NCBI RefSeq assembly: GCF_003755185.1
Contig: NZ_RKIC01000013.1
Location: 62,001 to 126,000 of the forward strand
Direction: 5' to 3'
Length of the DNA: 64,000 nucleotides
From: Frigoribacterium sp. PhB24
GTDB lineage: Bacteria > Actinomycetota > Actinomycetes > Actinomycetales > Microbacteriaceae
Positions 1-64,000 of the stretch are shown here, in pieces; within the stretch, counting starts at the first letter, position 1, and each line of letters begins with the position of its first letter. Made by a program: the position numbers and the translations under genes. The notes under the pieces were generated by a model, which ran no database searches, was not told the DNA's origin, and worked only from the letters and a program-made list of their open reading frames with translations.

Positions 1-902
1 TCATCTGGCCGACAGCCCTGAGCGTCGCCTTCGTCGGTCTGATGGAGACCCTGCTGACCGCCAAGCTCGTCGACGACCTCACTGAGACCCCGTCGCACAA
101 GGGCAGGGAGTCCTGGGCGCTCGGCGTCGCGAACATCGCGGCCGGCTTCTACGGCGGCATCGCCGGCTGCGCCATGATCGGGCAGACGGTGGTCAACGTG
201 AAGATCGGACGGGCCCGCACGCGGGTGTCGACGATCGCCGCCGGGCTCTTCCTGCTGTTGCTGGTCACCGGGCTGAGCGCGGTGATGTCGGCGATCCCGA
301 TGGTGGCGCTGGCGGCGGTCATGATGATCGTCGCGATCACGACCGTCGACTGGCACTCGCTCAAGCCGTCGACCCTGCGGCGCATGCCGGTGCCCGAGAC
401 ACTCGTCATGGTGGTCACGGTGGCCGTGGTGGTGGCGACGAACAACCTCGCCCTCGGCGTCGCGGTCGGTGTGCTGCTCGCGATGGTGCTCTTCGCCCGA
501 CGGGTGGCGCACGTCATCACGGTCGAACGGCACGTGACGCCCGGCACGAGCGCCGGCGACGAGGCCTGCGCGGGCCCCGGCGCCGACTCCGGCGCATCGG
601 ACGCAGGAGGCGCGGGTGCGGTCGTCGAGGCGGCCACGGCCCCAGAGACGGTGCGGTACGACGTCGTCGGCCCGTTGTTCTTCGGCAGCAGCAACGACCT
701 CGTCGAGCACTTCTCCTACGGTGACGACCCGGCCACGGTCGTCGTCGACCTCTCACGCGCCCAGGTCTGGGACGCGTCGAGCGTCGCGGCCCTCGACTCG
801 GTCGACGAGAAGTTCCGGGCACACGGCGTGACGGCGACGTTCGTCGGGCTGGACGACCGCAGCGAGGCGTTCCACGGACGCCTCACCGGTCGCCTCGGGT
901 AG
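1..902 (+). CDS. SulP-family anion transporter with STAS domain (5' end outside window)
   Basis: The reading frame is open from the first bases, so the start lies upstream of the window. The visible part holds the last membrane helices of a SulP (SLC26-like) transporter, with hydrophobic segments at about 40-175 of the visible residues. A low-complexity linker follows, then a C-terminal STAS domain ending in a VDLSRAQVWDASSVAALD-type strand-loop-helix. SulP proteins move sulfate, bicarbonate or similar anions across the cytoplasmic membrane; the substrate cannot be read from this fragment. The linker between membrane part and STAS domain contains one copy of the AGGAGGCGCG motif (605-614), read here as GGA. 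The family call is firm. Confidence 0.85.
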   Translation, partial: IWPTALSVAFVGLMETLLTAKLVDDLTETPSHKGRESWALGVANIAAGFYGGIAGCAMIGQTVVNVKIGRARTRVSTIAAGLFLLLLVTGLSAVMSAIPMVALAAVMMIVAITTVDWHSLKPSTLRRMPVPETLVMVVTVAVVVATNNLALGVAVGVLLAMVLFARRVAHVITVERHVTPGTSAGDEACAGPGADSGASDAGGAGAVVEAATAPETVRYDVVGPLFFGSSNDLVEHFSYGDDPATVVVDLSRAQVWDASSVAALDSVDEKFRAHGVTATFVGLDDRSEAFHGRLTGRLG

Positions 903-942
903 CGGGCCGCTCCGGCGACGCGCCGGGACGCGAGCGCTCGGC

Positions 943-2112
943 TCAGCCGTCGATGCGGACGAAGTGGTGCGCCTGGTTCCAGATGGGACGGACGTCGACG
1001 AAGCCGCCGGGCTTGGGGGCGTCGAGGATCATGCCGTTGCCGGCGTAGATGCCGTCGTGGGCCAGGTTGTCGAAGACGACGAGGTCGCCCGGTACCGCTT
1101 CGGACTCGGGGATCGTGCGACCCTCGGTGTTCTGCGTGGGCACGTAGTGGGTGAGCTTGATGCCGAACTGCGCGTAGACGAAGGTGATCAGCCCCGAGCA
1201 GTCGAACTTCGAGGGGTCCTCGCCGCCGTGCACGTACGGCGTGCCGATGTACTGCAGCGCCACCGCGAGCACCTGGTCGCGGTCGAGCTCGGGGTAGAGC
1301 GGGTTCGCGAGGTAGTCGGCCGTGGTCGGCCCCTCGTAGGTCGTGTTCGCCGCGGCCTTGCGGTTCTGCAGGTTCTGCGTCACGACGTCGACCATCGACG
1401 TGGCGGAGTAGGTGTCGCGAGCGGTCTCGTCGGACTCGTCGGACAGCGAGGCCGTGTCGACCGAGAGGGTCTGCGAGCCGAGCGACGACCGCGCCGACGC
1501 CCCCGCCGCGACGGCCTGGGCCTCGTCGCCCGTGGTCGCGAGCAGGGGCAGCACGCCGCTGGCGGCGAACCCGACGATCGCCGTGACGATGGAGAGCTTC
1601 TTCACGGCGGTGCCGACGCTGCGCGCTGCACCGGCGCGCCCGGCGGCACCGGCATGGGCCTGCGAGGCGGGACGCGCGGCCAGGGTCGAGGCCCGGCGAG
1701 CGCGACGCGAGGGTCGGTCGGCGGCCGGTCGAGCGGCGGCCGAGGAGGCGCGGGCGGCGACCGCAGGACGAGCGGCCTCGGTCGCGGCGGACTCCTCGAG
1801 GCCGAGCAACGGGCTGGTCCGGGCCGGAGCGTCGGAGCGACGCGGCCGGACGCGCGGGGCGACCGCAGCCTCGGCGGCACCGACGAGGGCGGGGCACTCG
1901 ACGAAGGACTGGCGGTGCGAGGTCGGCAGGACGTCCCGGCGGGCACGGCGTTCGCGTCGTTCGAGGGCGAGGCGGGCCGAGCGCTCACCGAGCGGACGAG
2001 GACCGTTCTGGCCTTCTGTCGCCTGACCGGCGGGCTGTTGACCGGAACCGTCGGTGTGACCAGCCGTCGCGCCACCCTGATCCGAAGAGGTCGGGGAGGC
2101 GGGCTTCGTCAC
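943..2112 (-). CDS. NlpC/P60 family peptidoglycan endopeptidase
   Basis: Predicted cell-wall hydrolase that cuts peptide stems of peptidoglycan. The C-terminal ~120 residues form an NlpC/P60 domain: GTPYVHGG, then the nucleophile Cys in FDCSGL (about residue 305), and the His in HDGIYAG (about 352). Upstream is a hydrophobic segment (about residues 185-205) that may anchor or export the protein. The first ~180 residues are Arg/Ala/Pro-rich and probably disordered and cytoplasmic. I chose GTG at 2112 because an AGAGGA ribosome site lies 8 bases before it; an in-frame ATG at 2148 would add 12 residues. The long disordered N-terminus holds an AGGAGGCGCG motif copy (1743). Confidence 0.82.
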   Translation of the reverse strand: MTKPASPTSSDQGGATAGHTDGSGQQPAGQATEGQNGPRPLGERSARLALERRERRARRDVLPTSHRQSFVECPALVGAAEAAVAPRVRPRRSDAPARTSPLLGLEESAATEAARPAVAARASSAAARPAADRPSRRARRASTLAARPASQAHAGAAGRAGAARSVGTAVKKLSIVTAIVGFAASGVLPLLATTGDEAQAVAAGASARSSLGSQTLSVDTASLSDESDETARDTYSATSMVDVVTQNLQNRKAAANTTYEGPTTADYLANPLYPELDRDQVLAVALQYIGTPYVHGGEDPSKFDCSGLITFVYAQFGIKLTHYVPTQNTEGRTIPESEAVPGDLVVFDNLAHDGIYAGNGMILDAPKPGGFVDVRPIWNQAHHFVRIDG

Positions 2113-2217
2113 GCGTGCGGTCCTCTCGTCTGGGGGTGGTGCGAACACTCGACCCTAGCGCGCATCATCCTCGAGGTGTAGTTGTCGTCGGAAAAAGGTC
2201 ACGAATCGATCACGAAA

Positions 2218-2868
2218 TCATGCGGGTGATCGCTCGTCGGGTGACCCGTGATCACCCGGTGCCGACGGGCCCGACACCGCACGACGGCGCGTGAGCTCGC
2301 GCCGCAACGCCCGCCGTTCACGCCACGTCGGCGGACGGGGCGGAACGGTGGCGGCCTCGGCGGACCGCCGCGCCTGACGCCTCTCGTGCCAGAGCAACAC
2401 CTCGGCGTCGACGTCGCGCGTGGGCGTCACGACCGGCGGACCGCCCGAGAGCTGGCGCCTCGCCTCGACGATGCGGGCGTTGAAGTCGTCGAGGTGCGAT
2501 CGGACGGCGGCCTCGGACCGCAACCGGTCGAGCTCGGCGTGCAGCCCCGTGCTCTCGGCCCGCAATGACAGGGCCGGAGGCGCGAGCCCCGTGAGCCCTT
2601 CGCGCTCGATCAGGCCGCGGAGCCACCAGTCGGGATCGACCGTGCCCCCTCCCGGGCCGGGCAGGGGTTTGCCGGCCAGCGGCAGGTCGTCGAACTCGCC
2701 CCGCGCGATCGCGAGGTCGATGGCGGTGCGCGCCCAGGCCCGCATCTCGGCGGCCGTGCGCGTGTCGCGGGGCGCGTCACCATTCGGCACGTCGCCGTCG
2801 ACCCGGTAGCGGGCCGCGTCGACGCGGTGGTCGCGACCCTGCGGTCGTCGTTCGGGTTCTCGGTCCAT
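2218..2868 (-). CDS. DUF1992 (DnaJC28-like) domain protein
   Basis: A 216-residue protein whose middle matches the DUF1992 pattern: an A-x-ID-x-AIARGEFDDLPLAGKPL segment at about residues 48-70, then DPDWWLRGLI. The family is named after the human J-protein homologue DNAJC28, but there is no J domain here and the bacterial role is unknown. The C-terminal part is Arg-rich and probably helical. The gene stands alone between the NlpC/P60 gene and a divergent small membrane protein gene. The family assignment is good; no function can be given. Confidence 0.75.
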   Translation of the reverse strand: MDREPERRPQGRDHRVDAARYRVDGDVPNGDAPRDTRTAAEMRAWARTAIDLAIARGEFDDLPLAGKPLPGPGGGTVDPDWWLRGLIEREGLTGLAPPALSLRAESTGLHAELDRLRSEAAVRSHLDDFNARIVEARRQLSGGPPVVTPTRDVDAEVLLWHERRQARRSAEAATVPPRPPTWRERRALRRELTRRRAVSGPSAPGDHGSPDERSPA

Positions 2869-3012
2869 GTGCCGCGCCTCCTGCGCTCGTCGTCGGACGG
2901 CGGGCGGTGCCCTGTCGTCACCGTGTGCCGGTTCGTGGCGTCGAGGTTACGCCGCACCACCGACGGCGGCCGGGCCTAGCCTGGTGTCCCGCCCGTCGAT
3001 CGAGGAGGCCTG

Positions 3013-3429
3013 ATGCGTGACGCCGCCCCACCCGCCCCCGGCACGATCTCGACGGCGTACGCCCTGTGGATCGTCGTCGTCGCCCTGGGCGTCGTCGGCG
3101 CCGTCGTGCTGATGCTGTTCGGCGGGCCGGCCCGGGTGTCGACGTCCGGCGGGGCCCTGGCGGACCCGCGGGGGGCCGACATCGCCGGCGGGGTGTTCGC
3201 GATCGTGGTCGCCCTGGTGCAGCTGGCGGTCGTCCGGTCGATGCGCGACGGGCGGCGCTGGGCACGCACCGTGCTGCTCGTGCTGACCATCCTGCAGGTG
3301 CTGGGCGGTGTGAGCGGGGCGAGCGGCGGTGGCGTGCTCGTGTGGGCCTCGGTGATCAGCGCGTTGATCGCCTGCCTGCTGATGCTGCTGCCGTCGTCGA
3401 CGGCCTTCTTCGAGCGGCACGCCCGCTAG
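3013..3429 (+). CDS. Small four-helix membrane protein, unknown function
   Basis: A 138-residue protein with four clear hydrophobic segments (about 15-37, 57-75, 83-100 and 108-128) separated by short charged loops. I recognise no conserved family beyond a generic actinobacterial membrane protein. A GGAGG ribosome site precedes the ATG by 5 bases, and a TAGCCT hexamer at 2977-2982 could be the -10 box. Codon use matches the surroundings, so it is probably a real gene. The function is unknown. Confidence 0.65.
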   Translation: MRDAAPPAPGTISTAYALWIVVVALGVVGAVVLMLFGGPARVSTSGGALADPRGADIAGGVFAIVVALVQLAVVRSMRDGRRWARTVLLVLTILQVLGGVSGASGGGVLVWASVISALIACLLMLLPSSTAFFERHAR

Positions 3430-3470
3430 GCGTACCGGCACCCTGCGACCTCCCGAGGAGGCGCGGGCCG

Positions 3471-3962
3471 TCAGACCGAGCGTCCCCGTCCCCGGGCGCG
3501 CAGCACGTCGACGACGACCGCACCGACCACGGCCCCGGCGCCCAGCAGGGCGAGCACGGTGCTCGACCGGACGAAGTCCGAGCGGCGACCACGGGGCAGA
3601 CGACCGGCGGCCAGGTCGTGCAGCAGCTGACCGGACGCCGCGAGGCAGGCCGACTCGGCCTCGGCGTCGTGCAGGGACCAGTCGGGCGCGGACACGTCTC
3701 CGATCACGCTGACGTCACCGTCGTCGGCGTCGAACCACACGTCGATCGGCGCCCGCCTCGGGCCCGTGATCGTCAGCACGCGTGACTGCCAGCCGGCACG
3801 ACGGATCGCGCCTCCCGGCACCTCGTCGCCGACCCAGGAGTGGACGACCCGCAGGCGCCCGCTCTCCTCCGCGGCGGCCAGGTCGAGCGCCCGTCGCAGC
3901 CGGTCGACGAACGGCGGACGCTCGGGTTCGGGCAACGAGATGGTCGGCAGGCCTCGGTACAT
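3471..3962 (-). CDS. Hypothetical protein with C-terminal membrane anchor
   Basis: A 163-residue protein of unknown function. The first ~125 residues look like a soluble alpha/beta domain with acidic stretches. A single hydrophobic helix near residues 137-155 is followed by an Arg-rich tail (RARGRGR), which suggests a tail-anchored protein with its N-terminal domain in the cytoplasm. It is convergent with the small membrane protein upstream and divergent from the BMP lipoprotein gene. I see no known motif. Confidence 0.55.
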   Translation of the reverse strand: MYRGLPTISLPEPERPPFVDRLRRALDLAAAEESGRLRVVHSWVGDEVPGGAIRRAGWQSRVLTITGPRRAPIDVWFDADDGDVSVIGDVSAPDWSLHDAEAESACLAASGQLLHDLAAGRLPRGRRSDFVRSSTVLALLGAGAVVGAVVVDVLRARGRGRSV

Positions 3963-4040
3963 GCCGACAGTGTGCCCCGCCCGCCTGGACGCCGTCGCAC
4001 CCGGCCGCCCGTCGGCCCGCCGGCCATCTCCTCGCAGGGC

Positions 4041-4096
4041 GCCAGGAAGTGGTCACGACGCCACGACTAGTCCTGGCGCTGTGTCCATCTCCTGGC
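4041..4096. repeat. Imperfect 56-bp palindrome centred on CTAG (copy A)
   Basis: Two 26-base arms flank a central CTAG at 4067-4070, and 20 of 26 positions pair. The right arm (TCCTGGCGCTGTGTCCATCT followed by CCTGGC) recurs in a second copy at 19855-19910. It lies between the divergent genes at 3962 and 4283, so it could be an operator, a REP-like element or a transcript hairpin. Confidence 0.6.
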
Positions 4097-4105
4097 GAGG
4101 AGCGC

Positions 4106-4160
4106 AGGAGGCGCGGCGCGGGCCGGGCGGGCGGCGAGGGCAGGAGGCGCGGCGCGGGCC
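4106..4160 (+). repeat. Tandem pair of AGGAGGCGCG motif units
   Basis: Two near-identical 22-base units, starting with GCAGGAGGCGCGG and running to GCGGGCCG, begin at about 4104 and 4140. The 320-base gap 3963-4282 otherwise contains only the palindrome at 4041 and the ribosome site of the lipoprotein gene. The short spacer between the units is G-rich. Confidence 0.6.
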
Positions 4161-4282
4161 GCCGACGGAGCCCGCCCCCGTCACACGCTTGGCACGGCGG
4201 CCCGCAGGCAGTTGACTGTGTCCATCCGCCCGGCCCGCGCCGCCGGCAGTCCACAGCACACACGTCCCGGAGGTCCCGCCTC

Positions 4283-5431
4283 ATGCCCGTCCGTCCTGCC
4301 GCACCCGCACGTCCCACCGGCACCAGCCCGGCAGCCGCCCGCGCCGGGGACCGTGAGTCGTCCCGCCGCCGTCACCCGCGCCTCCTCGGGGTCGCCGGCG
4401 GCCTCGCCGGTCTCGCCCTGCTCGCGGGCTGTGCCAGCGCTCCCGCCGAGGGTGGCGGCAGCACCGCCGCGGGGTCCGAGAACTGCGCCCGCATGGTGAC
4501 GAACTCCGGCGGACTCGACGACCGCTCGTTCAACCAGTCGAGCTGGGCCGGGCTGCAGAAGGCCGAGAAGGACGACGGCATCCAGGCCCGCGTGCTCGTG
4601 TCGACGACCGAGAACGACCTGGCCCCGAACGTCGCCCAGGCCGTCGACTCGGGCTGCGGCTTCGTGCTGACGGTCGGCTACGAGCTCGCCCCCGCCACCG
4701 AGGAGCAGGCGAAAGCCCACCCCGACATCGACTTCGCCATCGTCGACGAGACCGTCGAGGCCCCGAACGTCAAGCCGATCCTGTTCGACACGGCCCAGGC
4801 CTCGTACCTGGCCGGCTACCTCGCGGCGGGCGTCAGCACGACGGGCAAGGTCGCGACCTTCGGCGGCGGGAACCAGCCCCCGGTCACCCTGTTCATGGAC
4901 GGCTTCGCCGACGGCGTCGACGCCTACAACGCCGCGCACGGCACGAGCGTGCAGCTGCTCGGTTGGTCGAAGGAGGCGCAGGACGGCTCGTTCACCGGCG
5001 ACTTCGAGGACGTCAACAAGGGCAAGCAGCTGGCGCAGGCGCTGATCGACCAGGGTGCGGACGTCATCATGCCGGTCGCCGGTCAGGTCGGCGAGGGGGC
5101 GGCGTCGGCCGCGCTCGCCACGGGCGGCGTCGACGTGATCTGGGTCGACAACGACGGCTACGACACGCTCCCCGCCGAGTACCGACCGATCATGTTGACC
5201 AGCGTCATCAAGGACACCGAGAAGGCCGTCCAGCAGATCGCCGTGTCGTCGACGGACGACTCGTTCAGCAACGACCCCTACGTCGGCACGCTCGACAACG
5301 GCGGGGTCGACCTCGCGCCGTTCCACGACCTCGCGTCGTCGGTCAGCCCCGAGCTGTCCGCCGAGCTCGACGCCCTGCGCGGTCAGATCGTGAGCGGAGC
5401 CGTGACGGTCACCTCGCCCAGCCAGCCGTAG
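4283..5431 (+). CDS. BMP-family substrate-binding lipoprotein (PnrA/Med type)
   Basis: Predicted extracytoplasmic binding protein of the basic-membrane-protein family, which feeds ABC importers, often for nucleosides. A long Arg-rich leader and hydrophobic stretch end in the lipobox LLAGC with Cys at residue 50. The mature part starts with the family signature MVTNSGGLDDRSFNQSSWAG and later carries FGGG, FMDGFADGV and a VIMPVAGQVGEGA segment. The ATG at 4283 has GGAGG nine bases upstream; the frame is open further upstream but without coding character. No permease or ATPase genes are adjacent, so its transporter must be encoded elsewhere. A hairpin at 5473-5528 follows. Confidence 0.88.
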   Translation: MPVRPAAPARPTGTSPAAARAGDRESSRRRHPRLLGVAGGLAGLALLAGCASAPAEGGGSTAAGSENCARMVTNSGGLDDRSFNQSSWAGLQKAEKDDGIQARVLVSTTENDLAPNVAQAVDSGCGFVLTVGYELAPATEEQAKAHPDIDFAIVDETVEAPNVKPILFDTAQASYLAGYLAAGVSTTGKVATFGGGNQPPVTLFMDGFADGVDAYNAAHGTSVQLLGWSKEAQDGSFTGDFEDVNKGKQLAQALIDQGADVIMPVAGQVGEGAASAALATGGVDVIWVDNDGYDTLPAEYRPIMLTSVIKDTEKAVQQIAVSSTDDSFSNDPYVGTLDNGGVDLAPFHDLASSVSPELSAELDALRGQIVSGAVTVTSPSQP

Positions 5432-5472
5432 GCCGGGCCGGCCCAGGGCCGGCCGCGGCCCGACCGCTCCGC

Positions 5473-5528
5473 CGAGTGGGCAGAAGAGGCTCGTCGGCGA
5501 GAGCCGAGCAGCACCTTCTGCCCACTCG
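5473..5528. terminator. Bidirectional hairpin terminator
   Basis: Perfect 14-base arms (CGAGTGGGCAGAAG and its complement) enclose a 28-base loop that itself contains a GCTC/GAGC pairing. It sits between the convergent lipoprotein (ends 5431) and transketolase (ends 5553) genes. There is no T tract, as is common in high-GC actinobacteria. Confidence 0.65.
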
Positions 5529-5552
5529 CTGGCCAGGACGAGGAGGCGCGGG

Positions 5553-7676
5553 TCAGGAAGCGACGGAGGTCGCAGCCCGGGCGGCAGCGGCGCGCACCGC
5601 GGCGACGACGCGTTCCGTCGTCATGCCGCGCTCGCGCAACGCATCGGCCGCGGGGGCCGACAGGCCGAACTCGTCGATGCCGACGATCACGCCGCCGGGG
5701 CCGGCGACGCCCTCCCAGCCGAAGCTGGCGGCGGCCTCGACGACGACCCGGGCCGACACGGCGCGGGGCAGCACCTGCTCGCGGTACTCGACGGGCTCGG
5801 CGTCGAACCACTCGCGGCACGGCATCGACACGACGCGCACGGCGAGATCGTCGATCTGCGCGACGGCCTCGAGCACGAGGGCGACCTCGCTGCCCGTGGC
5901 GACGACGACCACGTCGGGCGTGCCGCCCTCAGCCGGGTCACCAGCCGCGCCACCGGCCGGGCCACCGGCCGAGCCACCGGCCGAGGCCGACGCGTCCTGC
6001 ACGACGTAGGCCCCGCGACGCACACCCGCGCGCACCACGTCGGCCGGCGTCGGCGCGACCGGCAGGGGCTGGCGGGCCAGCACGAGACCGGCCGGGCCGT
6101 CCTTCTCGAGGATCGCGAGCCAGGCCGCGGCCGTCTCGGCGCCGTCGGCGGGGCGCACCACCGAGAACCCGGGCATCGCGCGGAGGCTCGCCAGATGCTC
6201 GATCGGCTGGTGGGTGGGCCCGTCGGCGCCGAGGGCCACCGAGTCGTGCGACCAGAGGTAGGTGACCGGCAGCTGCATGAGCGCCGCCAGGCGGATCGCC
6301 GGGCGCTGGTAGTCGCTGAACACCAGGAACGTGCCGGCGAAGAACCGTGAGCCCTCGATCAGCGCGATGCCGTTCATGGCCGAGGCCATCGCCCCCTCGC
6401 GCACGCCCCAGTGGACGTTGCGACCGGCGCGGCCGGTGCCGGGACCCTCGTCGGGGAGGAACGACGCGCCTCCTGCGATCGCCGTCCGGTTGGGCTCGGC
6501 GAGGTCGGCCGAGCCGCCCCACAGCTCGGGCAGCGCCTCGGCGAACGCCTGGATGACCTGTCCGGACGCGTCGCGGGTGGCGAGCGTGTCGCCGGGCGAG
6601 AAGACGGGGAGGCGCGACCCGAGGTCCGCGGGCAGGGTGCGCGACCGCGAGCGCCGCAGTTCGGCGGCGGCCACGGGGTGGGCGAGCTCCCAGGCGTCGG
6701 CGGCGACCTGCCAGGCCTCGCGGGCGGCCCGACCGCGCTCGAGGGCCGTCCGGGTGTGAGCGAGCACGGTGTCGTCCACCGTGAAGGGGTCGGAGTCGAC
6801 GCCGAGCTCGACGCGGGTGGCCGCGACCTCGTCGGCCCCGAGCGGGGCGCCGTGCGACGCCGAGGTGTTGCGGGCGTTCGGGGCGGGCCAGGCGATCTGC
6901 GACTTGAGCACGACGAGGTGCGGACGGTCACCGCGGCGGTCGGCGGCCGAGAGCACCTCGTCGAGGGCGTCGACGTCGACGTCGCCGTCCGAGGCGAGGC
7001 CGACGTGGTCCACCCGCCAGCCCTGCGCGGCGAAGCGGGCACCGACGTTCTCGCTCGAGGTGAGGCTCGTGTCGCCCTCGATCTGGATGTCGTTGTCGTC
7101 GTAGATCACCGTGAGGCCGCCGAGGCGGTGGCGTCCGGCGAGCGCGCCGGCCTCGTACGAGAGCCCCTCCTGCAGGTCGCCGTCCGAGGCGAGCACGAAC
7201 ACGCGTCGGTCGAAGACGGACTCGCCGGGTGCGGCGTCGGGGTCGTTGACGGCTCGCTCGTGCGCGATGGCCATCGCCATGCCGACGGCCGTGGCGAAAC
7301 CCTGGCCGAGCGGCCCGGTCGTGGTCTCGACACCCGGGGTGTGGCCGAGTTCGGGGTGGCCGGGCGTGCGCGAGCCGAACGAGCGGAACGCCTTGAGGTC
7401 GTCCAGCGACACGTCGTAGCCGGTGAGGAAGAGCTGCGTGTAGAGCAGGACGCTCGCGTGCCCGCAGCTGAGCACGAAACGGTCGCGGCCGGGCCAGTCG
7501 GGTGCCTGCGGGTCGTGCCGCAGGTGCTTCTGGAAGAGGAGGTGCGCGACGGGAGCCAGCGCGGCCGCCGTCCCCGGGTGACCCGAGCCCGCACGCTCGA
7601 CGGCGTCCAGGGCGAGCAGGCGGGCGGTGGTGACGGCGGCGTGGTCGAGAGGGGTCTGGTCGAAAGCGTGGGTCAC
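5553..7676 (-). CDS. tkt: Transketolase
   Basis: Thiamine-diphosphate enzyme of the non-oxidative pentose phosphate pathway, moving two-carbon units between sugar phosphates. Conserved signatures include GSGHPG with the His near residue 33, GPLGQG (about 121-126), the ThDP motif SDGDLQEG...YDDNDIQI (165-199) and a SHDSVALGADGPTHQP segment in the pyrimidine domain. At 707 residues it is slightly longer than usual, because a Gly/Ala/Pro-rich insert (about residues 555-580) is encoded by 12-base tandem repeats at 5938-5990. It is divergent from a GntR regulator and an ascorbate-type PTS, so it may be a dedicated pentose-catabolism copy. Two palindromes in the shared promoter region probably control it. 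Confidence 0.93.
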   Translation of the reverse strand: MTHAFDQTPLDHAAVTTARLLALDAVERAGSGHPGTAAALAPVAHLLFQKHLRHDPQAPDWPGRDRFVLSCGHASVLLYTQLFLTGYDVSLDDLKAFRSFGSRTPGHPELGHTPGVETTTGPLGQGFATAVGMAMAIAHERAVNDPDAAPGESVFDRRVFVLASDGDLQEGLSYEAGALAGRHRLGGLTVIYDDNDIQIEGDTSLTSSENVGARFAAQGWRVDHVGLASDGDVDVDALDEVLSAADRRGDRPHLVVLKSQIAWPAPNARNTSASHGAPLGADEVAATRVELGVDSDPFTVDDTVLAHTRTALERGRAAREAWQVAADAWELAHPVAAAELRRSRSRTLPADLGSRLPVFSPGDTLATRDASGQVIQAFAEALPELWGGSADLAEPNRTAIAGGASFLPDEGPGTGRAGRNVHWGVREGAMASAMNGIALIEGSRFFAGTFLVFSDYQRPAIRLAALMQLPVTYLWSHDSVALGADGPTHQPIEHLASLRAMPGFSVVRPADGAETAAAWLAILEKDGPAGLVLARQPLPVAPTPADVVRAGVRRGAYVVQDASASAGGSAGGPAGGAAGDPAEGGTPDVVVVATGSEVALVLEAVAQIDDLAVRVVSMPCREWFDAEPVEYREQVLPRAVSARVVVEAAASFGWEGVAGPGGVIVGIDEFGLSAPAADALRERGMTTERVVAAVRAAAARAATSVAS

Positions 7677-7735
7677 GTGTGGGGCTCCGGTTCGGGGTGG
7701 GGCGGGCGCGGACTCCGACGACCGTAACCGAAGGC

Positions 7736-7751
7736 ATCATGACGTCATGAT
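7736..7751. promoter_or_regulatory. Perfect 16-bp palindrome, probable GntR operator
   Basis: ATCATGACGTCATGAT lies 60 bases upstream of the transketolase start in the tkt/GntR divergent region. Short perfect palindromes of this sort are typical GntR/UTRA-family operators. A related site lies at 7806-7823. Confidence 0.55.
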
Positions 7752-7805
7752 GAATCAAGACGACTTTCGAGTTGCACGCGAGCCACGCGGCACGTACGCT
7801 CGTCG

Positions 7806-7823
7806 AAGTCATCATGACGACTT
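7806..7823. promoter_or_regulatory. Second GntR-type operator half palindrome
   Basis: AAGTCATCATGACGACTT is an 18-base palindrome with one mismatched pair and shares the TCATGA core with the site at 7736. It lies about 75 bases upstream of the regulator gene, so the regulator may control itself and both flanking transcripts. Confidence 0.5.
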
Positions 7824-7897
7824 GACGACCTGACGTCTCGGGTCCGAGCAGGCCACGGCCCGCGACACCATCTTCAGCAACGGCGCGGAGGCACCAG

Positions 7898-8629
7898 ATG
7901 AGCACCACGAGCGGCACGAGCAAGTACGTGGCCGTGCGCGAGCACCTGCTGTCCCGCATCCAGAAGCTCGAGTCCGGCTCACAGTTGCCCGCCGAGCCCG
8001 TGCTCTGCGACGAGTACGGCGTCAGCCGGATCACGCTGCGGCACGCGGTCGACGGCCTGATCGCCGACGGCCACCTGGTGCGCGAGCACGGTCGGGGCAC
8101 CTTCGTCACCGAGCCGCAGTACCGCCTGCACTACCGCGAGCGGTTCGCCGACGAGGTCAAGGGCTTCCATGCGCAGCAGACCGGCGAGGGCTTCGCGGTC
8201 AGCACCCGCGTGCTCGATCAGAAGGTCGTCCGGGCCGGCGAGACCGTGGCGAGCCACCTCGACATCAATTCGGCCGACGAGGTCGTCGAGCTGACCCGCC
8301 TGCGCTTCGTCAACGGCTCGTTGCACCACCTCGTCGTGACCTGGCTGCCGTACGCGCTGTTCCCCGAGACGTCGACCGTCGACTTCACCGACGGCTCGCT
8401 CTACGGGCACCTCGACCGCGAGCACGGCGTCACGCTCGCCCGACAGGACCTACTCGTGTCGCTCGACGGGGCCAGCACCCTCCACGCCGACGAGCTCGAC
8501 GTGCCGCTCGGCACGACGCTGCTCAAGATCGCGTCGACCGTCTACGACGGCGACGAGCGCGCCGTCGCGTACGGCACCAGCCACTTCACCCCGCAGAACA
8601 GCGAGATCTTCTTCGGCCTGCACGGGTGA
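7898..8629 (+). CDS. GntR-family transcriptional regulator with UTRA domain
   Basis: A 243-residue regulator. An N-terminal winged helix-turn-helix (about residues 8-72, with SQLPAEPVLCDEYGVSRITL and the wing LVREHGRGTFV) is followed by a UTRA ligand-binding domain typical of the HutC subfamily, whose effectors are often sugar phosphates. It lies between tkt and the PTS genes and probably responds to a product of the imported sugar. Palindromes at 7736 and 7806 are likely binding sites. The family is clear; the ligand is inferred. Confidence 0.88.
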   Translation: MSTTSGTSKYVAVREHLLSRIQKLESGSQLPAEPVLCDEYGVSRITLRHAVDGLIADGHLVREHGRGTFVTEPQYRLHYRERFADEVKGFHAQQTGEGFAVSTRVLDQKVVRAGETVASHLDINSADEVVELTRLRFVNGSLHHLVVTWLPYALFPETSTVDFTDGSLYGHLDREHGVTLARQDLLVSLDGASTLHADELDVPLGTTLLKIASTVYDGDERAVAYGTSHFTPQNSEIFFGLHG

Positions 8630-8738
8630 CCGACCGGGCGCTCCCCGGCTGCCGGGCCGCGCCTCCTCAATCCCCCACCGACATCCACCACCGACGCCCG
8701 TCCCGACGCCGACGTCACCGACCCCACCAGGAACTCCA

Positions 8739-9194
8739 GTGCTGACCGACCTCCTCACCCCCGAGACCATCCTCTTCGCCGACCGCGTCGACGGTTGGCG
8801 CGACGCCGTCGAGCGCGTGGCGCAGCCCCTGCTCGACGACGGCGCGATCAGCGTCCACTACGTCGCGGCCATGACCGACTCGATCGCGGCGGGCGGCACC
8901 TACATCGACCTCGGCTTCGGCATCGCGCTCGCGCACAGCCGGCCCGAGAACGGCGTCGAGCGCACCGGGTTGTCGAGCCTCCGCGTCGGCGAGACCGTCC
9001 TGCTGAACGACGAGCCCGCCCACCCGATCGACCTCTTCTTCTGCCTCGCCGCGACCGACCCGCAGAGCCACCTCGACACGATGATGGCCCTCGCCACCCT
9101 GCTCTCCGACGAGACGCTCCGCGCCGAGCTGCTCGCCTCCTCCACCCCCGCCGACACCCTGGCGGTCCTCACCAAGATCGGACAGAACGCATGA
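8739..9194 (+). CDS. PTS EIIA component, ascorbate/mannitol type (UlaC-like)
   Basis: A phosphocarrier of a sugar phosphotransferase system: it takes phosphate from HPr on a His and passes it to EIIB. The 151-residue protein matches the EIIA-2 fold, with the phospho-His probably His66 in GIALAHSRPENGV. The GTG start at 8739 has AGGA seven bases upstream. It overlaps the EIIB gene by four bases (ATGA) and leads an EIIA-EIIB-EIIC operon. The pairing with a UlaA-type EIIC points to ascorbate or a related sugar acid. Confidence 0.85.
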   Translation: MLTDLLTPETILFADRVDGWRDAVERVAQPLLDDGAISVHYVAAMTDSIAAGGTYIDLGFGIALAHSRPENGVERTGLSSLRVGETVLLNDEPAHPIDLFFCLAATDPQSHLDTMMALATLLSDETLRAELLASSTPADTLAVLTKIGQNA

Positions 9195-9493
9195 AATTCC
9201 TCGCCGTCTGCAGCTCGGGCCTCGGCTCGAGCTTCATGGTCCACATGAACATCGAGAAGGTCCTCAAAGAGCAGGGCATCACCGGGGTCGACGTCGACCA
9301 CGCCGATCTCGGCTCGGTGGGCCCTGGTGCCGCCGACGTCATCTTCGTCGGCGCCGACCTGGCCGACTCGGTCGGAGGCCTCGGCGACGTCGTGGTGCTC
9401 GACAGCATCATCGACCTGGCCGAGCTTCGCACCAAGGTGCGCGAGACCGCCGTGCGCAAGGGCGTGACCGTGCCCGACGCCGGGGCCAACTGA
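9191..9493 (+). CDS. PTS EIIB component, ascorbate type (UlaB-like)
   Basis: A 100-residue EIIB of the lactose/ascorbate fold. The phosphocysteine is Cys7 in the P-loop-like VCSSGLGSS. It overlaps the upstream EIIA stop and the downstream EIIC start by one to four bases, so the three PTS proteins are translationally coupled. Confidence 0.88.
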   Translation: MKFLAVCSSGLGSSFMVHMNIEKVLKEQGITGVDVDHADLGSVGPGAADVIFVGADLADSVGGLGDVVVLDSIIDLAELRTKVRETAVRKGVTVPDAGAN

Positions 9494-10950
9494 TGGAGGG
9501 CGTGCTCTCCGTCCTGCTGGACGTCTTCCGCCAGCCCGCGATCATCGTCGCGCTGATCTCGCTCGTCGGCCTGCTGCTGCAGCGCAAGGCGTTCAGCGAC
9601 GTGCTGAAGGGCACCGTACGCACGCTCGTCGGGTTCCTGGTGCTGGCCGCCGGCGCGGGCGTCGTCGTCGCCTCGCTCGACCCGTTCGGCGCCATGTTCC
9701 AGCAGGCGTTCAACGTGCAAGGCGTGGTGCCGAACAACGAGGCGATCGTCGGCCAGGTCCTGCTCGACTACGGGTCGGCCGCCGCGCTGATCTTCTTCTT
9801 CGGGTTCATCGTCAACGTGCTGCTGGCCGCGACGACGCACTTCAAGTACATCTACCTCTCGGGTCACGTCGCCTTCTACATGGCCGCGATGATCGCCGTG
9901 ATCCTCGGCGTCGCCGGGTTCCCGGTGTGGGGCGTCGTGCTCTGGGGCGCGCTGCTGCAGGGCCTCGTCACCACGCTGTCGCCGGCGATCGTGCAGCCCT
10001 TCATGCGGAAGGTCACCGGCTCGAACGACGTCGCCCTCGGCCACACCGGCGGTGCCGGTGTGGCCTTGAGCGGCCTGGTCGCCACGCTGACCCGCGGCAA
10101 GGGCACGCCGTCGAAGTCGACGGAGGACATCACGTTCCCCAAGGGCCTCGGCTTCCTGCGTGACACCACGGTGATCGTGGCGCTCTCGATGGCCGTGATC
10201 TACGTGATCGTCGCGCTGTTCGCCGGGGCCTCGTTCGTCGAGACCGAACTGAGCGGCGGCCAGAACTACATCGTCTACGTCGTCATGCAGGCCGCGACCT
10301 TCTCGGCGGGTGTCTTCGTGATCCTCGCCGGCGTGCGTGTCGTGCTGGCCGAGATCGTGCCCGCGTTCAAGGGCATCAGCGAGCGCCTCGTCAAGAACGC
10401 GATCCCCGCGCTCGACGTGCCGATCACCTTCACCTTCGCCCCGAACGCCGTGCTGATCGGGTTCCTCGCGAGCTTCGTCGGTGGCATCGTCGGCATGTCG
10501 GTGATGATCTTCGCCGGCACCGCCATCGTGATCCCGGGCGTCGTCGCGCACTTCATGACCGGAGCCGCCTCGGGCGTCATCGGCAACGCCGCGGGTGGTC
10601 GACGCGGAGCCGTGCTCGGCGCCTTCGCCAACGGTCTCGCGATCACGTTCCTGCCGCTGTTCCTGCTGCCGGTGCTCGGCGACATCGGGCTGTCGAACTC
10701 GACCTTCTCCGACTCGGACTACGGCGTGGTCGGCATCCTGTTCGGCCAGATCAGCCTGGCCGGCAGTCAGATCGCCGTGATCGTCGCGATCCTCGCATCG
10801 CTCGTGCTGGTCTACGCGTCGAGCCTGTTCGTGCGGGCGCGGGCCCGCCGGAACGGTGGCCGCGACGGTCGCGACGGTGGCGACGGGTCGGACGGCTCCG
10901 CCACCGACGCCGGTACGACTCGCGTCGGCGAGACCGCCTCGGCCCGCTAG
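9493..10950 (+). CDS. PTS EIIC component, ascorbate type (UlaA/SgaT-like)
   Basis: A 485-residue membrane permease subunit with about eleven hydrophobic segments and the UlaA-family FKYIYLSGHVAFYMAAM and GHTGGAG signatures. It imports a sugar acid such as ascorbate with phosphorylation by EIIB. The last ~35 residues are Gly/Asp/Arg-rich and cytoplasmic. No UlaG lactonase or UlaD/E/F enzymes lie nearby. The neighbouring transketolase and GntR regulator suggest the product enters the pentose phosphate pathway, but the substrate is unproven. Confidence 0.87.
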   Translation: MEGVLSVLLDVFRQPAIIVALISLVGLLLQRKAFSDVLKGTVRTLVGFLVLAAGAGVVVASLDPFGAMFQQAFNVQGVVPNNEAIVGQVLLDYGSAAALIFFFGFIVNVLLAATTHFKYIYLSGHVAFYMAAMIAVILGVAGFPVWGVVLWGALLQGLVTTLSPAIVQPFMRKVTGSNDVALGHTGGAGVALSGLVATLTRGKGTPSKSTEDITFPKGLGFLRDTTVIVALSMAVIYVIVALFAGASFVETELSGGQNYIVYVVMQAATFSAGVFVILAGVRVVLAEIVPAFKGISERLVKNAIPALDVPITFTFAPNAVLIGFLASFVGGIVGMSVMIFAGTAIVIPGVVAHFMTGAASGVIGNAAGGRRGAVLGAFANGLAITFLPLFLLPVLGDIGLSNSTFSDSDYGVVGILFGQISLAGSQIAVIVAILASLVLVYASSLFVRARARRNGGRDGRDGGDGSDGSATDAGTTRVGETASAR

Positions 10951-10963
10951 GTCGGCGACCTCC

Positions 10964-11036
10964 CGCAGAAACGGGCGGGTCCGGTGGGAACGGGCGTCTT
11001 CGGACGCCCGCCTCCCCTGGGCCCGCCCGTTCTGCG
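10964..11036. terminator. Two-tier hairpin terminator with UUCG loop
   Basis: The outer arms (CGCAGA-ACGGGCGGG and complement) enclose an inner 8-bp stem CGGGCGTC/GACGCCCG with a TTCG tetraloop at 10991-11010. It lies between the convergent PTS operon and amidohydrolase gene and can act on both. Confidence 0.7.
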
Positions 11037-11060
11037 CGTCCGGGCCGGTCGGCCGTGGGC

Positions 11061-12371
11061 TCAGTGCGTCGCGCCTCCGGACGCCTCGAGGTCGAGCAGC
11101 CACTCGTGGGCTGCGGCCACGAGTGCGTCCACGCCGTTCGTCAGGGTGGGCTCGACGACCGGCGCATAGAGCGGGGAGTGGTTCGAGGGCAGCTGTCCGA
11201 CGACGCGGACGAGGTCGGCAGATGACCGGGCCTCGGCGAACGCAGCGGGGTCGGCACCCCCGAGCAACCAGAAGCTGCACGGGGCGCCCGCCGCCGCGGC
11301 GAGGATGCCCACGTCTTCGCTGCCCGTCACGGGCCCGGGAGCGATGACCTGCTGCTCGCCGAAGCGACGCACCAAGGAGGCGCGGGTGCGGTCCGCCGCG
11401 AACGGGTCGTTCACGACGGCCGGAAAGCTCTCGTAGTGCTCGATCGTCGGCGGCTGCGGTGCGCCGGCCGCCGAGGCCTCGCCCACGGCGATGCGCGTGA
11501 TGGCGGCGAGTGCCCGTTCGCGGACGTGCTCGTCGAACGACCGCATGCTGATCAGGATCTCGGCGGTGTCGGGGATCACGTTGTTCTTGGTGCCCGCGTG
11601 GATCGAGCCGACGGTGACGACCAGCCGGTCGGCCGCGGACGTCTCGCGAGACACGACGGACTGCAACCGCAGGACGGTCGCGGCCGCCAGCACGATGGGG
11701 TCGACGGTCGTCTCGGGCCGCGAGCCGTGCCCCCCGCGACCGTGGAAGGTGATGCGGATGCCGTCCTGCGCGGCGAACGCCGGGCCGGACTGCAGGGCGA
11801 CGAAACCGGCCGGGAACGGCGCGACGTGCTGGCCGAGGACGACGGCGGGGGCGGGGATGCGGTCGAAGAGCCCGTCGGCGACGAGCGCGCGAGCGCCGGC
11901 ACCGAGTTCTTCGGCGGGTTGGAAGAGCACCTCGAGGGTGCCCGACCAGGCGCCGTCGGCCGCCAGTCGGCGGGCGGCACCGACGAGGCAGGTCACGTGG
12001 ACGTCGTGGCCGCAGGCGTGCATCACCGGCACGTCGCGGCCGTCGGGATCGACACCTCGGGCGGTGCTCGCGTAGTCCAGGCCGGTGGCCTCGGCGACGG
12101 GCAGGCCGTCCATGTCGGCGCGGAGCAGCACGGTCGGGCCGTCCCCGCGACGGAGGACGCCGACCACGCCCGTCCCCCCGATGCCGGTCTGCACCTCGAA
12201 GCCGAGGGCGGTCAGTTCGGCCGCGACGATCGCGGCCGTCGCCTTCTCGTGGAACGACAGCTCGGGGTGTCGGTGCAGGTGTCGGTACAACTCGTCGAGC
12301 GGGGCGCCCACGGCCGGCGGCCGGGCGTCGTCGAGAGGGGGGCGCGGCTGGTCGGTGCCGGTCGAGGTCAT
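11061..12371 (-). CDS. M20 family amidohydrolase (hippurate/IAA-amino acid hydrolase type)
   Basis: A metal-dependent amidase or carboxypeptidase of the M20D group, which removes acyl groups from amino acids. Metal-binding and catalytic signatures are HRHPELSFHE, HACGHDVH, the catalytic FQPAEELGAG, GQHVAP and the C-terminal LPSNHSPLYAP. At 436 residues it has the family's usual length. No signal peptide is seen, so it is cytoplasmic. It is a single gene between the PTS terminator and an FAD monooxygenase, and its natural substrate is not evident. Confidence 0.87.
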   Translation of the reverse strand: MTSTGTDQPRPPLDDARPPAVGAPLDELYRHLHRHPELSFHEKATAAIVAAELTALGFEVQTGIGGTGVVGVLRRGDGPTVLLRADMDGLPVAEATGLDYASTARGVDPDGRDVPVMHACGHDVHVTCLVGAARRLAADGAWSGTLEVLFQPAEELGAGARALVADGLFDRIPAPAVVLGQHVAPFPAGFVALQSGPAFAAQDGIRITFHGRGGHGSRPETTVDPIVLAAATVLRLQSVVSRETSAADRLVVTVGSIHAGTKNNVIPDTAEILISMRSFDEHVRERALAAITRIAVGEASAAGAPQPPTIEHYESFPAVVNDPFAADRTRASLVRRFGEQQVIAPGPVTGSEDVGILAAAAGAPCSFWLLGGADPAAFAEARSSADLVRVVGQLPSNHSPLYAPVVEPTLTNGVDALVAAAHEWLLDLEASGGATH

Positions 12372-12460
12372 GAGGTGCTCCTCTGGTGGTGCGTGGGTGG
12401 TCCGTCGCCTCGACGCTACTCACCACCCCCGACACCCGCCGGGTCCCCCGGGCCGGCCCG

Positions 12461-13795
12461 TCAGGCCTCGAGGTGCGCGTAGTCGGGCAGGTCGAGGGCG
12501 TCGGCCGGCGGGGTGGAGAAGCGCGCTCCGAGCCGACCGGCGAGCCGGGTCGAGGCGAGCCGCACCCCGGCGTGGAACACGGCGACCCCGGCCCGGGTCC
12601 TCGGGTTCGCGACCCGCGGCACCCCCGGGGGCAGCTGCTGAGACTGCTCGACGTAGGGCCGCATCAGCCGCTCGTACCCGGAGAACGCGTCGTGGTGGTG
12701 CCGGTGCGCGGCGAGTTCTCCGGCCAGCACGTAGGCCCCGGCGAGGGACAGGCTCGTGCCCATGCCGCTGACCGGCGACGCGCAGTACCCGGCGTCGCCC
12801 ACGAGCGCCACCCGGCCCGACGACCAGCGCGGAGCGCGCACCTGCCCGATCGACTCGACGTAGAGGTCGTCGGCGCTGTCGAACCCGTCGAGCACACGGC
12901 GGGCCTCCCAGCCGGCGTCGCCGAAGATCTCGCGCAGCCGGACCCGCTGCTCGTCGACGCTGCGCCGTTCGGCCCCGGCCCGCTCGCGGGTGCGGTCGGT
13001 GACGAACGACATCGCGGCACGGATCGTGCCGTGGGAGTCCGGGCGGAGGGTGATCGAGCGGCCCCCGGCGGCGTTGTACCAGCGCCACCAGTCGTCGTCG
13101 GCGGCCGTGCGCGGGATCGTCGCGTACGAGGTCTCGAGCCCGAGCGACCGGACCCTCGGTTCGTCGCCGAACACCAGTCGTCGCGTGCTCGAACCGATGC
13201 CGTCGGCGGCGATCACGAGGTCGAAGCGCTCATCGGAGGCGTGCTCGAACGAGACGACGACCCCCGACGAACCGGACCCGGGAGGCGCGACGCGGTCCGG
13301 CACGGACCGCGCGGTGGTCGCGTGGTCGCTCCCCGCGTCCTCGCGCCCGGCCTCCTCGCGCCCGGCCTCCTCGCGAATCGCGGTGATGCGGTCTCCGAAG
13401 CGGTACTCGGTGCCGCCGCCGGTGCCGTCGCCCGTGCTGCGCTCGACGAGGAGCCGCGCGAGATCGCCTCGCAGGATCTCGAGTTCGGCGGTCGCGCCTC
13501 CGGAGTCCGAGGTGCCGGCCGCGAACTCGGCGACCGTGCCGCCGGTCGGCCCGATGAAGCGGGTACCGACCTCGCCCGTGGTGGCGGCGCGGATGTCGTC
13601 CTCGAGGCCCATGCGGCGGGCGACCTCACGACCGGCCCCACGGACGTCGACGTTCTGGCCGCCGGTGCGGAGCTCGGGTGCGCGTTCGACGATCGTCGTC
13701 TCGAAGCCGTAGCGGTTCAGCCAGTACGCGAGGGCGGGCCCGGCGATGCTGGCACCCGAGATCAGGACGCGGGTGCGCGGTGTGGAGGTGGTCAC
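12461..13795 (-). CDS. FAD-dependent monooxygenase (TetX/PHBH-like)
   Basis: A flavoprotein hydroxylase of the p-hydroxybenzoate hydroxylase group. An N-terminal Rossmann motif GASIAGPALAYWL (about 14-26) binds FAD, and the second FAD motif is GRVALVGDAGYCASPVSGMG (about 329-348). Proteins with this start often modify antibiotics or aromatic compounds. Two insertions look recent: an EEAGREEAGREDAG repeat and a nearby Pro/Gly stretch, both in G/C-rich low-complexity DNA. It is divergent from a MarR regulator, the usual arrangement for drug- or phenol-responsive oxygenases. Confidence 0.85.
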   Translation of the reverse strand: MTTSTPRTRVLISGASIAGPALAYWLNRYGFETTIVERAPELRTGGQNVDVRGAGREVARRMGLEDDIRAATTGEVGTRFIGPTGGTVAEFAAGTSDSGGATAELEILRGDLARLLVERSTGDGTGGGTEYRFGDRITAIREEAGREEAGREDAGSDHATTARSVPDRVAPPGSGSSGVVVSFEHASDERFDLVIAADGIGSSTRRLVFGDEPRVRSLGLETSYATIPRTAADDDWWRWYNAAGGRSITLRPDSHGTIRAAMSFVTDRTRERAGAERRSVDEQRVRLREIFGDAGWEARRVLDGFDSADDLYVESIGQVRAPRWSSGRVALVGDAGYCASPVSGMGTSLSLAGAYVLAGELAAHRHHHDAFSGYERLMRPYVEQSQQLPPGVPRVANPRTRAGVAVFHAGVRLASTRLAGRLGARFSTPPADALDLPDYAHLEA

Positions 13796-13810
13796 GAGTT
13801 GCTCCCTCGG

Positions 13811-13821
13811 TTGATTATCAA
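13811..13821. promoter_or_regulatory. Probable MarR operator
   Basis: TTGATTATCAA, an 11-base palindrome (one central mismatch), lies 15 bases from the monooxygenase start and 35 bases before the MarR start. A divergent site of this type would let MarR repress both genes. Confidence 0.5.
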
Positions 13822-13855
13822 CAGAATTGGCAATCTACACGGTTATCCTCGTCGT

Positions 13856-14374
13856 GTGACCGACACAGACCCCCGAGGGCGACCCGACCCGCGCGCTCGC
13901 GCCGACCGAGACGACCGGACCCGCGCCCGGCGTGACGGGCGCGACCTGCCCGCCGACGACATCCGTGCCCGCGTGCAGCAGCTCGCCGTGCGGCAGCAAC
14001 GGTTCGAGCGCCACCTGGCCGAGCGTCTGGGTGTCGACCGGGCCGGGCTCGACGCCATGGACCACCTGATCACCACCGGCCCGGCCACGCCGAGCGAACT
14101 GGCCCGCCGGGTCGAGGTGTCGACGGCCGCGATGACGCTCGTGCTGAACCGACTCGAGTCGGCCGGTCACGTCCGCCGCGAGCGGCACCCCTCGGACGGC
14201 CGCAAGCTGATCGTCACGGCCGAGCAGGCGTCGTCCGACCTGGCCTACGAGCAGGTGGTGCCGATGATCCACGGCATCGAGCGCATCGTCGACGAGCTGG
14301 ACGAGACCGAACGTGCGGTGGTGCAGGGGTTCCTCGACCGACTGATCGCGGTGTACGACGACGCGACCCCCTGA
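13856..14374 (+). CDS. MarR-family transcriptional regulator
   Basis: A 172-residue winged-helix regulator. After an Arg/Asp-rich N-terminus of ~40 residues comes the MarR fold, with recognition helix TPSELARRVEVSTAAMTLVLNRLE and wing GHVRRERHPSDGRKL. The GTG at 13856 is the only plausible start. A TATCCT hexamer sits at 13844-13849, 6 bases upstream, so the message may be leaderless. It probably represses the divergent FAD monooxygenase in response to a small aromatic ligand. Confidence 0.85.
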   Translation: MTDTDPRGRPDPRARADRDDRTRARRDGRDLPADDIRARVQQLAVRQQRFERHLAERLGVDRAGLDAMDHLITTGPATPSELARRVEVSTAAMTLVLNRLESAGHVRRERHPSDGRKLIVTAEQASSDLAYEQVVPMIHGIERIVDELDETERAVVQGFLDRLIAVYDDATP

Positions 14375-14428
14375 GGCCGTCCGACGCGTGCCGCCCCGAC
14401 CCGCGCCTCCCGGGCTGGGGGTCGCGGC

Positions 14429-15316
14429 TCAGCGGCGCCGCAGCCGCGACGCCTGCAGCACGGCCGTCACGACGACCACGCCCACCACGAACAACGCGGT
14501 CGGCACGAGCGGTCCGCCCGACGGCGCGAGCGCTTGCCCGGTGTCGGTCTGCCACGGCCAGAGCGCGCGCAGCGAGCCGACCATCAGCCCGGTCATGATC
14601 GACAGCGTCACGCGCCGGCGGTGTTCGAGGAGCCACTGCAGCACCGAGACGAAGGACGCGAGCCCGGCCACGGCTCCGAGCACGAACAACCCGAGGTAGG
14701 CGAGGTCGCGCTCGTTGACGGCCGCGAGGGTCGGGGCGTACATGCCGACCGTGAGCAGCACGAACGAGCCCGAGAGACCCGGGACCACGAGGGCGCAGAC
14801 GGCGACGGCGGCCGACAGCACGATGACGACGGGCGACGGCTCGAGCGGGGCCGACGACGGGATGCCGGTCAGCACGAACGACACGGCCGCGGCGACCGCG
14901 GCGAGCGCCCACTCGCGGGCGCGCCATCGGCCGCCGACCATGCGGGCCGGCACGGCGATGCTCGCGACGATCAGGCCGGCGAAGAGAGCCCGGGTCTCGA
15001 CCGGGTGGTCGTCGAAGAGCGGCGCCACGATCGCCGACGCCGTGACGACGGCCAGCACCATGCCGACGCCGACGGGCACGATCACCGCCCACGACACGGC
15101 GCCGAAGTGGTGGCGGGCCCGGCTCGTCCCCCGGCCCCGAGCGAGGTCGGCCCCGCCCCGGACCACACCGCGCACGAGGTGACCGGCCGAGCCGATCAGG
15201 TCGTCGTAGACGCCCACGAGCAGGGCGACGGTGCCGCCGCTGATCCCCGGGGCGACCTCGACCACCCCGATCAGTGCCCCGCGCACGAGGTCGGTCAGGC
15301 TGCGGCCTGGTCTCAC
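14429..15316 (-). CDS. DUF368 membrane protein (undecaprenyl-phosphate flippase family, PopT-like)
   Basis: A 295-residue protein with about eight hydrophobic segments. The N-terminal RGALIGVVEVAPGISGGTVALLVGVYD signature (about residues 11-38) is the DUF368 hallmark, and a VPGLSGSFVLLTVGMY repeat of it occurs near residue 180. DUF368 proteins were shown to recycle undecaprenyl phosphate across the cytoplasmic membrane (PopT family), which supports cell-wall synthesis. It is a single gene, convergent with the MarR gene and divergent from the NERD gene. Confidence 0.88.
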   Translation of the reverse strand: MRPGRSLTDLVRGALIGVVEVAPGISGGTVALLVGVYDDLIGSAGHLVRGVVRGGADLARGRGTSRARHHFGAVSWAVIVPVGVGMVLAVVTASAIVAPLFDDHPVETRALFAGLIVASIAVPARMVGGRWRAREWALAAVAAAVSFVLTGIPSSAPLEPSPVVIVLSAAVAVCALVVPGLSGSFVLLTVGMYAPTLAAVNERDLAYLGLFVLGAVAGLASFVSVLQWLLEHRRRVTLSIMTGLMVGSLRALWPWQTDTGQALAPSGGPLVPTALFVVGVVVVTAVLQASRLRRR

Positions 15317-15486
15317 GGTCGGCTCCCCTCGATCGGACGAGCGACCACGGTATCGGCCCGCCGGACCGCGCGGCTGGGAGCCGCGCGGCCCGCATCACGC
15401 CAGGAGGTGGGCACCGCGCCGCCCCGACCCCGACCCGCCCGGCGAGGCACCCCCGCCACGCCCGCACGCCGTGTTCTGCTGGACGC

Positions 15487-16578
15487 ATGCCGTTCGACCA
15501 GAGCCTCGTCCCGTGGATCATCGCCGCCTTGCTGCTCGTCGTCCTGATCGTCGTCGCCGTCGTGCTGCGCGCCCGGGCGAAGCGTGCCCTGACCGCCGCG
15601 AAGGCCGCCGCCGACGAGCAGGCCCGGGCTGCCCGTGAGCAGCACGTGGCACTCGCCGCGGCCCACGACGACGCCCTCGCGCAGGCCGCCGCCGACCATG
15701 CCCGCGAGCGCGACACCCTGGGTGCCGAACGCCAGGCCGCCCTCACCGAGGCGAAGCAGGCCCGTGACCTCGTGGCGGCCGGCCTCAAGTGGGAGGCCAC
15801 CTCGCGCGACGACATCGCCGAGACCTGTCGTCAGCTGGGGGTCGACGCCGTGTTGCTGACCAACGTGGTCTTCGTGCCCGTGGCGACCAGCGCCTCCTCG
15901 CGGTTCGTCGCCCAGGTCGACCACGTCCTGCTCAGCGAGACCGGCGTGATGGTGATCGAGAACAAGGGCTGGAACGGCATCGTCTTCGACGGGCTCACGC
16001 CGAGCAGCGTCTTCCCGGCGTTCGCCGGCCTGTTCGACGAGAGCACGATGACGCCGCCCTTCGCGCTGCAGGTCGTCAAGGACTCCCCTACTGTCCTCAC
16101 CGTCCGGACGCATCTCGGCCGGGACGCCCCCGCGTCGCAGGTGCGCAGGCAGGCGCAGCGGCTGTCCGATCGGGTGCAGGCCGAGACCGGTGTCCGGCTC
16201 TGGTTCGACACCTGCGTGTTCTACTCGCACCGTGACGCGACGGTCTTCGCGACCGAGCGCGACGCGACCGACGGAGGCGCGGCGACGGCGATCGTGTCGC
16301 ACCGGTCCCAGCTCGCGGGCGTCGTGCGCGAACTGACCTCGCGGCCGACGAAGAAGCTGTCCCGGGCGCGGGTCGACGACCTGGCCCGACTGTTCGCGTC
16401 GTACGGAGCTGACGTGCTGCGCTTCGGCGCCCATGCCCACGAGCTGCGTGAGGCGCCGGAACCGCGGGAGGCGCCGGTCGCGTCGACCCCGCAGGTCGCC
16501 GTCGCGTCGGTGCCCGAGGCCGCGGACGCGCCGCCTCAGGAGGCGGCGGACGTCCAGCTGCCCGACCCGACCGAGTGA
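15487..16578 (+). CDS. NERD domain protein with N-terminal membrane helix and coiled coil
   Basis: A 363-residue protein. One membrane helix (about 9-28) is followed by an Ala-rich coiled coil (about 32-100) and then a nuclease-related (NERD) domain. In that domain VDHVLLSETGVMVIENKGW carries the E-x-K of the restriction-endonuclease-like fold. Its topology resembles RmuC-type proteins. The tail is rich in Glu-Ala-Pro and probably disordered. The ATG is at 15487; the frame is open upstream but without coding bias. It begins MPFDQ, like the shared start region of two genes described at 31719 and 38052. The nuclease function is only predicted. Confidence 0.75.
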   Translation: MPFDQSLVPWIIAALLLVVLIVVAVVLRARAKRALTAAKAAADEQARAAREQHVALAAAHDDALAQAAADHARERDTLGAERQAALTEAKQARDLVAAGLKWEATSRDDIAETCRQLGVDAVLLTNVVFVPVATSASSRFVAQVDHVLLSETGVMVIENKGWNGIVFDGLTPSSVFPAFAGLFDESTMTPPFALQVVKDSPTVLTVRTHLGRDAPASQVRRQAQRLSDRVQAETGVRLWFDTCVFYSHRDATVFATERDATDGGAATAIVSHRSQLAGVVRELTSRPTKKLSRARVDDLARLFASYGADVLRFGAHAHELREAPEPREAPVASTPQVAVASVPEAADAPPQEAADVQLPDPTE

Positions 16579-16593
16579 TCTCTCGGCGCTCCG

Positions 16594-17583
16594 TCACCGG
16601 ATGACGGGGTCGCCGCCCGGCCCCGACCCGTCGCCGAGCCCGCCGAGGTCGACCGCGCCCTCCCAGTCGCCCGCGTGACGGCACGCCGCGGCGCCCGACA
16701 GGCTCGCGAGCCGCAGACGTCCGGTCAGCCGCTCGCCCCGGGCCCACCCCGCGAGGTACCCCGCGACGAAGGCGTCCCCGGCGCCGACGGTGTCGACCAC
16801 GTCGATCTCGTGCGCGACGACCGAGGCCCGGTCGCCTCCGTCGATCGCGAACGCTCCGGCCGCGCCCGCCGTGACCACGACGTGCTCGTGCCCTACCCCG
16901 GCCAACGCGTCGGCGGCGAGTTCGGCCTGTTCGAGGCCGGGCACCCGGGGGTCGCCCCCGGACGAGGCACCCACGAGGAACGGCACCTCGTCGACGCTCG
17001 CGACCACGAGGTCGGCCGCCGCGGCCAGCTCTCGGTGCGCCTCGGCGGCGGGCCGGTCGCCCCACAGCCGCGGCCGGTGGTTGACGTCGAACGAGACGAG
17101 GGCGCCGGCCTCGCGGGCCCGGGTGACGAGGTGCCGGACGGCCTCCGCGGCGGAATCCGAGAGGCAGCCGGTGATGCCGGTCACGTGCACGAGGGTGCCG
17201 GGCGCCAGGTCGAGGCCGAACGCGTCGACGTCGGCGGGGGTGAGGGCGCTGCCCGCGCTGCCGGCGCGGTGGTACGAGACGGCGGTGCGGCCGTCGGCGA
17301 GGACGTCCTTGACGAGGAGGCCGGTGGGGCGGTCCGGGTCGACGACGGTGCGGACGGTCACGCCCTCGGCCCGCAGCTCGCGGACGACGCGGCGGGCGAG
17401 CGAGTCGGCCGCCACGCGCCCGGCCCAGACGACCGGGACGCCCAGGTGGGCGAGCGTCATCGCGACGTTGGCTTCGGCGCCGCCGGTGCCGACGGCCACC
17501 TGATCGGCCCGCCAGAGCTGCTCGTCGGGTCCGGACCGGAAGACGGCGAGCCCCTCGCCGACGGTGACGACGCGCTCGATCAT
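16594..17583 (-). CDS. PfkB-family sugar kinase, probably 2-dehydro-3-deoxygluconate kinase
   Basis: A 329-residue ribokinase-fold enzyme. It has the N-terminal GTGGAEANVAMTLAHLG sugar-binding signature and the C-terminal DTVGAGDAFVAGYLAG motif with the catalytic Asp. It starts inside the stop codon of the KDPG aldolase gene (ATGA overlap), so the two are made together. Kinase plus aldolase fits phosphorylation of KDG and cleavage of KDPG into pyruvate and glyceraldehyde 3-phosphate, as in hexuronate or gluconate catabolism. The exact sugar is inferred from this pairing. Confidence 0.85.
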   Translation of the reverse strand: MIERVVTVGEGLAVFRSGPDEQLWRADQVAVGTGGAEANVAMTLAHLGVPVVWAGRVAADSLARRVVRELRAEGVTVRTVVDPDRPTGLLVKDVLADGRTAVSYHRAGSAGSALTPADVDAFGLDLAPGTLVHVTGITGCLSDSAAEAVRHLVTRAREAGALVSFDVNHRPRLWGDRPAAEAHRELAAAADLVVASVDEVPFLVGASSGGDPRVPGLEQAELAADALAGVGHEHVVVTAGAAGAFAIDGGDRASVVAHEIDVVDTVGAGDAFVAGYLAGWARGERLTGRLRLASLSGAAACRHAGDWEGAVDLGGLGDGSGPGGDPVIR

Positions 17584-18209
17584 GCCGTCACCTGCTCGCG
17601 GAACGCACGGGCCCGGTCGGTGACCAGGTCGAAGCGTCCGGCTGCGACCGCGTCCCGGGGGGTGATCCAGCTCGTGCTGACCGAGTGCACGGCGTCCCCC
17701 CGATAGGACGCGGCCTCGGCGAGACCGACTCCCCCGCTCGGGACGAACCGCAGATCGGGGAACGGCCCGGCGAGGGCCGAGATCGCCGCCGCCCCGCCGA
17801 GCTGGGCCGCGGGGAAGAACTTCTGCACCGTGAAACCCGCCGAACGCGCCCGCATCACCTCCGTGGCCGTGGCCACGCCGGGCACGTGCGGCACGCCGAG
17901 CGAGCGACACCGGTCGGCGACCGCCTCGTCGAGCCCCGGGCTGACGACGAACGCCGCCCCGGCCTCGACGGACGCGTCGACCTGCTCGCACGACAGTGCC
18001 GTGCCGCACCCGACGACGAAGTCGGGCACCCCGGCCATGGCCCGCATCGCCTCGACCGCGCCCGGCGTGCGGAGGGTCACCTCGGCGCACGGCACACCGC
18101 CCGCCACGAGGGCACGGGCGAGCGGGACGGCCCGCCCCGGGTCGTCGATGACGACCACGGGCAGCACCCGGATCTCGGAGAGACGGGCGAGGACGTCGGC
18201 GGCGCTCAT
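17580..18209 (-). CDS. eda: KDPG/KHG aldolase
   Basis: A 209-residue class I aldolase of the Entner-Doudoroff and hexuronate pathways. Key positions are the catalytic Glu in CAEVTLRTPG, the phosphate/substrate Thr in GCGTAL and the Schiff-base Lys in FTVQKFFPAAQLGG, with the FVPSGGV phosphate loop after it. It precedes and overlaps the KDG kinase gene. No dehydratase gene is adjacent. Confidence 0.9.
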   Translation of the reverse strand: MSAADVLARLSEIRVLPVVVIDDPGRAVPLARALVAGGVPCAEVTLRTPGAVEAMRAMAGVPDFVVGCGTALSCEQVDASVEAGAAFVVSPGLDEAVADRCRSLGVPHVPGVATATEVMRARSAGFTVQKFFPAAQLGGAAAISALAGPFPDLRFVPSGGVGLAEAASYRGDAVHSVSTSWITPRDAVAAGRFDLVTDRARAFREQVTA

Positions 18210-18422
18210 GCCACCACCCAACCATCGTCCGCCCACCCCACACAACGACCGGGCATCACACCTGGGGACGACCCCTCGTCCCCAGGAGGCGCGGTGTCGG
18301 TTCCGCCCACACCGCGCTTCCCGGGTCCTCGGCTCGGGCGGTCGCACCCTGTAGCGTCGTCCCGAAGGCGAAACAAGACGACACCTGTGGTCGACGGGCG
18401 ATCCAGGGGCGAGGGGATCGGT

Positions 18423-19727
18423 GTGAGACGTGTGACGAAGGCTCCCGACGCGGTCGGCCGAGCGCTCAACACGGCCCTGCGGCGCGTGCCGCTCGAGAAG
18501 GTGCCGTCGTTCCGGCAGTCGTTCATCGCCCTGATGATCGTGCTGGCCGCCGTGTTGAGCACGACGCTGCCCTGGCTCATCGTCACCGACGCGCTCACGA
18601 TGTGGCTCGGTGTCGTCGTCGCCGTCGCCGCATTGGCCTTCGCGGGCGCGATGGCGCGGTACGCCGAACTGCGCCGGTGGGAGCTCCTCGTCCCCGCTGC
18701 CGACTTCGTCGCCGTGGGGCTGCTGCGCTACGGCACGGGCGACCAGAGGTCGGTCTTCCTGCCCATCGCGCTGCTGGCCGTCATCTGGATCGCGTCCTGG
18801 CCGGGGCGCCGCAACGTGCTGCTTCCGCTGCTCGGCACCTGCATCACCCTGCTCATGCCGTACCTGTTCACCCCGGGCGGCCGGGGCCCGAGCGAGCTGA
18901 TCCGGCTGGGCTTCGCCCTGGTCGTCTACGCGACGGTCGCCGCGGCGGTCAACGAGCTGGCCCGACAGGCGAAGGCGCGACTCGAGCGGGCTCGGGCCCA
19001 GCAGCACGCCGTCGAGCGTGAACTCAACCGTGCGGCCGTGGTGCAGCAGTCACTGCTGCCGCCCGACGCCTCGACGCTGCCCGACGCGTTCGCGGTGTTC
19101 GGGGCCTGCGTGCCGGCCCGCGAGGTGGGCGGCGACTTCTTCGACTGGTACCCGACCTCGACCGGCATCGCCGTGACCGTCGGCGACGTGATGGGCAAGG
19201 GCGTCGGGGCGGGCATGATCGCGGCCGCGGTGCGCTCGGTGATCCGCAGCAGCGTCGACGACGGCGACCCGTCCGAGGCCTTCCACCGCGCCTCCGTGGG
19301 GTTGACGACGAGCGCCTACGACACCGAGACGCAGTTCACGACGTCGTTCCACGCCCGCATCGACACCGACGGCGGGGTGCTCTGGGCCGATGCCGGGCAC
19401 GGCCTCGCGTTCATCCGTCGGGTGGCGGGCGGGGTCGACCGGCTCAACTCGGCCGACCTGCCGATCGGCGTGGGCACCGGCTGGCAACGGCATCGATCGC
19501 AGCTCGACGAGGGCGACGTGTTCGTCTGCGTGAGCGACGGTGTGCTCGACCTGTTCCCGGTCGAGCTCGAGGCGCTGCACGATCTCGAGCGGTTGCTCGC
19601 GGCCACCCCCGAGCCCGCCAGCATCGTCGAGGTGGTCGAGGGGCTGGCCCGCGAGCGCGACCGCAGCGACGACGTCACGGTCGTCGCGACGACGCTCGTG
19701 CCGGCGTCCGTGCCGGTACGGGCCTGA
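18423..19727 (+). CDS. Membrane-bound PP2C-type (SpoIIE/RsbU) serine phosphatase
   Basis: A 434-residue protein. Six hydrophobic segments fill residues ~30-175, a coiled-coil linker covers ~180-210, and a PPM/SpoIIE domain fills the C-terminus. Metal-binding signatures are REVGGDFFDWY (about 235-245), VGDVMGKGVGAGM and the terminal DRSDDVTVV. Such phosphatases usually dephosphorylate anti-sigma-factor antagonists in partner-switching stress pathways. No antagonist or kinase gene is nearby. The start is GTG at 18423, with GAGGGGA six bases upstream and a TAGCGT hexamer at 18352. Confidence 0.85.
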   Translation: MRRVTKAPDAVGRALNTALRRVPLEKVPSFRQSFIALMIVLAAVLSTTLPWLIVTDALTMWLGVVVAVAALAFAGAMARYAELRRWELLVPAADFVAVGLLRYGTGDQRSVFLPIALLAVIWIASWPGRRNVLLPLLGTCITLLMPYLFTPGGRGPSELIRLGFALVVYATVAAAVNELARQAKARLERARAQQHAVERELNRAAVVQQSLLPPDASTLPDAFAVFGACVPAREVGGDFFDWYPTSTGIAVTVGDVMGKGVGAGMIAAAVRSVIRSSVDDGDPSEAFHRASVGLTTSAYDTETQFTTSFHARIDTDGGVLWADAGHGLAFIRRVAGGVDRLNSADLPIGVGTGWQRHRSQLDEGDVFVCVSDGVLDLFPVELEALHDLERLLAATPEPASIVEVVEGLARERDRSDDVTVVATTLVPASVPVRA

Positions 19728-19854
19728 CCCGGCCGGCCGTCCGCCCCACCCTGGAAGCCCTGCCTGTCAGGCCCGCTCGATGACCCGCTTGACCGGGAGC
19801 CGCAGCGCTCCGCGCCCGGGGTTCCCGCCACGAAGTGAACACCCCTCGCACCAC

Positions 19855-19910
19855 ACCACGAGATGGACACAGCACCAGGTCTAGTCCTGGCGTCATGCCC
19901 ATCTCCTGGC
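19855..19910. repeat. Imperfect 56-bp palindrome centred on CTAG (copy B)
   Basis: The same element as at 4041-4096: a central CTAG at 19881-19884 and 26-base arms with 18 paired positions. The right arms of the two copies agree at 22 of 26 bases. Just upstream (19827-19845) is GCCACGAAGTGAACACCCC, a half-site of the TGAAC palindrome family seen at 27696. Both sit between the convergent phosphatase and LacI-family genes. Confidence 0.6.
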
Positions 19911-19990
19911 GCGGTGGACATCCCGGCCGGGCACGCACTCAGGCCCGGCTGCCAGGCCCGGCTGCCACACCCGCCCGCCACGCCCGCCCG

Positions 19991-21103
19991 CTACCCCCGC
20001 GCACCCACCCCGGGCGCCGGCCCGCTCGACCCCGCGACGTGCAGCACGCACGGCAGCAGCACCTGCGTCAGCTCGCCCTCGCCCCCCGGGCCGCCCTCGC
20101 CCCCCGCACCCGCACCGGCACCCGCACCCGCACCCCCCGCGGCCTCGCCTCCCGCACCCACGCCGGCGTCCAGTCGGGCGACGAGCGACTCGACCGCGAG
20201 CCGGCCCATCTCGACCCCCGGGGCGTCGAGGGTGGTCAGGGTGGGCTCGGTCGCGGCCCCGTTCGCCGTCGACGAGGCCAGCGAGACGACCGACACGTCG
20301 TCCGGCACGTGGCGCCCCGTGCCGGCCAGCCCGCTGAGCAGGCCGCCGGTGGCGTCGTCCTTCATGATCAGGACGCCGGTCACGTCGGGTAGTGCCGCCA
20401 CCAGGTCGTGTGCCGCCCGACGGCCACCCGCGGACGACGGCCCGCACGTGACCGACGCCGACCGCAGGCCCCGGCGCGCCACCGACCGCCGGAACGCCTC
20501 CTCGGTGCGGGCCGCCGGGCCGTACCCGACGATCGGGCTCGCCGAGAAGTCCTCGAGCACGAGGCCGATGCTCTGGTGCCCCAGGGACTCGAGGTGGTCG
20601 AGCGCCTGTTCCACCGCCTCCTCGAAGTCCATGTCGACGAACGGCACGCGGTCGTTCTGCGAGGTGCGGCCCATCGACACGAAGGGGAGGCCGAGCTCGA
20701 GCAGGGCCTCGACGCGGCTGTCGTGCAGTTGCACCTCCATCACGAGCACGCCGTCGACGAGGCGGCCCGACACGAGGTCGCGGACGTCCCGTTCGGTCTC
20801 GCCGCTCGGCCAGAGCACGAGGTGGTAGCCCAGCTCGGAGGCACGGGTGGCGGCGCTCATGAACATCCGCAGCGCGATGCCGCCGAGGCGCTCCTCGAGG
20901 GCGGGGAAGAGCAGCGCGACGATGCGGGTGCGCTTGCTGGCGAGGGCCCGGGCGACGACGTTGTTCGTGTAGCCCAGCTCGGCCATCGCGTCGGTGACCC
21001 GTTGGTGGGTGGTGGGCGAGACGCTCCTCGAGCCGTTGACGACGAACGACACCGTCGCGATCGACACCCCGGCCCGCGCCGCCACCTCTCGCATGGTCGC
21101 CAC
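19991..21103 (-). CDS. LacI-family transcriptional regulator
   Basis: A 370-residue repressor. The N-terminal HTH (REVAARAGVSIATVSFVVNG, residues 5-24) with a hinge helix NNVVARALAS is followed by a periplasmic-binding-protein-like effector domain. A Gly/Ala tract encoded by a GC-rich repeat (20085-20165) lies near the C-terminus and is unusual for the family. It is divergent from the carbohydrate ABC operon at 21354, and the intergenic inverted repeat at 21216-21245 contains two LacI-type cores. It is therefore the likely local repressor of that operon. Confidence 0.9.
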   Translation of the reverse strand: MATMREVAARAGVSIATVSFVVNGSRSVSPTTHQRVTDAMAELGYTNNVVARALASKRTRIVALLFPALEERLGGIALRMFMSAATRASELGYHLVLWPSGETERDVRDLVSGRLVDGVLVMEVQLHDSRVEALLELGLPFVSMGRTSQNDRVPFVDMDFEEAVEQALDHLESLGHQSIGLVLEDFSASPIVGYGPAARTEEAFRRSVARRGLRSASVTCGPSSAGGRRAAHDLVAALPDVTGVLIMKDDATGGLLSGLAGTGRHVPDDVSVVSLASSTANGAATEPTLTTLDAPGVEMGRLAVESLVARLDAGVGAGGEAAGGAGAGAGAGAGGEGGPGGEGELTQVLLPCVLHVAGSSGPAPGVGARG

Positions 21104-21215
21104 GGCGCCCTCCCTTCCTGCCGCTCAGGCTAGTGCGGCGCGGCCACCGCATCCGACCGCCCGGTCGAGGAGGCGCGGTGAGGGCCTCGTACCGGCCATC
21201 GGTCACCCGATTGTG

Positions 21216-21245
21216 GTTAACCGCTTTACAAGCTAAGCGGTTAAC
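21216..21245. promoter_or_regulatory. Paired LacI-type operator
   Basis: GTTAACCGCTT and its exact complement AAGCGGTTAAC flank an 8-base spacer. Each arm holds the AAnCGnTT core of LacI-family operators (AACCGCTT, AAGCGGTT). It lies between the LacI gene and the ABC operon, where this AT-rich patch stands out from its surroundings. Confidence 0.6.
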
Positions 21246-21353
21246 TGTTACTTTCTCGGCATCGGAGCCGCGACGTCGCGCTCCGCCTCTCGGGCCCGGC
21301 CCGGGTGGCCGACGTCGCGGGCCGCCCACCAGTCGCCAAGAGAGAGCTGAGCA

Positions 21354-22586
21354 ATGAAGCCTGCATCGATCCGCAGAAGGTCCCTGACCGCGACCGCCCT
21401 GGTCGCCGTCGTCCCCCTCGTCCTCGCCGGGTGCACCGGTGGCGGCGGAGGCGCGAGCACCGGCGGCGAGGTCACCAAGCTGACCGTCGTCGACTACTAC
21501 GGCGAGAACGACGAGAAGGTCATCACGTCGTTCCTCGACACCTGCGGCACCGAGAACGGCGTCGAGATCGAGCGCACGATGGTGCCCGGCGGCTCGCTGA
21601 TCCAGCGCGTGCTGCAGCAGGCGTCGTCGCGCACCCTGCCCGACGTGCTCATGCTCGACAACCCCGACTTGGCCCAGATCGCCGAGACCGGGGCCCTCGC
21701 TCCCCTGTCCGACTTCGGCCTCGACGCCGACGGATACGCCGAGGGCGTCGTCCAGTCGGGCACCTACGACGGCAAGCTCTACGGGCTCGCCCCGACCGTC
21801 AACACGATCGCGCTGTTCTACGACAAGAGCGTGCTCGCCGACGCGGGCATCGAACCTCCAGCGACGTGGGACGAGCTCGAGAGCGCCGCGAAGGCGCTCA
21901 CCTCGGGCGACCGCTACGGCATGGCGGTCGACGCGAACGCCACCTACGAGGCGTCCTGGCAGTTCTTGCCGTTCATGTGGTCGAACGGTGCGGACGAGAA
22001 GGACATCGCGACCCCCGAGAGCGCCGAGGCCCTGCAGCTCTGGACCGACCTGGTCGCCGACGGCTCGATGTCGAAGAGCGTCCTGAACTGGACGCAGGCC
22101 GACGTCAACGACCAGTTCATCGCCGGCAAGACCGCGATGATGGTCAACGGCCCGTGGCAGCTGCCCGCCCTCGACGCCGCCGGTGCCGACTACGGTGTCG
22201 TCACCATCCCCGTGAAGGACGCCTCCGACACGGCCGTCACCCCGCTCGGCGGCGAGGTCTGGACCGTGCCGCAGACCGGTGACGCGGCCCGCCAGGCCGT
22301 CGCCGCGAAGGTCGTCGCCTGCATGAACTCCGACGAGAACCAGCTCGCGATGGCCGAGCAGCGCAACACCATCCCGTCGAAGACCTCGGTCGCCGACACC
22401 TACGCCGAGCAGCAGCCCGACCAGCAGGCCTTCGTCACCCTCGTCGCCAGCGCCCGCTCGCGCACGGCCGAGCTCGGGGCCGAGTGGCCGACCGCCGCGA
22501 CCGCGATCTACACGGCCATCCAGGCGGCCCTCACCGGCCAGGCCTCGCCCGAGAAGGCACTCGACGACGCCCAGGCGAGCAACTGA
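21354..22586 (+). CDS. Carbohydrate ABC transporter substrate-binding lipoprotein
   Basis: A 410-residue type 1 extracellular solute-binding protein. The signal peptide ends in the lipobox VLAGC (Cys about residue 27), followed by a Gly-rich tether. Family features include DVLMLDNPDLAQIAETGAL, YGLAPTVNTIALFYDKSVL and GKTAMMVNGPWQL. It is the first gene of an operon with two permeases, ThuA and two oxidoreductases. No ATPase gene is present, so a shared MsiK-type ATPase is likely. The substrate is probably an oligosaccharide or sugar derivative. Confidence 0.9.
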   Translation: MKPASIRRRSLTATALVAVVPLVLAGCTGGGGGASTGGEVTKLTVVDYYGENDEKVITSFLDTCGTENGVEIERTMVPGGSLIQRVLQQASSRTLPDVLMLDNPDLAQIAETGALAPLSDFGLDADGYAEGVVQSGTYDGKLYGLAPTVNTIALFYDKSVLADAGIEPPATWDELESAAKALTSGDRYGMAVDANATYEASWQFLPFMWSNGADEKDIATPESAEALQLWTDLVADGSMSKSVLNWTQADVNDQFIAGKTAMMVNGPWQLPALDAAGADYGVVTIPVKDASDTAVTPLGGEVWTVPQTGDAARQAVAAKVVACMNSDENQLAMAEQRNTIPSKTSVADTYAEQQPDQQAFVTLVASARSRTAELGAEWPTAATAIYTAIQAALTGQASPEKALDDAQASN

Positions 22587-22587
22587 C

Positions 22588-23571
22588 GTGACCACCGCCA
22601 CCCCGCTCGCCCCCCGGCGGGCCGCCGACGACGACACCGCGGTGTCGCGTCGGCGGCCCGGCCGGGCCGGGCCCGGCTCGCCCCGGCGCCGCACCCTGAC
22701 CTGGGAGCGGATCTCGCAGCTGCTCTTCGTGATGCCGGCCGCCGTCTTCCTGCTGCTGTTCTTCGGCTACCCCGTCGTCAAGAACCTCGTCATGAGTTTC
22801 CAGGCGTACACGACCACCACGTTCTACACGGGCGAGGCCCCCTGGGTCGGGTTCGCGAACTACGCGAAGGTCATCGGCTCGCAGCTGTTCGGCACCGCCC
22901 TGCTCAACACGGCGCTCTTCACCATCGGCTCGATCGTCGGCCAGTTCGTCATCGGCCTGCTGTTCGCCCTGTTCTTCCGCCGGGCGTTCCCGTTGAACGG
23001 CGTGCTGCGCTCGTTGCTGCTGCTGCCCTGGCTGTTGCCGCTGATCGTCTCGAGCGCGGTCTGGAAATGGATCCTCGACCAGGACTCCGGCGTGCTCAAT
23101 CAGTTCCTCGGGTCGTTCGGCGTCCCTGCCGTGCCCTGGCTGACCAGCCCGAGCGTCGCCTTGCTGACCGTGGTGCTCGTAAACGTCTGGATCGGCATCC
23201 CCTTCAACACGACGATCCTCTACGGCGGGCTGCAGGACATCCCGACCGAGCTCTACGAGGCCGCCTCGCTCGACGGCGCCACCGGGTTCAAGGGGTTCCG
23301 CCACGTCACCTGGCCCCTGCTGCGGCCGGTGGTCAGCGTCGTGCTCGTGCTCGGCGTCGTCTACACGATCAAGGTGCTCGACATCATCCTCGGGTTGACC
23401 AACGGCGGGCCCGCGAACGCGACGCAGACCATCGCGACGCAGTCGTACTCCCTGTCGTTCCAGCAGTTCGACTTCGGCTCGGGCGCCGCGCTCAGCAACG
23501 TGCTGATCGTGATCTCGGCCGTGTTCGCCGTCGTGTACCTGCGACTCAACCGGAAGGCCGTCGATGAGTGA
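22588..23571 (+). CDS. Sugar ABC transporter permease (MalF/UgpA-like)
   Basis: A 327-residue membrane subunit with six hydrophobic segments after an Arg-rich cytoplasmic N-terminus of ~45 residues. The EAA loop is YEAASLDGATGFKGFRHVTWPLLRP (about 229-253), which contacts the ATPase. The GTG start at 22588 comes two bases after the binding-protein stop. Its 3' end overlaps the next permease by 8 bases. Confidence 0.9.
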   Translation: MTTATPLAPRRAADDDTAVSRRRPGRAGPGSPRRRTLTWERISQLLFVMPAAVFLLLFFGYPVVKNLVMSFQAYTTTTFYTGEAPWVGFANYAKVIGSQLFGTALLNTALFTIGSIVGQFVIGLLFALFFRRAFPLNGVLRSLLLLPWLLPLIVSSAVWKWILDQDSGVLNQFLGSFGVPAVPWLTSPSVALLTVVLVNVWIGIPFNTTILYGGLQDIPTELYEAASLDGATGFKGFRHVTWPLLRPVVSVVLVLGVVYTIKVLDIILGLTNGGPANATQTIATQSYSLSFQQFDFGSGAALSNVLIVISAVFAVVYLRLNRKAVDE

Positions 23572-24445
23572 GACCGCCCTGCGCGTGCCGAGCACCCGGG
23601 CCGTGGCCCGCGGCGCCCGGCCACGTCGACCCCGGGCCGAGGGCCCGAAGAAGTACGCCCTGACCGCCGTCGGCGTGCTGCTGCTCGCCGTCATGCTGTT
23701 CCCCGTCTACTGGATGGTGAACATCTCGCTGCAGCCCGCGGGCTCGGCGATCGAGGCCGAGTGGTTCCCGTTCCAGGCGCAGTTCGGCGGCTACGCGCAG
23801 GCCTTCGCCGATCAGGGCCGCAACCTGGTCACGAGCCTCGTGATCGCACTCGGCAGCGTCGTGCTCAGCCTCGTCATCGCGACCCCCGCCTCCTACGCCC
23901 TGGCGCAGTTCAAGGTGAGGGGCGTGAACGCCGTGCTGTTCGCCATCTTGATCTCGCAGATGATCCCGGGCATCGTCGTCGCGAACGCGCTGTACGCGGC
24001 GTACAACGACCTCGGCCTGTTGAACTCGATCCCCGGGTTGATCCTCGCCGACTCGACCGCCGGGGTGCCGTTCGCCATCTTGATCATGCGGGCGTTCATG
24101 CTGAACATCCCCACCTCGATCGTCGAGGCGGCGAAGGTCGACGGCGCCGGAAACTTCCGGGCGTTCCGCAGCATCGTGCTGCCGATCAGCCGCAACGCCA
24201 TGATCACGGCCGGGCTCTTCACGTTCCTGTTCACGTGGAGCGACTTCCTGATGGCGCTGACCCTGACCACCACGACCGACATCCGGCCGATCACGCTGGG
24301 CATCTACCAGTACATCGGCACTTACACCGCCGACTGGTCGACCGTGATGGCCGCCGCCGTGCTCGCCTCGCTGCCGGCCATCGTGCTGCTGCTCGCGGCA
24401 CAGAAGTTCATCGCCGCCGGTGCCACCGGTGGCGCGGTCAAATGA
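23564..24445 (+). CDS. Sugar ABC transporter permease (MalG/UgpE-like)
   Basis: A 293-residue partner permease with six hydrophobic segments. Its EAA loop is [24 protein letters not shown] (about 187-210). With the upstream permease it forms the membrane channel of the importer. It overlaps the preceding gene by 8 bases and ends in an ATGA overlap with an alternative start of the ThuA gene. Confidence 0.9.
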
Positions 24446-24462
24446 CACACGAGAGGACCACC

Positions 24463-25242
24463 ATGACCACCACACCGTTGCGCGTCACCGTCTGGGGCGA
24501 GAACGTCCACGAGAAGGTCGAGCAGCACGTCGCCGACCGGTACCCCGACGGCATGCACGGCGCGATCGCGGCCGGCATCGCCGAGAACCTGCCCGACGCC
24601 GTCGTCCGCACCGCCACCATGGACCAGCCCGAGCACGGCCTCACCGAGGACGTGCTCGAGCAGACCGACGTGCTGACCTGGTGGGGCCATGCCGCCCACG
24701 CCGACGTCGACGACGAGATCGTCGAGCGCGTGCACCGTCACGTGCTCGCCGGCATGGGACTCGTCGTGCTGCACTCCGGCCACTGGTCGAAGATCTTCAC
24801 CAAGCTGATGGGCACGACCTGCACCCTGCGCTGGCGGAGCGAGCACGATCAGGAGCTCGTCTGGACGGTCAACCCGCAGCACCCGATCACCCGGGGCGTG
24901 CCGAACCCGATCGTCATCCCCGAACAAGAGATGTACGGCGAGTACTTCGACGTGCCGACGCCCGACGAGCTGATCTTCATCTCGGGCTTCACCGGCGGCG
25001 AGGTGTTCCGCAGCGGCATGACCTACCGTCGAGGCTTCGGCAAGATCTTCTTCTTCTCGCCCGGCGACCAGGACTTCCCGGTGTACTTCCACCCGGACGT
25101 GCGGCGCGTCGTCTCGAACGGTGCCGAGTGGGCCCGCCCCGAGCGCGAGCGCGCGACGCCCACCCTGCTGCGCTACGAGCTCGGCGAGTACTTCGACGGC
25201 AAGGACTACTCGGGCCCGATCGACGAACCGGTCGAGGCGTGA
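24463..25242 (+). CDS. ThuA-domain protein
   Basis: A 259-residue protein of the ThuA family (class I glutamine-amidotransferase-like fold), often found in trehalose or sugar-derivative operons; its biochemical role is not settled. Recognisable parts are the N-terminal [37 protein letters not shown] and PITRGV. The ATG at 24463 has AGAGGA six bases upstream; an ATG at 24442 overlapping the permease stop would add seven residues. It ends in a GTGA overlap with the next oxidoreductase gene. Confidence 0.85.
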
Positions 25243-26477
25243 GCGCCGAGGTCGGCGCCGCGGGTGCCGCGAGCCCCGGCGGCTTCCGCCGGCTCGAGAA
25301 CGCAGGAGGCGCGGTGCGCGTGATCCAGGTCGGCGCCGGCGAGATGGGCCGCGCCTGGTTGCGCACCGTGGCCGAGTCGTCCGACGTGGAGCTGGTCGGC
25401 ATCGTCGACCTCGACCTCGACGCCGCCCGGGCCGGTGCCGCCGCGGCGGGCCTGCCCGACCTGCCCGTCGACCGCGACCTGGCGCAGCTGGTCGAGCGCA
25501 CCTCCCCGGACGCCGTGCTCGACGTGACCGTGCCGGTCGCGCACCACCCCGTCACGATGCAGGCGCTGCGCCTCGGCCTGCCCGTGCTCGGCGAGAAGCC
25601 GGCCGCCCAGACGGTCGCCGAGGCCCTGTCGCTGACGGCGGCGGCCGAGGTGACGGGCGAGCTGTTCATGGTGTCGCAGTCGCGCCGGTACAACGACCAG
25701 CTCGTCGCGCTGCGCGCGCACGCCGAGCTGCTGGGCGACGTCGGCATGGTGTCGACGTCGTTCGCCCGGGCACCGCACTTCGGCGGGTTCCGCGAGCAGA
25801 TGGACGACGTGCTGCTGCTCGACATGGCGATCCACGCCTTCGACTCGGCGCGGTACCTGATCGGCCGCGACCCCGTCTCGGTCTGGTGCGACTCGTGGAA
25901 CCCGTCGTGGTCGTGGTACCGCGGCGACGCGGCCGCGAGCGTCGTGGTCGAGTTCGAGGGCGGCATCCGGTACCGCTACGACGGGTCGTGGTGCAGCCCC
26001 GGTGCCGAGACGTCGTGGAACGGCTCCTGGCGCGTCTCCGGCTCGGGCGGCACGGCCCTGTGGTCGGGCGACGACGAGCCCACCAGCGACCTCGACGGTA
26101 CGCCCGGGGTCGCCGAGCCGCGACCGAGCGTCGGCGTCGAGATCGCCGGGTCGCTCGCGGCCTTCACGCGGGCGCTGCGGACGGGCGACCGGCCCGACGG
26201 CGAGGTCCACGGCAACGTCATGAGCCTGGTGATGGTCGAGGCGGCGATCGCCTCGACGCGGGGCGGGCAGCGGGTGCTGGTCGACGAGGTGCTCGAGAAG
26301 GCGCTTCGCGAGGCCGTCGAGGCCGAGCGCGACCCCGAGGTGCGTGCCCGACTCGAGTCGTGGCGGTCCGTGCGGGGTGCCCTGCAGGGCGACCCGGCGG
26401 CGGACGGCGACGGTCTCGGCGAGCCGGCCCGCGCCTCCTCGGCGGCGTCCGGCGTCGGCCTGCAGGAGGCGCGGTGA
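25239..26477 (+). CDS. Gfo/Idh/MocA-family oxidoreductase
   Basis: NAD(P)-dependent dehydrogenase of sugars or cyclitols. The Rossmann start is [14 protein letters not shown], followed by [10 protein letters not shown] with the conserved Lys of the EKP motif. The start is ambiguous. GTG at 25239 overlaps the ThuA stop (412 residues), but GTG at 25314 starts the protein exactly at the Rossmann strand, and there an AGGAGG from the repeat motif serves as ribosome site (387 residues). The C-terminal ~30 residues hold two inverted motif copies (26430 and 26464) coding ARASS and QEAR, apparently an extension made of repeat sequence. Confidence 0.85.
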
Positions 26478-27649
26478 CCGGAGGGGGCGAGCTGCGGTTC
26501 GCCCTCGTCGGACACGGGTTCATGGGTGCGGCGCACTCGCAGGCCCTCCGCGTCGCCCCGGCCTTCGTCGACCTGCCGCTCGCCCCGGTGATGGCGACGC
26601 TGGTCGGCCGCGACGTGGCCGCCACCCGGGCCGCCGCCGACCGGTGGGGCTGGCGCTCGACCGCCGCGGACTGGCACGACGTGCTCGACGACCCGGAGAT
26701 CGACGTGGTCGACATCTGCTCGCCCGGGTCGACGCACGTCGAGATCGCGGTGGCGGCGCTCGAGGCCGGCAAGCACGTGCTCTGCGAGAAGCCGCTCGCC
26801 AACACGGTGGTCGAGGCCGAACGCATGGCCGAGGCCGCGGCGAGCGCCGCCGAGCGCGGCGTCTTCGCGATGGTGGGCTTCTCGTACCGCCGGGTGCCCG
26901 CGGTGACGCTGGCGCGCGACGTCGTGCGGTCGGGACGTCTCGGCGAGGTGCGTCAGGTCCGGGCGCAGTACCTGCAGGACTGGCTGGTCGACGCCGACGA
27001 CCCGATGACCTGGCGGCTCGACAAGTCGGTCGCCGGCTCGGGCGCGCTCGGCGACATCGGGGCGCACGCGGTCGACGCGGCGCAGTTCGTGACCGGTTCG
27101 GCCGTGACCGAGGTCTCGGGCACGCTGCACACCTTCGTGACCGAGCGGCCGCTGGTCGACGAGTCGGTGGCGACCTCCGGCCTCGGCGGCGTCGCGGGCT
27201 CGGAGCGCGGAGCGGTGACCGTCGACGACGCCGCCTGGTTCACGGCCCGAATGGAAGGAGGCGCGATCGCGTCGGTCGAGGCGTCGCGGTTCGCGACCGG
27301 CCGGAAGAACGCCTTCCGGCTCGAGGTCTCGGGGTCGCGGGGAGCCGTGGCGTTCGACCTCGAGCGCCCCAACGAGCTCGAGCTGCTCGAGGTCGACGGC
27401 CCCGACTCGGGCTTCCGCCGCGTGCTGGTGACCGAGCCCGAGCACCCCTACGTCGGCGCCTGGTGGCCCGCGGGTCACGGCCTCGGCTGGGAGCACGCGT
27501 TCACGCACCAGCTGAGCGACCTCGTGGTGGCCCTGGCCGCGGGCCGGCAGCCGACGCCGTCGTTCGCCGACGGGCTGCGGGTGCAGCGGGTGCTGGACGC
27601 GGTCGAGCGGTCGTCCGGGGCCGGGTCGGTCTGGACGCCGGTCGGCTGA
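26474..27649 (+). CDS. Gfo/Idh/MocA-family oxidoreductase
   Basis: A 391-residue second dehydrogenase of the operon. It has the Rossmann motif ALVGHGFMGAAHS (about residues 9-21), the CEKPLAN motif with the conserved Lys, and GALGDIGAHAVDAAQF with the catalytic-region His. The GTG start at 26474 overlaps the previous stop, and its ribosome site is the AGGAGG of a repeat motif copy ending at 26473. Two such enzymes plus ThuA suggest oxidation or isomerisation of the imported sugar through a keto intermediate. Confidence 0.9.
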   Translation: MTGGGELRFALVGHGFMGAAHSQALRVAPAFVDLPLAPVMATLVGRDVAATRAAADRWGWRSTAADWHDVLDDPEIDVVDICSPGSTHVEIAVAALEAGKHVLCEKPLANTVVEAERMAEAAASAAERGVFAMVGFSYRRVPAVTLARDVVRSGRLGEVRQVRAQYLQDWLVDADDPMTWRLDKSVAGSGALGDIGAHAVDAAQFVTGSAVTEVSGTLHTFVTERPLVDESVATSGLGGVAGSERGAVTVDDAAWFTARMEGGAIASVEASRFATGRKNAFRLEVSGSRGAVAFDLERPNELELLEVDGPDSGFRRVLVTEPEHPYVGAWWPAGHGLGWEHAFTHQLSDLVVALAAGRQPTPSFADGLRVQRVLDAVERSSGAGSVWTPVG

Positions 27650-27695
27650 GCCCGGCGCCGGCGCTTCCGGCGCCGGACCGCACGCCGCCACGATG

Positions 27696-27764
27696 TGAAC
27701 ACGCCGCCACGTTTAAACGTGGCGGCGTGTTCATCACGTGGCGGGGTGTTCATCACGTGGCGGG
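27696..27764. terminator. 38-bp perfect palindrome plus two 19-bp direct repeats
   Basis: A perfect palindrome (27696-27733, arms TGAACACGCCGCCACG, centred on GTTTAAAC) is followed by two tandem 19-base units (27727-27745 and 27746-27764, GTGTTCATCACGTGGCGGG) that repeat its right arm. It lies between the convergent oxidoreductase operon and the gene at 27795. It probably acts as a terminator; the extra half-units suggest a repeat family. Confidence 0.65.
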
Positions 27765-27794
27765 GTGACGCGCGCAGGTCGCCGCCGCCGCCGG

Positions 27795-28175
27795 CTACCC
27801 GCGGCGGCGGCTCGCGACGAGCGCGACGACGAGCCCCGAGATGACGACGGCACCCACGGCGTTGGTGACCCGCGCTCGGCGGCGGTAGCGCTGGTGGGCC
27901 TGGTCGGTGGCCTCCATCGCGGCGATCGTGACGGTCTCGGCGACGTCGCGCACGGTCTTCTCGGCCCGGTCGGCGATCACCTCGGCACGGTCGACCAGGT
28001 CGTGGGCCGACGACCCGGCCCGGTCCGTGACGTCGCGCACGGCCGTCTCGGCCCGGCCCGCGAGGTCGTGCAGGGCACCGCGGGCGACGGACGGCACGAC
28101 GTCGGAGGTGTCGATCAGTTCACGGGCCCGCCGGGCGGCGCGGGTGACGAAGTCGTCGGGATCGGTGGTGCTCAT
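27795..28175 (-). CDS. Hypothetical amphipathic-helix protein with C-terminal membrane anchor
   Basis: A 126-residue protein. Most of it is an 11-residue-type repeating amphipathic helix (RAETAVRDVTDRAGSS, RAEVIADRAEKTVRDV), resembling apolipoprotein-like or YtxH-like stress proteins. One hydrophobic helix (about 104-121) and an RRR end follow. The ATG at 28175 has GGAGAG upstream. Unknown function, perhaps envelope stress. Confidence 0.6.
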   Translation of the reverse strand: MSTTDPDDFVTRAARRARELIDTSDVVPSVARGALHDLAGRAETAVRDVTDRAGSSAHDLVDRAEVIADRAEKTVRDVAETVTIAAMEATDQAHQRYRRRARVTNAVGAVVISGLVVALVASRRRG

Positions 28176-28395
28176 GGTGGCTCTCCGTTCGCCCGGGCAC
28201 GGGTGCGACGGGTCCCCGCCATCGTGCTCCCCTCCGGACGGCGCGGGTACGCACGTCCGCGGTCGAGCCGTCGAGCCGGAGGAGACGCATGCGCCCGCAC
28301 ACCCGCGCACCCGCACCCGCACCCGCCGCGCCACCCTGAACCGCCACCGAGCGCGCAGACTGGCCTCCGACCCCCGACGGAACGAGCCCCTCCCC

Positions 28396-29343
28396 ATGAC
28401 CACCACCGTCCTCCTCGCCGGTGCGACCGGCGACCTCGGGCAGCGCATCGCCCGCGAGCTGCTCCGCGACGCCGCGAGCGACGTGCACCTGCGCGTCCTG
28501 ACCCGCCCCGGCAGCACCGCCGCGACCACGCTGTTCGGTGACGACGACCGGGTCGAGGTGACCCGCGCCTCCTACACGGACGTGCCCGCCCTGACCGAGG
28601 CCGCCCGCGGTGCCGACGTCGTCGTGTCGGCCGTGAGCGGCGTCCGCCCGGTGATCGTCGACGCGCAGCGCGCCCTGCTGACGGCAGCCGTCGCGGCGGG
28701 CGTGCCGCGGTTCGTGCCGTCGGACTACTCGGCCGACTACCGCAGCATCCCGCCGGGCAGCAACCGCAACTTCGAACTGCGGCGAGAGTTCGCGGCCGAC
28801 GTCGACGCGGCACCGATCCGGGCGACGTCCGTGCTGAACGGCATGTTCACCGACCTGCTGACCGGGGACGCGCCGATGGTCCTGTTCGACCGCCGGCGGG
28901 TGCTGTTCTGGTCGTCGGCCGATCAGGTGCTCGACTTCACGACGAAGGACGACGTCGCCCACGTCGTCGCCGGGGTCGCGCTCGACCCCGAGGCGCCGCG
29001 GGTCGTCGAGGTCGCCGGCGACCAGGTCACGGCCCGCGAGGTCGCCCGCACGATGAGCGAACTCACGGGCACGCCGTTCAGACCGCAGTGGGCCGGCACG
29101 ACCGGCACCCTCTCGGCGATGGCGGCCGTCATGCGTCGCACGTCGAAGGGCGGCGACACCTTCCCCGCCTGGCAGGGCATGCAGTACTTCGTCAACATGT
29201 TCAGCGGTGACGCGCAGCTGCGTCACCTCGGCGGTGCCCGCTACGCCCCCGAGCGCTGGACGACCGTGCGCGACGTCCTCGCGACGCGCGTCGGCAACGC
29301 AGGCGGGTCCGCGGCCTCGGCAGCGGCCTCGGCCTCGGCCTGA
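28396..29343 (+). CDS. NmrA-like NAD(P)-binding protein
   Basis: A 315-residue atypical short-chain dehydrogenase of the NmrA/isoflavone-reductase group. It has the N-terminal dinucleotide motif LLAGATGDLGQRIAREL, then ADVVVSAVSG and a FVPSDYSADY segment. Members sense redox state or reduce small aromatic substrates. A motif copy at 28564 codes TRASY. The last ~20 residues are Ala/Ser-rich and look like an added tail. It is a single gene followed by the hipBA promoter. Confidence 0.8.
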   Translation: MTTTVLLAGATGDLGQRIARELLRDAASDVHLRVLTRPGSTAATTLFGDDDRVEVTRASYTDVPALTEAARGADVVVSAVSGVRPVIVDAQRALLTAAVAAGVPRFVPSDYSADYRSIPPGSNRNFELRREFAADVDAAPIRATSVLNGMFTDLLTGDAPMVLFDRRRVLFWSSADQVLDFTTKDDVAHVVAGVALDPEAPRVVEVAGDQVTAREVARTMSELTGTPFRPQWAGTTGTLSAMAAVMRRTSKGGDTFPAWQGMQYFVNMFSGDAQLRHLGGARYAPERWTTVRDVLATRVGNAGGSAASAAASASA

Positions 29344-29410
29344 GCGTCCAGTCCGCCCCCACCGGTCCAGCGATGCCGAGAAGGCATGGCAGGCCGGGGA
29401 GGGCTCCCTA

Positions 29411-29509
29411 CATCTCGTTTTCCCGATACTGGGTCTTTATCGGAAAATTCGAATAACAACGAGTTATCCGAAAAATCGGATAGTGTTCCGTTATCAAGAA
29501 AACGAGATA
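29411..29509. promoter_or_regulatory. Four HipB-type operators at exact 27-bp spacing
   Basis: Four 18-base sites of the form TATCn-N8-nGATA start at 29411, 29438, 29465 and 29492. The third, TATCCGAAAAATCGGATA, is a perfect match to the E. coli HipB consensus TATCC-N8-GGATA. The others (CATCTCGTTTTCCCGATA, TATCGGAAAATTCGAATA, TATCAAGAAAACGAGATA) are degenerate. The region is much more AT-rich than its surroundings and directly precedes hipB, so it should be the autoregulatory promoter. Confidence 0.85.
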
Positions 29510-29524
29510 CGAGAAGGACGTGGC

Positions 29525-29776
29525 ATGAGGAGTTCACCCATCAGGGACGCCGCCACACTCGGCCTCGTGCTCCGCCATGCCCGCATCCAGCGGGGCCTGA
29601 CACAGACGGACCTGGCCGAGATCCTGGACGTCCATCAGAGCTACATCGCCGGAATGGAAGCAGGCAAGTCCGTCAAGGCCGTCGAGCGCCTCCTCGAGAT
29701 GGCCCGCGAGACCGGGGTCACCATCATCGCCGAGGTGGACGACGACCCCGTGAGCGGTCCCCGAGGGAACCGATGA
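29525..29776 (+). CDS. hipB: HipB-type antitoxin, HTH_3 DNA-binding protein
   Basis: An 83-residue Xre/HTH_3 protein. The helix-turn-helix is LRHARIQRGLTQTDLAEILDVHQSYIAGMEAG (about 16-47). It should bind HipA to neutralise it and bind the four operators just upstream. GAAGGA lies before the ATG. It overlaps hipA by four bases (ATGA), as in other hipBA operons. Confidence 0.88.
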   Translation: MRSSPIRDAATLGLVLRHARIQRGLTQTDLAEILDVHQSYIAGMEAGKSVKAVERLLEMARETGVTIIAEVDDDPVSGPRGNR

Positions 29777-31116
29777 CCGAACTCGCCGTCGAGCTGTACG
29801 GGCACCGCGTGGGGACGATCGTCGAGGCTGCGGGGACGTTCGACTTCCATGCCGATGCCGACGCGATCGATCGTCACGGCCTCGGCAGCTCGATCCTCTC
29901 CTTCGCCGTACCCCTCGTGCCCCGGGCTCGTCCGGGCGACGCGCCTCTTCGCCGAAACTTCTTCGACGAGATCCTCCCCGAGGGGCGAGCGCGAACCCGT
30001 CTCGCCGGCAATGCGAAGCTCGCGCCCGACTACACGGTCGGCATGCTGGCCCGCTACGGCCGCGACGTCGCCGGTGCCGTGGTCGTGTGGGACCCCATGG
30101 CTCCTGACGAACCCCGAGTACCGACGACGCGCCCGCTGACTCCCGCCGACGTCGCCGACCTCCTGCGCGAGGTCATCCGTGCCCCGGTCGGGAACACGTC
30201 GCCGCGCCGGATGTCGTCGCTCGCCGGGGTGCAAGACAAGATCGTCCTGGCCCGGACGGATGACACCTGGGCCGAGCCTCTCGACGGATTCCCCTCGACG
30301 CACATCGTGAAGCCGGTGGTGCCGAACCGCCACACGCTCATCTTCGACGAAGAGTACGGCGCGCGGATCGCCAGGCACCTGGGCCTCCTCGACTACGACA
30401 CGCACCTCGAGGCGTTCGGCGGGGTCACGGCCCTGGTGATCGAGAGGTATGACCGGTCGCCCGAAACCGACGATTCCCGTATCCATCAAGAAGACTTCAA
30501 CCAGATCCTCGGGATGTCCGGCGATGGCAAGTACCAGGGCGACGGCGTGGGCGAGTCCCATCCCGGGCTGGCCGCCATCGCCCGCGTCGTGCGTCGCGCC
30601 GGCAGGGCATCACTCATCCGACTCCTGCAGATGACGACGATGTCGGTCGCCGTGGGCAACCTCGACATGCACGCCAAGAACATCTCGATGCTCCACCTGC
30701 CCGACGGGACGAGCCGGCTGGCACCCGCCTACGACATCGTGCCGCAACTGCACCAGTACGAGAAACACGTCGTCGCGCTCAAGGTCAACGGGAAGTCCTT
30801 GCACGCCGACATCACGCTCGCCGACCTCGTGGCCGAGGGTCGCGGGTGGGGTCTGCGACAAGCGGAGTCGGTCGTCGTCGACACCGTCGCGAGCATCCTC
30901 GAATTCGCCCAGGAGGAGCGTCAGCACCCGGCGGCGCACTTCACCCTCTCCGAGGACATCACCCGACTCTGCCGACGACTCCTCGACGGCCACGACGGTC
31001 GAGTGACACCTCGTGCCACCGACTCGGGCACGACGACGGTCGTGTCCACCACCGCATCCGAGTGGGCACCCCTCGCCCAGGCACCCGGCGGCTGGGGAGG
31101 CCCCGTCGCTCGGTGA
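29773..31116 (+). CDS. hipA: HipA-family serine/threonine kinase toxin
   Basis: A 447-residue HipA kinase. In E. coli the enzyme phosphorylates glutamyl-tRNA synthetase and causes persistence; the target here is unknown. Conserved parts are the couple_hipA N-terminal domain with FFDEILPEG, the MSSLAGVQDKIVLAR phosphate-binding region, the catalytic NLDMHAKNIS and the metal-binding APAYDIVP. All key kinase residues are present, so it looks active. The C-terminal ~35 residues are Thr/Ser/Gly-rich with no known role. Confidence 0.9.
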   Translation: MTELAVELYGHRVGTIVEAAGTFDFHADADAIDRHGLGSSILSFAVPLVPRARPGDAPLRRNFFDEILPEGRARTRLAGNAKLAPDYTVGMLARYGRDVAGAVVVWDPMAPDEPRVPTTRPLTPADVADLLREVIRAPVGNTSPRRMSSLAGVQDKIVLARTDDTWAEPLDGFPSTHIVKPVVPNRHTLIFDEEYGARIARHLGLLDYDTHLEAFGGVTALVIERYDRSPETDDSRIHQEDFNQILGMSGDGKYQGDGVGESHPGLAAIARVVRRAGRASLIRLLQMTTMSVAVGNLDMHAKNISMLHLPDGTSRLAPAYDIVPQLHQYEKHVVALKVNGKSLHADITLADLVAEGRGWGLRQAESVVVDTVASILEFAQEERQHPAAHFTLSEDITRLCRRLLDGHDGRVTPRATDSGTTTVVSTTASEWAPLAQAPGGWGGPVAR

Positions 31117-31187
31117 GCGCGCCCTCAGGCCTGAGGCCGGCGGACCAGACCCCAGGAGGCGCGGGCCGTCTCGATCGAGGAGCCCGC

Positions 31188-31193
31188 TAGCGT
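31188..31193 (+). promoter_or_regulatory. Leaderless -10 hexamer TAGCGT
   Basis: TAGCGT is followed after exactly 6 bases by the ATG at 31200, with no ribosome site between, which suggests a leaderless transcript. Confidence 0.5.
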
Positions 31194-31199
31194 GGCCGG

Positions 31200-31685
31200 A
31201 TGAGCACCGACGAGTGGGAAGACCGCGTCGCCGCCCTCTGGGCCGACGAGACCGTCGACGACGAGCAACGCATCGAGCGCATGACGGCGTTGGCCGCCGC
31301 CGCCCCGCACCCTGCCCTGGGCGAGTTCGAGCTCGGCGGCGCCCACGACTCGGGCGGGCGCGAGGCCGAGGCCCACGTCCACTACGCCGCCGCGACCGAG
31401 GCCGGCCTGGACGCCGTCGACCCCGGCCGGGCCGCCCGCATGGTCGTCCAGCACGCCTCGACCCTCCGCAACCTCGGTCGCGTCGACGAGGCGATCACGA
31501 TGCTGCGCGACGCCCCCGCGCACCCCGCCACCGGGGCCGCCCCGAAGGTCTTCCTCGCACTCGCCCTGCACAGCGCCGGTCGCGCCGACGAGGCCCTGCG
31601 GGTGGCGATCGAGGCCGTCGAGCCGACGCTTCCCCGCTACCACCGCTCGGTCCGCGCCTACGCCGCGGCCCTCACCGATGCCTGA
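31200..31685 (+). CDS. Tetratricopeptide-repeat protein
   Basis: A 161-residue soluble protein built from helical hairpins of TPR type (DSGGREAEAHVHYAAATEAG, NLGRVDEAITMLRDA, SAGRADEALRVAIEAVE), a small actinobacterial TPR_5-like family. It probably mediates protein contacts. The hexamer TAGCGT at 31188 implies a leaderless message. It lies between hipA and a disordered HTH protein gene. Confidence 0.7.
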   Translation: MSTDEWEDRVAALWADETVDDEQRIERMTALAAAAPHPALGEFELGGAHDSGGREAEAHVHYAAATEAGLDAVDPGRAARMVVQHASTLRNLGRVDEAITMLRDAPAHPATGAAPKVFLALALHSAGRADEALRVAIEAVEPTLPRYHRSVRAYAAALTDA

Positions 31686-31706
31686 AACGCAGGAGGCGCT
31701 GGTCCC

Positions 31707-31712
31707 TAGAAT
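31707..31712 (+). promoter_or_regulatory. Leaderless -10 hexamer TAGAAT
   Basis: TAGAAT lies 6 bases before the ATG at 31719. The stretch from here into the tenth codon is nearly identical to that at 38040-38082. Confidence 0.55.
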
Positions 31713-31718
31713 CGGAGC

Positions 31719-32282
31719 ATGCCCTTCGACCAGTGGTACGACGACGCCACCCGCGAGGCCGCGACGGCACGGGTCCTGCAGCGCAAGATGACCAACCCGA
31801 CCGACCGCAACGTCCTGACGGTGGTCGCCGAAGAGTTCAACGTCCCCCGCCAGACGCTCAGCGACTGGGTCGACCAGGTCTCGCCCGGGTCGGCCAAGCC
31901 GCCGCGCAAGCCCCGACCCAAGTTCTCGCAGGTCGTCAAGACGACCAAGGAGGCGCGGGTCGAGTCCCCCACGGACGAGGACGCAGACGAGGTACCGCCG
32001 CCCGCCGCACCTCCGGAACCCGCGAGCGAATTCGGGCCCGAGGCCGCGCCGCAGACCGAGCCCGAACGCGAGCCCGACCCCGAACGAGGTCCCTGGTCGC
32101 CGGCCGATCCTGCCCCTGAGCCCGAGCCGACTCCGGAGCCCGAGCCCGAGCCCGAACCGCAGACCTCATCCGTGCCCGCACCCGCTGACGACCGCCTCTC
32201 CGCCCTCGAGGCCGAGGTCGCTGCCCTCCGCGCCGACAACCGGGCGCTCGTCGAGGCGCTCCGCGTCCTGGTCGACGACTGA
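31719..32282 (+). CDS. HTH-like N-terminus with long acidic disordered tail, unknown function
   Basis: A 187-residue protein. Residues ~27-50 (NPTDRNVLTVVAEEFNVPRQ) look like a transposase-style helix-turn-helix. A Lys/Pro-rich hinge follows, then a Pro-Glu repeat region (EPEPEP, about 105-155) and a short C-terminal coiled coil (LEAEVAALRADNRALVEALR). A DNA-binding or scaffold role is possible but unproven. The first ten residues, MPFDQWYDDA, are shared with the gene at 38052. A motif copy at 31948 codes KEARV. The last base of its stop codon is the first base of the antiporter start. Confidence 0.6.
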   Translation: MPFDQWYDDATREAATARVLQRKMTNPTDRNVLTVVAEEFNVPRQTLSDWVDQVSPGSAKPPRKPRPKFSQVVKTTKEARVESPTDEDADEVPPPAAPPEPASEFGPEAAPQTEPEREPDPERGPWSPADPAPEPEPTPEPEPEPEPQTSSVPAPADDRLSALEAEVAALRADNRALVEALRVLVDD

Positions 32283-33988
32283 TGGGGGTGGCCGACCTGC
32301 TGGTCGTGCTGGTCACCGGCTTCGTGGTGATCGCCGCGGCGACCGTGGTCGGCCCCCGCCTCGGCGTCGCCGCACCGCTGCTGCTGGTCGCCGTCGGGGT
32401 CGCCGCGAGCTTCCTGCCGGTGTTCGCGTCGGTCGAGATCGACCCCGAGCTGATCCTCGCCGGGGTGCTGCCACCGCTGCTCTACTCGTCGGCGGTGTCG
32501 ATGCCGGCGATGAACTTCCGCCGCGAGTTCGGCGCCATCAGCGGCCTGTCGGTGATCCTGGTCGTGGCGACCGCCCTGCTGCTCGGCGTGTTCTTCCAGC
32601 TCGTCCTGCCCGACCTCGGCTTCGCCTGGGGCGTCGCGCTCGGGGCCGTGATCAGCCCCACGGACGCGGTCGCGACGTCGATCGTCAAGCAGACGTCGGT
32701 GTCGAAGCGGGTCGTCGCCATGCTCGACGGCGAGAGCCTGCTCAACGACGCGACCGCGCTGGTGCTGTTGCGCACCGCGATCGTGGCGACCGCCGCCTCC
32801 TTCTCGTTCTGGGGTGCGCTGGGTACGTTCGCCTACTCGGTCGTGGTCGCCCTCGTGATCGGCCTGGTCGTCGGCTGGGCCAACCTCACCGTGCGGAGGC
32901 GCGTCACCGACTCGACCGTCAACACGGTGATCTCGTTCGCGGTGCCGTTCGTCGCGTCGCTCCCGGCGAGCGCCGTCGGGGCGTCCGGGCTGGTGGCCGC
33001 GGTGGTCGCCGGGCTGGTGACCGGCTTCCGCGCGCCACGCGAGCTGTCGCCGCAGAACCGCCTGTCGGACACACAGAACTGGCGAACGGTCGAGCTCGTG
33101 CTCGAGGGTGCGGTCTTCCTCACCATGGGCCTGCAGATCAAGTCGATCGTCGTGGACGTGCAAGAGGACCACTCCGGGGTGGCACCGGCGCTGCTGATCG
33201 CGGTCGGCGCATTGGTGCTGACGATCGTCGTGCGGGCGGCGTACGTCGCGCCGCTGCTGCGGGTGCTGTCGGCCCGGGCCCGGCACGCCGAGGCGATGCA
33301 GCCGCAGGTGCAGGGCATGCAGCAGCGCATCGAGTCCGAGGGCGCCGGCGGCTCGTTCGCCGAACTGAACCGGCGGGGGCGCAGCGACCCGCGGCAGCTC
33401 GAGGCCGGCACACGCACCCCCTCGCAGCGCACGCTCGACCAGTTCACGAGGCGGGTCACGCAGGGCCTGGCCGACATCGAGTACTTCCTGAGGCAGCCGC
33501 TCGGCTGGCGCGACGGCACGGCGGTCGTCTGGGCGGGGATGCGCGGGGCCGTGACGGTCGCGGCGGCGCAGACCCTGCCCGAGGACACCCCGCAGCGGCC
33601 GGTGCTGGTGTTGGTCGCGTTCGCGGTGGCGGCGCTGTCGCTGCTGCTGCAGGGCGGGACGATCGGGCCCCTGCTGAGGCGTCTGTCGCCACCGGTCGAC
33701 GAGGCCGCACAGCACGCGCACGACGAGTCCGAGCGCACCAAGATCTTCGAGCTGATGCGGACGAGCGCCGACACCGTCCCGGGCCCCGACCCCCGCACGG
33801 TCGACCGCTCGACGGAGGGCTTCGACGCGTCGATGGCCCACACCTTGGCGATGCTGGCGGCGCAGCGCGAGGCCCTGCTCGACGCCCGCGACAACGGCCT
33901 GTTCGACGCCGACGTCCTCGCGGACGCCCTCGCCAACCTCGACGCCTCCGAGATCGCGATCGAGCTCCGCGGCCGCCTCGCCGACTGA
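32282..33988 (+). CDS. CPA1-family Na+/H+ antiporter
   Basis: A 568-residue exchanger with about twelve hydrophobic segments over the first ~400 residues. The ion-site region GAVISPTDAVATSIVKQ (about 121-137) and LLNDATALVLLRTA are typical of NhaP/CPA1 proteins. The remaining ~160 residues are cytoplasmic and may regulate activity. It probably exports Na+ or K+ in exchange for protons at the cytoplasmic membrane. The last 103 bases of the gene are duplicated at 36098-36200. Confidence 0.9.
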   Translation: MGVADLLVVLVTGFVVIAAATVVGPRLGVAAPLLLVAVGVAASFLPVFASVEIDPELILAGVLPPLLYSSAVSMPAMNFRREFGAISGLSVILVVATALLLGVFFQLVLPDLGFAWGVALGAVISPTDAVATSIVKQTSVSKRVVAMLDGESLLNDATALVLLRTAIVATAASFSFWGALGTFAYSVVVALVIGLVVGWANLTVRRRVTDSTVNTVISFAVPFVASLPASAVGASGLVAAVVAGLVTGFRAPRELSPQNRLSDTQNWRTVELVLEGAVFLTMGLQIKSIVVDVQEDHSGVAPALLIAVGALVLTIVVRAAYVAPLLRVLSARARHAEAMQPQVQGMQQRIESEGAGGSFAELNRRGRSDPRQLEAGTRTPSQRTLDQFTRRVTQGLADIEYFLRQPLGWRDGTAVVWAGMRGAVTVAAAQTLPEDTPQRPVLVLVAFAVAALSLLLQGGTIGPLLRRLSPPVDEAAQHAHDESERTKIFELMRTSADTVPGPDPRTVDRSTEGFDASMAHTLAMLAAQREALLDARDNGLFDADVLADALANLDASEIAIELRGRLAD

Positions 33989-34018
33989 GCGGGCGCACCG
34001 GGGCCGTCGTCGACCGCA

Positions 34019-34048
34019 GGAGGCGCGGGTCGGGTGACCAGCGCCTCC
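34019..34048. terminator. Motif-pair hairpin
   Basis: GGAGGCGC and GCGCCTCC enclose a 14-base loop. The left arm is an AGGAGGCGCG motif copy (34018) and the right arm an inverted partial copy. It lies between the convergent antiporter gene and the gene at 34062, so it is a likely terminator. Confidence 0.5.
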
Positions 34049-34061
34049 TCGGTGACCGGGC

Positions 34062-34544
34062 CTAGCGGCGGTCGGCCGCGCGCGCCTCCCGGGGGAGGCG
34101 GAAGCCGTCGCGGTAGACGCCCACGACATCGAGGGCGACGCCCACGAGGGAGCGGACGGCGGTGCGCCGCTCGCGCGAGCCGTACCAGTTGCGGTGGAGA
34201 CGCCAGAGCTCGACGATCCCCCGCACGAGCAGTCCCCCGCCGAAGAAGAGGGCGGCGATCCAGAAGATGCCGGTCGAGCCGAAGACGACGACGGCACCGC
34301 TGCAGACGACCAGCGTCACCACGAAGGTGATCGTCAGCGTGCGCGGGCTCGGCAGCTGTCGGCCGTGCTCGCCGGTCCAGTACGACGACAGCAGGTAGAG
34401 GGCGTCCTCGCGTGAGCCTCCGCCCTGCCGGAGGCGCTCGACAGCGGCGTCGGTGCGCGCGAACCGCTCGGGCCCGTCGGTCTGGCGCACCGCGGCGCTG
34501 GTCAACGCGACGATGCGGATCACGGGAGGTTCGCGTCGAGCCAC
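34062..34544 (-). CDS. Two-helix membrane protein, unknown function
   Basis: A 160-residue protein with a soluble N-terminus (about 1-58) that includes FARTDAAVERLRQGGGSREDALYLLSSYW. Two hydrophobic segments (about 70-90 and 95-115) and a basic C-terminus follow. I chose GTG at 34544 because of an AGGA six to ten bases upstream; starts at 34523 or 34673 are possible. I recognise no family. Confidence 0.55.
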   Translation of the reverse strand: MARREPPVIRIVALTSAAVRQTDGPERFARTDAAVERLRQGGGSREDALYLLSSYWTGEHGRQLPSPRTLTITFVVTLVVCSGAVVVFGSTGIFWIAALFFGGGLLVRGIVELWRLHRNWYGSRERRTAVRSLVGVALDVVGVYRDGFRLPREARAADRR

Positions 34545-34777
34545 CAGGCCATCCTGCCGGACGCAGGCCGCCACCCTCCGGACCGGCCCGCGATGTCCCC
34601 CGCCTGGCCGAAAGACGAGTGCCCGGCGACCCGAGCCTGGAAGCTCACTGGAGGTCGATGACGGGCGGGCCACCGCACGCGTCCGAATGGTGTGTCGACC
34701 ACGACACAGCGTGTCCGCACCGCGGCACGGCGATCCCGGCCACCGACCCGAGTGGCCCCGCCGAGAGAAGGACCACC

Positions 34778-35176
34778 ATGAGCTCAGACGACGAGAAGCA
34801 GGCCGACGCAGGCTTCGCCGGCAGGTTCCGCGACCAGCTCGGAACCCGGGCGATCGAGCCCTTCGTCAAGGCCGTGCGCACCGAACTGAGATCGGCACGC
34901 GACGAGATCGCCGACCGGGCCCGTGACGCGCGATCGGGCGTCGTGATGCTCGCCGTCGGGGCCGTCCTCGCGGTCGTGACCGTGATCCTCCTGGCCGGCA
35001 CCGCCGTCGCCCTGCTGGCGCTGGCCCTTCCGGTGTGGGCCGCGGCGCTGATCACCTTCGCCGTGTTCGCCGTCGTGACCGCGGTGCTCGTCGCCGTAGG
35101 CCTGAAGGGCGTCGCGCGCGGCATCCCGCCGGTGCCCGCCGACACGGTGAAGAACCTCACCTCGTCCGCCGACTAG
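34778..35176 (+). CDS. Phage holin-like membrane protein (DUF1469 / Phage_holin_3_6 type)
   Basis: A 132-residue protein with an amphipathic N-terminal helix (AVRTELRSARDEIADRARDA) and two long hydrophobic segments (about 56-82 and 86-108). This matches the actinobacterial putative holin superfamily found in chromosomes, where it is unlikely to be phage-related. GAGAGAAGGA precedes the ATG. It stands just upstream of an aquaporin gene; the two may be co-transcribed and involved in envelope or osmotic stress. Confidence 0.7.
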   Translation: MSSDDEKQADAGFAGRFRDQLGTRAIEPFVKAVRTELRSARDEIADRARDARSGVVMLAVGAVLAVVTVILLAGTAVALLALALPVWAAALITFAVFAVVTAVLVAVGLKGVARGIPPVPADTVKNLTSSAD

Positions 35177-35258
35177 CCGTCCGCTCCCCCCGGCACCCCG
35201 AGAACCCGGCACCCCTCCCTACCCGACACCGTCCGCACCCGACACCAGAGAGCCACCC

Positions 35259-36041
35259 ATGCCCCGCACCCCCTCCGCCAGCCGCACCACCAAAGAGCAG
35301 CGCACCCAGCACGCCGAGACCTACACGCCGCTCGCACGGTACGCCTCCGAGGCGTTCGGAGCGTTCCTCCTCGTCGTCGGAGGCGTGGGCACGGCTGTCT
35401 TCGCCTCGTCGTTCCCGGACGACACCAACACCCTCGGCGTCGGCTTCCTCGGAGTGGCCCTGGCGTTCGGGCTCAGCGTGATGGCCGGCATCTACGCCGT
35501 CGGCCACATCTCGGGTGGCCATTTCAACCCGGCCGTGACGGTCGGCTTCGCCCTGGCCGGCCGGACCACGTGGGCGAGCGTGCCCGGCTACGTCGTGGCG
35601 CAGCTCGTCGGTGCGACCGCCGGGGCGAGCGTCGTGGCGCTCGTCGCCGCGGACGGCCCCGCCGGCTACTTCACCGCGGCTCGTGAGTCGGGCTTCGCGT
35701 CGAACGGCTTCGGTGCGTCGTCGCCCGGCGGTTTCGGCCTCGGAGCCGTGCTCGTCACCGAGATCGTGCTGACGGCCGTGTTCGCCGGCGTGATCCTCTC
35801 GGTAACCGCCAAGAACGAGTACAAGGCCCTGGCGCCCCTGGCGATCGGCCTGACCCTGACGCTGATCCACCTGATCAGCATCCCGGTGAGCAACACGTCG
35901 GTGAACCCCGCCCGCTCGCTCGCGGCGGCTCTGTACGGCGGCCCCGACGCCCTGGCGCAGGTCTGGGTCTTCTTCGTGGCGCCCCTCATCGGAGCCGCCC
36001 TCGCGGGTCTCGCCCACCGCGTCCTGCGCCGTCGCGCCTGA
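35259..36041 (+). CDS. Aquaporin (MIP family, AqpZ-like)
   Basis: A 260-residue channel with six membrane helices and the two hallmark NPA loops: HFNPAVTVGF (about 88-97) and SVNPARSLAA (about 211-220). The residues around the second loop suggest a water-selective AqpZ type rather than a glycerol facilitator. The N-terminal ~25 residues are polar and cytoplasmic. The neighbouring antiporter and holin-like genes fit an osmotic-homeostasis cluster. Confidence 0.93.
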   Translation: MPRTPSASRTTKEQRTQHAETYTPLARYASEAFGAFLLVVGGVGTAVFASSFPDDTNTLGVGFLGVALAFGLSVMAGIYAVGHISGGHFNPAVTVGFALAGRTTWASVPGYVVAQLVGATAGASVVALVAADGPAGYFTAARESGFASNGFGASSPGGFGLGAVLVTEIVLTAVFAGVILSVTAKNEYKALAPLAIGLTLTLIHLISIPVSNTSVNPARSLAAALYGGPDALAQVWVFFVAPLIGAALAGLAHRVLRRRA

Positions 36042-36097
36042 CCCGCCTGACCCGCCGGGCACGGCGTGGGCATCGTTTTCGTCGAGACTCCTGACGA

Positions 36098-36200
36098 CCG
36101 CGACAACGGCCTGTTCGACGCCGACGTCCTCGCGGACGCCCTCGCCAACCTCGACGCGTCCGAGACCGCCATCGAGCTCCGCGGAGGCCTCGCCGACTGA
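36098..36200 (+). pseudogene. Duplicated 3' end of the CPA1 antiporter gene
   Basis: These 103 bases match the last 103 bases of the antiporter gene (33886-33988, including its TGA) with about five differences. The similarity continues past the stop through a GCCGTCGTCG stretch and an AGGAGGCGCGGGTC motif copy (34018 versus 36231). No start or upstream part is present, so this is a gene fragment left by duplication or by loss of a second antiporter copy. Confidence 0.8.
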
Positions 36201-36303
36201 CCCCGGCGGAGGCGGGCCGTCGTCGCCCGTAGGAGGCGCGGGTCAGGTCCCCCACATCGCATCGCGTCATCGACGGTCACCCGTCGTCTCGCGTGAGCGA
36301 TGG

Positions 36304-36774
36304 TCAGCGCGAGCTGGTGACCCCGGAGCGGGCATGGCCCGACCCGTCGTCCGCGACGACATGTCGCTCGACGCTCAGGTGGCGAGATCGCTGTTTCCAG
36401 CTCGAGAAAAGATAGGCCAGGCCGAGGCCGGCGTAGACCACGCCGGCAACGATCGATGTGACCGTCTCGACATGGACCGCGGAGGGTACGAGCAGGCTCA
36501 GCCCACTGAGCCCGAAGAACACGGCTAGCACGACGCCAGACGCCAGGCCCCCGGTCAGCTGCCACGCAGGTCGGGCCGAACCCACGGGTTCGTCCGGCCC
36601 CCTGAACACCCGCGCGCAGAAGAGGCTGGTGCCGACCGACAGGGCCAGGGTGACGACGAGCGTCGCCGTCTCACCGAAAACAAGGGCCACGGTGAGTCCG
36701 AGCCCGAATCCGACGACGACGACCGCCAAGACGAGGCCGACCTTGGTCGTCGCCGAGGTGATGCGAAGGGTCAT
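36304..36774 (-). CDS. Four-helix membrane protein, unknown function
   Basis: A 156-residue protein with hydrophobic segments at about 12-33, 38-56, 71-95 and 103-122, and a polar C-terminal tail. I see no recognised family. It lies downstream of, and on the same strand as, the secreted-protein gene at 36789 with a 14-base gap, so the two may form an operon. Confidence 0.6.
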   Translation of the reverse strand: MTLRITSATTKVGLVLAVVVVGFGLGLTVALVFGETATLVVTLALSVGTSLFCARVFRGPDEPVGSARPAWQLTGGLASGVVLAVFFGLSGLSLLVPSAVHVETVTSIVAGVVYAGLGLAYLFSSWKQRSRHLSVERHVVADDGSGHARSGVTSSR

Positions 36775-36788
36775 GAGAACTGTCCTGA

Positions 36789-37712
36789 CTACGCGATGAC
36801 GAAGAACTTGTAGTAATTGCAGTAGTTAGCTGCGCAGTTGTAGAACACTGCCTTGATACGCTTTTTTTGATAGTGGGCCTGAGTGATCGCCTGATCTAAT
36901 GCTGGAGTGATGCCGCAGCCGACGCCCACGAGATAACTCGTAGGTACGACTCTGCAAAATTGACCGACATTGCCCTTCCTTGCAAACATGTTTTCGACCG
37001 TCGTCCTGGACCAGTAGAACGTGGTGGTCTTGTACGACGGGTCTGCGATCACTGGGTAAGCCATGCCGGCGTCGTGGTGGACGACCTGCGTCAGTGTCGC
37101 ACCAGAAATCTCGAATGAGGTATCGACGGAAGTCCCATCGGCTTGGTAAGCCCACGGCGCGTCGAACCGGCCGAGCGGGGTTCCATCGGCCAGGACGATG
37201 ATGGCTCCTCCATCGTCCCCCAGAGCAAGACTGCCGCCGGCTGGAAGCACCAACGGGTACTCGTAACGAGAAGGGGCGGTTGGGGAATCGATCACAGTGG
37301 CGATACGGAGAGATCCATCCTCGCGGACACTCGGCACTGACGACGACCCATTCCTGTTGTCGATGACCAGAGTGCTCGAGTCGACGATCACGGGGTCGCC
37401 CGCTTGTTCATCGAAGGGCAGCCCGATTCTGAGGTCGAGACCGCTGTCAACACCGATACCTTCAGTCGGATCGGCGGGTAGGTCGACATCGACCGGACCG
37501 GCTGTTCCAGCAGGCCCAGACCCTCGTGCTTCTGTCGAGAGTTCGGCAGGCGCAGCGACCGGCGGGGCAACGGCGGCGACAGCAGAAGCTGCCGCTACCG
37601 CTGTGTCGTAGGGGCTTCTCGAGACCGCGTGAGCAGGCGCAGCCAGGAGGCAGGCCCACAGAGCGATCGCGGCCACGGGCGCCACGAAGCGAATGGACTC
37701 GAGTGATGTCAT
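36789..37712 (-). CDS. Secreted protein with Cys-containing C-terminal region, unknown function
   Basis: A 307-residue exported protein. The signal peptide ends near AAPAHA (about residue 29). The middle contains a VQVVHHDAGMAYPVIADPSY-like segment, a motif I associate with variable secreted proteins of actinobacteria. The last ~60 residues carry four Cys and many Tyr/Asn (YNCAANYCNYYKFF). I chose ATG at 37712 for its GGAGGAG ribosome site; ATG at 37781 is upstream in frame. The 3' part is clearly less GC-rich than its neighbours, which suggests transfer. Confidence 0.65.
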   Translation of the reverse strand: MTSLESIRFVAPVAAIALWACLLAAPAHAVSRSPYDTAVAAASAVAAVAPPVAAPAELSTEARGSGPAGTAGPVDVDLPADPTEGIGVDSGLDLRIGLPFDEQAGDPVIVDSSTLVIDNRNGSSSVPSVREDGSLRIATVIDSPTAPSRYEYPLVLPAGGSLALGDDGGAIIVLADGTPLGRFDAPWAYQADGTSVDTSFEISGATLTQVVHHDAGMAYPVIADPSYKTTTFYWSRTTVENMFARKGNVGQFCRVVPTSYLVGVGCGITPALDQAITQAHYQKKRIKAVFYNCAANYCNYYKFFVIA

Positions 37713-37799
37713 CAGGCTCCTCCATTTGTCTGCGTTGATATTCCAGAGTTCCAATGTAGAAGCTGATTGCCTGATGGGCAAGAGATTTAATGAGAAACA

Positions 37800-37972
37800 C
37801 GAGTAGGGAGCCCTGCGGGTTCCCCTGTACGCGCAGTCCGCCGCCGAACGCGTTCGGTTCGGGGAGCTACCTCAACAATGCCCGCGACCAGTGGTCGAGC
37901 AGGGGGTCCTCGCTCGGCACCTTCATGGTCGACAGCATGAAGGCCCAGGTGGACCCGATCATCAAGCGGTGA
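37800..37972 (+). pseudogene. Possible C-terminal gene fragment
   Basis: An open stretch ending in TGA at 37972 has coding-like composition: FGSGSYLNNARDQWSSRG followed by a MVDSMKAQVDPIIKR end. It has no credible start or ribosome site and lies in a 339-base gap. It may be the remnant of a longer gene; the family is not recognised. Confidence 0.35.
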
Positions 37973-38001
37973 CGCCACGGGCGGAGCCCGGACCGACCGC
38001 A

Positions 38002-38038
38002 GGAGGCGCGGTGCGAGATCGTCGCGCACCGCGCCTCC
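38002..38038. terminator. Motif-pair hairpin with 14-bp stem
   Basis: GGAGGCGCGGTGCG (38002-38015) pairs exactly with 38025-38038 across a 9-base loop. Both arms are AGGAGGCGCG motif copies in inverted order. It lies immediately before the -10 hexamer of the gene at 38052. Confidence 0.6.
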
Positions 38039-38039
38039 C

Positions 38040-38045
38040 TAGGAT
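38040..38045 (+). promoter_or_regulatory. Leaderless -10 hexamer TAGGAT
   Basis: TAGGAT is separated by 6 bases from the ATG at 38052. It belongs to the start region shared with 31707-31750. Confidence 0.55.
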
Positions 38046-38051
38046 CGGGGC

Positions 38052-38429
38052 ATGCCTCTCGACCAGTGGTACGACGACGCGAGCCCCCCGCGCGAATCGG
38101 CACGTCCCGACGAGCGGATGGCCGACACGAACGAGATCGTGCACGTGGTCCTGGTCGAGTGGGCCGAGGGAGCCCCGGCCGACGTGGCCGAGCAGGCGTC
38201 GCGGCTGTCGACCGAGCACCTGACCGGCATCGACGGCGTGCTGTCGGTGTCGAGCGGAGGCAGCGTCAGCCCCGAGCAGCTCGAGGCCGGCTTCGACTGG
38301 ATGCTCGTGGTGCGTTTCCGTGACGCCGCGGCGCGCGACGGCTACCTCCCCCACCCGTCGCACCAGCCCGTGGCGACCTACCTCGGCGACGCGTCCGCCC
38401 GCGTCGTCGTCTTCGACGTCGAGGCCTGA
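38052..38429 (+). CDS. Dabb (stress-responsive A/B barrel) domain protein
   Basis: A 125-residue protein. From about residue 23 (MADTNEIVHVVLVEWAEG) to the end it matches the dimeric alpha/beta barrel Dabb family, including YLPHPSHQPVATYL. Members are stress-induced or act as small cyclases; the function here is unknown. Residues 1-22 are not part of the domain and begin MPLDQWYDDA, the same as the gene at 31719. A natural start may once have been at 38118, with the upstream cassette added later. Confidence 0.75.
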   Translation: MPLDQWYDDASPPRESARPDERMADTNEIVHVVLVEWAEGAPADVAEQASRLSTEHLTGIDGVLSVSSGGSVSPEQLEAGFDWMLVVRFRDAAARDGYLPHPSHQPVATYLGDASARVVVFDVEA

Positions 38430-38433
38430 CCGA

Positions 38434-38473
38434 CCGAAGGAGGCGCGGGTCGGGTGAGCCGCGCCTCCTCCGG
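38434..38473. terminator. Motif-pair hairpin terminator
   Basis: GGAGGCGCGG (38439-38448) and CCGCGCCTCC (38459-38468) form a 10-bp stem, extended by flanking CCG/CGG bases, with a 10-base loop. It follows the Dabb gene stop by 5-10 bases. Confidence 0.6.
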
Positions 38474-38509
38474 TCGCATTCCCCGCTGTCGCCGGCACCG
38501 GCGCGGCGG

Positions 38510-38515
38510 TAGGTT
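38510..38515 (+). promoter_or_regulatory. Leaderless -10 hexamer TAGGTT
   Basis: TAGGTT lies 6 bases before the ATG at 38522, with no ribosome site between. Confidence 0.5.
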
Positions 38516-38521
38516 CACCTC

Positions 38522-38953
38522 ATGAAGCTCCTCGCCGGCCTCCTCACCGCCGTCTTGGTGGTGACGGTGCTGTTGGTGCTCGCCGTGCGGGCCGACCCGG
38601 ACGTGCCGCTGTCGTTGTCCGGGGCCGACGCGCGCATCCCGTACTGCACGACCTACGAGCTGGTGGTGGCCGCCGACCTGTCGACCGAGACACTGCCGGC
38701 CTGTGCGCCGCACGGGGTCGAACTGCGCTTCCCCGACGGAGCCGTCCTCGACCTGCCCGACGAGCCCGGCACCGGGGCCATGTCCTCCGGAGGCCACGAC
38801 TACACCTACGTCGACGTCGGCGCCTTCGGCCTGTACGCCTCGCGAGCCGACCACGCGTGCGAGCAGATCGAGCAATGGGGCACCCCCGAAGCCATCCGCC
38901 GCGTCACCGAGGCCTTCGGCGACGACTACGCCTGCGTCCCCGAGCTCCACTGA
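38522..38953 (+). CDS. Small exported or membrane-anchored protein, unknown function
   Basis: A 143-residue protein. The N-terminal hydrophobic helix (about 3-24) is an uncleaved anchor or signal sequence. The remaining part has four Cys (YCTTYE, LPACAP, HACEQ, YACVPE) that could form two disulfides outside the cell. I recognise no family. A hexamer at 38510 suggests leaderless transcription. Confidence 0.55.
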   Translation: MKLLAGLLTAVLVVTVLLVLAVRADPDVPLSLSGADARIPYCTTYELVVAADLSTETLPACAPHGVELRFPDGAVLDLPDEPGTGAMSSGGHDYTYVDVGAFGLYASRADHACEQIEQWGTPEAIRRVTEAFGDDYACVPELH

Positions 38954-38989
38954 CCCGAGGAGGCGCGGGTCACCCGAGCACCCGAGGCG

Positions 38990-39250
38990 TCAGGTCGACG
39001 AGCCGCTAGAGCTCTTTCGCGTCCGCCGCTCGAATAGCTGGCCCGAGAAGACTCCGACGACGATCCCGAACAAGGCTAGGCACAGCGGTCCCGCTTCACT
39101 GTCGTTCAGGCCGCCACGACGTGCCAGCACGAAGACGACGAACCAGGCCGCCATGGGCAGACAGGCCAGAACCGTGCCCCAGACCCGGTTGCTGAAGGCG
39201 GATGCGAGCCCGAAGGCGAACCCTGCCGCGAGGCCGATGAGGACCGTCAC
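38990..39250 (-). CDS. Small membrane protein, unknown function
   Basis: An 86-residue protein with three hydrophobic segments (about 2-18, 24-42 and 53-70) and a basic C-terminal tail. It starts with GTG at 39250. It is close to and on the same strand as the alcohol dehydrogenase gene, 65 bases downstream of it. No family recognised. Confidence 0.5.
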   Translation of the reverse strand: MTVLIGLAAGFAFGLASAFSNRVWGTVLACLPMAAWFVVFVLARRGGLNDSEAGPLCLALFGIVVGVFSGQLFERRTRKSSSGSST

Positions 39251-39315
39251 GACCGTGCCTCAGCATCTCGCGAAGGTCGGCCACCACGTCCCGAGGATGG
39301 GCGGCGCGAGGCGGT

Positions 39316-40371
39316 CTACCCGTTCGGCGCAACCAGCACCTTCGCGTGCTCCGTCTTCCCGCTGTCGAGCTCCTCGAGCAGCCCCGGCAGCTCGTCGAGT
39401 CCGACTGTCCCCGTGATGAGCGGTCCCGCCTCGACCGAGCCGTCGGCGAGCGCCCGCATCGCGCCGACGAAGTCGGAGTGCGTGTAGGCGAGACTGCCGA
39501 CGACGGTCAGTTCGCGGCTCTGCCAGTCGCCGTACGAGACCTCCGAGGTGGTCATCGGGTAGCCGAGCAGGGCGAGCGTGCCGCCGCGGCGGACGAGCTC
39601 GGCGCTCGGCTGGAACAGCGAGGAGGCGCCGGTGCACTCGTAGAGGACGTCCGCGCCGAGTCCGTCGGTCAGTTCGAGCACCCGAGCCGTGAACCCCTCG
39701 CCGGGAGCGTGGACGTCGGTGAAGCCGAGGCGGCGGGCGGTCTCGCGCCGCGCCTCCATGGGTTCGACGACGACGACGGCACCGGCGCCGGCGTGGCGGG
39801 CGTGCTGGGCGGTGAGCAGGCCGATGGGTCCGGCGCCCTGGACCACGACGACCGAGCCGAGGCGCTGGGCGGCGCGGCGGACGGCGTGGAAGGTGACGGC
39901 GGTGGGTTCGACGAGGCCGAGCTGCTCGTCGGTGAGGCCGTCGAGGGCGCGCTGGACGCGGCGTTCGTGGACGGTGAGGTGCTGGGCGAAGGCTCCGTGG
40001 GTGGGGGCGTCGGGCGAGATGCCGTTGGCCTCGGCGAAGGCGGTGTCGCAGTGGTCGGGGTGTCCGGCGCGGCACATGGCGCAGGTGCCGCAGGGCGGGC
40101 CGACGCTGGCGACGACGCGGTCCCCCACGGCGACGGTCGTGACCCGGCTGCCCGCGGCGACGACGGTGCCGGTCCACTCGTGGCCGAACACCGCAGCGGG
40201 GATGATCCCGCCCGACGCCCACCCGTGCGTGTCCGTGGCGCAGACGCCCGTGTAGCGGATGCGCACCACGACCTGCTGCTCCCCCGGAGCCTCGAGGTCG
40301 GCCTCGGCGAAGGCCACCGAGCGCTCGGCGTCGACGGTGGCGAAACGGGTGCGGGCAGGCAGGTCGGTCAT
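39316..40371 (-). CDS. Zinc-dependent medium-chain alcohol dehydrogenase
   Basis: A 351-residue MDR-family enzyme oxidising a polyol or alcohol with NAD(P). Catalytic zinc ligands are in TGVCATD and GHEW. The structural zinc site is CGTCAMCRAGHPDHC (four Cys). The nucleotide-binding motif is VQGAGPIGLLTAQ. I chose ATG at 40371; a TACCCT hexamer 7 bases upstream suggests a leaderless start, and a 22-base palindrome lies just beyond it. It resembles sorbitol or threonine dehydrogenase-like members; the substrate is unknown. Confidence 0.88.
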   Translation of the reverse strand: MTDLPARTRFATVDAERSVAFAEADLEAPGEQQVVVRIRYTGVCATDTHGWASGGIIPAAVFGHEWTGTVVAAGSRVTTVAVGDRVVASVGPPCGTCAMCRAGHPDHCDTAFAEANGISPDAPTHGAFAQHLTVHERRVQRALDGLTDEQLGLVEPTAVTFHAVRRAAQRLGSVVVVQGAGPIGLLTAQHARHAGAGAVVVVEPMEARRETARRLGFTDVHAPGEGFTARVLELTDGLGADVLYECTGASSLFQPSAELVRRGGTLALLGYPMTTSEVSYGDWQSRELTVVGSLAYTHSDFVGAMRALADGSVEAGPLITGTVGLDELPGLLEELDSGKTEHAKVLVAPNG

Positions 40372-40378
40372 GCAGCCC

Positions 40379-40384
40379 AGGGTA
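40379..40384 (-). promoter_or_regulatory. Leaderless -10 hexamer TACCCT
   Basis: On the - strand TACCCT is followed after 7 bases by the ATG at 40371 of the alcohol dehydrogenase gene. Confidence 0.45.
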
Positions 40385-40387
40385 GAC

Positions 40388-40409
40388 GTGGGCGACAGGT
40401 GTCGCCCAC
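40388..40409. promoter_or_regulatory. Palindromic operator candidate
   Basis: GTGGGCGACA and its exact complement flank two bases. The site covers the -35 area directly upstream of the alcohol dehydrogenase -10 box, so a repressor bound here would block transcription. No regulator gene is adjacent. Confidence 0.45.
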
Positions 40410-40578
40410 GCTCACGGTCGACTTGCGGCCGCACGTGCGCGGAGTTACGGCGCAGCGCTCGGACACTGGCGACTTGCGACGATGCGCCCGGGGGTGTGAA
40501 GAAGGGGCCCCCGCCTCGTGTCTCGAAGGGCGTCGAGGCGAGGGGAAGCAGCAGGTCATGCGCACATCTCCGAGCGCG

Positions 40579-41346
40579 CTAGATGGACGTGTATCCGCCG
40601 TCGATGACGATCTGCTGGCCGGTGATGTAGCTGGAGTTGTCGGACACGAGGAAGCGAACGAGCCCCGTGAGGTCTTCCGGCTTCGCCATGCGCCCCTGCG
40701 GGATGAGAGATGTCCAGCTCTCGAGCAGTTCCGGTTCGCGGTCGATGATCTGCTGGGTGAGGTCGGTGAGGACATAGCCCGGTGACATCGAGTTCACGCG
40801 GATGCCTCGGCTGGCCCATTCGACGGCCAGGGACTTGGCCAGGTGGGCGACGGCTGCCTTGGACGAGTTGTAGGAGGCAGCCCACTGCGGCACGTTGACG
40901 ATGAGCCCGGACATGGACGCGATCAGGACGGCACTACCGGTGAGGTCGTTGGCCAGGAGGCCGCGACCGAATGCCTGGGTCGAGAAGAAGGTGCCGGTCA
41001 AGTTGACGTCGATGACTTTCCGCCAGTGGTCGGCTGTCACGTCGACGGAGTCCCCGTTGATCTCGATGCCCGCGGCCGTGAGGAGGATCTGTGGGACTCC
41101 CAGCTGCTCGGAGATCACGTCGAAGGCGGTGTTGGTTGCGTCCTGGTCGGTGACGTCGAGCTTCTGACCGAGAGCGCGCACGCCGTATTCCTCGGAGAGC
41201 GTGTGCGCCGTGTCCTCGACCGTGTCGAGCAGATCGAGCAGCGCGATGTCTGCTCCGTCGGCAGCTAGTGCGCGGGCCACGGTGAGGCCGATGCCGCGTC
41301 CTCCGCCCGTGATGACCGCCGTCGTTCCTGTCAGATTGGTGTCCAT
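40579..41346 (-). CDS. Short-chain dehydrogenase/reductase
   Basis: A 255-residue classical SDR. It has the cofactor motif TGGGRGIG (13-20), the LDVTD acidic residue for NAD, and the catalytic Ser144/146, Tyr159 and Lys163 (YNSSK). Its C-terminal SYITGQQIVIDGGYTSI is typical of gluconate/polyol dehydrogenases. It is the last gene of the divergent operon 44861-40579 and probably oxidises a short polyol such as a tetritol to its keto sugar. The substrate is inferred from the neighbours. Confidence 0.87.
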   Translation of the reverse strand: MDTNLTGTTAVITGGGRGIGLTVARALAADGADIALLDLLDTVEDTAHTLSEEYGVRALGQKLDVTDQDATNTAFDVISEQLGVPQILLTAAGIEINGDSVDVTADHWRKVIDVNLTGTFFSTQAFGRGLLANDLTGSAVLIASMSGLIVNVPQWAASYNSSKAAVAHLAKSLAVEWASRGIRVNSMSPGYVLTDLTQQIIDREPELLESWTSLIPQGRMAKPEDLTGLVRFLVSDNSSYITGQQIVIDGGYTSI

Positions 41347-41394
41347 GAGTTGCTCCTTGTGGTGATGAAGAGTGAGTGCAGGTCTTGGTGGTGG

Positions 41395-42087
41395 CTAGCG
41401 AGCGTCGTCCCAGCCGGTGCGGGCCTCGGCGATGAAGCGTCGGGCAGCTGACGCCGGATCGTCAGAGCTGAGGACGCCACTCGTCGATCCGGTGCCGTCG
41501 GCACCGGCGGCCATGATGCTTCGAGCGATGTCGGGTGACGAGACGCCGCCCGCGTGCATCATGAGCACGCGCGGATGGGCGTCCTTCACAGCAGTGTTCG
41601 ACGACGGGATCCACGCGCGCGTATGGCCTCCGCTCGTTCCGATGAGGTCGGGCGGCTCGAAGAGGATCACGCTCGGATTCAGGGCCGCGGATTCGAGCGC
41701 TTCTCGTTCCGTGCCTGCACACACGATGCTGAGGAGGCCAGTCTCGGCGGTGCGGCGAACGGCGTCGGCGAGAGCGTCCGCGCTGAGAGGGTTGCTGTCG
41801 TGGTTGAGCATCACTCCGTCAGCAGCGACATCTTCCAGCGCCTCGGCGGTCACGGTGCCGAAAGTGGGACCGATGCCGTCGGCGCTCAGCTCCTGCCCGA
41901 AGACGAGCACGCCGGTCTTCAGCTGGACGAGGGGCGAGATGAACGCGGTCGGGACCGTGACGATGACCGTGACGCCGTAGTCGTACCCTGCTCGACCGGC
42001 GGCGCGGGCGACGTCCACCATCTCAGGGAGTCTGAGTAAGTTTTTCGGACCGATCTCGAAGAACGGCCCGGTGAGTGCCGCGGTCAC
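41395..42087 (-). CDS. Triosephosphate-isomerase-like sugar-phosphate isomerase
   Basis: A 230-residue TIM-family protein, shorter and more divergent than glycolytic TpiA. The N-terminal FFEIGPKNLL keeps the catalytic Lys. The His region reads MLNHDSNPLS, and the Glu loop is FEPPDLIGT in place of the usual YEPVWAIGT. Enzymes of this type (EryH-like) isomerise tetrulose phosphates. The GTG start overlaps the preceding stop (GTGA). With the kinase upstream it would convert the phosphorylated sugar. The longer frame to 42219 lacks coding sense. Confidence 0.78.
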   Translation of the reverse strand: MTAALTGPFFEIGPKNLLRLPEMVDVARAAGRAGYDYGVTVIVTVPTAFISPLVQLKTGVLVFGQELSADGIGPTFGTVTAEALEDVAADGVMLNHDSNPLSADALADAVRRTAETGLLSIVCAGTEREALESAALNPSVILFEPPDLIGTSGGHTRAWIPSSNTAVKDAHPRVLMMHAGGVSSPDIARSIMAAGADGTGSTSGVLSSDDPASAARRFIAEARTGWDDAR

Positions 42088-42905
42088 GAGCGGAGTAGCT
42101 GTCGGAGGTAGCGGGCCGTCTCGGGCAGTGTGCGAGCAGGGTCTCCTTCGGTGGAGCACTCGAGGTTCAGGTAGCCGTCGTAGTCGATGTCTCGAAGGGC
42201 CTGGACGATGCCCGGCCAATCGAGGTGGCCGTGGCCGGGGAGAAGCCGGTTGTTGTCACCGAGGTGAACGTGCACCACATGGCCTCGGGCCTGTCGGAGC
42301 GACGCGGGGATGTCGGCTTCCTCGATGGACATGTGGAAGACGTCGGGGAGCAGGCCCGCGTTGGTGTGGCCTACCGCCTGGATGATGTCGAGGTTGTCGG
42401 AGACCAGGTTGAGGTACTTGCTCTCGTATCGGTTCAGGGGTTCCAGCAGGACGCGACCGTCACTACCCTCGACGATCTCGAGCAGTTCGCGGTAGAAGGC
42501 GATGAACGACGTGATCTGGTCATCGCTGAGTTGCTGGAAGGGGTCGAAGAGAGGCAGGGGGTTCTGGACCCCGTATTCGAACTCGATCTCGGTGACGGCA
42601 CCGATCTCCGCGCACACGGAAGCCGCTTCTTTGTACATGGCGCGGCAGCGTTCACGGAGGTCGGGGTCGGAAGACATGGCCTTCCCGTATATGTCGTCGG
42701 TCAAGACGAACTCCACCGGACGAATGCCGGTCCGGCTGGTCAGAGAAGAGAGTTCGGCGCGCACACTGGCGTTCCACTCGCCGAGGGGTTGGAACACGGC
42801 GATTGCGTCGTAGCCCCATTCGGCGAGTCGCTCAGCTTTGTCGGTGAGAGTGGCTCCCGGGACCATCGGGGACGAGCAGGCTAATTTCATTTCTCTTCCG
42901 TTCAT
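42084..42905 (-). CDS. Sugar-phosphate isomerase/epimerase (xylose-isomerase-like TIM barrel)
   Basis: A 273-residue AP-endonuclease-2-fold protein of the hydroxypyruvate isomerase/LerI/OtnI type. Metal ligands are suggested by VLLEPLNRYE, LLPDVFHMSIEE, VVHVHLGDNNR and YLNLECS. It begins two bases before the kinase stop region and overlaps the TIM-like gene. Proteins of this family in tetritol operons interconvert erythrulose phosphates. The start could also be ATG at 42890 (MKLACSS), which has its own GGAAGAG. Confidence 0.82.
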   Translation of the reverse strand: MNGREMKLACSSPMVPGATLTDKAERLAEWGYDAIAVFQPLGEWNASVRAELSSLTSRTGIRPVEFVLTDDIYGKAMSSDPDLRERCRAMYKEAASVCAEIGAVTEIEFEYGVQNPLPLFDPFQQLSDDQITSFIAFYRELLEIVEGSDGRVLLEPLNRYESKYLNLVSDNLDIIQAVGHTNAGLLPDVFHMSIEEADIPASLRQARGHVVHVHLGDNNRLLPGHGHLDWPGIVQALRDIDYDGYLNLECSTEGDPARTLPETARYLRQLLRS

Positions 42906-42906
42906 C

Positions 42907-44361
42907 TCAGCCTCGGTAGAGGCGGTCGAGCGAGTTTTCGAACTGCGCGTACCGCTCGACGCGGTCGCGAGTGGGGTGGGCGGTGAAACGCCGGGTGGTG
43001 GGCGGGCTCAGCGTGGCGACGTCATCGATCCCGTCGATCTCGCCCGCCGTGACGAGAGCCAGCGCAGCCGCCCCGCGACATGTGGCTTCTTTCTCGTCGG
43101 GCACAATGACGTCGACCCCGCAGACGTCGGCTTTGAGCTGACTCCAGAAGGACGATTCGGCCCCGCCTCCCGTCGAGACGATCTCCCGGACCGTGTCGAC
43201 GGTCAGGTAGTCGACGTTTCGGCGCAGGAGGTGCGCGATGCCCTCCTCGACGGCATAGGCCATGTCGATGCGGTCGTGGGAAAGGGTCAGACCGAGCATG
43301 GCTCCCCGCGCGTTGGGGAGGAAGTCGGGCGGGTTGAGACCTGTCAGGTAGGGCAGGAAAAGGGGCGCTGTCGTGGGAGGCCGCTGCTGCAGCTGGCCTT
43401 CGAGGGCGTGGTAGCTCATACCTGACAGCCCTTGTTCCCGGAACCACTCGAGGGCGACCCCGCCACTGTCGGCACCGTTGAAGAGGATCGTCTCCCCTTC
43501 TCGTAGCCCTGGGTGGAAGGACACCTTGCGGGCGGCGTCGAAGGTCCAGTCCTCCACCAGCATCGACAGCGACAGGACCGTTCCAGCCGACTCACTGACC
43601 ACACCTGCTCGGTACGAGCCGGTGCCGACCATGGCGCAGAAGTGATCCAGGGCGCCCGCGTTGACGTGGTAGCTGCGAGCTGGAGGAAGATCGCGGACGA
43701 CGGCCTGAGCGACGGTGCCGACATCGGTGCCGGCGGGCACGACCTCGGGCAGGGTGGCCGGTTCCACACCGCAGGCGTCCACCATGGCGTCCCAGTAGTC
43801 ACCTCGGGTCACGTCCCAGAGGTACGTGAAGCCACGCGTGGTCTTCTCGCCCACAGCGAGGCCGGTGAACCGTTGGATCAAGAAATCCTTGATCATCAGC
43901 ACATTTGCGGCCCGGGCGAGCACGTTCGGTTCGTGCCGCCTGAGCCACAGCAGCTTGGATGCCGGCCACGTGGTACTCGAGAACGGCTCCCCCGTGACGG
44001 TGAAAGCCGTGTCCGGATCGAAGAGGCCGGCGAGGTCGTCTGTTTCGGCCACAGCGCGCTCATCGAGCCACGACATGGCCGGTCGGACGGCGCCACCATC
44101 CCGGTCGCTCAGGACGAGGGACTCAGCTTGACCCGTGAGGGCGATCACGATGTCGTGACCGGCCGTGCCGCCGGCCGTTCGAGCGCAGTCAGCGATGAGC
44201 CTCAACACGGTTCGGAACAGGCCCTCGGGGTCGAACTCGACCTGGACACCGATGCGATCGTAGGTGGCAGCCTGTGACGCGCTTGCGAGTTGACGGAGAC
44301 TCTCGTCATACAAGACCGTCTTGAGGTTCGTCGTACCGACGTCCACCGCGTAGACCAGCAC
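42907..44361 (-). CDS. FGGY-family carbohydrate kinase
   Basis: A 484-residue ATP-dependent sugar kinase. It has the N-terminal phosphate loop DVGTTNLKTVLYD (7-19), a central AGALDHFCAMVGTGSYRAG, and the C-terminal adenosine motif VSTGGGAESSFWSQL. Sister families act on xylulose, erythritol, gluconate or ribulose. Together with an SDR and two isomerases it probably phosphorylates the keto sugar. The GTG start lies two bases after the YjbQ gene stop. Confidence 0.87.
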   Translation of the reverse strand: MLVYAVDVGTTNLKTVLYDESLRQLASASQAATYDRIGVQVEFDPEGLFRTVLRLIADCARTAGGTAGHDIVIALTGQAESLVLSDRDGGAVRPAMSWLDERAVAETDDLAGLFDPDTAFTVTGEPFSSTTWPASKLLWLRRHEPNVLARAANVLMIKDFLIQRFTGLAVGEKTTRGFTYLWDVTRGDYWDAMVDACGVEPATLPEVVPAGTDVGTVAQAVVRDLPPARSYHVNAGALDHFCAMVGTGSYRAGVVSESAGTVLSLSMLVEDWTFDAARKVSFHPGLREGETILFNGADSGGVALEWFREQGLSGMSYHALEGQLQQRPPTTAPLFLPYLTGLNPPDFLPNARGAMLGLTLSHDRIDMAYAVEEGIAHLLRRNVDYLTVDTVREIVSTGGGAESSFWSQLKADVCGVDVIVPDEKEATCRGAAALALVTAGEIDGIDDVATLSPPTTRRFTAHPTRDRVERYAQFENSLDRLYRG

Positions 44362-44363
44362 GC

Positions 44364-44861
44364 TCAGTCACCGATGAGGTGGAACTGGACGGTGCGGGTC
44401 CGGGCCCTCACTGAGTCGAGGTCGCCGAAATAGACCCGGCCGAACTCGCCCAGCACAGCCGAACCGTCGGCGACCGGAACCGTCTCGGATCGACCGAGGA
44501 TCGACGAGATGATGTGTCCGTCCGTGTTCAAGCCCCACTCCGGAAGCTCCCCACGCAGATCGGCAGCGTTCTTGATGTGAATAGGACCAGGGTGCAGGTA
44601 CTGTCCTTCGTGCCTCGTCGGAGGGACGATCTTGGACAACACGTTGAGCGTGTCCTGGAGAAGCAGCTGTGTGCCGTAGTAGGTCTTGTCCTCAGACTCT
44701 TCCTGGAGGAGAACGCAGCAGCTCGTGTGCTGCGAGTACACGAGAGCGATGCCGTCACGGAAGCCGGTCTGCTCGATGAAGGACACGAGCTGTTCGGTCA
44801 CGTCGAAGAATTCCTGGCGGGCGGGGGTGTCGACTTCGATGGATCGGCGGTGAGTGACCAT
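44364..44861 (-). CDS. YjbQ/UPF0047-family protein
   Basis: A 165-residue protein of the YjbQ family, with QHTSCCVLLQEESED, HEGQYLHPGPIHIKNAADLRG, and NTDGHIISSILGRSETVPV near the C-terminus. E. coli YjbQ shows weak thiamine-phosphate synthase activity, but the true role is unknown and the gene is often found in sugar-catabolic operons. It is the first gene of this operon, with AGAGGT before its ATG. Confidence 0.85.
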   Translation of the reverse strand: MVTHRRSIEVDTPARQEFFDVTEQLVSFIEQTGFRDGIALVYSQHTSCCVLLQEESEDKTYYGTQLLLQDTLNVLSKIVPPTRHEGQYLHPGPIHIKNAADLRGELPEWGLNTDGHIISSILGRSETVPVADGSAVLGEFGRVYFGDLDSVRARTRTVQFHLIGD

Positions 44862-44982
44862 GGTTTACCTCTTCGTAAGTACGCGGTGGGGACACTTCAC
44901 CTTCCCGTGGCGGCCCCACGAGGGGAAGCGGCAAGACTCGATGACCAAATAGCCTGCGGTTATCAATCCGAAAGGGACACCG
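44862..44982. promoter_or_regulatory. Divergent promoter region of the catabolic operon and lysR
   Basis: This 121-base gap is AT-richer than the surroundings. It holds ATAGCCTGCGGTTAT (44950-44964), which fits the T-N11-A LysR box. Binding here could control both the YjbQ-led operon and the regulator itself. Confidence 0.4.
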
Positions 44983-45888
44983 ATGCAGCAAGACGTCACG
45001 CTCCGACTTCTGCGCTATTTCGACGCGCTGAGTCGGGAACTGAACTATCGACGTGCGGCGGAGACGCTCTTCATCTCTCAGCCCGCCCTGTCCGGGGGCA
45101 TCCGACAGTTGGAACAACTCGTCGGCGATCGGCTCTTCGACCGAGACACGAGGTCAGTTGCCCTGACGAGCTTCGGACGTGAGTGGCTGCCATCCGTCCG
45201 CTCCGCCCTCCGAGAAGTGGACGCCGCGCTCGATGCTGCTTCCAACCTCGTCGATCACGCTCACGTCCGCATCGGCTACCTCATCGGAACGGGCGCGGAT
45301 CTCTTGTTCCGCCTCCTCGAGAACGTCGACCAGGAGTTGCCCGGGGTCACGATCGAGACCACTGAGTTCGACTTCTCCGATCCGACAGCCGGCCTTCAGA
45401 CCGGCGCCACGGACATCGCACTGATTCGTCCCCCAGTGGAAACGGCGGGGCTCGAGATGGCAGTCGTTGCCGAAGAGTCCTGGGTTGCGTGCCTGCCGCG
45501 CACCCATCGCCTGGCGAACAGGGCTTCGCTGCGCGTGGGAGAGCTGCTCGATGAACCGATCGTCGTCGCACCGAAGTCGGCAGGTCAGTGGCGCGACTAC
45601 TGGATGGCCACGGACGCACGACACGGCAAAGCAGCGGTCATCGCTGCGGAAGCTTCGACCTACGAGGCCGAGACCACTCTCGTCTCTCGCGGGGTGGGAT
45701 TCAGCTTCACGACGTCCTCGATGACTCGCCTCTACGACCGGCCCGGAGTCGCCTTCGTTCCGATCATCGATCGCCCCGTCAGCTATACGACACTCGCCTG
45801 GAACCCAGGCCGGTTGTCGGTCTCGGCACGTCGATTGGTGCAGCACATGCTGACTCGGATTCCACTCGGTATCGAGACCGGCAATTAG
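44983..45888 (+). CDS. LysR-family transcriptional regulator
   Basis: A 301-residue LTTR. The N-terminal HTH is LRYFDALSRELNYRRAAETLFISQPALSGGIRQLEQLVG (about 7-45), followed by two lobes of a substrate-binding effector domain. It is divergent from the catabolic operon and upstream of the permease, so it probably activates both with the sugar or an intermediate as effector. Confidence 0.88.
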   Translation: MQQDVTLRLLRYFDALSRELNYRRAAETLFISQPALSGGIRQLEQLVGDRLFDRDTRSVALTSFGREWLPSVRSALREVDAALDAASNLVDHAHVRIGYLIGTGADLLFRLLENVDQELPGVTIETTEFDFSDPTAGLQTGATDIALIRPPVETAGLEMAVVAEESWVACLPRTHRLANRASLRVGELLDEPIVVAPKSAGQWRDYWMATDARHGKAAVIAAEASTYEAETTLVSRGVGFSFTTSSMTRLYDRPGVAFVPIIDRPVSYTTLAWNPGRLSVSARRLVQHMLTRIPLGIETGN

Positions 45889-45893
45889 CCAGT

Positions 45894-45912
45894 CTTATCA
45901 GTAGATAAGGCA
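45894..45912. promoter_or_regulatory. Inverted repeat between lysR and permease
   Basis: CTTATC and GATAAG with a 4-base AGTA spacer follow the lysR stop. It could be a short hairpin or a LysR-type site for the permease promoter. Confidence 0.35.
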
Positions 45913-46005
45913 TCCGGACTTCCGAGCAACGCGCTTTTCTCGGTTCACTCTCTTCACGGCGTTGACCATCCGGTCTGCGAACCAGCAATGAAGCGAGGAG
46001 CAGCC

Positions 46006-47532
46006 ATGTCCGAATCAGGTCATCCGTCCATTCCCGTCCAGGCCCACGCCGGTGAAGACGAAGACGCTCGCTTGGCCGAGTTCGGGTACGAACAGAAGCT
46101 CGACCGATCGGTGGGAAAGATCGCGTCATTCGCGATCGGCTTCTCGACCATCAGTGCGACCACGGCGGTCTTCACCGGATTCGGTGCCGGCTACGGCAAC
46201 GCCGGGGCGCCGTTCATCTGGACCCTGTTCCTCGCCATCCCGGTCTTCTTGCTCTGGACCCTGATAGCGGCCGACGTCGCGGCGAAGATTCCCCTCGCCG
46301 GCTACGCCTATCAGTGGACGAGTCGGCTGAACGGTTCGAGCTTCGGCTGGTTCACCGGATTCAGCGCCCTGATCGGGTGGGTGAGCGGAATGACGAGCCT
46401 CGGCTACATCTTCGCCGGGTACTTCGGAAGCGTCTTCGGATGGGACCTGACGCAGACGTCGCAGATTCTTCTCGCGGTGGGGGTCGTCGCCGTCTGTGCC
46501 TTGATCAACGCCTACAAAGTCCGCCTCGCCACGCTGATCAACAACATCGGTGTCGGGATCGAACTCGTCGTCACGATCGGAGTGACGCTGGTCGTGGCCG
46601 TCGTGGCGTTCCTCGTCCCCGACAACGCGCAGCCTTTCAGCTCGTTGTTCGAAGGCAAGAGCCCGGACGAGGCGACGCCGTACGTACTCGCGTTCCTCGC
46701 CGCCTCGCTCGGCCCGTTCTTCGGCTTGGTGGGTGTCGAGGCCGTTGCCGACGTGGCAGAAGAGACCAAGGGCGCTCGACGGGTCATCCCTCGGACGATG
46801 TTCATCGCCTTCGCCGCATCGTGCATCATCGAGTTCGCGATGTACCTCGTGTACACGCTCGCCATCAAGGACGCGGGCGCCGTGGTCGACTCCGCCGCAC
46901 CCATCGAGGAGATCATCAACCAGCAGCTCGGGCCCGTCATCTCCCGCATCGTCGTCGCCTTCGCCCTCACCAACATCTTGGTGTGCCTGTTGTCCAACAT
47001 GCTCGTGGGCACTCGACTTCTCTACTCGATGTCCCGGGACAACATGATGCCCTTCTCCGCCGCCCTCAGGCACGTGGCGCCCAACCGTAAGTCCCCGTCG
47101 ACGTCGGTCATCGTCCTCGGAGCCGTCTCCATCTTGATGCTGTTGTCGGCTCTCGTGAACGAGAGGGCGTTCAACTACTTCCTGGGGATCGCCACCCTGG
47201 CCTTCTTCACGTCGTACGTCCTGCAGACCATCGGCCTGCTCATCGCCGCGGTCAAGGGGCGCGTGCCCGAGGCCGAACCGGGCACCTTCACCCTCGGACG
47301 AGCCCGCATCCCGATCCTCATCGTCAGCCTGCCCATCTTCCTGGCCGTCGAGGGTGCCCTTCTCTTCCTCCCGGCCTTCGCCGGCAACGGCTTCGTCTTC
47401 GCGGGCATCGTGGCCCTGGCGTTCCTCTGGTGGATCATCGTGCTCCGCAAGCGACTCAGCACCGGATTCGCCGGGCCGAACTTCGCCCAGAACCACACGC
47501 AGGCGATCCCGACCGCCGAACTCGGTCACTGA
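46006..47532 (+). CDS. APC-superfamily permease
   Basis: A 508-residue transporter with twelve hydrophobic segments. The first helix region GKIASFAIGFSTISATTAVFTGFG and GVEAVADVAEETKGARRVIPRTM are typical of amino acid/polyamine/choline permeases. The ATG at 46006 has GAGGAG six bases upstream; ATG at 45988 is a weaker alternative. It is the only transporter of the catabolic cluster, which is unusual because APC members normally carry amines or amino acids. The real substrate may therefore be nitrogen-containing or the transporter may be atypical. Confidence 0.85.
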   Translation: MSESGHPSIPVQAHAGEDEDARLAEFGYEQKLDRSVGKIASFAIGFSTISATTAVFTGFGAGYGNAGAPFIWTLFLAIPVFLLWTLIAADVAAKIPLAGYAYQWTSRLNGSSFGWFTGFSALIGWVSGMTSLGYIFAGYFGSVFGWDLTQTSQILLAVGVVAVCALINAYKVRLATLINNIGVGIELVVTIGVTLVVAVVAFLVPDNAQPFSSLFEGKSPDEATPYVLAFLAASLGPFFGLVGVEAVADVAEETKGARRVIPRTMFIAFAASCIIEFAMYLVYTLAIKDAGAVVDSAAPIEEIINQQLGPVISRIVVAFALTNILVCLLSNMLVGTRLLYSMSRDNMMPFSAALRHVAPNRKSPSTSVIVLGAVSILMLLSALVNERAFNYFLGIATLAFFTSYVLQTIGLLIAAVKGRVPEAEPGTFTLGRARIPILIVSLPIFLAVEGALLFLPAFAGNGFVFAGIVALAFLWWIIVLRKRLSTGFAGPNFAQNHTQAIPTAELGH

Positions 47533-47549
47533 CCTCTTCGGGGCCGCTG

Positions 47550-47695
47550 TCGGTTTGGTCGACTCGTGTTGTGTGGGTTTTTCGGGCCGCGTGAGCGACG
47601 CGTGAGTCGATCGTCTCGAACTCGATCGGAGTGAGCCGGCCGGCACCCGAGAGGTATCGCATGACGTTCGTGCCGTCTCGGCTTGCTCCGAACAC
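47550..47695 (-). pseudogene. 3' remnant of an IS3-type transposase gene
   Basis: On the - strand the frame reads RYLSGAGRLTPIEFETIDSR, which resembles the C-terminus of IS3-family OrfB transposases (usually ...RRHSALGxLTPIEFE...). The upstream catalytic core is missing. It directly borders the end of the permease gene and the catabolic island. I am moderately sure; a search of this peptide against IS3 transposases would decide. Confidence 0.45.
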
Positions 47696-47716
47696 CTCAC
47701 CCCGAGGAGGCGCGGT

Positions 47717-48330
47717 GCCAGCATGCAGGGAGCCGCGCAGACCTTGCCCGGCGTGGCCACCCCGGGCGACCCGCCGGCACCGTGCTCTTCACGCCCGAGC
47801 CCGCCTTCACGGGAACGGCGACGCCGGTGCCCCACGGGGTGGCCGACGCAGCCGAGGCGACCACCGCCTCCACCCTGACGCCCTCGGTGACCGAGGTCGC
47901 GAGGCCCGACACCTCGATCGTCGAGCAAGGAGTTCCCCGGCGTCTCGCCGTAACCGAAACCGACGGAGGCGCGGTGTCGGTCTCCCCCGCCACCCTCCGT
48001 CTCGTAGACCCCTCCGGTGTCGACGCCGCCACCGTGGTGGTGTCCGGTGAGGGCACCTGGACGGTGGACGTGCGGAGCTGGTGTTCACGCCCGATCCCAC
48101 CTTCGTCGGCACGGCGACACCGGTGTCGTACCGGGTCGACACCGCCGCGGGCGACACGGTCGAATCGACGACGGCACGCGGCAGGTGCAGCCCGCCACGG
48201 GCCAGGTCACCTTCACGCCCTCCCCCACCCTCGTCGGCGACCCGCCCCCCTCACCTTCATCGCCGAGCGCACCGACGGGACTGGGGTGACGGGCCGCCAC
48301 GTGGTCGACTACGTCGCGGCTGCCGGTCCA
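47717..48330 (+). pseudogene. Decayed CshA-type fibril/adhesin repeat gene
   Basis: Pieces of CshA repeats appear in different frames. QGAAQTLPGVATPGD is in one frame near 47723, and FTPEPAFTGTATPVPHGVAD in another at about 47790. A second FTPDPTFVGTATPVSYRVD is near 48084, and a VQPATGQVTFTPSPTLVG / LTFIAERTDG part follows. At least two frameshifts are needed to join them. Surface-exposed CshA repeats form adhesive fibrils; this copy is non-functional and contains two motif copies (47705 and 47964). Confidence 0.65.
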
Positions 48331-48446
48331 GCCCCGACGCCGGGGCCCGCGGCCGGTGTGGACGCCGCTGCTTCCGAGTTCGAGCGCCGGGCCGCGCCCT
48401 TCGCGGGGCAGGAGGCGCCCGCGGAACAGCCGGACCGACCGGCCGG

Positions 48447-48452
48447 TAGCGT
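48447..48452 (+). promoter_or_regulatory. Leaderless -10 hexamer TAGCGT
   Basis: TAGCGT lies 7 bases before the ATG at 48460 and has the same sequence as the hexamer at 31188. Confidence 0.5.
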
Positions 48453-48459
48453 CACGGTC

Positions 48460-49386
48460 ATGGGGATCTGGTCTCGACTCGTCGGCGCGGCGTCGAACGA
48501 CATGCCCGCGGAGCTCGTCGTCGTCATTGACCGCGAGAGCGTGTCGATGGGCGACGACGCCCAGTCGCACCGCAGCGAGCTGCGGCTCCAGGCCGGGTCG
48601 CTCCTCAGCGACTTGGTCGAGCGCAGCAGCCCCGACGTGCGCGTGCAGGGCTGGTCGTGGGTGGCCGTCGTCGACAGCACCGTCGTCGCGGTGTGGTCGG
48701 TCGACCACGGCGTCGTCCTGCTCGTCCCCGACCGGCCCCTCACAGTTTCGGACCCTGACGGGATCGTGCAGGTGCGCTTCCGCTTTCTCGGCCAGCTCGA
48801 TCCGACGTGGCTGCACGCGCGCCTCGCCCAGGGCGCGCCGCTCGACCGGGAGGCGCTCACCGCCGAGCACGCTCCGCTCGCCCGGGCGGTGCTCGAGCAC
48901 GAGCGCCGGGAGCGAGAGGCCGCGACGACCGCACGCCTGCTCGGCCCGACGTGCGTGCGGGCGCTGGAGCACCTCGGGGCGGTCGTCGACCTCCATTCCG
49001 ACGTGCTCTGCCGGTTCGATATCGGCGGCGTCGCCTGGCAGGTCGAACGCCGCGACAGCATGACGGTCGTCTTTGGCCGGGGGCGCCAGTCGCCCCTGGC
49101 GTCGCTTCGCCCGGTCGGCCTCGCGGAACGCTGGGTGCTGGCGGTGCTCGCCGTCGACCGGCGCACCGCCGACGGCCTTGACCCGCTACCCGACGCGCCC
49201 GTGCGCGCCGGGGCCGAGCCAGTGCAGCTCATGGTCGCGGGCAGGGCCCGTGCCGTCGAGGGCTCGTCGGGCGCGGTCGTCGCGCAGCTGAGGGACGCAC
49301 GAGACGTCGGGTCCCTCGACCTCGTCCTGGGCCGCGACCTCGACGAGGTGGTGGCCCTGTTCAGCCTCTCCGGCCCGGGTGCCTGA
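48460..49386 (+). CDS. Hypothetical protein of unknown family
   Basis: A 308-residue soluble protein. It has no signal peptide or membrane helix. It begins MGIWSRLVGAASND and contains many beta-prone stretches with conserved-looking acidic residues (VVIDRESVSMGDDAQSHRSELRL, VAVVDSTVVAVWSVDHGVVL). The frame is open back to 47683, but upstream sequence belongs to the decayed adhesin, and the hexamer at 48447 marks 48460 as the likely start. I do not recognise it. The following 220 bases (49387-49605) hold nothing I can name. Confidence 0.55.
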   Translation: MGIWSRLVGAASNDMPAELVVVIDRESVSMGDDAQSHRSELRLQAGSLLSDLVERSSPDVRVQGWSWVAVVDSTVVAVWSVDHGVVLLVPDRPLTVSDPDGIVQVRFRFLGQLDPTWLHARLAQGAPLDREALTAEHAPLARAVLEHERREREAATTARLLGPTCVRALEHLGAVVDLHSDVLCRFDIGGVAWQVERRDSMTVVFGRGRQSPLASLRPVGLAERWVLAVLAVDRRTADGLDPLPDAPVRAGAEPVQLMVAGRARAVEGSSGAVVAQLRDARDVGSLDLVLGRDLDEVVALFSLSGPGA

Positions 49387-49605
49387 GGCACGCGTCGCGG
49401 CTCAGCCCGAGGCGCCACCGGCCGGTCCGACTGGGGGTTCGGTGAATTGCGCGCGTATGGTGATGGCCGCATCAGCGCTTGCTACTCGGGTGTTAGCCCC
49501 GGACCTCGAATTCGACCGCCTTCGCCGGTCCATCGCGGCACGGTGGTCACAGCGACAACCTGGGCAGCATTTCGACAAACTACGTCGCAGACGACGAGAG
49601 GAGCG

Positions 49606-50994
49606 TCAGCTGGGCATGTCCACGAAGCGGGAGAACATGCCGTGGAAGGCGACCGTGATGGTGTCGGTGGGACCGTTGCGGTGCTTGGCGACGATGAAGT
49701 CGGCCTCGCCCTGGCGGGGGTTGTCTTTCTCGTAGGCGGACTCGCGGTGCAGCAGGATGACCATGTCGGCGTCCTGCTCGAGCGAACCGGACTCGCGCAA
49801 GTCGCTGATCGCGGGCTTCTTGTCGGCACGCTGCTCGGGGCCACGGTTCAGCTGCGACAGCGCGATCACCGGCACCTGCAGCTCTTTCGCCATCAGCTTC
49901 AGCGCACGCGAGAACTCCGACACCTCTTGCTGACGGCTCTCGACCCGCTTGCCCGACGTCATCAGCTGCAGGTAGTCGATCACCACGAGCTTCAAGTTGT
50001 GCTGCTGCTTCAGCCGGCGGCACTTCGCCCGGATCTCGACCAACGTCATGTTGGGGGAGTCGTCGATGAACAACGGCGCATCGTTGATCCGCCCCCGCAC
50101 CTGCGCGATGTTCGTCCAGTCACGCGCGTCGACCGTTCCTTTACGCATGTTCTGCAGCGGCACACTCGACTCCGCCGACATCAGACGCATCGCGATCTCG
50201 CTGCGCCCCATCTCGAGCGAGAAGAACACCGACGCCTGCCCGTGCTTGATCGACGCCGCCCGCGCCAGGTCGAGCGCCAACGTCGACTTACCGAGCGCCG
50301 GTCGCGCCGCCACGATGATCAGCTGGCCCGGGTGGAACCCGTTCGTCAGGGCGTCGAGCTGCGCGAACCCCGTCGGCACACCCGTCATCTGACCGTCACG
50401 ACCCTTGGCCGCCTCGATCTCGTCGATCGCGACCGTCACCGCCTCGTTCAGCGGCACGTAGTCCTCGGTCTGCACCCCACCGGCCACGTTGTAGACCTCG
50501 GCCTGCGCGTTGTTGACCAGGTCGACGACCTCGCCCTCGCTCGCGTAACCCATCTGCACGATGCGGGTGCCCGCCTCGACCAGACGGCGCAGCACCGCCT
50601 TCTCGGCGACGATGGACGCGTAGTACCCCGCGTTCGCCGCCGTGGGCACGACGCCGGTGAGGGTGTGGAGGTACTCCGCGCCTCCTGCCCTCGACAGGTC
50701 GGCGGACTTCATGAGCTCGTCGCTGACCGTGATGACGTCGGTGGGCTCGCCGTGCGAGTACAGCCCCAGGATCGCGTCGTAGATGACCTCGTGCTTGGGC
50801 ACGTAGAAGTCCATGCCGCGGACCGTCTCGATGACGTCGGCCACGGCGTCCTTGCTCAGCAGCATGCCGCCCAGCGCGCTCTGCTCGGCCAGGAGGTCGT
50901 GCGGCGGGACGCGGTCCATGTTGACGGGGCCACCACGGTCGCGATCGCGGTTGTTCGACGCATCGGGAGCGAGACCGAGATGGGCGATCGACAT
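49606..50994 (-). CDS. dnaB: Replicative DNA helicase
   Basis: A 462-residue hexameric helicase that unwinds DNA at the replication fork. The N-terminal primase-interaction domain starts with VPPHDLLAEQSALGGML. The RecA-like core has Walker A ARPALGKST (about 230-238), Walker B LVVIDYLQLM, and RGPEQRADKKPAISDLRESG near the C-terminus. I chose ATG at 50994, with GGAGG seven bases upstream. No intein is present. In relatives dnaB usually follows rplI directly; here a ribose operon lies between them. Confidence 0.95.
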   Translation of the reverse strand: MSIAHLGLAPDASNNRDRDRGGPVNMDRVPPHDLLAEQSALGGMLLSKDAVADVIETVRGMDFYVPKHEVIYDAILGLYSHGEPTDVITVSDELMKSADLSRAGGAEYLHTLTGVVPTAANAGYYASIVAEKAVLRRLVEAGTRIVQMGYASEGEVVDLVNNAQAEVYNVAGGVQTEDYVPLNEAVTVAIDEIEAAKGRDGQMTGVPTGFAQLDALTNGFHPGQLIIVAARPALGKSTLALDLARAASIKHGQASVFFSLEMGRSEIAMRLMSAESSVPLQNMRKGTVDARDWTNIAQVRGRINDAPLFIDDSPNMTLVEIRAKCRRLKQQHNLKLVVIDYLQLMTSGKRVESRQQEVSEFSRALKLMAKELQVPVIALSQLNRGPEQRADKKPAISDLRESGSLEQDADMVILLHRESAYEKDNPRQGEADFIVAKHRNGPTDTITVAFHGMFSRFVDMPS

Positions 50995-51134
50995 GGGTCC
51001 TCCAGCGAGAATCGGGTGGGTGCGGGCAGCACCGAAGACGCTCAAGGCAGTTCTACGACAGACCCCCGACATCCCCTTGCCGAACCACCGTGACCCACCC
51101 CTGATGAGCGCGGGTACACCTTATGGACACCGAG

Positions 51135-51350
51135 TTCTCCACAGCAAATGCACCTGTGGATAACTCTGGGGAGAACCGGTGAGCAACGCCGGACAACCCT
51201 GGGGAGAACTGTGGATCACGCTGTGGACAAAGAGATACTTCAGTCACATTAAGGGCCTGTGACCTGGGCTTTCGCGATTCCACACCTGTGTGGAGAAAAT
51301 TGTCTAAACCGGGGGTTGAGACATCCGATTTGACATCCGCCTGTGCACAA
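51135..51350. promoter_or_regulatory. Cluster of DnaA boxes upstream of dnaB
   Basis: Six DnaA-box-like 9-mers lie within 216 bases. They are TTCTCCACA at 51135, TGTGGATAA at 51155 (perfect TTATCCACA on the - strand), TGTGGATCA at 51210, TGTGGACAA at 51222 (TTGTCCACA), TGTGGAGAA at 51289 and TGTGCACAA at 51342. AT-rich patches occur at 51233-51252 and 51294-51308. The gap 50995-51571 also has a long hairpin at 51498. It may tie dnaB expression or initiation control to DnaA. Confidence 0.75.
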
Positions 51351-51497
51351 GGGATTTGACTTCGGGGCACGAGAACCGATACCGACGCAGCCAGTGTTCA
51401 GCTTCTGGTAACCCCCCGAAGGCGGGCCCTGGGAAGAGCCTGGTCAGGGCGGTATCGGGGTCCGGCACCGCGCCTCCTGTCGGTCTCGGACGACGAA

Positions 51498-51557
51498 GAA
51501 CCACGACGGGGACGATGCACCACGCCGGAGGGTGGTTCATCGTCCCCGTCGTGGTTC
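51498..51557. terminator. Long hairpin with 26-base arms
   Basis: Arms GAACCACGACGGGGACGATG-CACCAC and GTGGTTCATCGTCCCCGTCG-TGGTTC pair with one mismatch around an 8-base loop. It follows the rbsD stop (51572) and is a strong terminator candidate for the ribose operon. Its GGTTCATC resembles the palindromes at 27696 and 57898. Confidence 0.65.
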
Positions 51558-51571
51558 AGGGGAGCAGGTGC

Positions 51572-51955
51572 TCAGAAGGGGACGCCGCAGCGCAGCACGA
51601 CGTTGGCGTACGGGGTCGCCTCACCCGTCCGGACGAGGAGGCGCGCCCCACCCGACAGCCGCTTGAGCTCGTCGTGCGACACGTAGGCCACCTCGTCGAA
51701 GCGGGACGTGATCCAGCCGCCGGCCTCGCGGCCCTGGCTCTCGTCGGCGGCCGTGCAGGCCTCGAACACCACGTCGGCCGTCAGTGCGTCCAGCACGTCG
51801 GCGAAGGCGGGCAGGCCGTGGACGACGGCGAGGTCGACCACCGGGACTCCAGGGGGGAGGGGGAGTCCGCAGTCGGCGACGACGACGAGGTCTCCGTGGC
51901 CGAGTCCGCTGACGGCGTGGTTCAGCTGGGCGTTGAGGAGGCCTCCGCGCTTCAC
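51572..51955 (-). CDS. rbsD: D-ribose pyranase
   Basis: A 127-residue enzyme that interconverts ribopyranose and ribofuranose for ribokinase. RbsD features include LNHAVSGLGHGDLVVVADCGLPLP with the catalytic His near residue 20, AVVHGLPAFADVLDAL, and the C-terminal GEATPYANVVLRCGVPF. It overlaps rbsK by four bases. A motif copy in the middle (51636) codes ARLLV in place. Confidence 0.92.
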   Translation of the reverse strand: MKRGGLLNAQLNHAVSGLGHGDLVVVADCGLPLPPGVPVVDLAVVHGLPAFADVLDALTADVVFEACTAADESQGREAGGWITSRFDEVAYVSHDELKRLSGGARLLVRTGEATPYANVVLRCGVPF

Positions 51956-52950
51956 GAGGTCACCCCCGCAGAAGCCGCCGGCAGCTCGTCGTCGAGCGTC
52001 GGGTACGACGCCTGCGTCCCCACACCCGTCACCGAGTACGCCCCGACGCGCACGGCGTCCCGAGCGGCCTCGAGCAGTGACGAACCCGCGGCCAGCCCGG
52101 CGGCGAGGGCGCCGACGAAGGCGTCACCTGCCCCGGACGAGTCGACGGCCGCGACGCGAGGCGAGGCGACGAGCACGGTGCCCGACGCGTCCGACACGAT
52201 CGCCCCGGCGGCACCGCGGGTCATGACGACCGAGGTGACTCCCTGGGCGCGCAGGGAGGCGACGACCGACTCGTCGTCGACCCGCGCCTCCTCGTCCGAT
52301 CCGTCCGAAGCCGCGCCCGCAGCCGAGCCAGCGCCCCACGCGGCCAGCAGCAGCCGCCCCTCGTGCTCGTTGACGACCAGCGGATCCGCGGCCTTCACCA
52401 CGTCCGCCGGCACGTCGATCACCGGGGCGAGGTTGAACACCACGCGCCCTCCGGTGTGCTGCACGGCGGCGGCGATGCCGTCCACGGGGATCTCTCCCTG
52501 CAGGACGACCACCGCCGCGTCGGCCAGCACATCCGCATGCCCGTCGACGAACGACGCCGAGACCGCACCGTTGGCCCCGGGGACGACGACGATCGTGTTC
52601 TCGCTGTCGCCTCCGACGCTGACGATCGCCAGGCCGGTGGGCCCGGGCACGGTGTCGACGCCGCTGACGTCGACACCGCTCGAGCGGAGGTAGGGCAGGG
52701 CGTCGTCGGCACGTCCGTCGTCGCCGACCGCACCGATCATCACGGTGCGGGCGCCGCGACGAGCCGCCGCGACGGCCTGGTTCGCGCCCTTGCCGCCGGG
52801 GGAGAGGGTCATCGACGAGCCGATCAGCGTCTCGCCGGGCAGGGGTAGGCGATCGACGGTCACGACCTGGTCGACGTTGATCGACCCGACCACGACGACC
52901 GTGCCGGTCATGCCGACCCCGCCGGCGCCCTGCGATTCAGAACCACTCAT
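51952..52950 (-). CDS. rbsK: Ribokinase
   Basis: A 332-residue PfkB-family kinase phosphorylating ribose at O5. N-terminal GSINVDQVVTVDRLPLPGET and GGKGANQAVAAAR bind sugar; C-terminal DSSGAGDAFVGALAAGL carries the catalytic Asp. An inserted Gly/Ala/Asp-rich stretch of about 20 residues ending in EEARVDDES contains a motif copy (52283, inverse orientation on +). It overlaps rbsB and rbsD by four bases each. Confidence 0.92.
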   Translation of the reverse strand: MSGSESQGAGGVGMTGTVVVVGSINVDQVVTVDRLPLPGETLIGSSMTLSPGGKGANQAVAAARRGARTVMIGAVGDDGRADDALPYLRSSGVDVSGVDTVPGPTGLAIVSVGGDSENTIVVVPGANGAVSASFVDGHADVLADAAVVVLQGEIPVDGIAAAVQHTGGRVVFNLAPVIDVPADVVKAADPLVVNEHEGRLLLAAWGAGSAAGAASDGSDEEARVDDESVVASLRAQGVTSVVMTRGAAGAIVSDASGTVLVASPRVAAVDSSGAGDAFVGALAAGLAAGSSLLEAARDAVRVGAYSVTGVGTQASYPTLDDELPAASAGVTS

Positions 52951-53897
52951 TCGGTGAAGTCACCCACGTTCTCCTTCGTGACGGTGATGACCTCGACGGC
53001 CTGGTCCGAGGGGCCGTCGTCGCCGCTGCCGCCCTTGACGGCCTTGACCGCCTGGTCGACCGCGAGGGCGCCGAGCTCGGCGGGCTGCTGCGCGATGGTG
53101 CTCGAGAGCGTGCCCGCCTCGATGGCCTTGAGGCCGTCCTCGGTGCCGTCGAACGCCGCGACCTTGACGTCGGTGCCGGCGCGCGAGCCGAGCGCCTGGA
53201 TCGCTCCGAGGCCCATCTCGTCGTTCTCGGCGAAGACGCCCACGGCATTCGGGTGCGCCTGCAGCAGGTTGGTGGTCACGTCGAGCGCGGTGGCGCGGTC
53301 GAAGTTCGCGGTCTGCTGCGCGACGACGGTGATGTTCGGGTACGCGGCGATGCCCTTGGTGAAGCCCTCACCGCGGTCGCGGCTGGCCGAGGTGCCCGCG
53401 ACGCCCTGCAGGACGATGACCTCGCCCTGCTCGCCGATCGCCTCGGCGAGGGCCTTGGCGGCCTGCTCGCCACCGGCGACGTTGTCGCTCGCGACGAACG
53501 ACGCGACGTCGGCACCGTTGACCGCGCGGTCGACGGCGACGATCGGCACGTCGGCCTGGTTGAGCGCCTTGGCGGCGGGGCCGGCAGCGTCGCTGTCCAC
53601 GGCGTTCAAGATGACGGCGTCGGCGGTCGAGGCCGCGGTCGCCAGCTGGTTGGCCTGGGTGGCCGAGTCGTTCTGGGCGTCGACGATCTCGAGGTCGACG
53701 TTCTGCTTCTTCGCCTCGGCGGTCGCGCCGTCACGCAGCTCGACGAAGAACGGGTTGTTCAGGGTGCTGAGCGACAGGACCACCGTGGGGCGGTCCGCCT
53801 CTCCGGCGGGGGTGCGGTTGCAGCCGGCGGTGCCGGTCGCGACCAGGGCGGCGATCGCCGTGACGGTGGCGGCCTTGCGGAACGAGGTCAACTTCAT
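52947..53897 (-). CDS. rbsB: Ribose ABC transporter substrate-binding lipoprotein
   Basis: A 316-residue periplasmic-binding-protein type 1 lipoprotein with lipobox GTAGC (Cys about 26). The ribose-binding pattern is visible in LSLSTLNNPFFVELRDGA, AVDRAVNGADVASFVASDNVAGG, FAENDEMGLGAIQALG and VAAFDGTEDGLKAI. A 195-base gap with a motif pair (53942 and 54059) separates it from rbsC. Confidence 0.92.
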   Translation of the reverse strand: MKLTSFRKAATVTAIAALVATGTAGCNRTPAGEADRPTVVLSLSTLNNPFFVELRDGATAEAKKQNVDLEIVDAQNDSATQANQLATAASTADAVILNAVDSDAAGPAAKALNQADVPIVAVDRAVNGADVASFVASDNVAGGEQAAKALAEAIGEQGEVIVLQGVAGTSASRDRGEGFTKGIAAYPNITVVAQQTANFDRATALDVTTNLLQAHPNAVGVFAENDEMGLGAIQALGSRAGTDVKVAAFDGTEDGLKAIEAGTLSSTIAQQPAELGALAVDQAVKAVKGGSGDDGPSDQAVEVITVTKENVGDFTE

Positions 53898-53941
53898 CGT
53901 GTGTCCTTCGGGTTGGGTTGGGGTGGGTGTTCAGAAAAACA

Positions 53942-54070
53942 AGGAGGCGCGGGTCGGCCGGCTGAGGCCCGTCGCCTGGGCTGCGCTGCAGCCCCAGGGC
54001 CGGGCCCCGCAGCTGCCGCCGCTCCGCTGAGACGCGACGCCGCCCGTCCGGGCCGCACCGCGCCTCCTCG
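53942..54070. repeat. Inverted motif pair flanking an rbsC-rbsB spacer
   Basis: AGGAGGCGCG at 53942 and CGCGCCTCCT at 54059 face each other over about 105 bases of GC-rich, self-complementary sequence. The large hairpin that could form in the rbsC-rbsB mRNA might adjust rbsB expression. Confidence 0.5.
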
Positions 54071-54092
54071 GCTCGGAGGCTGTCGGTGCGAC

Positions 54093-55064
54093 CTAGCTGC
54101 TGCGCGTCTTGCGGCGCAGCACGTCGACGCCCACGGCGAGGGCGATGACGAGGCCGATGACGACCTGCTGCCAGAACGACGTGACGTTCAGCAGGTTGAG
54201 GCCGTTGCGGATGACGACGAGCACGAGGGCGCCGATGATGGTGCCCGAGATGCGGCCGACGCCGCCGGCCAGGCTCGCGCCGCCGATGACGACCGCGGCG
54301 ATGGCGTCGAGCTCGTAGCCCGAGGCCGCCTGCGGCTGGGCCGAGTCGAGGCGCCCGGCGAGCAGCAGGCCGGCGAGGGCCGCGAACAGGCCGGCCAGGC
54401 CGAAGACCGTGACGACGATGCGCTTGACCGGCAGGCCCGAGAGGCGCGCGGCCTCGGCGTTACCGCCGACGGCGTACATCGAGCGGCCGATGACGGTGCG
54501 GTTGAGGATGAACGACGCGACGATCGCGGCCAGCACGAGCACGATGATCGGCACGGGCACCGGCCCGATGTTGCCGCCGAGGAACGACACGGCCGGGGGA
54601 GTCGCGATCGGGCGACCGTCCGAGACGACCAGGGTCAGGCCGCGTGCCACGCTCAGCATGGCGAGCGTCGCGATGAACGACGGCAGCTTGCCGTACGCGC
54701 TGGCGAACCCGTTGACCAGGCCGGCCACGAGGCCCGTGCCGAGCCCGAGCGCGAGCGCCAGGCCGCCGGGCAGCCCCGCCGTGGCGAAGAACCAGCCCGA
54801 GACCATCGCCGACAGGGCGGCGACCGAGCCGACCGAGAGGTCGATGCCGCCGGCGACGATGACGAAGGTCATGCCGAACGCCAGCACGGCGACGGTCGAC
54901 ACCTGGATGCCGATGTTGAGCAGGTTGCGGCCGGTCAGGAAGTCCGGGGTCGCGATGAACAGCGCCAGGCACAGCACGACGAGCCCGACGAGGGCCCCGT
55001 TCGCGGCCAGGAAGGTCTTGATGTCGAAGGAGCGTCGCTGCGCCTTCACGGTGGTGGTGGTCAT
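54093..55064 (-). CDS. rbsC: Ribose ABC transporter permease
   Basis: A 323-residue permease with about nine hydrophobic segments. The RbsC signatures VIVAGGIDLSVGSVAALSAMV and IGGASLAGGVGRISGTIIGALVL are clear. It forms the membrane channel with RbsA and RbsB. Confidence 0.92.
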   Translation of the reverse strand: MTTTTVKAQRRSFDIKTFLAANGALVGLVVLCLALFIATPDFLTGRNLLNIGIQVSTVAVLAFGMTFVIVAGGIDLSVGSVAALSAMVSGWFFATAGLPGGLALALGLGTGLVAGLVNGFASAYGKLPSFIATLAMLSVARGLTLVVSDGRPIATPPAVSFLGGNIGPVPVPIIVLVLAAIVASFILNRTVIGRSMYAVGGNAEAARLSGLPVKRIVVTVFGLAGLFAALAGLLLAGRLDSAQPQAASGYELDAIAAVVIGGASLAGGVGRISGTIIGALVLVVIRNGLNLLNVTSFWQQVVIGLVIALAVGVDVLRRKTRSS

Positions 55065-55095
55065 GGGTGTCGTCCTCGGGTCCGTGCTTCTCGGG

Positions 55096-56613
55096 TCAGT
55101 TCGTCTCGACGACGTCGCGTGCCGCGAGCGTCATCAGCGTGTCTTGGGTGGCGTCGGCCGCGGCGACCTCGCCCGCGACGACTCCGTCGCGCATCACGAG
55201 GATGCGGTCGCTCATGCCCATCACCTCGGGCAGTTCGCTGCTGACCATCACGACCGCGCCTCCTGCGTCGGTGATGCGGTTCACCAGCTCGTAGATCTCG
55301 ACCTTCGCGCCGACGTCGACGCCGCGGGTCGGCTCGTCGAGCAGCAGCACCGACGAACCGGCGATGATCCAGCGGCCGAACACGGCCTTCTGCTGGTTGC
55401 CGCCCGACAGCGAGCCGATCTCTTGATCGATGTCGCGCATGCGGATCCGCAGGGTCGAGGCGACCTCGTCGGCCTTGGCGCGCTGACCGGCGAAGTCGAC
55501 CAGGCCGGCCTTGGCGCTGCTGGCGAGCGTCGCGTAGCCGAGGTTGTCGTTGACGGAGGCGCCCAGCACGAGCCCCTGCGCCTTGCGGTCCTCGGGAACG
55601 TGGCCGACACCCGCGGCGATGGCCCCGGCGACGTCGCCCTTCTTCAGGCGCTTTCCGCGCACGGTCACGGAGCCCGAGTCGTACTTGTCGACCCCGGCGA
55701 TCGCACGGACGACCTCGGTGCGACCGGCGCCGACGAGGCCGGCGATGCCGAGCACCTCGCCCGCCCGCACCTCGAACGACACGTCGCGGAAGACTGACCC
55801 CGTCAGGCCCCGCACCTCGAGCACGACGGGGGAGTCGCTCTCGCTGCCGGGGGTGCGCGGGTACTGGTGCTCGATGTCGCGTCCGACCATCAGGCGGACG
55901 AGCTCGTCCTCGCCGGTCGACGCGGGCACCTCGGCGACGAACGCGCCGTCACGCAGTACGGCCACGGTGTCGCCGATCTCGGCGATCTCGTCGAGGTGGT
56001 GGCTGATGAACAGCATGCCGACGCCGCGGGCGCGCAGCTGCTCGACGACGCGGAAGAGGATCTCGGTCTCGTGCCGGGTCAGCGCCGCGGTCGGCTCGTC
56101 GAGGATCAGGATGCGCGCGTCGATGCTCAGCGCCTTCGCGATCTCGACCAGCTGCTGGCGGGCGATGCCGAGCTCGCCGACTTTCTGGTCGACGTCGACG
56201 TCGAGACCGATCAGGTCGAGGGCCGCACGGGCGCGCTTCTTGAGCTCTTTGCGGTCGACGAGGCCGAACCGCGTCGGGAACCGCCCCATCATCACGTTCT
56301 CGGCGACACTGAGCGAGGCGACGAGGTTCAGCTCTTGGTGGATCGTCGCGATACCGAGCTTCTCGGCGGCGTGCGTGTTCGGCAGGTGGACGGCCTCGCC
56401 GTCGACCAACACACGGCCGGCGTCGGGCTGGTACACGCCCGACATCATCTTGATCAGGGTGGACTTGCCGGCGCCGTTCTCGCCGAGCAGCACCTGCACG
56501 CGGCCGGGCCGGACGTGCACGGTGACGTCGTCGATGACCCGCACGGGGCCGAACGACTTGCTGACGTTCTCGAGCGTGAGCAGGGGACGATCGTCGTCGA
56601 TCGAATGGGGCAT
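55096..56613 (-). CDS. rbsA: Ribose ABC transporter ATP-binding protein
   Basis: A 505-residue double ATPase. The first domain has Walker A GENGAGKSTLIKM (about 36-48) and LDEPTAALT. The second has a degenerate Walker A (GLVGAGRTEVVRA) and LSGGNQQKAVFGRW, with LDEPTRGVDVG. It energises ribose uptake. A 3-base gap separates it from the LacI gene upstream. A motif copy is inside it (55255, inverse), coding GGA. Confidence 0.92.
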   Translation of the reverse strand: MPHSIDDDRPLLTLENVSKSFGPVRVIDDVTVHVRPGRVQVLLGENGAGKSTLIKMMSGVYQPDAGRVLVDGEAVHLPNTHAAEKLGIATIHQELNLVASLSVAENVMMGRFPTRFGLVDRKELKKRARAALDLIGLDVDVDQKVGELGIARQQLVEIAKALSIDARILILDEPTAALTRHETEILFRVVEQLRARGVGMLFISHHLDEIAEIGDTVAVLRDGAFVAEVPASTGEDELVRLMVGRDIEHQYPRTPGSESDSPVVLEVRGLTGSVFRDVSFEVRAGEVLGIAGLVGAGRTEVVRAIAGVDKYDSGSVTVRGKRLKKGDVAGAIAAGVGHVPEDRKAQGLVLGASVNDNLGYATLASSAKAGLVDFAGQRAKADEVASTLRIRMRDIDQEIGSLSGGNQQKAVFGRWIIAGSSVLLLDEPTRGVDVGAKVEIYELVNRITDAGGAVVMVSSELPEVMGMSDRILVMRDGVVAGEVAAADATQDTLMTLAARDVVETN

Positions 56614-56616
56614 GGG

Positions 56617-57714
56617 TCAGTTCCTGCCGAGGGGTCGGGGTCGGGTGGGGTGCGTCGGGTGCGTCGGGTGCGTCGGGTCTGTCGGGGACGAGGAGGCGCG
56701 GGTCGCGTCGCCCCCGGAGGCGCGGCTCGTCGACTCGCGCACGATCAGTTCGCTGGGCAGCACGACCGATTCGGGGGTGAACCCGTCGATGACCTCGTGC
56801 AGCAGCTGCACGGCGATGCGGCCCATCTCCTCGACGCTGTGCGAGATGACGGTGAGCGCCGGGTCGAGCAGCGAGAACCACTCGATGTCGTCGAAGGCGA
56901 TGACCGAGACGTCGGCGCCCATGCGCTTGCCCAGCCGGTTGAGCATGGCGATGGCTCCGACGGCCATGAGGCTGTCGGCCGCGAGCAGCGCGGTCGGCGG
57001 CTCGTCGAGCTCGAACAGGGCGTGCACGGCGGCCGACCCGCTGGCGGACTGGAAGTCGCCGACGTAGACCAGGTCGGGGTCGGTGCTGAGGCCCAGCTCG
57101 GCGGCCGCGGCCGTCCACGCCTCGAGCCGCTCGCGCCCGGTGGACACGCTCTGCGGCCCGGCGACGTACCCGACGCGCTCGTGGCCGAGGTCGACCAGGT
57201 GCTGCACGGCGGCCCGGATGCCGGGGCGGCTGTCGGTCGTCACGCTCGGGACGTCGACGCCCGGGATCGTGCGGTCGACGAACACGGTCGGCACCTCGCG
57301 CGCGAGCAGCGAGTCGATGCTGGCCGAGTCGGTCCCTTGCGGGGCGACGATGACTCCGTCGACACGGCGTGAGATGAGGGTGTCGAGGTAGCGGTCCTGC
57401 TGCTCACGGTTCTCGTTGGCGTTGCCGAGCAAGGTGACGTAGCCGAGTTCGAGCAGCGACTGCTCGATGGTGTGGGCGAGGTCGGCGAAGAACGGGTTGC
57501 GGACGTCGGAGACGAGCAGGCCGACGGTGTCGGAGCGGGTCGAGCGCAGCGCCCGCGCCTGGGCGTTCGGACGGAAGTCGAGGTCGCGAGCGGCTCGTTC
57601 GACCTGGGCCCGGGCCTCGGGCGACGTGGCGGGGTTGCCCGACAGCACCCGTGATGCCGTCGCGGCCGAGACGCCGGCGCGCTGCGCCACGTCCCTGATC
57701 GTCACGGTGTTCAT
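56617..57714 (-). CDS. LacI-family repressor of the ribose operon (RbsR-like)
   Basis: A 365-residue regulator, with HTH TIRDVAQRAGVSAATASRVLSG (4-25) and a ribose-binding-like effector domain. It is the first gene of the operon, just after two perfect LacI operators, so it controls its own operon. The C-terminal ~30 residues (SRASGGDATRASSS, THPTHPTHP) come from two motif copies and a 9-base tandem repeat (GGTGCGTCG) at 56646-56680 and are probably an addition. Confidence 0.9.
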   Translation of the reverse strand: MNTVTIRDVAQRAGVSAATASRVLSGNPATSPEARAQVERAARDLDFRPNAQARALRSTRSDTVGLLVSDVRNPFFADLAHTIEQSLLELGYVTLLGNANENREQQDRYLDTLISRRVDGVIVAPQGTDSASIDSLLAREVPTVFVDRTIPGVDVPSVTTDSRPGIRAAVQHLVDLGHERVGYVAGPQSVSTGRERLEAWTAAAAELGLSTDPDLVYVGDFQSASGSAAVHALFELDEPPTALLAADSLMAVGAIAMLNRLGKRMGADVSVIAFDDIEWFSLLDPALTVISHSVEEMGRIAVQLLHEVIDGFTPESVVLPSELIVRESTSRASGGDATRASSSPTDPTHPTHPTHPTRPRPLGRN

Positions 57715-57762
57715 CGGCTCTACCTCGTCGTAGTGGTGCTGGTCGCAGGTCGTATCTGCACG

Positions 57763-57790
57763 TGGAATCGATTCCATGGAACCGATTCCA
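57763..57790. promoter_or_regulatory. Two adjoining LacI operators
   Basis: TGGAATCGATTCCA (57763-57776, perfect palindrome) is immediately followed by TGGAACCGATTCCA (57777-57790). Both have the central CG typical of LacI-family sites and lie 48-76 bases before the regulator's start. Confidence 0.8.
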
Positions 57791-57832
57791 CGACAGTAGA
57801 CGACCGGCCCCACCCTGTCAACGCGAAGCCCC

Positions 57833-57873
57833 GAGGAGGCGCGGTCCCCGCCCCAGCCTTCCCGCGCCTCCTC
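57833..57873. terminator. Motif-pair hairpin
   Basis: GAGGAGGCGCGG (57833-57844) pairs with CCGCGCCTCCTC (57862-57873), giving a 12-bp stem with a 17-base loop. Both arms are motif copies. It lies between the ribose operon promoter and the end of the rplI operon. Confidence 0.55.
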
Positions 57874-57897
57874 GTCCCCCGCCTGCCAGCCCAACCC

Positions 57898-57942
57898 ATG
57901 AACCCCGTTGCAACGGGGTTCATTGTCCGGAACGGGGTTCAT
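57898..57942. repeat. 26-bp perfect palindrome plus a half copy
   Basis: ATGAACCCCGTTG and its exact complement meet at 57910/57911, and a GGGGTTCAT half copy follows at 57934-57942. The arrangement (palindrome followed by a repeated right arm ending in TTCAT) is the same as at 27696-27764. Confidence 0.6.
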
Positions 57943-57966
57943 CGCGACCCGCCCTCCCGGCACGCA

Positions 57967-58005
57967 CGAGAGCGGCGGCCCCCCCGGGGGGGACCGCCGC
58001 TCTCG
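57967..58005 (-). terminator. Terminator of the rpsF-ssb-rpsR-rplI operon
   Basis: CGAGAGCGGCGG and CCGCCGCTCTCG form a 12-bp stem around a C7G7 stretch that itself pairs. It lies 30 bases after the rplI stop. Confidence 0.75.
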
Positions 58006-58034
58006 CGTACGGCAGGCGCCGAAGCGCCGAGGTG

Positions 58035-58487
58035 CTACTTGGCCGAGACGACCGTCAGCGTGATCGTCGCGATGACGTCCTCGCGCAGGCGGAGGGTGGC
58101 TTCGTGCTCACCCGTCACCTTGATGGTCGTGGGGATCTCGACCTTGCGCTTGTCGATCGTCGCGACGCCCTGGGCGGTCACGGCGTCGGCGACGTCGGCC
58201 GGACGGACCGAGCCGAACAGACGGCCGTCGGCACCGGTCTTCACCGTGAGGCGGATCTTCTGGGCCTCGAGGCGCTGCTTGAGGTCGTGGGCCTCTTCGA
58301 TCGTCTTGAGCTCGCGGGTCTCGCGAGCCGTACGGATCTGAGCGACCTGCTTCTCGCCACCGCGGCTCCACGCCACGGCGAAGCCCTGAGGCACCAGGTA
58401 GTTGCGGGCGTAGCCGTTCTTGACGTCGACGACGTCACCGGCGGAACCGAGGCCGGAGACCTCGTGGGTCAGGATTACCTTCGACAT
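58035..58487 (-). CDS. rplI: 50S ribosomal protein L9
   Basis: A 150-residue L9. The N-terminal domain has [32 protein letters not shown] (3-34), then the long connecting helix and the C-terminal rRNA-binding domain. It is the last gene of the rpsF-ssb-rpsR-rplI operon. Confidence 0.97.
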
Positions 58488-58501
58488 GGTGGTCCTTCCG
58501 A

Positions 58502-58762
58502 TCAGCGGCCGGAGCCGGCGTAGGGGAGGAGCGCCATCTCACGGGCGTTCTTCACGGCACGGGCGATGAGGCGCTGCTCCTGGACGGAGACGCCGGTGAT
58601 GCGACGGGCGCGGATCTTTCCACGCTCCGAGATGAACTTGCGAAGGGTCGCGACGTCTTTGTAGTCGATGACACCGACGCGGATCGACTTCGCGGGAGCG
58701 GCGTTCTTGCCGCCCTTGCCGCGGAGGGGCTTGCGGCGGTCGCCGCTGCTCTTTCCAGCCAT
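58502..58762 (-). CDS. rpsR: 30S ribosomal protein S18
   Basis: An 86-residue S18. The [26 protein letters not shown] core (about 33-58) and the end [14 protein letters not shown] are canonical. It pairs with S6 on the ribosome platform. The gene sits between ssb and rplI. Confidence 0.97.
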
Positions 58763-58849
58763 TGGTTTCTACTTTCGATGAATGAAGAAGTACTTGAAGG
58801 GGAACGACGACGCCTCGAAGGGCACTGAACCCTAGAAGGGCACTGGGCC

Positions 58850-59425
58850 TTAGAAGGGCGTCTCGTCGTTGTAGGTGCCGTTGCCACCGGGGGTGTTCCA
58901 CACGTCGCCACCAGAGGTGTTGCCACCCTGCTGGCCGCCGGCGGGCTGACCCCACGGCTCTTGCGCCTGACCGCCGCCGACCTGGGCCGGCTGGCCACCA
59001 CGGTTGCCGCCGCCGTTACCGCCCCCGAAGGAGCCACCACCGGCAGCACCGTCGCGGGACGAGGAGGCGCGGGTCACCTGAGCGGTCGCGTAACGCAGCG
59101 AAGGGCCGATCTCGTCGATCTCGAGCTCCATGCTGGTGCGCTTCTCGCCCTCTTTGGTCTCGTACGAGCGCTGCTTGAGCCGGCCCTGAGCGATGACCCG
59201 GCTGCCCTTGGTGAGGCTGCTGGCCACGTGCTCGCCGAACTCGCGCCACACGCTGGCACGGAGGAAGAGCGCCTCGCCGTCCTTCCACTCGTTCGACGCG
59301 CGGTCGAACGTGCGGGGGGTCGACGCGATGGTGAAGTTCGCGACCGCGAGCCCGTTCTGCGTGTACCGCAGCTCGGGGTCACTGGTGAGGTTTCCCACCA
59401 CTGTGATGACGGTCTCGCCTGCCAT
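58850..59425 (-). CDS. ssb: Single-stranded DNA-binding protein
   Basis: A 191-residue SSB. The OB fold covers about 1-113 ([41 protein letters not shown]). A Gly/Gln-rich linker follows and the tail ends DETPF, a variant of the protein-binding acidic tip DDDIPF. A motif copy at 59062 codes TRASSS at the junction of OB fold and linker. I took the start at 59425; the open frame to 59554 is out of context. Confidence 0.95.
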
Positions 59426-59429
59426 CGGA

Positions 59430-59828
59430 CTACTCGGCGGCCTTCTCGGCGGCGGGAGCAGCCGGAGCGGCGGCGGCGTTGGCGGCCTTGCGGGCGGCCT
59501 TCTCGTCGCTGACCTTCTTGGCGGCGGCGACCATGGCGATCGCCTCTTCGGCACGCAGGACCTTGGTACGCAGCACGGCCTCGGAGAGACCCAGCTGGCG
59601 GTCGAGCTCGACCGTGGCGGCCGAGTTCGAGGTCAGGTTGACGACGGCGTAGATGCCCTCGGTCTTCTTGTTGATCTCGTAGGCCAGGCGACGACGTCCC
59701 CAGATGTCCACGTTGTCGATCGTTCCGCCATCGTTGCGGATGACGTTGAGGAACTTGTCCAAGCTCGGGGCGACGGTGCGCTCATCGATCTCGGGGTCCA
59801 GGATGACCATCAGTTCGTACTGGTGCAT
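59430..59828 (-). CDS. rpsF: 30S ribosomal protein S6
   Basis: A 132-residue S6. The core runs [19 protein letters not shown] to [10 protein letters not shown]; an Ala-rich tail ([15 protein letters not shown]) extends beyond the core, as in many actinobacteria. AAGGAGGTGGG is a strong ribosome site before the ATG. It leads the operon, with a leader hairpin at 59857. Confidence 0.96.
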
Positions 59829-59856
59829 GACTAACCCACCTCCTTCGGACTTAACG

Positions 59857-59875
59857 GTCACAGACGGTCTGTGAC
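59857..59875 (-). promoter_or_regulatory. rpsF leader hairpin with CCG loop, candidate S6:S18 binding site
   Basis: On the - strand GTCACAGA-CCG-TCTGTGAC forms a perfect 8-bp stem with a CCG loop just upstream of the rpsF ribosome site. Known S6:S18-binding rpsF leaders carry an exposed CCG, so this may be an autoregulatory element; a covariance-model match would be needed. Confidence 0.4.
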
Positions 59876-59938
59876 AGGAGGGTATTCATGTCGCGGCGCC
59901 GGCCGTGAGGCAGACGCAACCTTCCCAGCGTAGCCGAG

Positions 59939-59999
59939 CGCGCCTCCTGAATCAATGCCGCCGCAGCGGCCACCGGCCGTGCAGAGCCGAGGAGGCGCG
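59939..59999. terminator. Motif-pair hairpin between cca and rpsF
   Basis: CGCGCCTCCT (59939-59948) and AGGAGGCGCG (59990-59999) are exact complements 41 bases apart, just after the cca stop at 60021 and before the rpsF promoter. It may terminate cca transcription. Confidence 0.5.
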
Positions 60000-60020
60000 G
60001 GACGACACCCGCAGGACGGG

Positions 60021-61460
60021 TTACGCGCCGGCACCCTCGCGTGCGTTCCACCAGGCGAGCAGCCGCTCGGTGGCGACCTCGGCCCCGAGCGGCCCCTCGT
60101 CGGTGCGCAACTCGAGCAGGAAACGGTAGGCCTCGCCGACCTCGCGGCTCGGGCCGATGGCGAGCACGCGTTGGATCTCGTCGCCGTTCAGGTCGGGCCG
60201 CAGCGAGTCGAGCTCTTCCCGTTCGCGCAGCTCGGCGATGCGGGCCTCGAGGTCGTCGTAGGCGAAGCCGAGCCGGTCGGCCTTGCGCCGGTTGCGCGTC
60301 GTGACGTCGGCGCGGGTCAGCATGTGCAACCGCTCGAGCTGGTCACCGGCGTCGCGGACGTACCGGCGGACGGCCGAATCGGTCCAGGCGCCCTCGGTGT
60401 AGCCGAAGAAGCGGAGGTGCAGCTCGATCAGGCGGTACACGGCGGCGATGGTGTCGTTGTCGAAGCGCAGCGCCTTCAGCCGCTTCTTGGCGAGCTTGGC
60501 GCCGACGACGTCGTGGTGGTGGAAGGTGACGACCCCGCCCGGCTCGAGACGACGCGTGGCGGGCTTGCCGCAGTCGTGCAGCAGGGCCGCGAGGCGCAGG
60601 GTGAGGTCGGGGGCGTCGCCCGGGTGGCGCTCGCGCTCGTAGCCGATGGCCTGGTCGAGCACGGTGAGGCTGTGCTCGTAGACGTCCTTGTGGTGGTGGT
60701 GCTCGTCGACCTCGAGGCGCATGGCGGCGAGCTCGGGCATGACGTGGTCGGCCAGACCGGTGTCGACCAGCAGCCGGACACCGTCTCGGGGGGTTTCGGT
60801 CTTGAGCAACTTCGTCAGCTCGTCGGCGACCCGCTCGACCGAGACGATCGACAGGGTCTCGGCCCGCGCCGTCATCGCGTCGCGCACCTCGTCGGACACG
60901 GTGAAGCCGAGCTGGGCCGTGAACCGTGCGGCCCGCATCATGCGGAGGGGGTCGTCACGGAACGAGTCGACCGCGGTGCCCGGGGTGGCGAGTCGCGCCC
61001 GCAGCAGGTCGTCGACACCGCCGGACGGGTCGACGAGCACGCGCTCGGGCAGGCGCAGCGCCATCGAGTTGACGGTGAAGTCCCGACGGACGAGGTCGCC
61101 CTCGAGGGTGTCGCCGAACTCGACGACGGGCTTGCGGGTCTCGCCGTCGTAGACGTCGCTGCGGTACGTGGTGATCTCGACGGTCTCGCCGTCGACGCGG
61201 GCGGCGATGGTGCCGAACGCGCGGCCGACGTCCCAGTGCGCCTCGGCCAGCGGCACGACGATCGCCAGGATCTCGTCGGGGTCGGCGTCGGTCGTGAAGT
61301 CGAGGTCGTTGACCGGGCGACCGATGAAGGCGTCACGCACGGGGCCGCCGACGAGGGCCAACTCGTGACCTGCCGCGGCGAACGCGGCGGCGAGCTTCTC
61401 GATGCGGGGGGTGGCGGCCAGATCGTCCAGTCGCTGCAGGGCCCGTGCGACGCTGTCCAT
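60021..61460 (-). CDS. cca: CCA tRNA nucleotidyltransferase
   Basis: A 479-residue enzyme that adds or repairs the 3' CCA end of tRNAs. The class II catalytic head reads LVGGPVRDAFIGRPVNDLDFTTDAD (about 36-60) with the DxD metal site, followed by RRDFTVNSMAL and an HD domain (LLHDCGKPATRR, about 298-309). I chose ATG at 61460; the frame is open to 61586 without coding sense. It is divergent from DUF6049-murJ, as in mycobacteria, but without the intervening Nudix gene. Confidence 0.93.
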   Translation of the reverse strand: MDSVARALQRLDDLAATPRIEKLAAAFAAAGHELALVGGPVRDAFIGRPVNDLDFTTDADPDEILAIVVPLAEAHWDVGRAFGTIAARVDGETVEITTYRSDVYDGETRKPVVEFGDTLEGDLVRRDFTVNSMALRLPERVLVDPSGGVDDLLRARLATPGTAVDSFRDDPLRMMRAARFTAQLGFTVSDEVRDAMTARAETLSIVSVERVADELTKLLKTETPRDGVRLLVDTGLADHVMPELAAMRLEVDEHHHHKDVYEHSLTVLDQAIGYERERHPGDAPDLTLRLAALLHDCGKPATRRLEPGGVVTFHHHDVVGAKLAKKRLKALRFDNDTIAAVYRLIELHLRFFGYTEGAWTDSAVRRYVRDAGDQLERLHMLTRADVTTRNRRKADRLGFAYDDLEARIAELREREELDSLRPDLNGDEIQRVLAIGPSREVGEAYRFLLELRTDEGPLGAEVATERLLAWWNAREGAGA

Positions 61461-61574
61461 GACGAAACAGCTTGCCACAGCCGAGGAGGCGCGGGCTGAG
61501 TCCCCGACGGCGCCTCGCGACCCCGTCCGCCCACCTCGCAGGCGCTTCGCCGCTGCTTCTTGGTCGGCGTTGCC

Positions 61575-61580
61575 TAGACT
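61575..61580 (+). promoter_or_regulatory. -10 hexamer for the DUF6049-murJ transcript
   Basis: TAGACT lies 45 bases upstream of the ATG at 61625, in the divergent region shared with cca. This message would have a short leader rather than being leaderless. Confidence 0.4.
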
Positions 61581-61624
61581 CGGCATGCTCGAACGGCCCC
61601 TGTCGCCGTCGACACCTGACGCCT

Positions 61625-63874
61625 ATGAGACTCTTCTTCGCCCTGATCGCCGCCCTGTTGGCGGTGTTCGTCGTGTCGGCGGGTCTGCCGGCGACGGCGG
61701 CACGGGCGGCGTCCGCCCCCTCGGGCGACGGTGTCACGATGACCGTCGAGCCGGCCTCCGACGGCGTGCTGCGACCCGACGACGACCTCACCCTCGGCGT
61801 CACGGTGACGAACGACGCCGACGCCGACCTCGCGGCGACCACGGCCCGGGTCTACCTCGACCGAGAACCGTTCACCACGCGGACCAAGCTCGCGTCGTGG
61901 CTCGACCCCGACGACGTCTCGGGCGACGACTACCTCGGGCGGCAGCTCGTCGAGGTCGACGTGCCGGCGGTGCCCGCCGGGTCGTCCGTCGCCCTCGACA
62001 CCGTCGTGGTCCCCGCCGATCGCCTGGGCCTGACCGGTCGCGCCTTCGGTGCGCGAGCCCTCGGGGCCCGCGTGCTCGACGCGTCGGGCAGCCAGGTGGC
62101 TCAGACCCGCAGCAGCGTGGTCTGGTACCCCGCCGACAGCTTCCAGCCGACCCGCGTCGCGGTCGCCGTGCCGATCACGACGCCCGAGAGCGAGACGGGC
62201 GTCCTCGACGCCTCCGCCCTGGCCGCCTACACCTCGGACGGCGGGGTGCTGCGCCGCGAGCTCGACGCCGTGGCCGGCACGGGGGCGACCCTTGGCGTCG
62301 ACCCGATGATCGTCGCGTCGATCCGCCTGCTCGGCACCGAGGCCCCGCAGTCGGCCGTCGACTGGCTCGCCGAATTGCAGGCCCTGCCGAACGACATGTT
62401 CCCCCTGGCGTACGCCGACGCCGACCTCGCCGGGCTCCGACAGGCCGGCGCGACGACCGTCCCCGCGGTGACCTCGCTCGACACGCTGGTCGAACCCGAT
62501 CGCTTCGAGGGCATGCCGGCGGCCACCGACGCACCCACCGAGGCACCGACCGACCCGACACCGGGGGCGAGTGGCGGTCCGGGCACGGGCGTCGCCGGCT
62601 CCGACCCCACGGCCCTCCCCACCGACGGGGCCACGGACGCGCCGACCGACGAGCCCACGCCCTCCGGGACGCCGGCCGACGGGGTGGTTCTGCCGACGAC
62701 CGCGCAGCTGTTGGACTTCCCGTGGACGCAGCGCGACGTCGTCTGGCCGCGGGAGTCGTCCGTCGTGTCCGCCGACCTGACGGCGTTCGCCGCCGGCCCC
62801 TACACGTCGACCATCCTCTCGAGCGGCAACGTGGACGTCGACGGCGACTCGACCGAGAACTCCGCGGTGACGGTCGGTGGCGTCGCGGCCGTCGTCTCGG
62901 ACGACCCGCTGTCGGTCCTCGTCACCCAGGCGGCCGAGGCGACGACCCTCGCCGAGTGGCAGGCCACGATGGCCCGGCTCTCCGCCACCGTCGCGACCGT
63001 CGCCTACGAACGACCGAGCGACGCCCGCACCGTGTTGACCTCGCTCGAGCGCGAGTGGCCGTCGACCGGGCAGTTCCTCACACGGACGCTCCAGGCCGTC
63101 GACGGCCTGCCCTGGGTCAGCGGCGCCACGCTGACCGACGTGCTGGCGAGCACCCCGTCGACGGCGACCGTCGTGGACCGTCCAGAGAGCGATGCCCGTC
63201 TCGACCGGTTGCGTGACCTGGTGGCCGCCGACGAGAGGGTCGTCGACTTCTCGACCGCCCTCGCCGAGCCACAGCTCGTCACCGAGTCGGCCCGACTGCG
63301 CACGATGGCCCTGGCCTCGCACGCCTGGCGTGACAACGTCGACGGCTTCCCCACCGAGGTCGCCTCGGCCGTGGCCGACGCGACCGCGACGTCGGGTCTC
63401 GTGGCCGTCGTCCAGGGCTCGCCGATCTCGATCCTCGGCGACCGCTCGGCCCTCCCCCTCTACCTCGAGAACAAAACCGACTCGGTCGCGACGGTGTCGT
63501 TGAACCTGACGCCCTCGAACTCCATCCTCTCGATCGAGCGCAGCCCCATCGAGGTGACGATCCAGCCGCAGTCCCAGACGCGGGTCAGCGTGCCCGTGCA
63601 GTCCGTCGCCAACGGGACGGTCTCGGTGCAACTCCAGCTGGTGAGCCTCTCGGGCGTGGCGATCGCGACCCCGGTCGACATCCCCCTCTCGGTGCAGGCC
63701 GGGTGGGAGACCGCCATCACCTGGATCTTCGGCGTCGCCTTCGCCGCCCTGTTCGTGGGTGGCCTCTACCGCACCTTCCGCAAGCGCCGCCGCGTGCGCG
63801 ACGAAGCCCTGTCCTCCCGCGGCGGCCCGTCATCCGATGCGGCCGACCCGCCGCCCGTCCAGGAGTCCATGTGA
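61625..63874 (+). CDS. DUF6049-family exported membrane protein
   Basis: A 749-residue protein with a cleavable-type signal peptide (about 1-29), a long extracytoplasmic part, one hydrophobic helix near residues 696-715 and a basic cytoplasmic tail. Family members sit next to murJ in actinobacteria and may assist cell-wall assembly; no activity is known. A Thr/Pro/Gly-rich linker (about residues 300-358) resembles a flexible surface linker. The GTGA overlap with murJ shows translational coupling. Confidence 0.88.
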   Translation: MRLFFALIAALLAVFVVSAGLPATAARAASAPSGDGVTMTVEPASDGVLRPDDDLTLGVTVTNDADADLAATTARVYLDREPFTTRTKLASWLDPDDVSGDDYLGRQLVEVDVPAVPAGSSVALDTVVVPADRLGLTGRAFGARALGARVLDASGSQVAQTRSSVVWYPADSFQPTRVAVAVPITTPESETGVLDASALAAYTSDGGVLRRELDAVAGTGATLGVDPMIVASIRLLGTEAPQSAVDWLAELQALPNDMFPLAYADADLAGLRQAGATTVPAVTSLDTLVEPDRFEGMPAATDAPTEAPTDPTPGASGGPGTGVAGSDPTALPTDGATDAPTDEPTPSGTPADGVVLPTTAQLLDFPWTQRDVVWPRESSVVSADLTAFAAGPYTSTILSSGNVDVDGDSTENSAVTVGGVAAVVSDDPLSVLVTQAAEATTLAEWQATMARLSATVATVAYERPSDARTVLTSLEREWPSTGQFLTRTLQAVDGLPWVSGATLTDVLASTPSTATVVDRPESDARLDRLRDLVAADERVVDFSTALAEPQLVTESARLRTMALASHAWRDNVDGFPTEVASAVADATATSGLVAVVQGSPISILGDRSALPLYLENKTDSVATVSLNLTPSNSILSIERSPIEVTIQPQSQTRVSVPVQSVANGTVSVQLQLVSLSGVAIATPVDIPLSVQAGWETAITWIFGVAFAALFVGGLYRTFRKRRRVRDEALSSRGGPSSDAADPPPVQESM

Positions 63875-64000
63875 GCAACCAGGGCGGTCTCGGTCGCGCC
63901 AGCATCCTCCTCGCGTCCGGGACGATGGTCTCGCGCGTCCTCGGCTTCGTGAAGGCGGCCGTGCTGGCCGCCGCGATCGGGCAATCGGCCAGTCGGGCGG
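63871..64000 (+). CDS. murJ: Lipid II flippase MurJ (3' end outside window)
   Basis: The first 43 residues (GTG start) are visible: a short polar N-terminus, then ASILLASGTMVSRVLGFVKAAVL, which matches the first helix of MurJ/MviN flippases. These move peptidoglycan lipid II across the cytoplasmic membrane. The gene continues beyond the window. Confidence 0.88.
   Translation, partial: MSNQGGLGRASILLASGTMVSRVLGFVKAAVLAAAIGQSASRA

Follow-up and report, generated by a model that had tools for sequence, protein, structure and literature searches.

What maintains the ten-base word AGGAGGCGCG, which recurs in the genes and gaps of a 64,000-nucleotide stretch of Frigoribacterium sp. PhB24 DNA (the window), and what might read it?

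Abundance and sequence definition of the word

An exact scan of the window gave 27 copies on the + strand, the same figure as in the first-pass annotation, and 14 on the - strand, where the annotation had counted 13; all coordinates that it cited are present in the scan list. The GC content was computed as 70.9%, against its estimate of about 70%, and the chance expectation as 0.4-0.8 copies (Markov orders 1-4; 0.59 at order 3), in line with its supposition of fewer than one in 64 kb. The expectation rises from 3.5 to 40 at Markov orders 5 to 8, which are uninformative because the higher orders absorb the motif itself. By z-score, AGGAGGCGCG and GGAGGCGCGG are the top over-represented 10-mers of the window. 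The single copies are the following, with positions from the exact scan and coding or intergenic status from crude gene calls:

605..614, +, motif copy within gene 42-902
1743..1752, +, motif copy, intergenic (crude gene calls)
2873..2882, -, motif copy, intergenic (crude gene calls)
3456..3465, +, motif copy, convergent genes either side
4106..4115, +, motif copy, intergenic, direct pair with 4142
4142..4151, +, motif copy, intergenic, direct pair with 4106
4377..4386, -, motif copy, coding
5541..5550, +, motif copy, convergent genes either side
6465..6474, -, motif copy, coding, gene 5553-7676
8658..8667, -, motif copy, intergenic
11375..11384, +, motif copy, coding
18284..18293, +, motif copy, intergenic
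21168..21177, +, motif copy, intergenic
25304..25313, +, motif copy, coding
26430..26439, -, motif copy, coding
26464..26473, +, motif copy, coding, at the gene's 3' end
27256..27265, +, motif copy, coding
28564..28573, -, motif copy, coding
31154..31163, +, motif copy, intergenic
31948..31957, +, motif copy, coding
36231..36240, +, motif copy, convergent genes either side
38958..38967, +, motif copy, convergent genes either side
47705..47714, +, motif copy, intergenic
50677..50686, -, motif copy in dnaB, separated by three synonymous changes from the form in G010, G013, G014 and G015
51469..51478, -, motif copy, intergenic
51636..51645, +, motif copy, coding
52283..52292, -, motif copy, coding
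53942..53951, +, motif copy, intergenic
54059..54068, -, motif copy, intergenic
55255..55264, -, motif copy, coding
56691..56700, +, motif copy, coding
59062..59071, +, motif copy in a single-stranded-DNA-binding-protein-like gene (named by eye)
59939..59948, -, motif copy, intergenic
59990..59999, +, motif copy, intergenic
61484..61493, +, motif copy, intergenic

The first-pass annotation had proposed counting the word genome-wide and in related genomes, where totals near the Markov expectation would speak against it. The genome holds 680 + 662 = 1342 copies in 3,457,365 bp, about one per 2.6 kb, against 5 + 10 = 15 of the reversed-pattern control, and the enrichment over an order-3 Markov model is 41-fold for AGGAGGCGCG and 113-fold for AGGAGGCGCGG; these counts are far above expectation, and the over-represented 10-mer is confirmed as real. 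All 16 Frigoribacterium genomes examined contain AGGAGGCGCG, in 513-1570 copies each, and the 11-mer count is 383-1106 in 10 genus members versus 0-78 in 388 other genomes of the family, the highest outside the genus being 78 in G092 (control 27). High abundance is seen across Frigoribacterium and in none of the neighbouring genera examined.

The word is non-palindromic, its reverse complement being CGCGCCTCCT. Among 320 copies the base 3' of it is G in 83%, and the remaining flank positions carry each no more than 0.31 bit, so that of the extended SN...GK context described at first a weak preference stands and nothing stronger; because the flanks carry only such weak preferences, there is no long shared repeat body. 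The one-mismatch forms of the eight-position core are in sum at background (47 versus about 52 expected; 25 versus 25.4 in G015 and 21 versus 22.4 in G000), with individual excesses for C-to-G/T at core base 6 (8 and 6 versus 1.8 and 1.7) and for G-to-A at the base after it (5 versus 1.3). One-mismatch forms of the 11-mer number 254 versus 70 expected (3.6-fold), the edge bases contributing most. A dialect, GGAGTCGCGG, occurs 373 times in G007, where its control has 42, and 16-39 times in each of the remaining 15 genomes of the genus; the first base is relaxed, being not specifically A, in the sampled DNA of G007 and G004.

Placement in genes, gaps and inverted pairs

In a sample of 170 exact copies placed by crude gene calls, 98 lie inside called genes and 72 in non-coding DNA, which makes up just 12.9% of the sample (p 1.5e-21); copies occur in both frames and gaps, as had been noticed at first. 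The core density is maximal between convergent genes (2.74/kb) and minimal within genes (0.59/kb). In 408 called genes (C1 400 kb plus the window; 100 shuffles), the 98 coding copies compare with 11.2 +/- 3.1 after synonymous-codon shuffling (shuffle maximum 19), and the reversed control with 3 observed and 6.8 after shuffling. The in-frame copies do encode the peptides RASS, EEAR/QEAR and GGA that the annotation had listed, but amino-acid constraint, which it had named as a ground for refutation, is not the explanation of the coding copies.

A translation-linked element, also suggested at first, finds no support despite the AGGAGG in the word: 43 coding copies are on the same strand as the gene and 55 on the opposite one (p = 0.27), while the same-strand intergenic copies near gene starts have a median distance of 122 bp, with 5/35 within 40 bp. 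The strand bias relative to replication, likewise proposed for examination, is absent at a leading:lagging ratio of 70:69 (19 x 20 kb of G015, with the terminus set opposite dnaA).

Inverted pairs, with partners within 45 bp, contain 47 of 322 exact copies; the five pairs chosen for RNA folding fold strongly, and hairpin pairs occur near gene ends, where they appear terminator-like and may have a putative terminator role. Those listed in the window are:

34018..34049, +, motif copy 34018-34027 and a reverse core forming a hairpin between convergent genes (fold -30.0 kcal/mol, z -5.1)
38001..38038, +, motif copy 38001-38010 and a reverse core forming an inverted pair
38438..38469, two exact motifs inverted (38438 +, 38460 -) directly 3' of a stop codon (fold -32.3 kcal/mol, z -5.2)
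57834..57872, two exact motifs inverted (57834 +, 57863 -) (fold -29.7 kcal/mol, z -6.8)

Conservation and histories of the sites

Conservation at orthologous positions, another check proposed at first, was compared with GC-matched control 10-mers in one 20-kb region, where the pairwise cells are non-independent: 235/272 within-clade comparisons of intergenic copies show identity (86%), against 562/1288 (44%) for controls, and for coding copies the figures are 78% versus 59%. The within-clade flanks of the intergenic copies are less conserved than control flanks (0.871 versus 0.902). Between clades, identity exceeds that of controls for intergenic copies only (23% versus 10%), the coding copies being at 29% versus 29%.

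At the dnaB site, GCC GGG GGA GCG changes to GCA GGA GGC GCG between species, every change being synonymous, and the intermediate GCC GGA GGC GCG is found in G004 and G007. At the 59062 site, a 15-bp stretch carries 4 base differences in 4/7 clade members, two of them within the 10-mer, with flanks otherwise near-identical. In the coding sites examined, the species differences are substitutions within homologous sequence. Of the "spreading small repeat" that had been put forward, the accumulation of the word stands, while the weak flanks and the substitutions at coding sites do not suit a repeat; the "protein-recognition site" of the same annotation is the best fit to a sharp, dialect-bearing and strand-neutral word of coding and non-coding DNA. 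Intergenic sites frequently lie amid indels. No copy occurs in the 120 kb sampled within and next to one accessory element of G015, where 46 would be expected.

Proposed uptake signal and alternative readings

Taken together, the word AGGAGGCGCG(G) is probably uptake-signal-like and maintained by transformation bias. A surface DNA receptor of competent Frigoribacterium would bind extracellular DNA bearing AGGAGGCGCG(G), natural candidates being a part of the Tad/Flp pilus or the ComEA DNA-binding protein; DNA of kin would then enter preferentially via ComEC and recombine. Word-bearing alleles would displace word-less ones because word-bearing fragments would be taken up more often, and the word would accumulate where tolerated: in the gaps between genes, at the ends of genes, and at codons that are synonymous or under loose constraint. 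Inverted pairs would be secondarily usable as terminator hairpins. We infer preferential uptake, a receptor and natural competence of the genus. A comEA-comEC-holA locus is present in G000 (comEA and holA named by eye), and ComEC was found in 16/16 genomes of the genus; this machinery is not discriminating because 23/24 genomes outside the genus have ComEC too. A Tad-type ATPase is present in 16/16 genus genomes. A type IV pilus locus is missing in G002, G003 and G006 (F. faeni), despite 1204-1492 copies of the word, which excludes this pilus as a receptor for the genus in general; pilus loci were inspected by eye in G000 and G002, and no receptor was picked out. Among the matches listed, the literature naming Frigoribacterium contained no report of competence or of the word.

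A close likeness in the excerpted literature is the DUS of Neisseriaceae, GCCGTCTGAA, whose receptor is ComP (PMC6370729). Both words are of about 10 bp with about 10^3 copies on both strands and with dialects, and both are conserved words with permissive flanks and hairpin pairs, absent from acquired DNA (PMC2397512, PMC3630211), Treangen et al. having described for DUS, in the excerpt consulted, conserved copies, permissive sites, hairpin pairs and absence from acquired DNA (PMC2397512). The Frigoribacterium word differs in being unrelated, GC-rich and in a monoderm actinobacterium, with the type IV pilus dispensable for having it. The USS of Pasteurellaceae is comparable in having a 9-bp core in about 10^3 copies, and is flanked by AT-rich tracts, whereas the Frigoribacterium word differs in sequence and phylum and is without such tracts. 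One-mismatch forms of DUS/USS are over-represented, though far less than the perfect USS word, as excerpted from PMC1939737; the Frigoribacterium word resembles USS in this far weaker over-representation of one-mismatch forms, and differs from DUS/USS in that its core one-mismatch forms are not over-represented in sum.

The main rival, which we regard as possible but considerably less probable, is a HIP1-like genome-organising or methylation-linked word, recognised by an intracellular DNA-binding protein or an orphan methyltransferase and kept chromosome-wide by selection. Cyanobacterial HIP1, GCGATCGC, is, by the excerpt of PMC4390886, a palindromic, comparably hyper-abundant word with a methyltransferase link; the Frigoribacterium word is likewise hyper-abundant genome-wide and clade-limited, sharply defined, and maintained on either strand, inside and outside coding sequence. 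However, it is no palindrome, is enriched in intergenic DNA, has part of its copies in inverted hairpin pairs and does not occur in the sampled accessory DNA; the accessory-DNA absence, the enrichment between convergent genes and the hairpin pairs are directly explained by uptake bias. The core also carries 17.5 bits, an upper bound because computed from exact copies only, where 12.3 bits would suffice to single out 1342 sites.

Chi words, the octamers regulating RecBCD/AddAB, are G-rich, non-palindromic and abundant, that of E. coli being GCTGGTGG, and the Frigoribacterium word shares with them shortness, G-richness, asymmetry and over-representation. A recombination hotspot read by the helicase-nuclease of the genus is nevertheless disfavoured and improbable, since the replication-strand bias is none (70 versus 69), the word is confined to one genus, intergenic-enriched and with a species dialect, and its 41-fold enrichment compares with 1.5-fold over order-3 Markov for the Chi of E. 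coli K-12, sampled in three 50-kb stretches, where the leading:lagging count was 22:14 (a small sample with a lean that is not in itself significant) at what we take to be the origin and terminus positions. Still less probable, and also disfavoured, is a spreading mini-repeat or terminator element with the hairpin pair as the functional unit and single copies as halves or remnants: hairpin pairs close to gene ends would agree with it, but inverted pairs hold just 47/322 copies, 98/170 lie within called genes, and the examined coding sites vary by substitution in homologous sequence; the intergenic sites, often amid indels, may include insertions. An origin as a side effect of base composition, or of a preference for certain codons or amino acids, to which the GC-rich genome and the recurrent peptides RASS, GGA and EAR might point, is refuted by the synonymous shuffling (mean 11 versus 98; reversed control 3 versus 6.8), the 72/170 non-coding copies and the low 11-mer counts (0-78) of other genera.

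Uptake words are said, in the excerpted text of PMC12616744, to be known from no more than two proteobacterial families. The question why certain bacteria admit tagged DNA alone has likewise rested on two proteobacterial families. We lean, if only slightly, towards Frigoribacterium having its own uptake-signal system, with a species dialect and an independently originated, type IV pilus-free receptor (possibly Tad/Flp- or ComEA-based), which would be the first outside Neisseriaceae/Pasteurellaceae and also the first among Gram-positive (monoderm, high-GC) organisms. Should the word have another role, its 113-fold excess over expectation within a single genus, with hardly any decay halo, would still imply some recognition system. 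If the uptake-signal reading is true, such words would have arisen independently a third time, in a Gram-positive genus without an outer membrane; uptake specificity would not be bound to outer-membrane secretin passage or ComP-type pilins; a replicate system would be at hand in which to examine the spread of uptake words through molecular drive; and Frigoribacterium would be naturally transformable, which would be useful for its genetics.

Abundance and form of the word

By the exact scan of the window, the 10-base word AGGAGGCGCG is present in 27 copies on the plus strand and 14 on the minus strand, where an order-3 Markov model predicts 0.59; the coordinates cited in the first-pass annotation were correct and its plus-strand count of 27 was matched, while its minus-strand count of 13 was slightly off. 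The possibility raised there that the genome-wide counts would lie near the Markov expectation did not hold, as the whole genome of Frigoribacterium sp. PhB24 (G000; 17 contigs, 3,457,365 bp) contains 680 + 662 copies versus 5 + 10 of the control, the word read backwards. All 16 Frigoribacterium genomes compared contain 513 to 1570 copies each, versus 0 to 61, mostly near or below their own controls, in the 44 genomes of other genera among the 60 searched, where the clearest exceptions were G023 (52, control 14) and G055 (61, control 30). For the 11-mer AGGAGGCGCGG, the word with the following G, the counts in 398 genomes of the family were 383 to 1106 in the 10 genus members and 0 to 78 in the other 388, the highest of the latter being found in G092 (78, control 27). 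DnaB places the window in Frigoribacterium, its protein sharing 99% identity with the one from F. faeni NBRC 103066 and Curtobacterium being next at 89-90%. The F. faeni stretch L001 contains six copies in 21 kb and has 17,244 of 19,970 31-mers in common with the stretch L151 of G006; this genome, placed in one genus with G000, is therefore F. faeni or nearly so. No copies were found in three Curtobacterium stretches (L002-L004), and this genus, the closest named neighbour by DnaB, showed no comparably strong replacement word in 64 kb (best z 8.5).

A dialect of the same word in the sister genera was not upheld: the Microbacteriaceae genomes G016, G017, G021 and G023 are enriched, more mildly, in CGGATGCCG, GCGGCATCC or close forms, and no comparable enrichment was found in G018. 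Such forms are several-fold over-represented in several sister genera, Cryobacterium, the Leifsonia group, Agromyces and Microbacterium among them, as judged from the stretches L178-L193 of these four genomes and several named Microbacteriaceae loci; the enrichment was not found in the Curtobacterium, Rathayibacter or Leucobacter samples and is weak in Frigoribacterium. They lie mostly inside called genes in G016, G021 and G023, with the calls of G016 being poor (33% non-coding) and G017 left out of the comparison (99.5% called non-coding).

The forms of the word were counted in 864 kb (the window plus 400 kb each from contig C1 of G000 and from G015), where AGGAGGCGCGG was observed 260 times versus 2.3 expected. 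Single-base changes at the eight core positions (GGAGGCGC) are at background in this set (47 summed versus about 52 expected), and the same sums by genome were 25 versus 25.4 in G015, 21 versus 22.4 in G000, 16 versus 19.6 in G004 and 27 versus 21.6 in G007. A few substitutions are moderately over-represented (at core base 6, C to G or T; at core base 7, G to A), the tolerated edge bases of the 11-mer are C and G at the first position, T at the tenth and C at the eleventh, and the preferences in the flanks are no more than weak. Since a neutrally inherited word would be accompanied by many one-step mutants and few were found, damaged copies seem to be quickly restored or lost. In the sampled DNA of G004 and G007 the first base is without specific A, and G007 has a second form, GGAGTCGCGG, in 200 + 173 copies (control 42), which in the other 15 genomes of the genus amounts to 16-39, not above their controls.

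Placement in the genome and in acquired DNA

In the contig C1 and the window, 72 of 170 copies lie outside called genes, in 12.9% of the DNA (p 1.5e-21), and earlier calls for the window alone placed 25 of 41 copies there; these intergenic counts are approximate, since the genes were called by our own codon-usage procedure. The density of the 8-mer core per kb is 2.74 in convergent gaps, 1.63 in tandem gaps, 1.47 in divergent gaps and 0.59 within genes, with no significant coding-strand preference of the copies (43 same, 55 opposite). The 647 core sites yielded, within 45 bp, 26 inverted pairs whose 5' arm is the motif and 11 in the reverse arrangement; of the 322 exact copies, 47 belong to inverted pairs, the majority being single. 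Five pairs chosen from those found have folding energies of -29.7 to -51.1 kcal/mol (z -5.1 to -9.6). Even spacing was rejected, because the coefficients of variation, 0.95 in C1 after merging pairs, close to random, and 1.01 in the window, leave no spacing rule. In 10-kb bins, the copy number rises with GC in C1, G015 and G004 and not significantly in G007. The longest motif-free stretch of the window (38968-47704, 8.7 kb) is also where its GC is lowest (0.64-0.66 in 4-kb bins), a coincidence that suggests a recently acquired metabolic island.

Replication polarity was not found in G015, a single contig with dnaA at 384 kb, where 70 leading and 69 lagging copies (95% interval 42-59%) were counted in 19 of 20 pieces of 20 kb each, with the terminus taken opposite dnaA and the origin piece (1 plus and 3 minus copies) left out. 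As a yardstick, the Chi octamer exceeded an expectation of this kind 1.5-fold in 150 kb of E. coli K-12, with a leading:lagging ratio of 22:14, a weak sample that is not significant alone.

An accessory element in contig C1 of G015 spans at least 2.13-2.39 Mb. Among the 16 genomes of the genus, G015 alone matched the whole of a 4.4-kb probe with its second ribonucleotide reductase; in the other 15 the match covered the reductase part, at 80-82%. About 20 dispersed repeats of ~100 bp form a family confined to this span. Three copies read by eye encode a recurrent peptide resembling FTExDHPRxxxGxFTxKxQSxPExxLS, which has the appearance of a protein tag shared within a large plasmid- or phage-like element. 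The word is absent from six 20-kb stretches of G015 (2.20-2.26 and 2.38-2.445 Mb; the outermost repeat precedes the last two), where 46 copies were expected at the genome density and 1.5 from their own composition; the core 8-mer reaches there 1.3-fold its composition expectation versus 7.2-fold in the 864-kb set. A prophage-like region of the G000 contig C2 (about 455-475 kb, L226), with a portal protein and a nearby second DnaB homologue, contains one copy in 20 kb.

Coding copies and conservation

Amino-acid constraint, which the first-pass annotation had named as a possible reason for conserved copies, is not the cause of the coding ones: 98 were observed in 408 called genes versus a mean of 11.2 and a maximum of 19 in 100 synonymous-codon shuffles, the reversed control being observed three times versus 6.8 after shuffling. 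At the dnaB site the states GCC GGG GGA GCG (G010, G013, G014, G015), GCC GGA GGC GCG (G004, G007) and GCA GGA GGC GCG (G000, G005, G001 and G008 among others) all encode Ala-Gly-Gly-Ala, with synonymous changes only between species. In a single-stranded-DNA-binding-protein-like gene, three species of a clade have the word and four a variant with four base differences over 15 bp (two in the 10-mer), the flanks being otherwise nearly identical.

The conservation statistics refer to one orthologous 20-kb region in 16 genomes, with non-independent pairwise cells. Of the 272 within-clade cells for intergenic copies, 235 (86%) are identical, versus 562 of 1288 (44%) for control 10-mers matched in GC, with the immediate flanks less conserved for the motif (0.871) than for the control (0.902); for coding copies the figures are 192 of 246 (78%) versus 3327 of 5670 (59%). 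Between clades, identity holds for 47 of 205 intergenic cells (23%) versus 200 of 1928 (10%), and coding copies are no better kept than controls (67/233 and 2971/10240, 29% each), that is, over longer times they are not better preserved than other DNA. Among the non-identical ungapped coding sites within clades, at least three differences were found in 17 of 50 versus 272 of 2284 controls (Fisher test on non-independent cells). Cells whose flanks were less than 0.6 identical were excluded, amounting to 29 coding and 55 intergenic motif cells between clades and 16 and 37 within clades, and, in the same order, 566, 305, 69 and 65 control cells.

Uptake machinery and interpretation

The G000 genome has a comEA-comEC-holA locus of standard layout (comEA and holA named by eye). 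ComEC was found in 16 of 16 genomes of the genus and in 23 of 24 outside it, and was therefore dismissed as a discriminating trait. A type IV pilus locus with pilB, pilT, pilC and pilin-like genes, read by eye, follows rpoC in G000 (L219), and the two ATPases PilB and PilT are present in 13 of the 16 genomes; the type IV pilus was ruled out as the general receptor because G002, G003 and G006, the last being F. faeni or nearly so, are without pilB/pilT and nevertheless carry 1204-1492 copies. A Tad-type ATPase is present in all 16 genomes, these three included, and Tad neighbours were recognised in two of them, G000 and G002. According to one paper, Micrococcus luteus, an actinobacterium, uses Tad/Flp pili for transformation (PMC4322843).

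The main rival to DNA uptake is an intracellular recognition system peculiar to the genus, such as a chromosome organiser or a methyltransferase. Most of the testable genome-level traits agree with a DNA uptake word; no further support comes from the near-absent halo of core mismatches or from the between-clade conservation in genes, which is unremarkable. One source names the Neisseriaceae and Pasteurellaceae as the sole families in which the use of such words is known (PMC12616744), and none of the open-access literature matches listed was seen to describe this word or a Gram-positive with uptake specificity, one Veillonella paper mentioning the terms. Preferential uptake, the defining act of the DNA uptake sequences of these two families (DUS/USS), is a prediction here, and the word is therefore put forward as DUS/USS-like rather than entered as a proven member; on the agreement of the genome traits and this state of the literature, we propose that the Frigoribacterium word would work like a DUS/USS.
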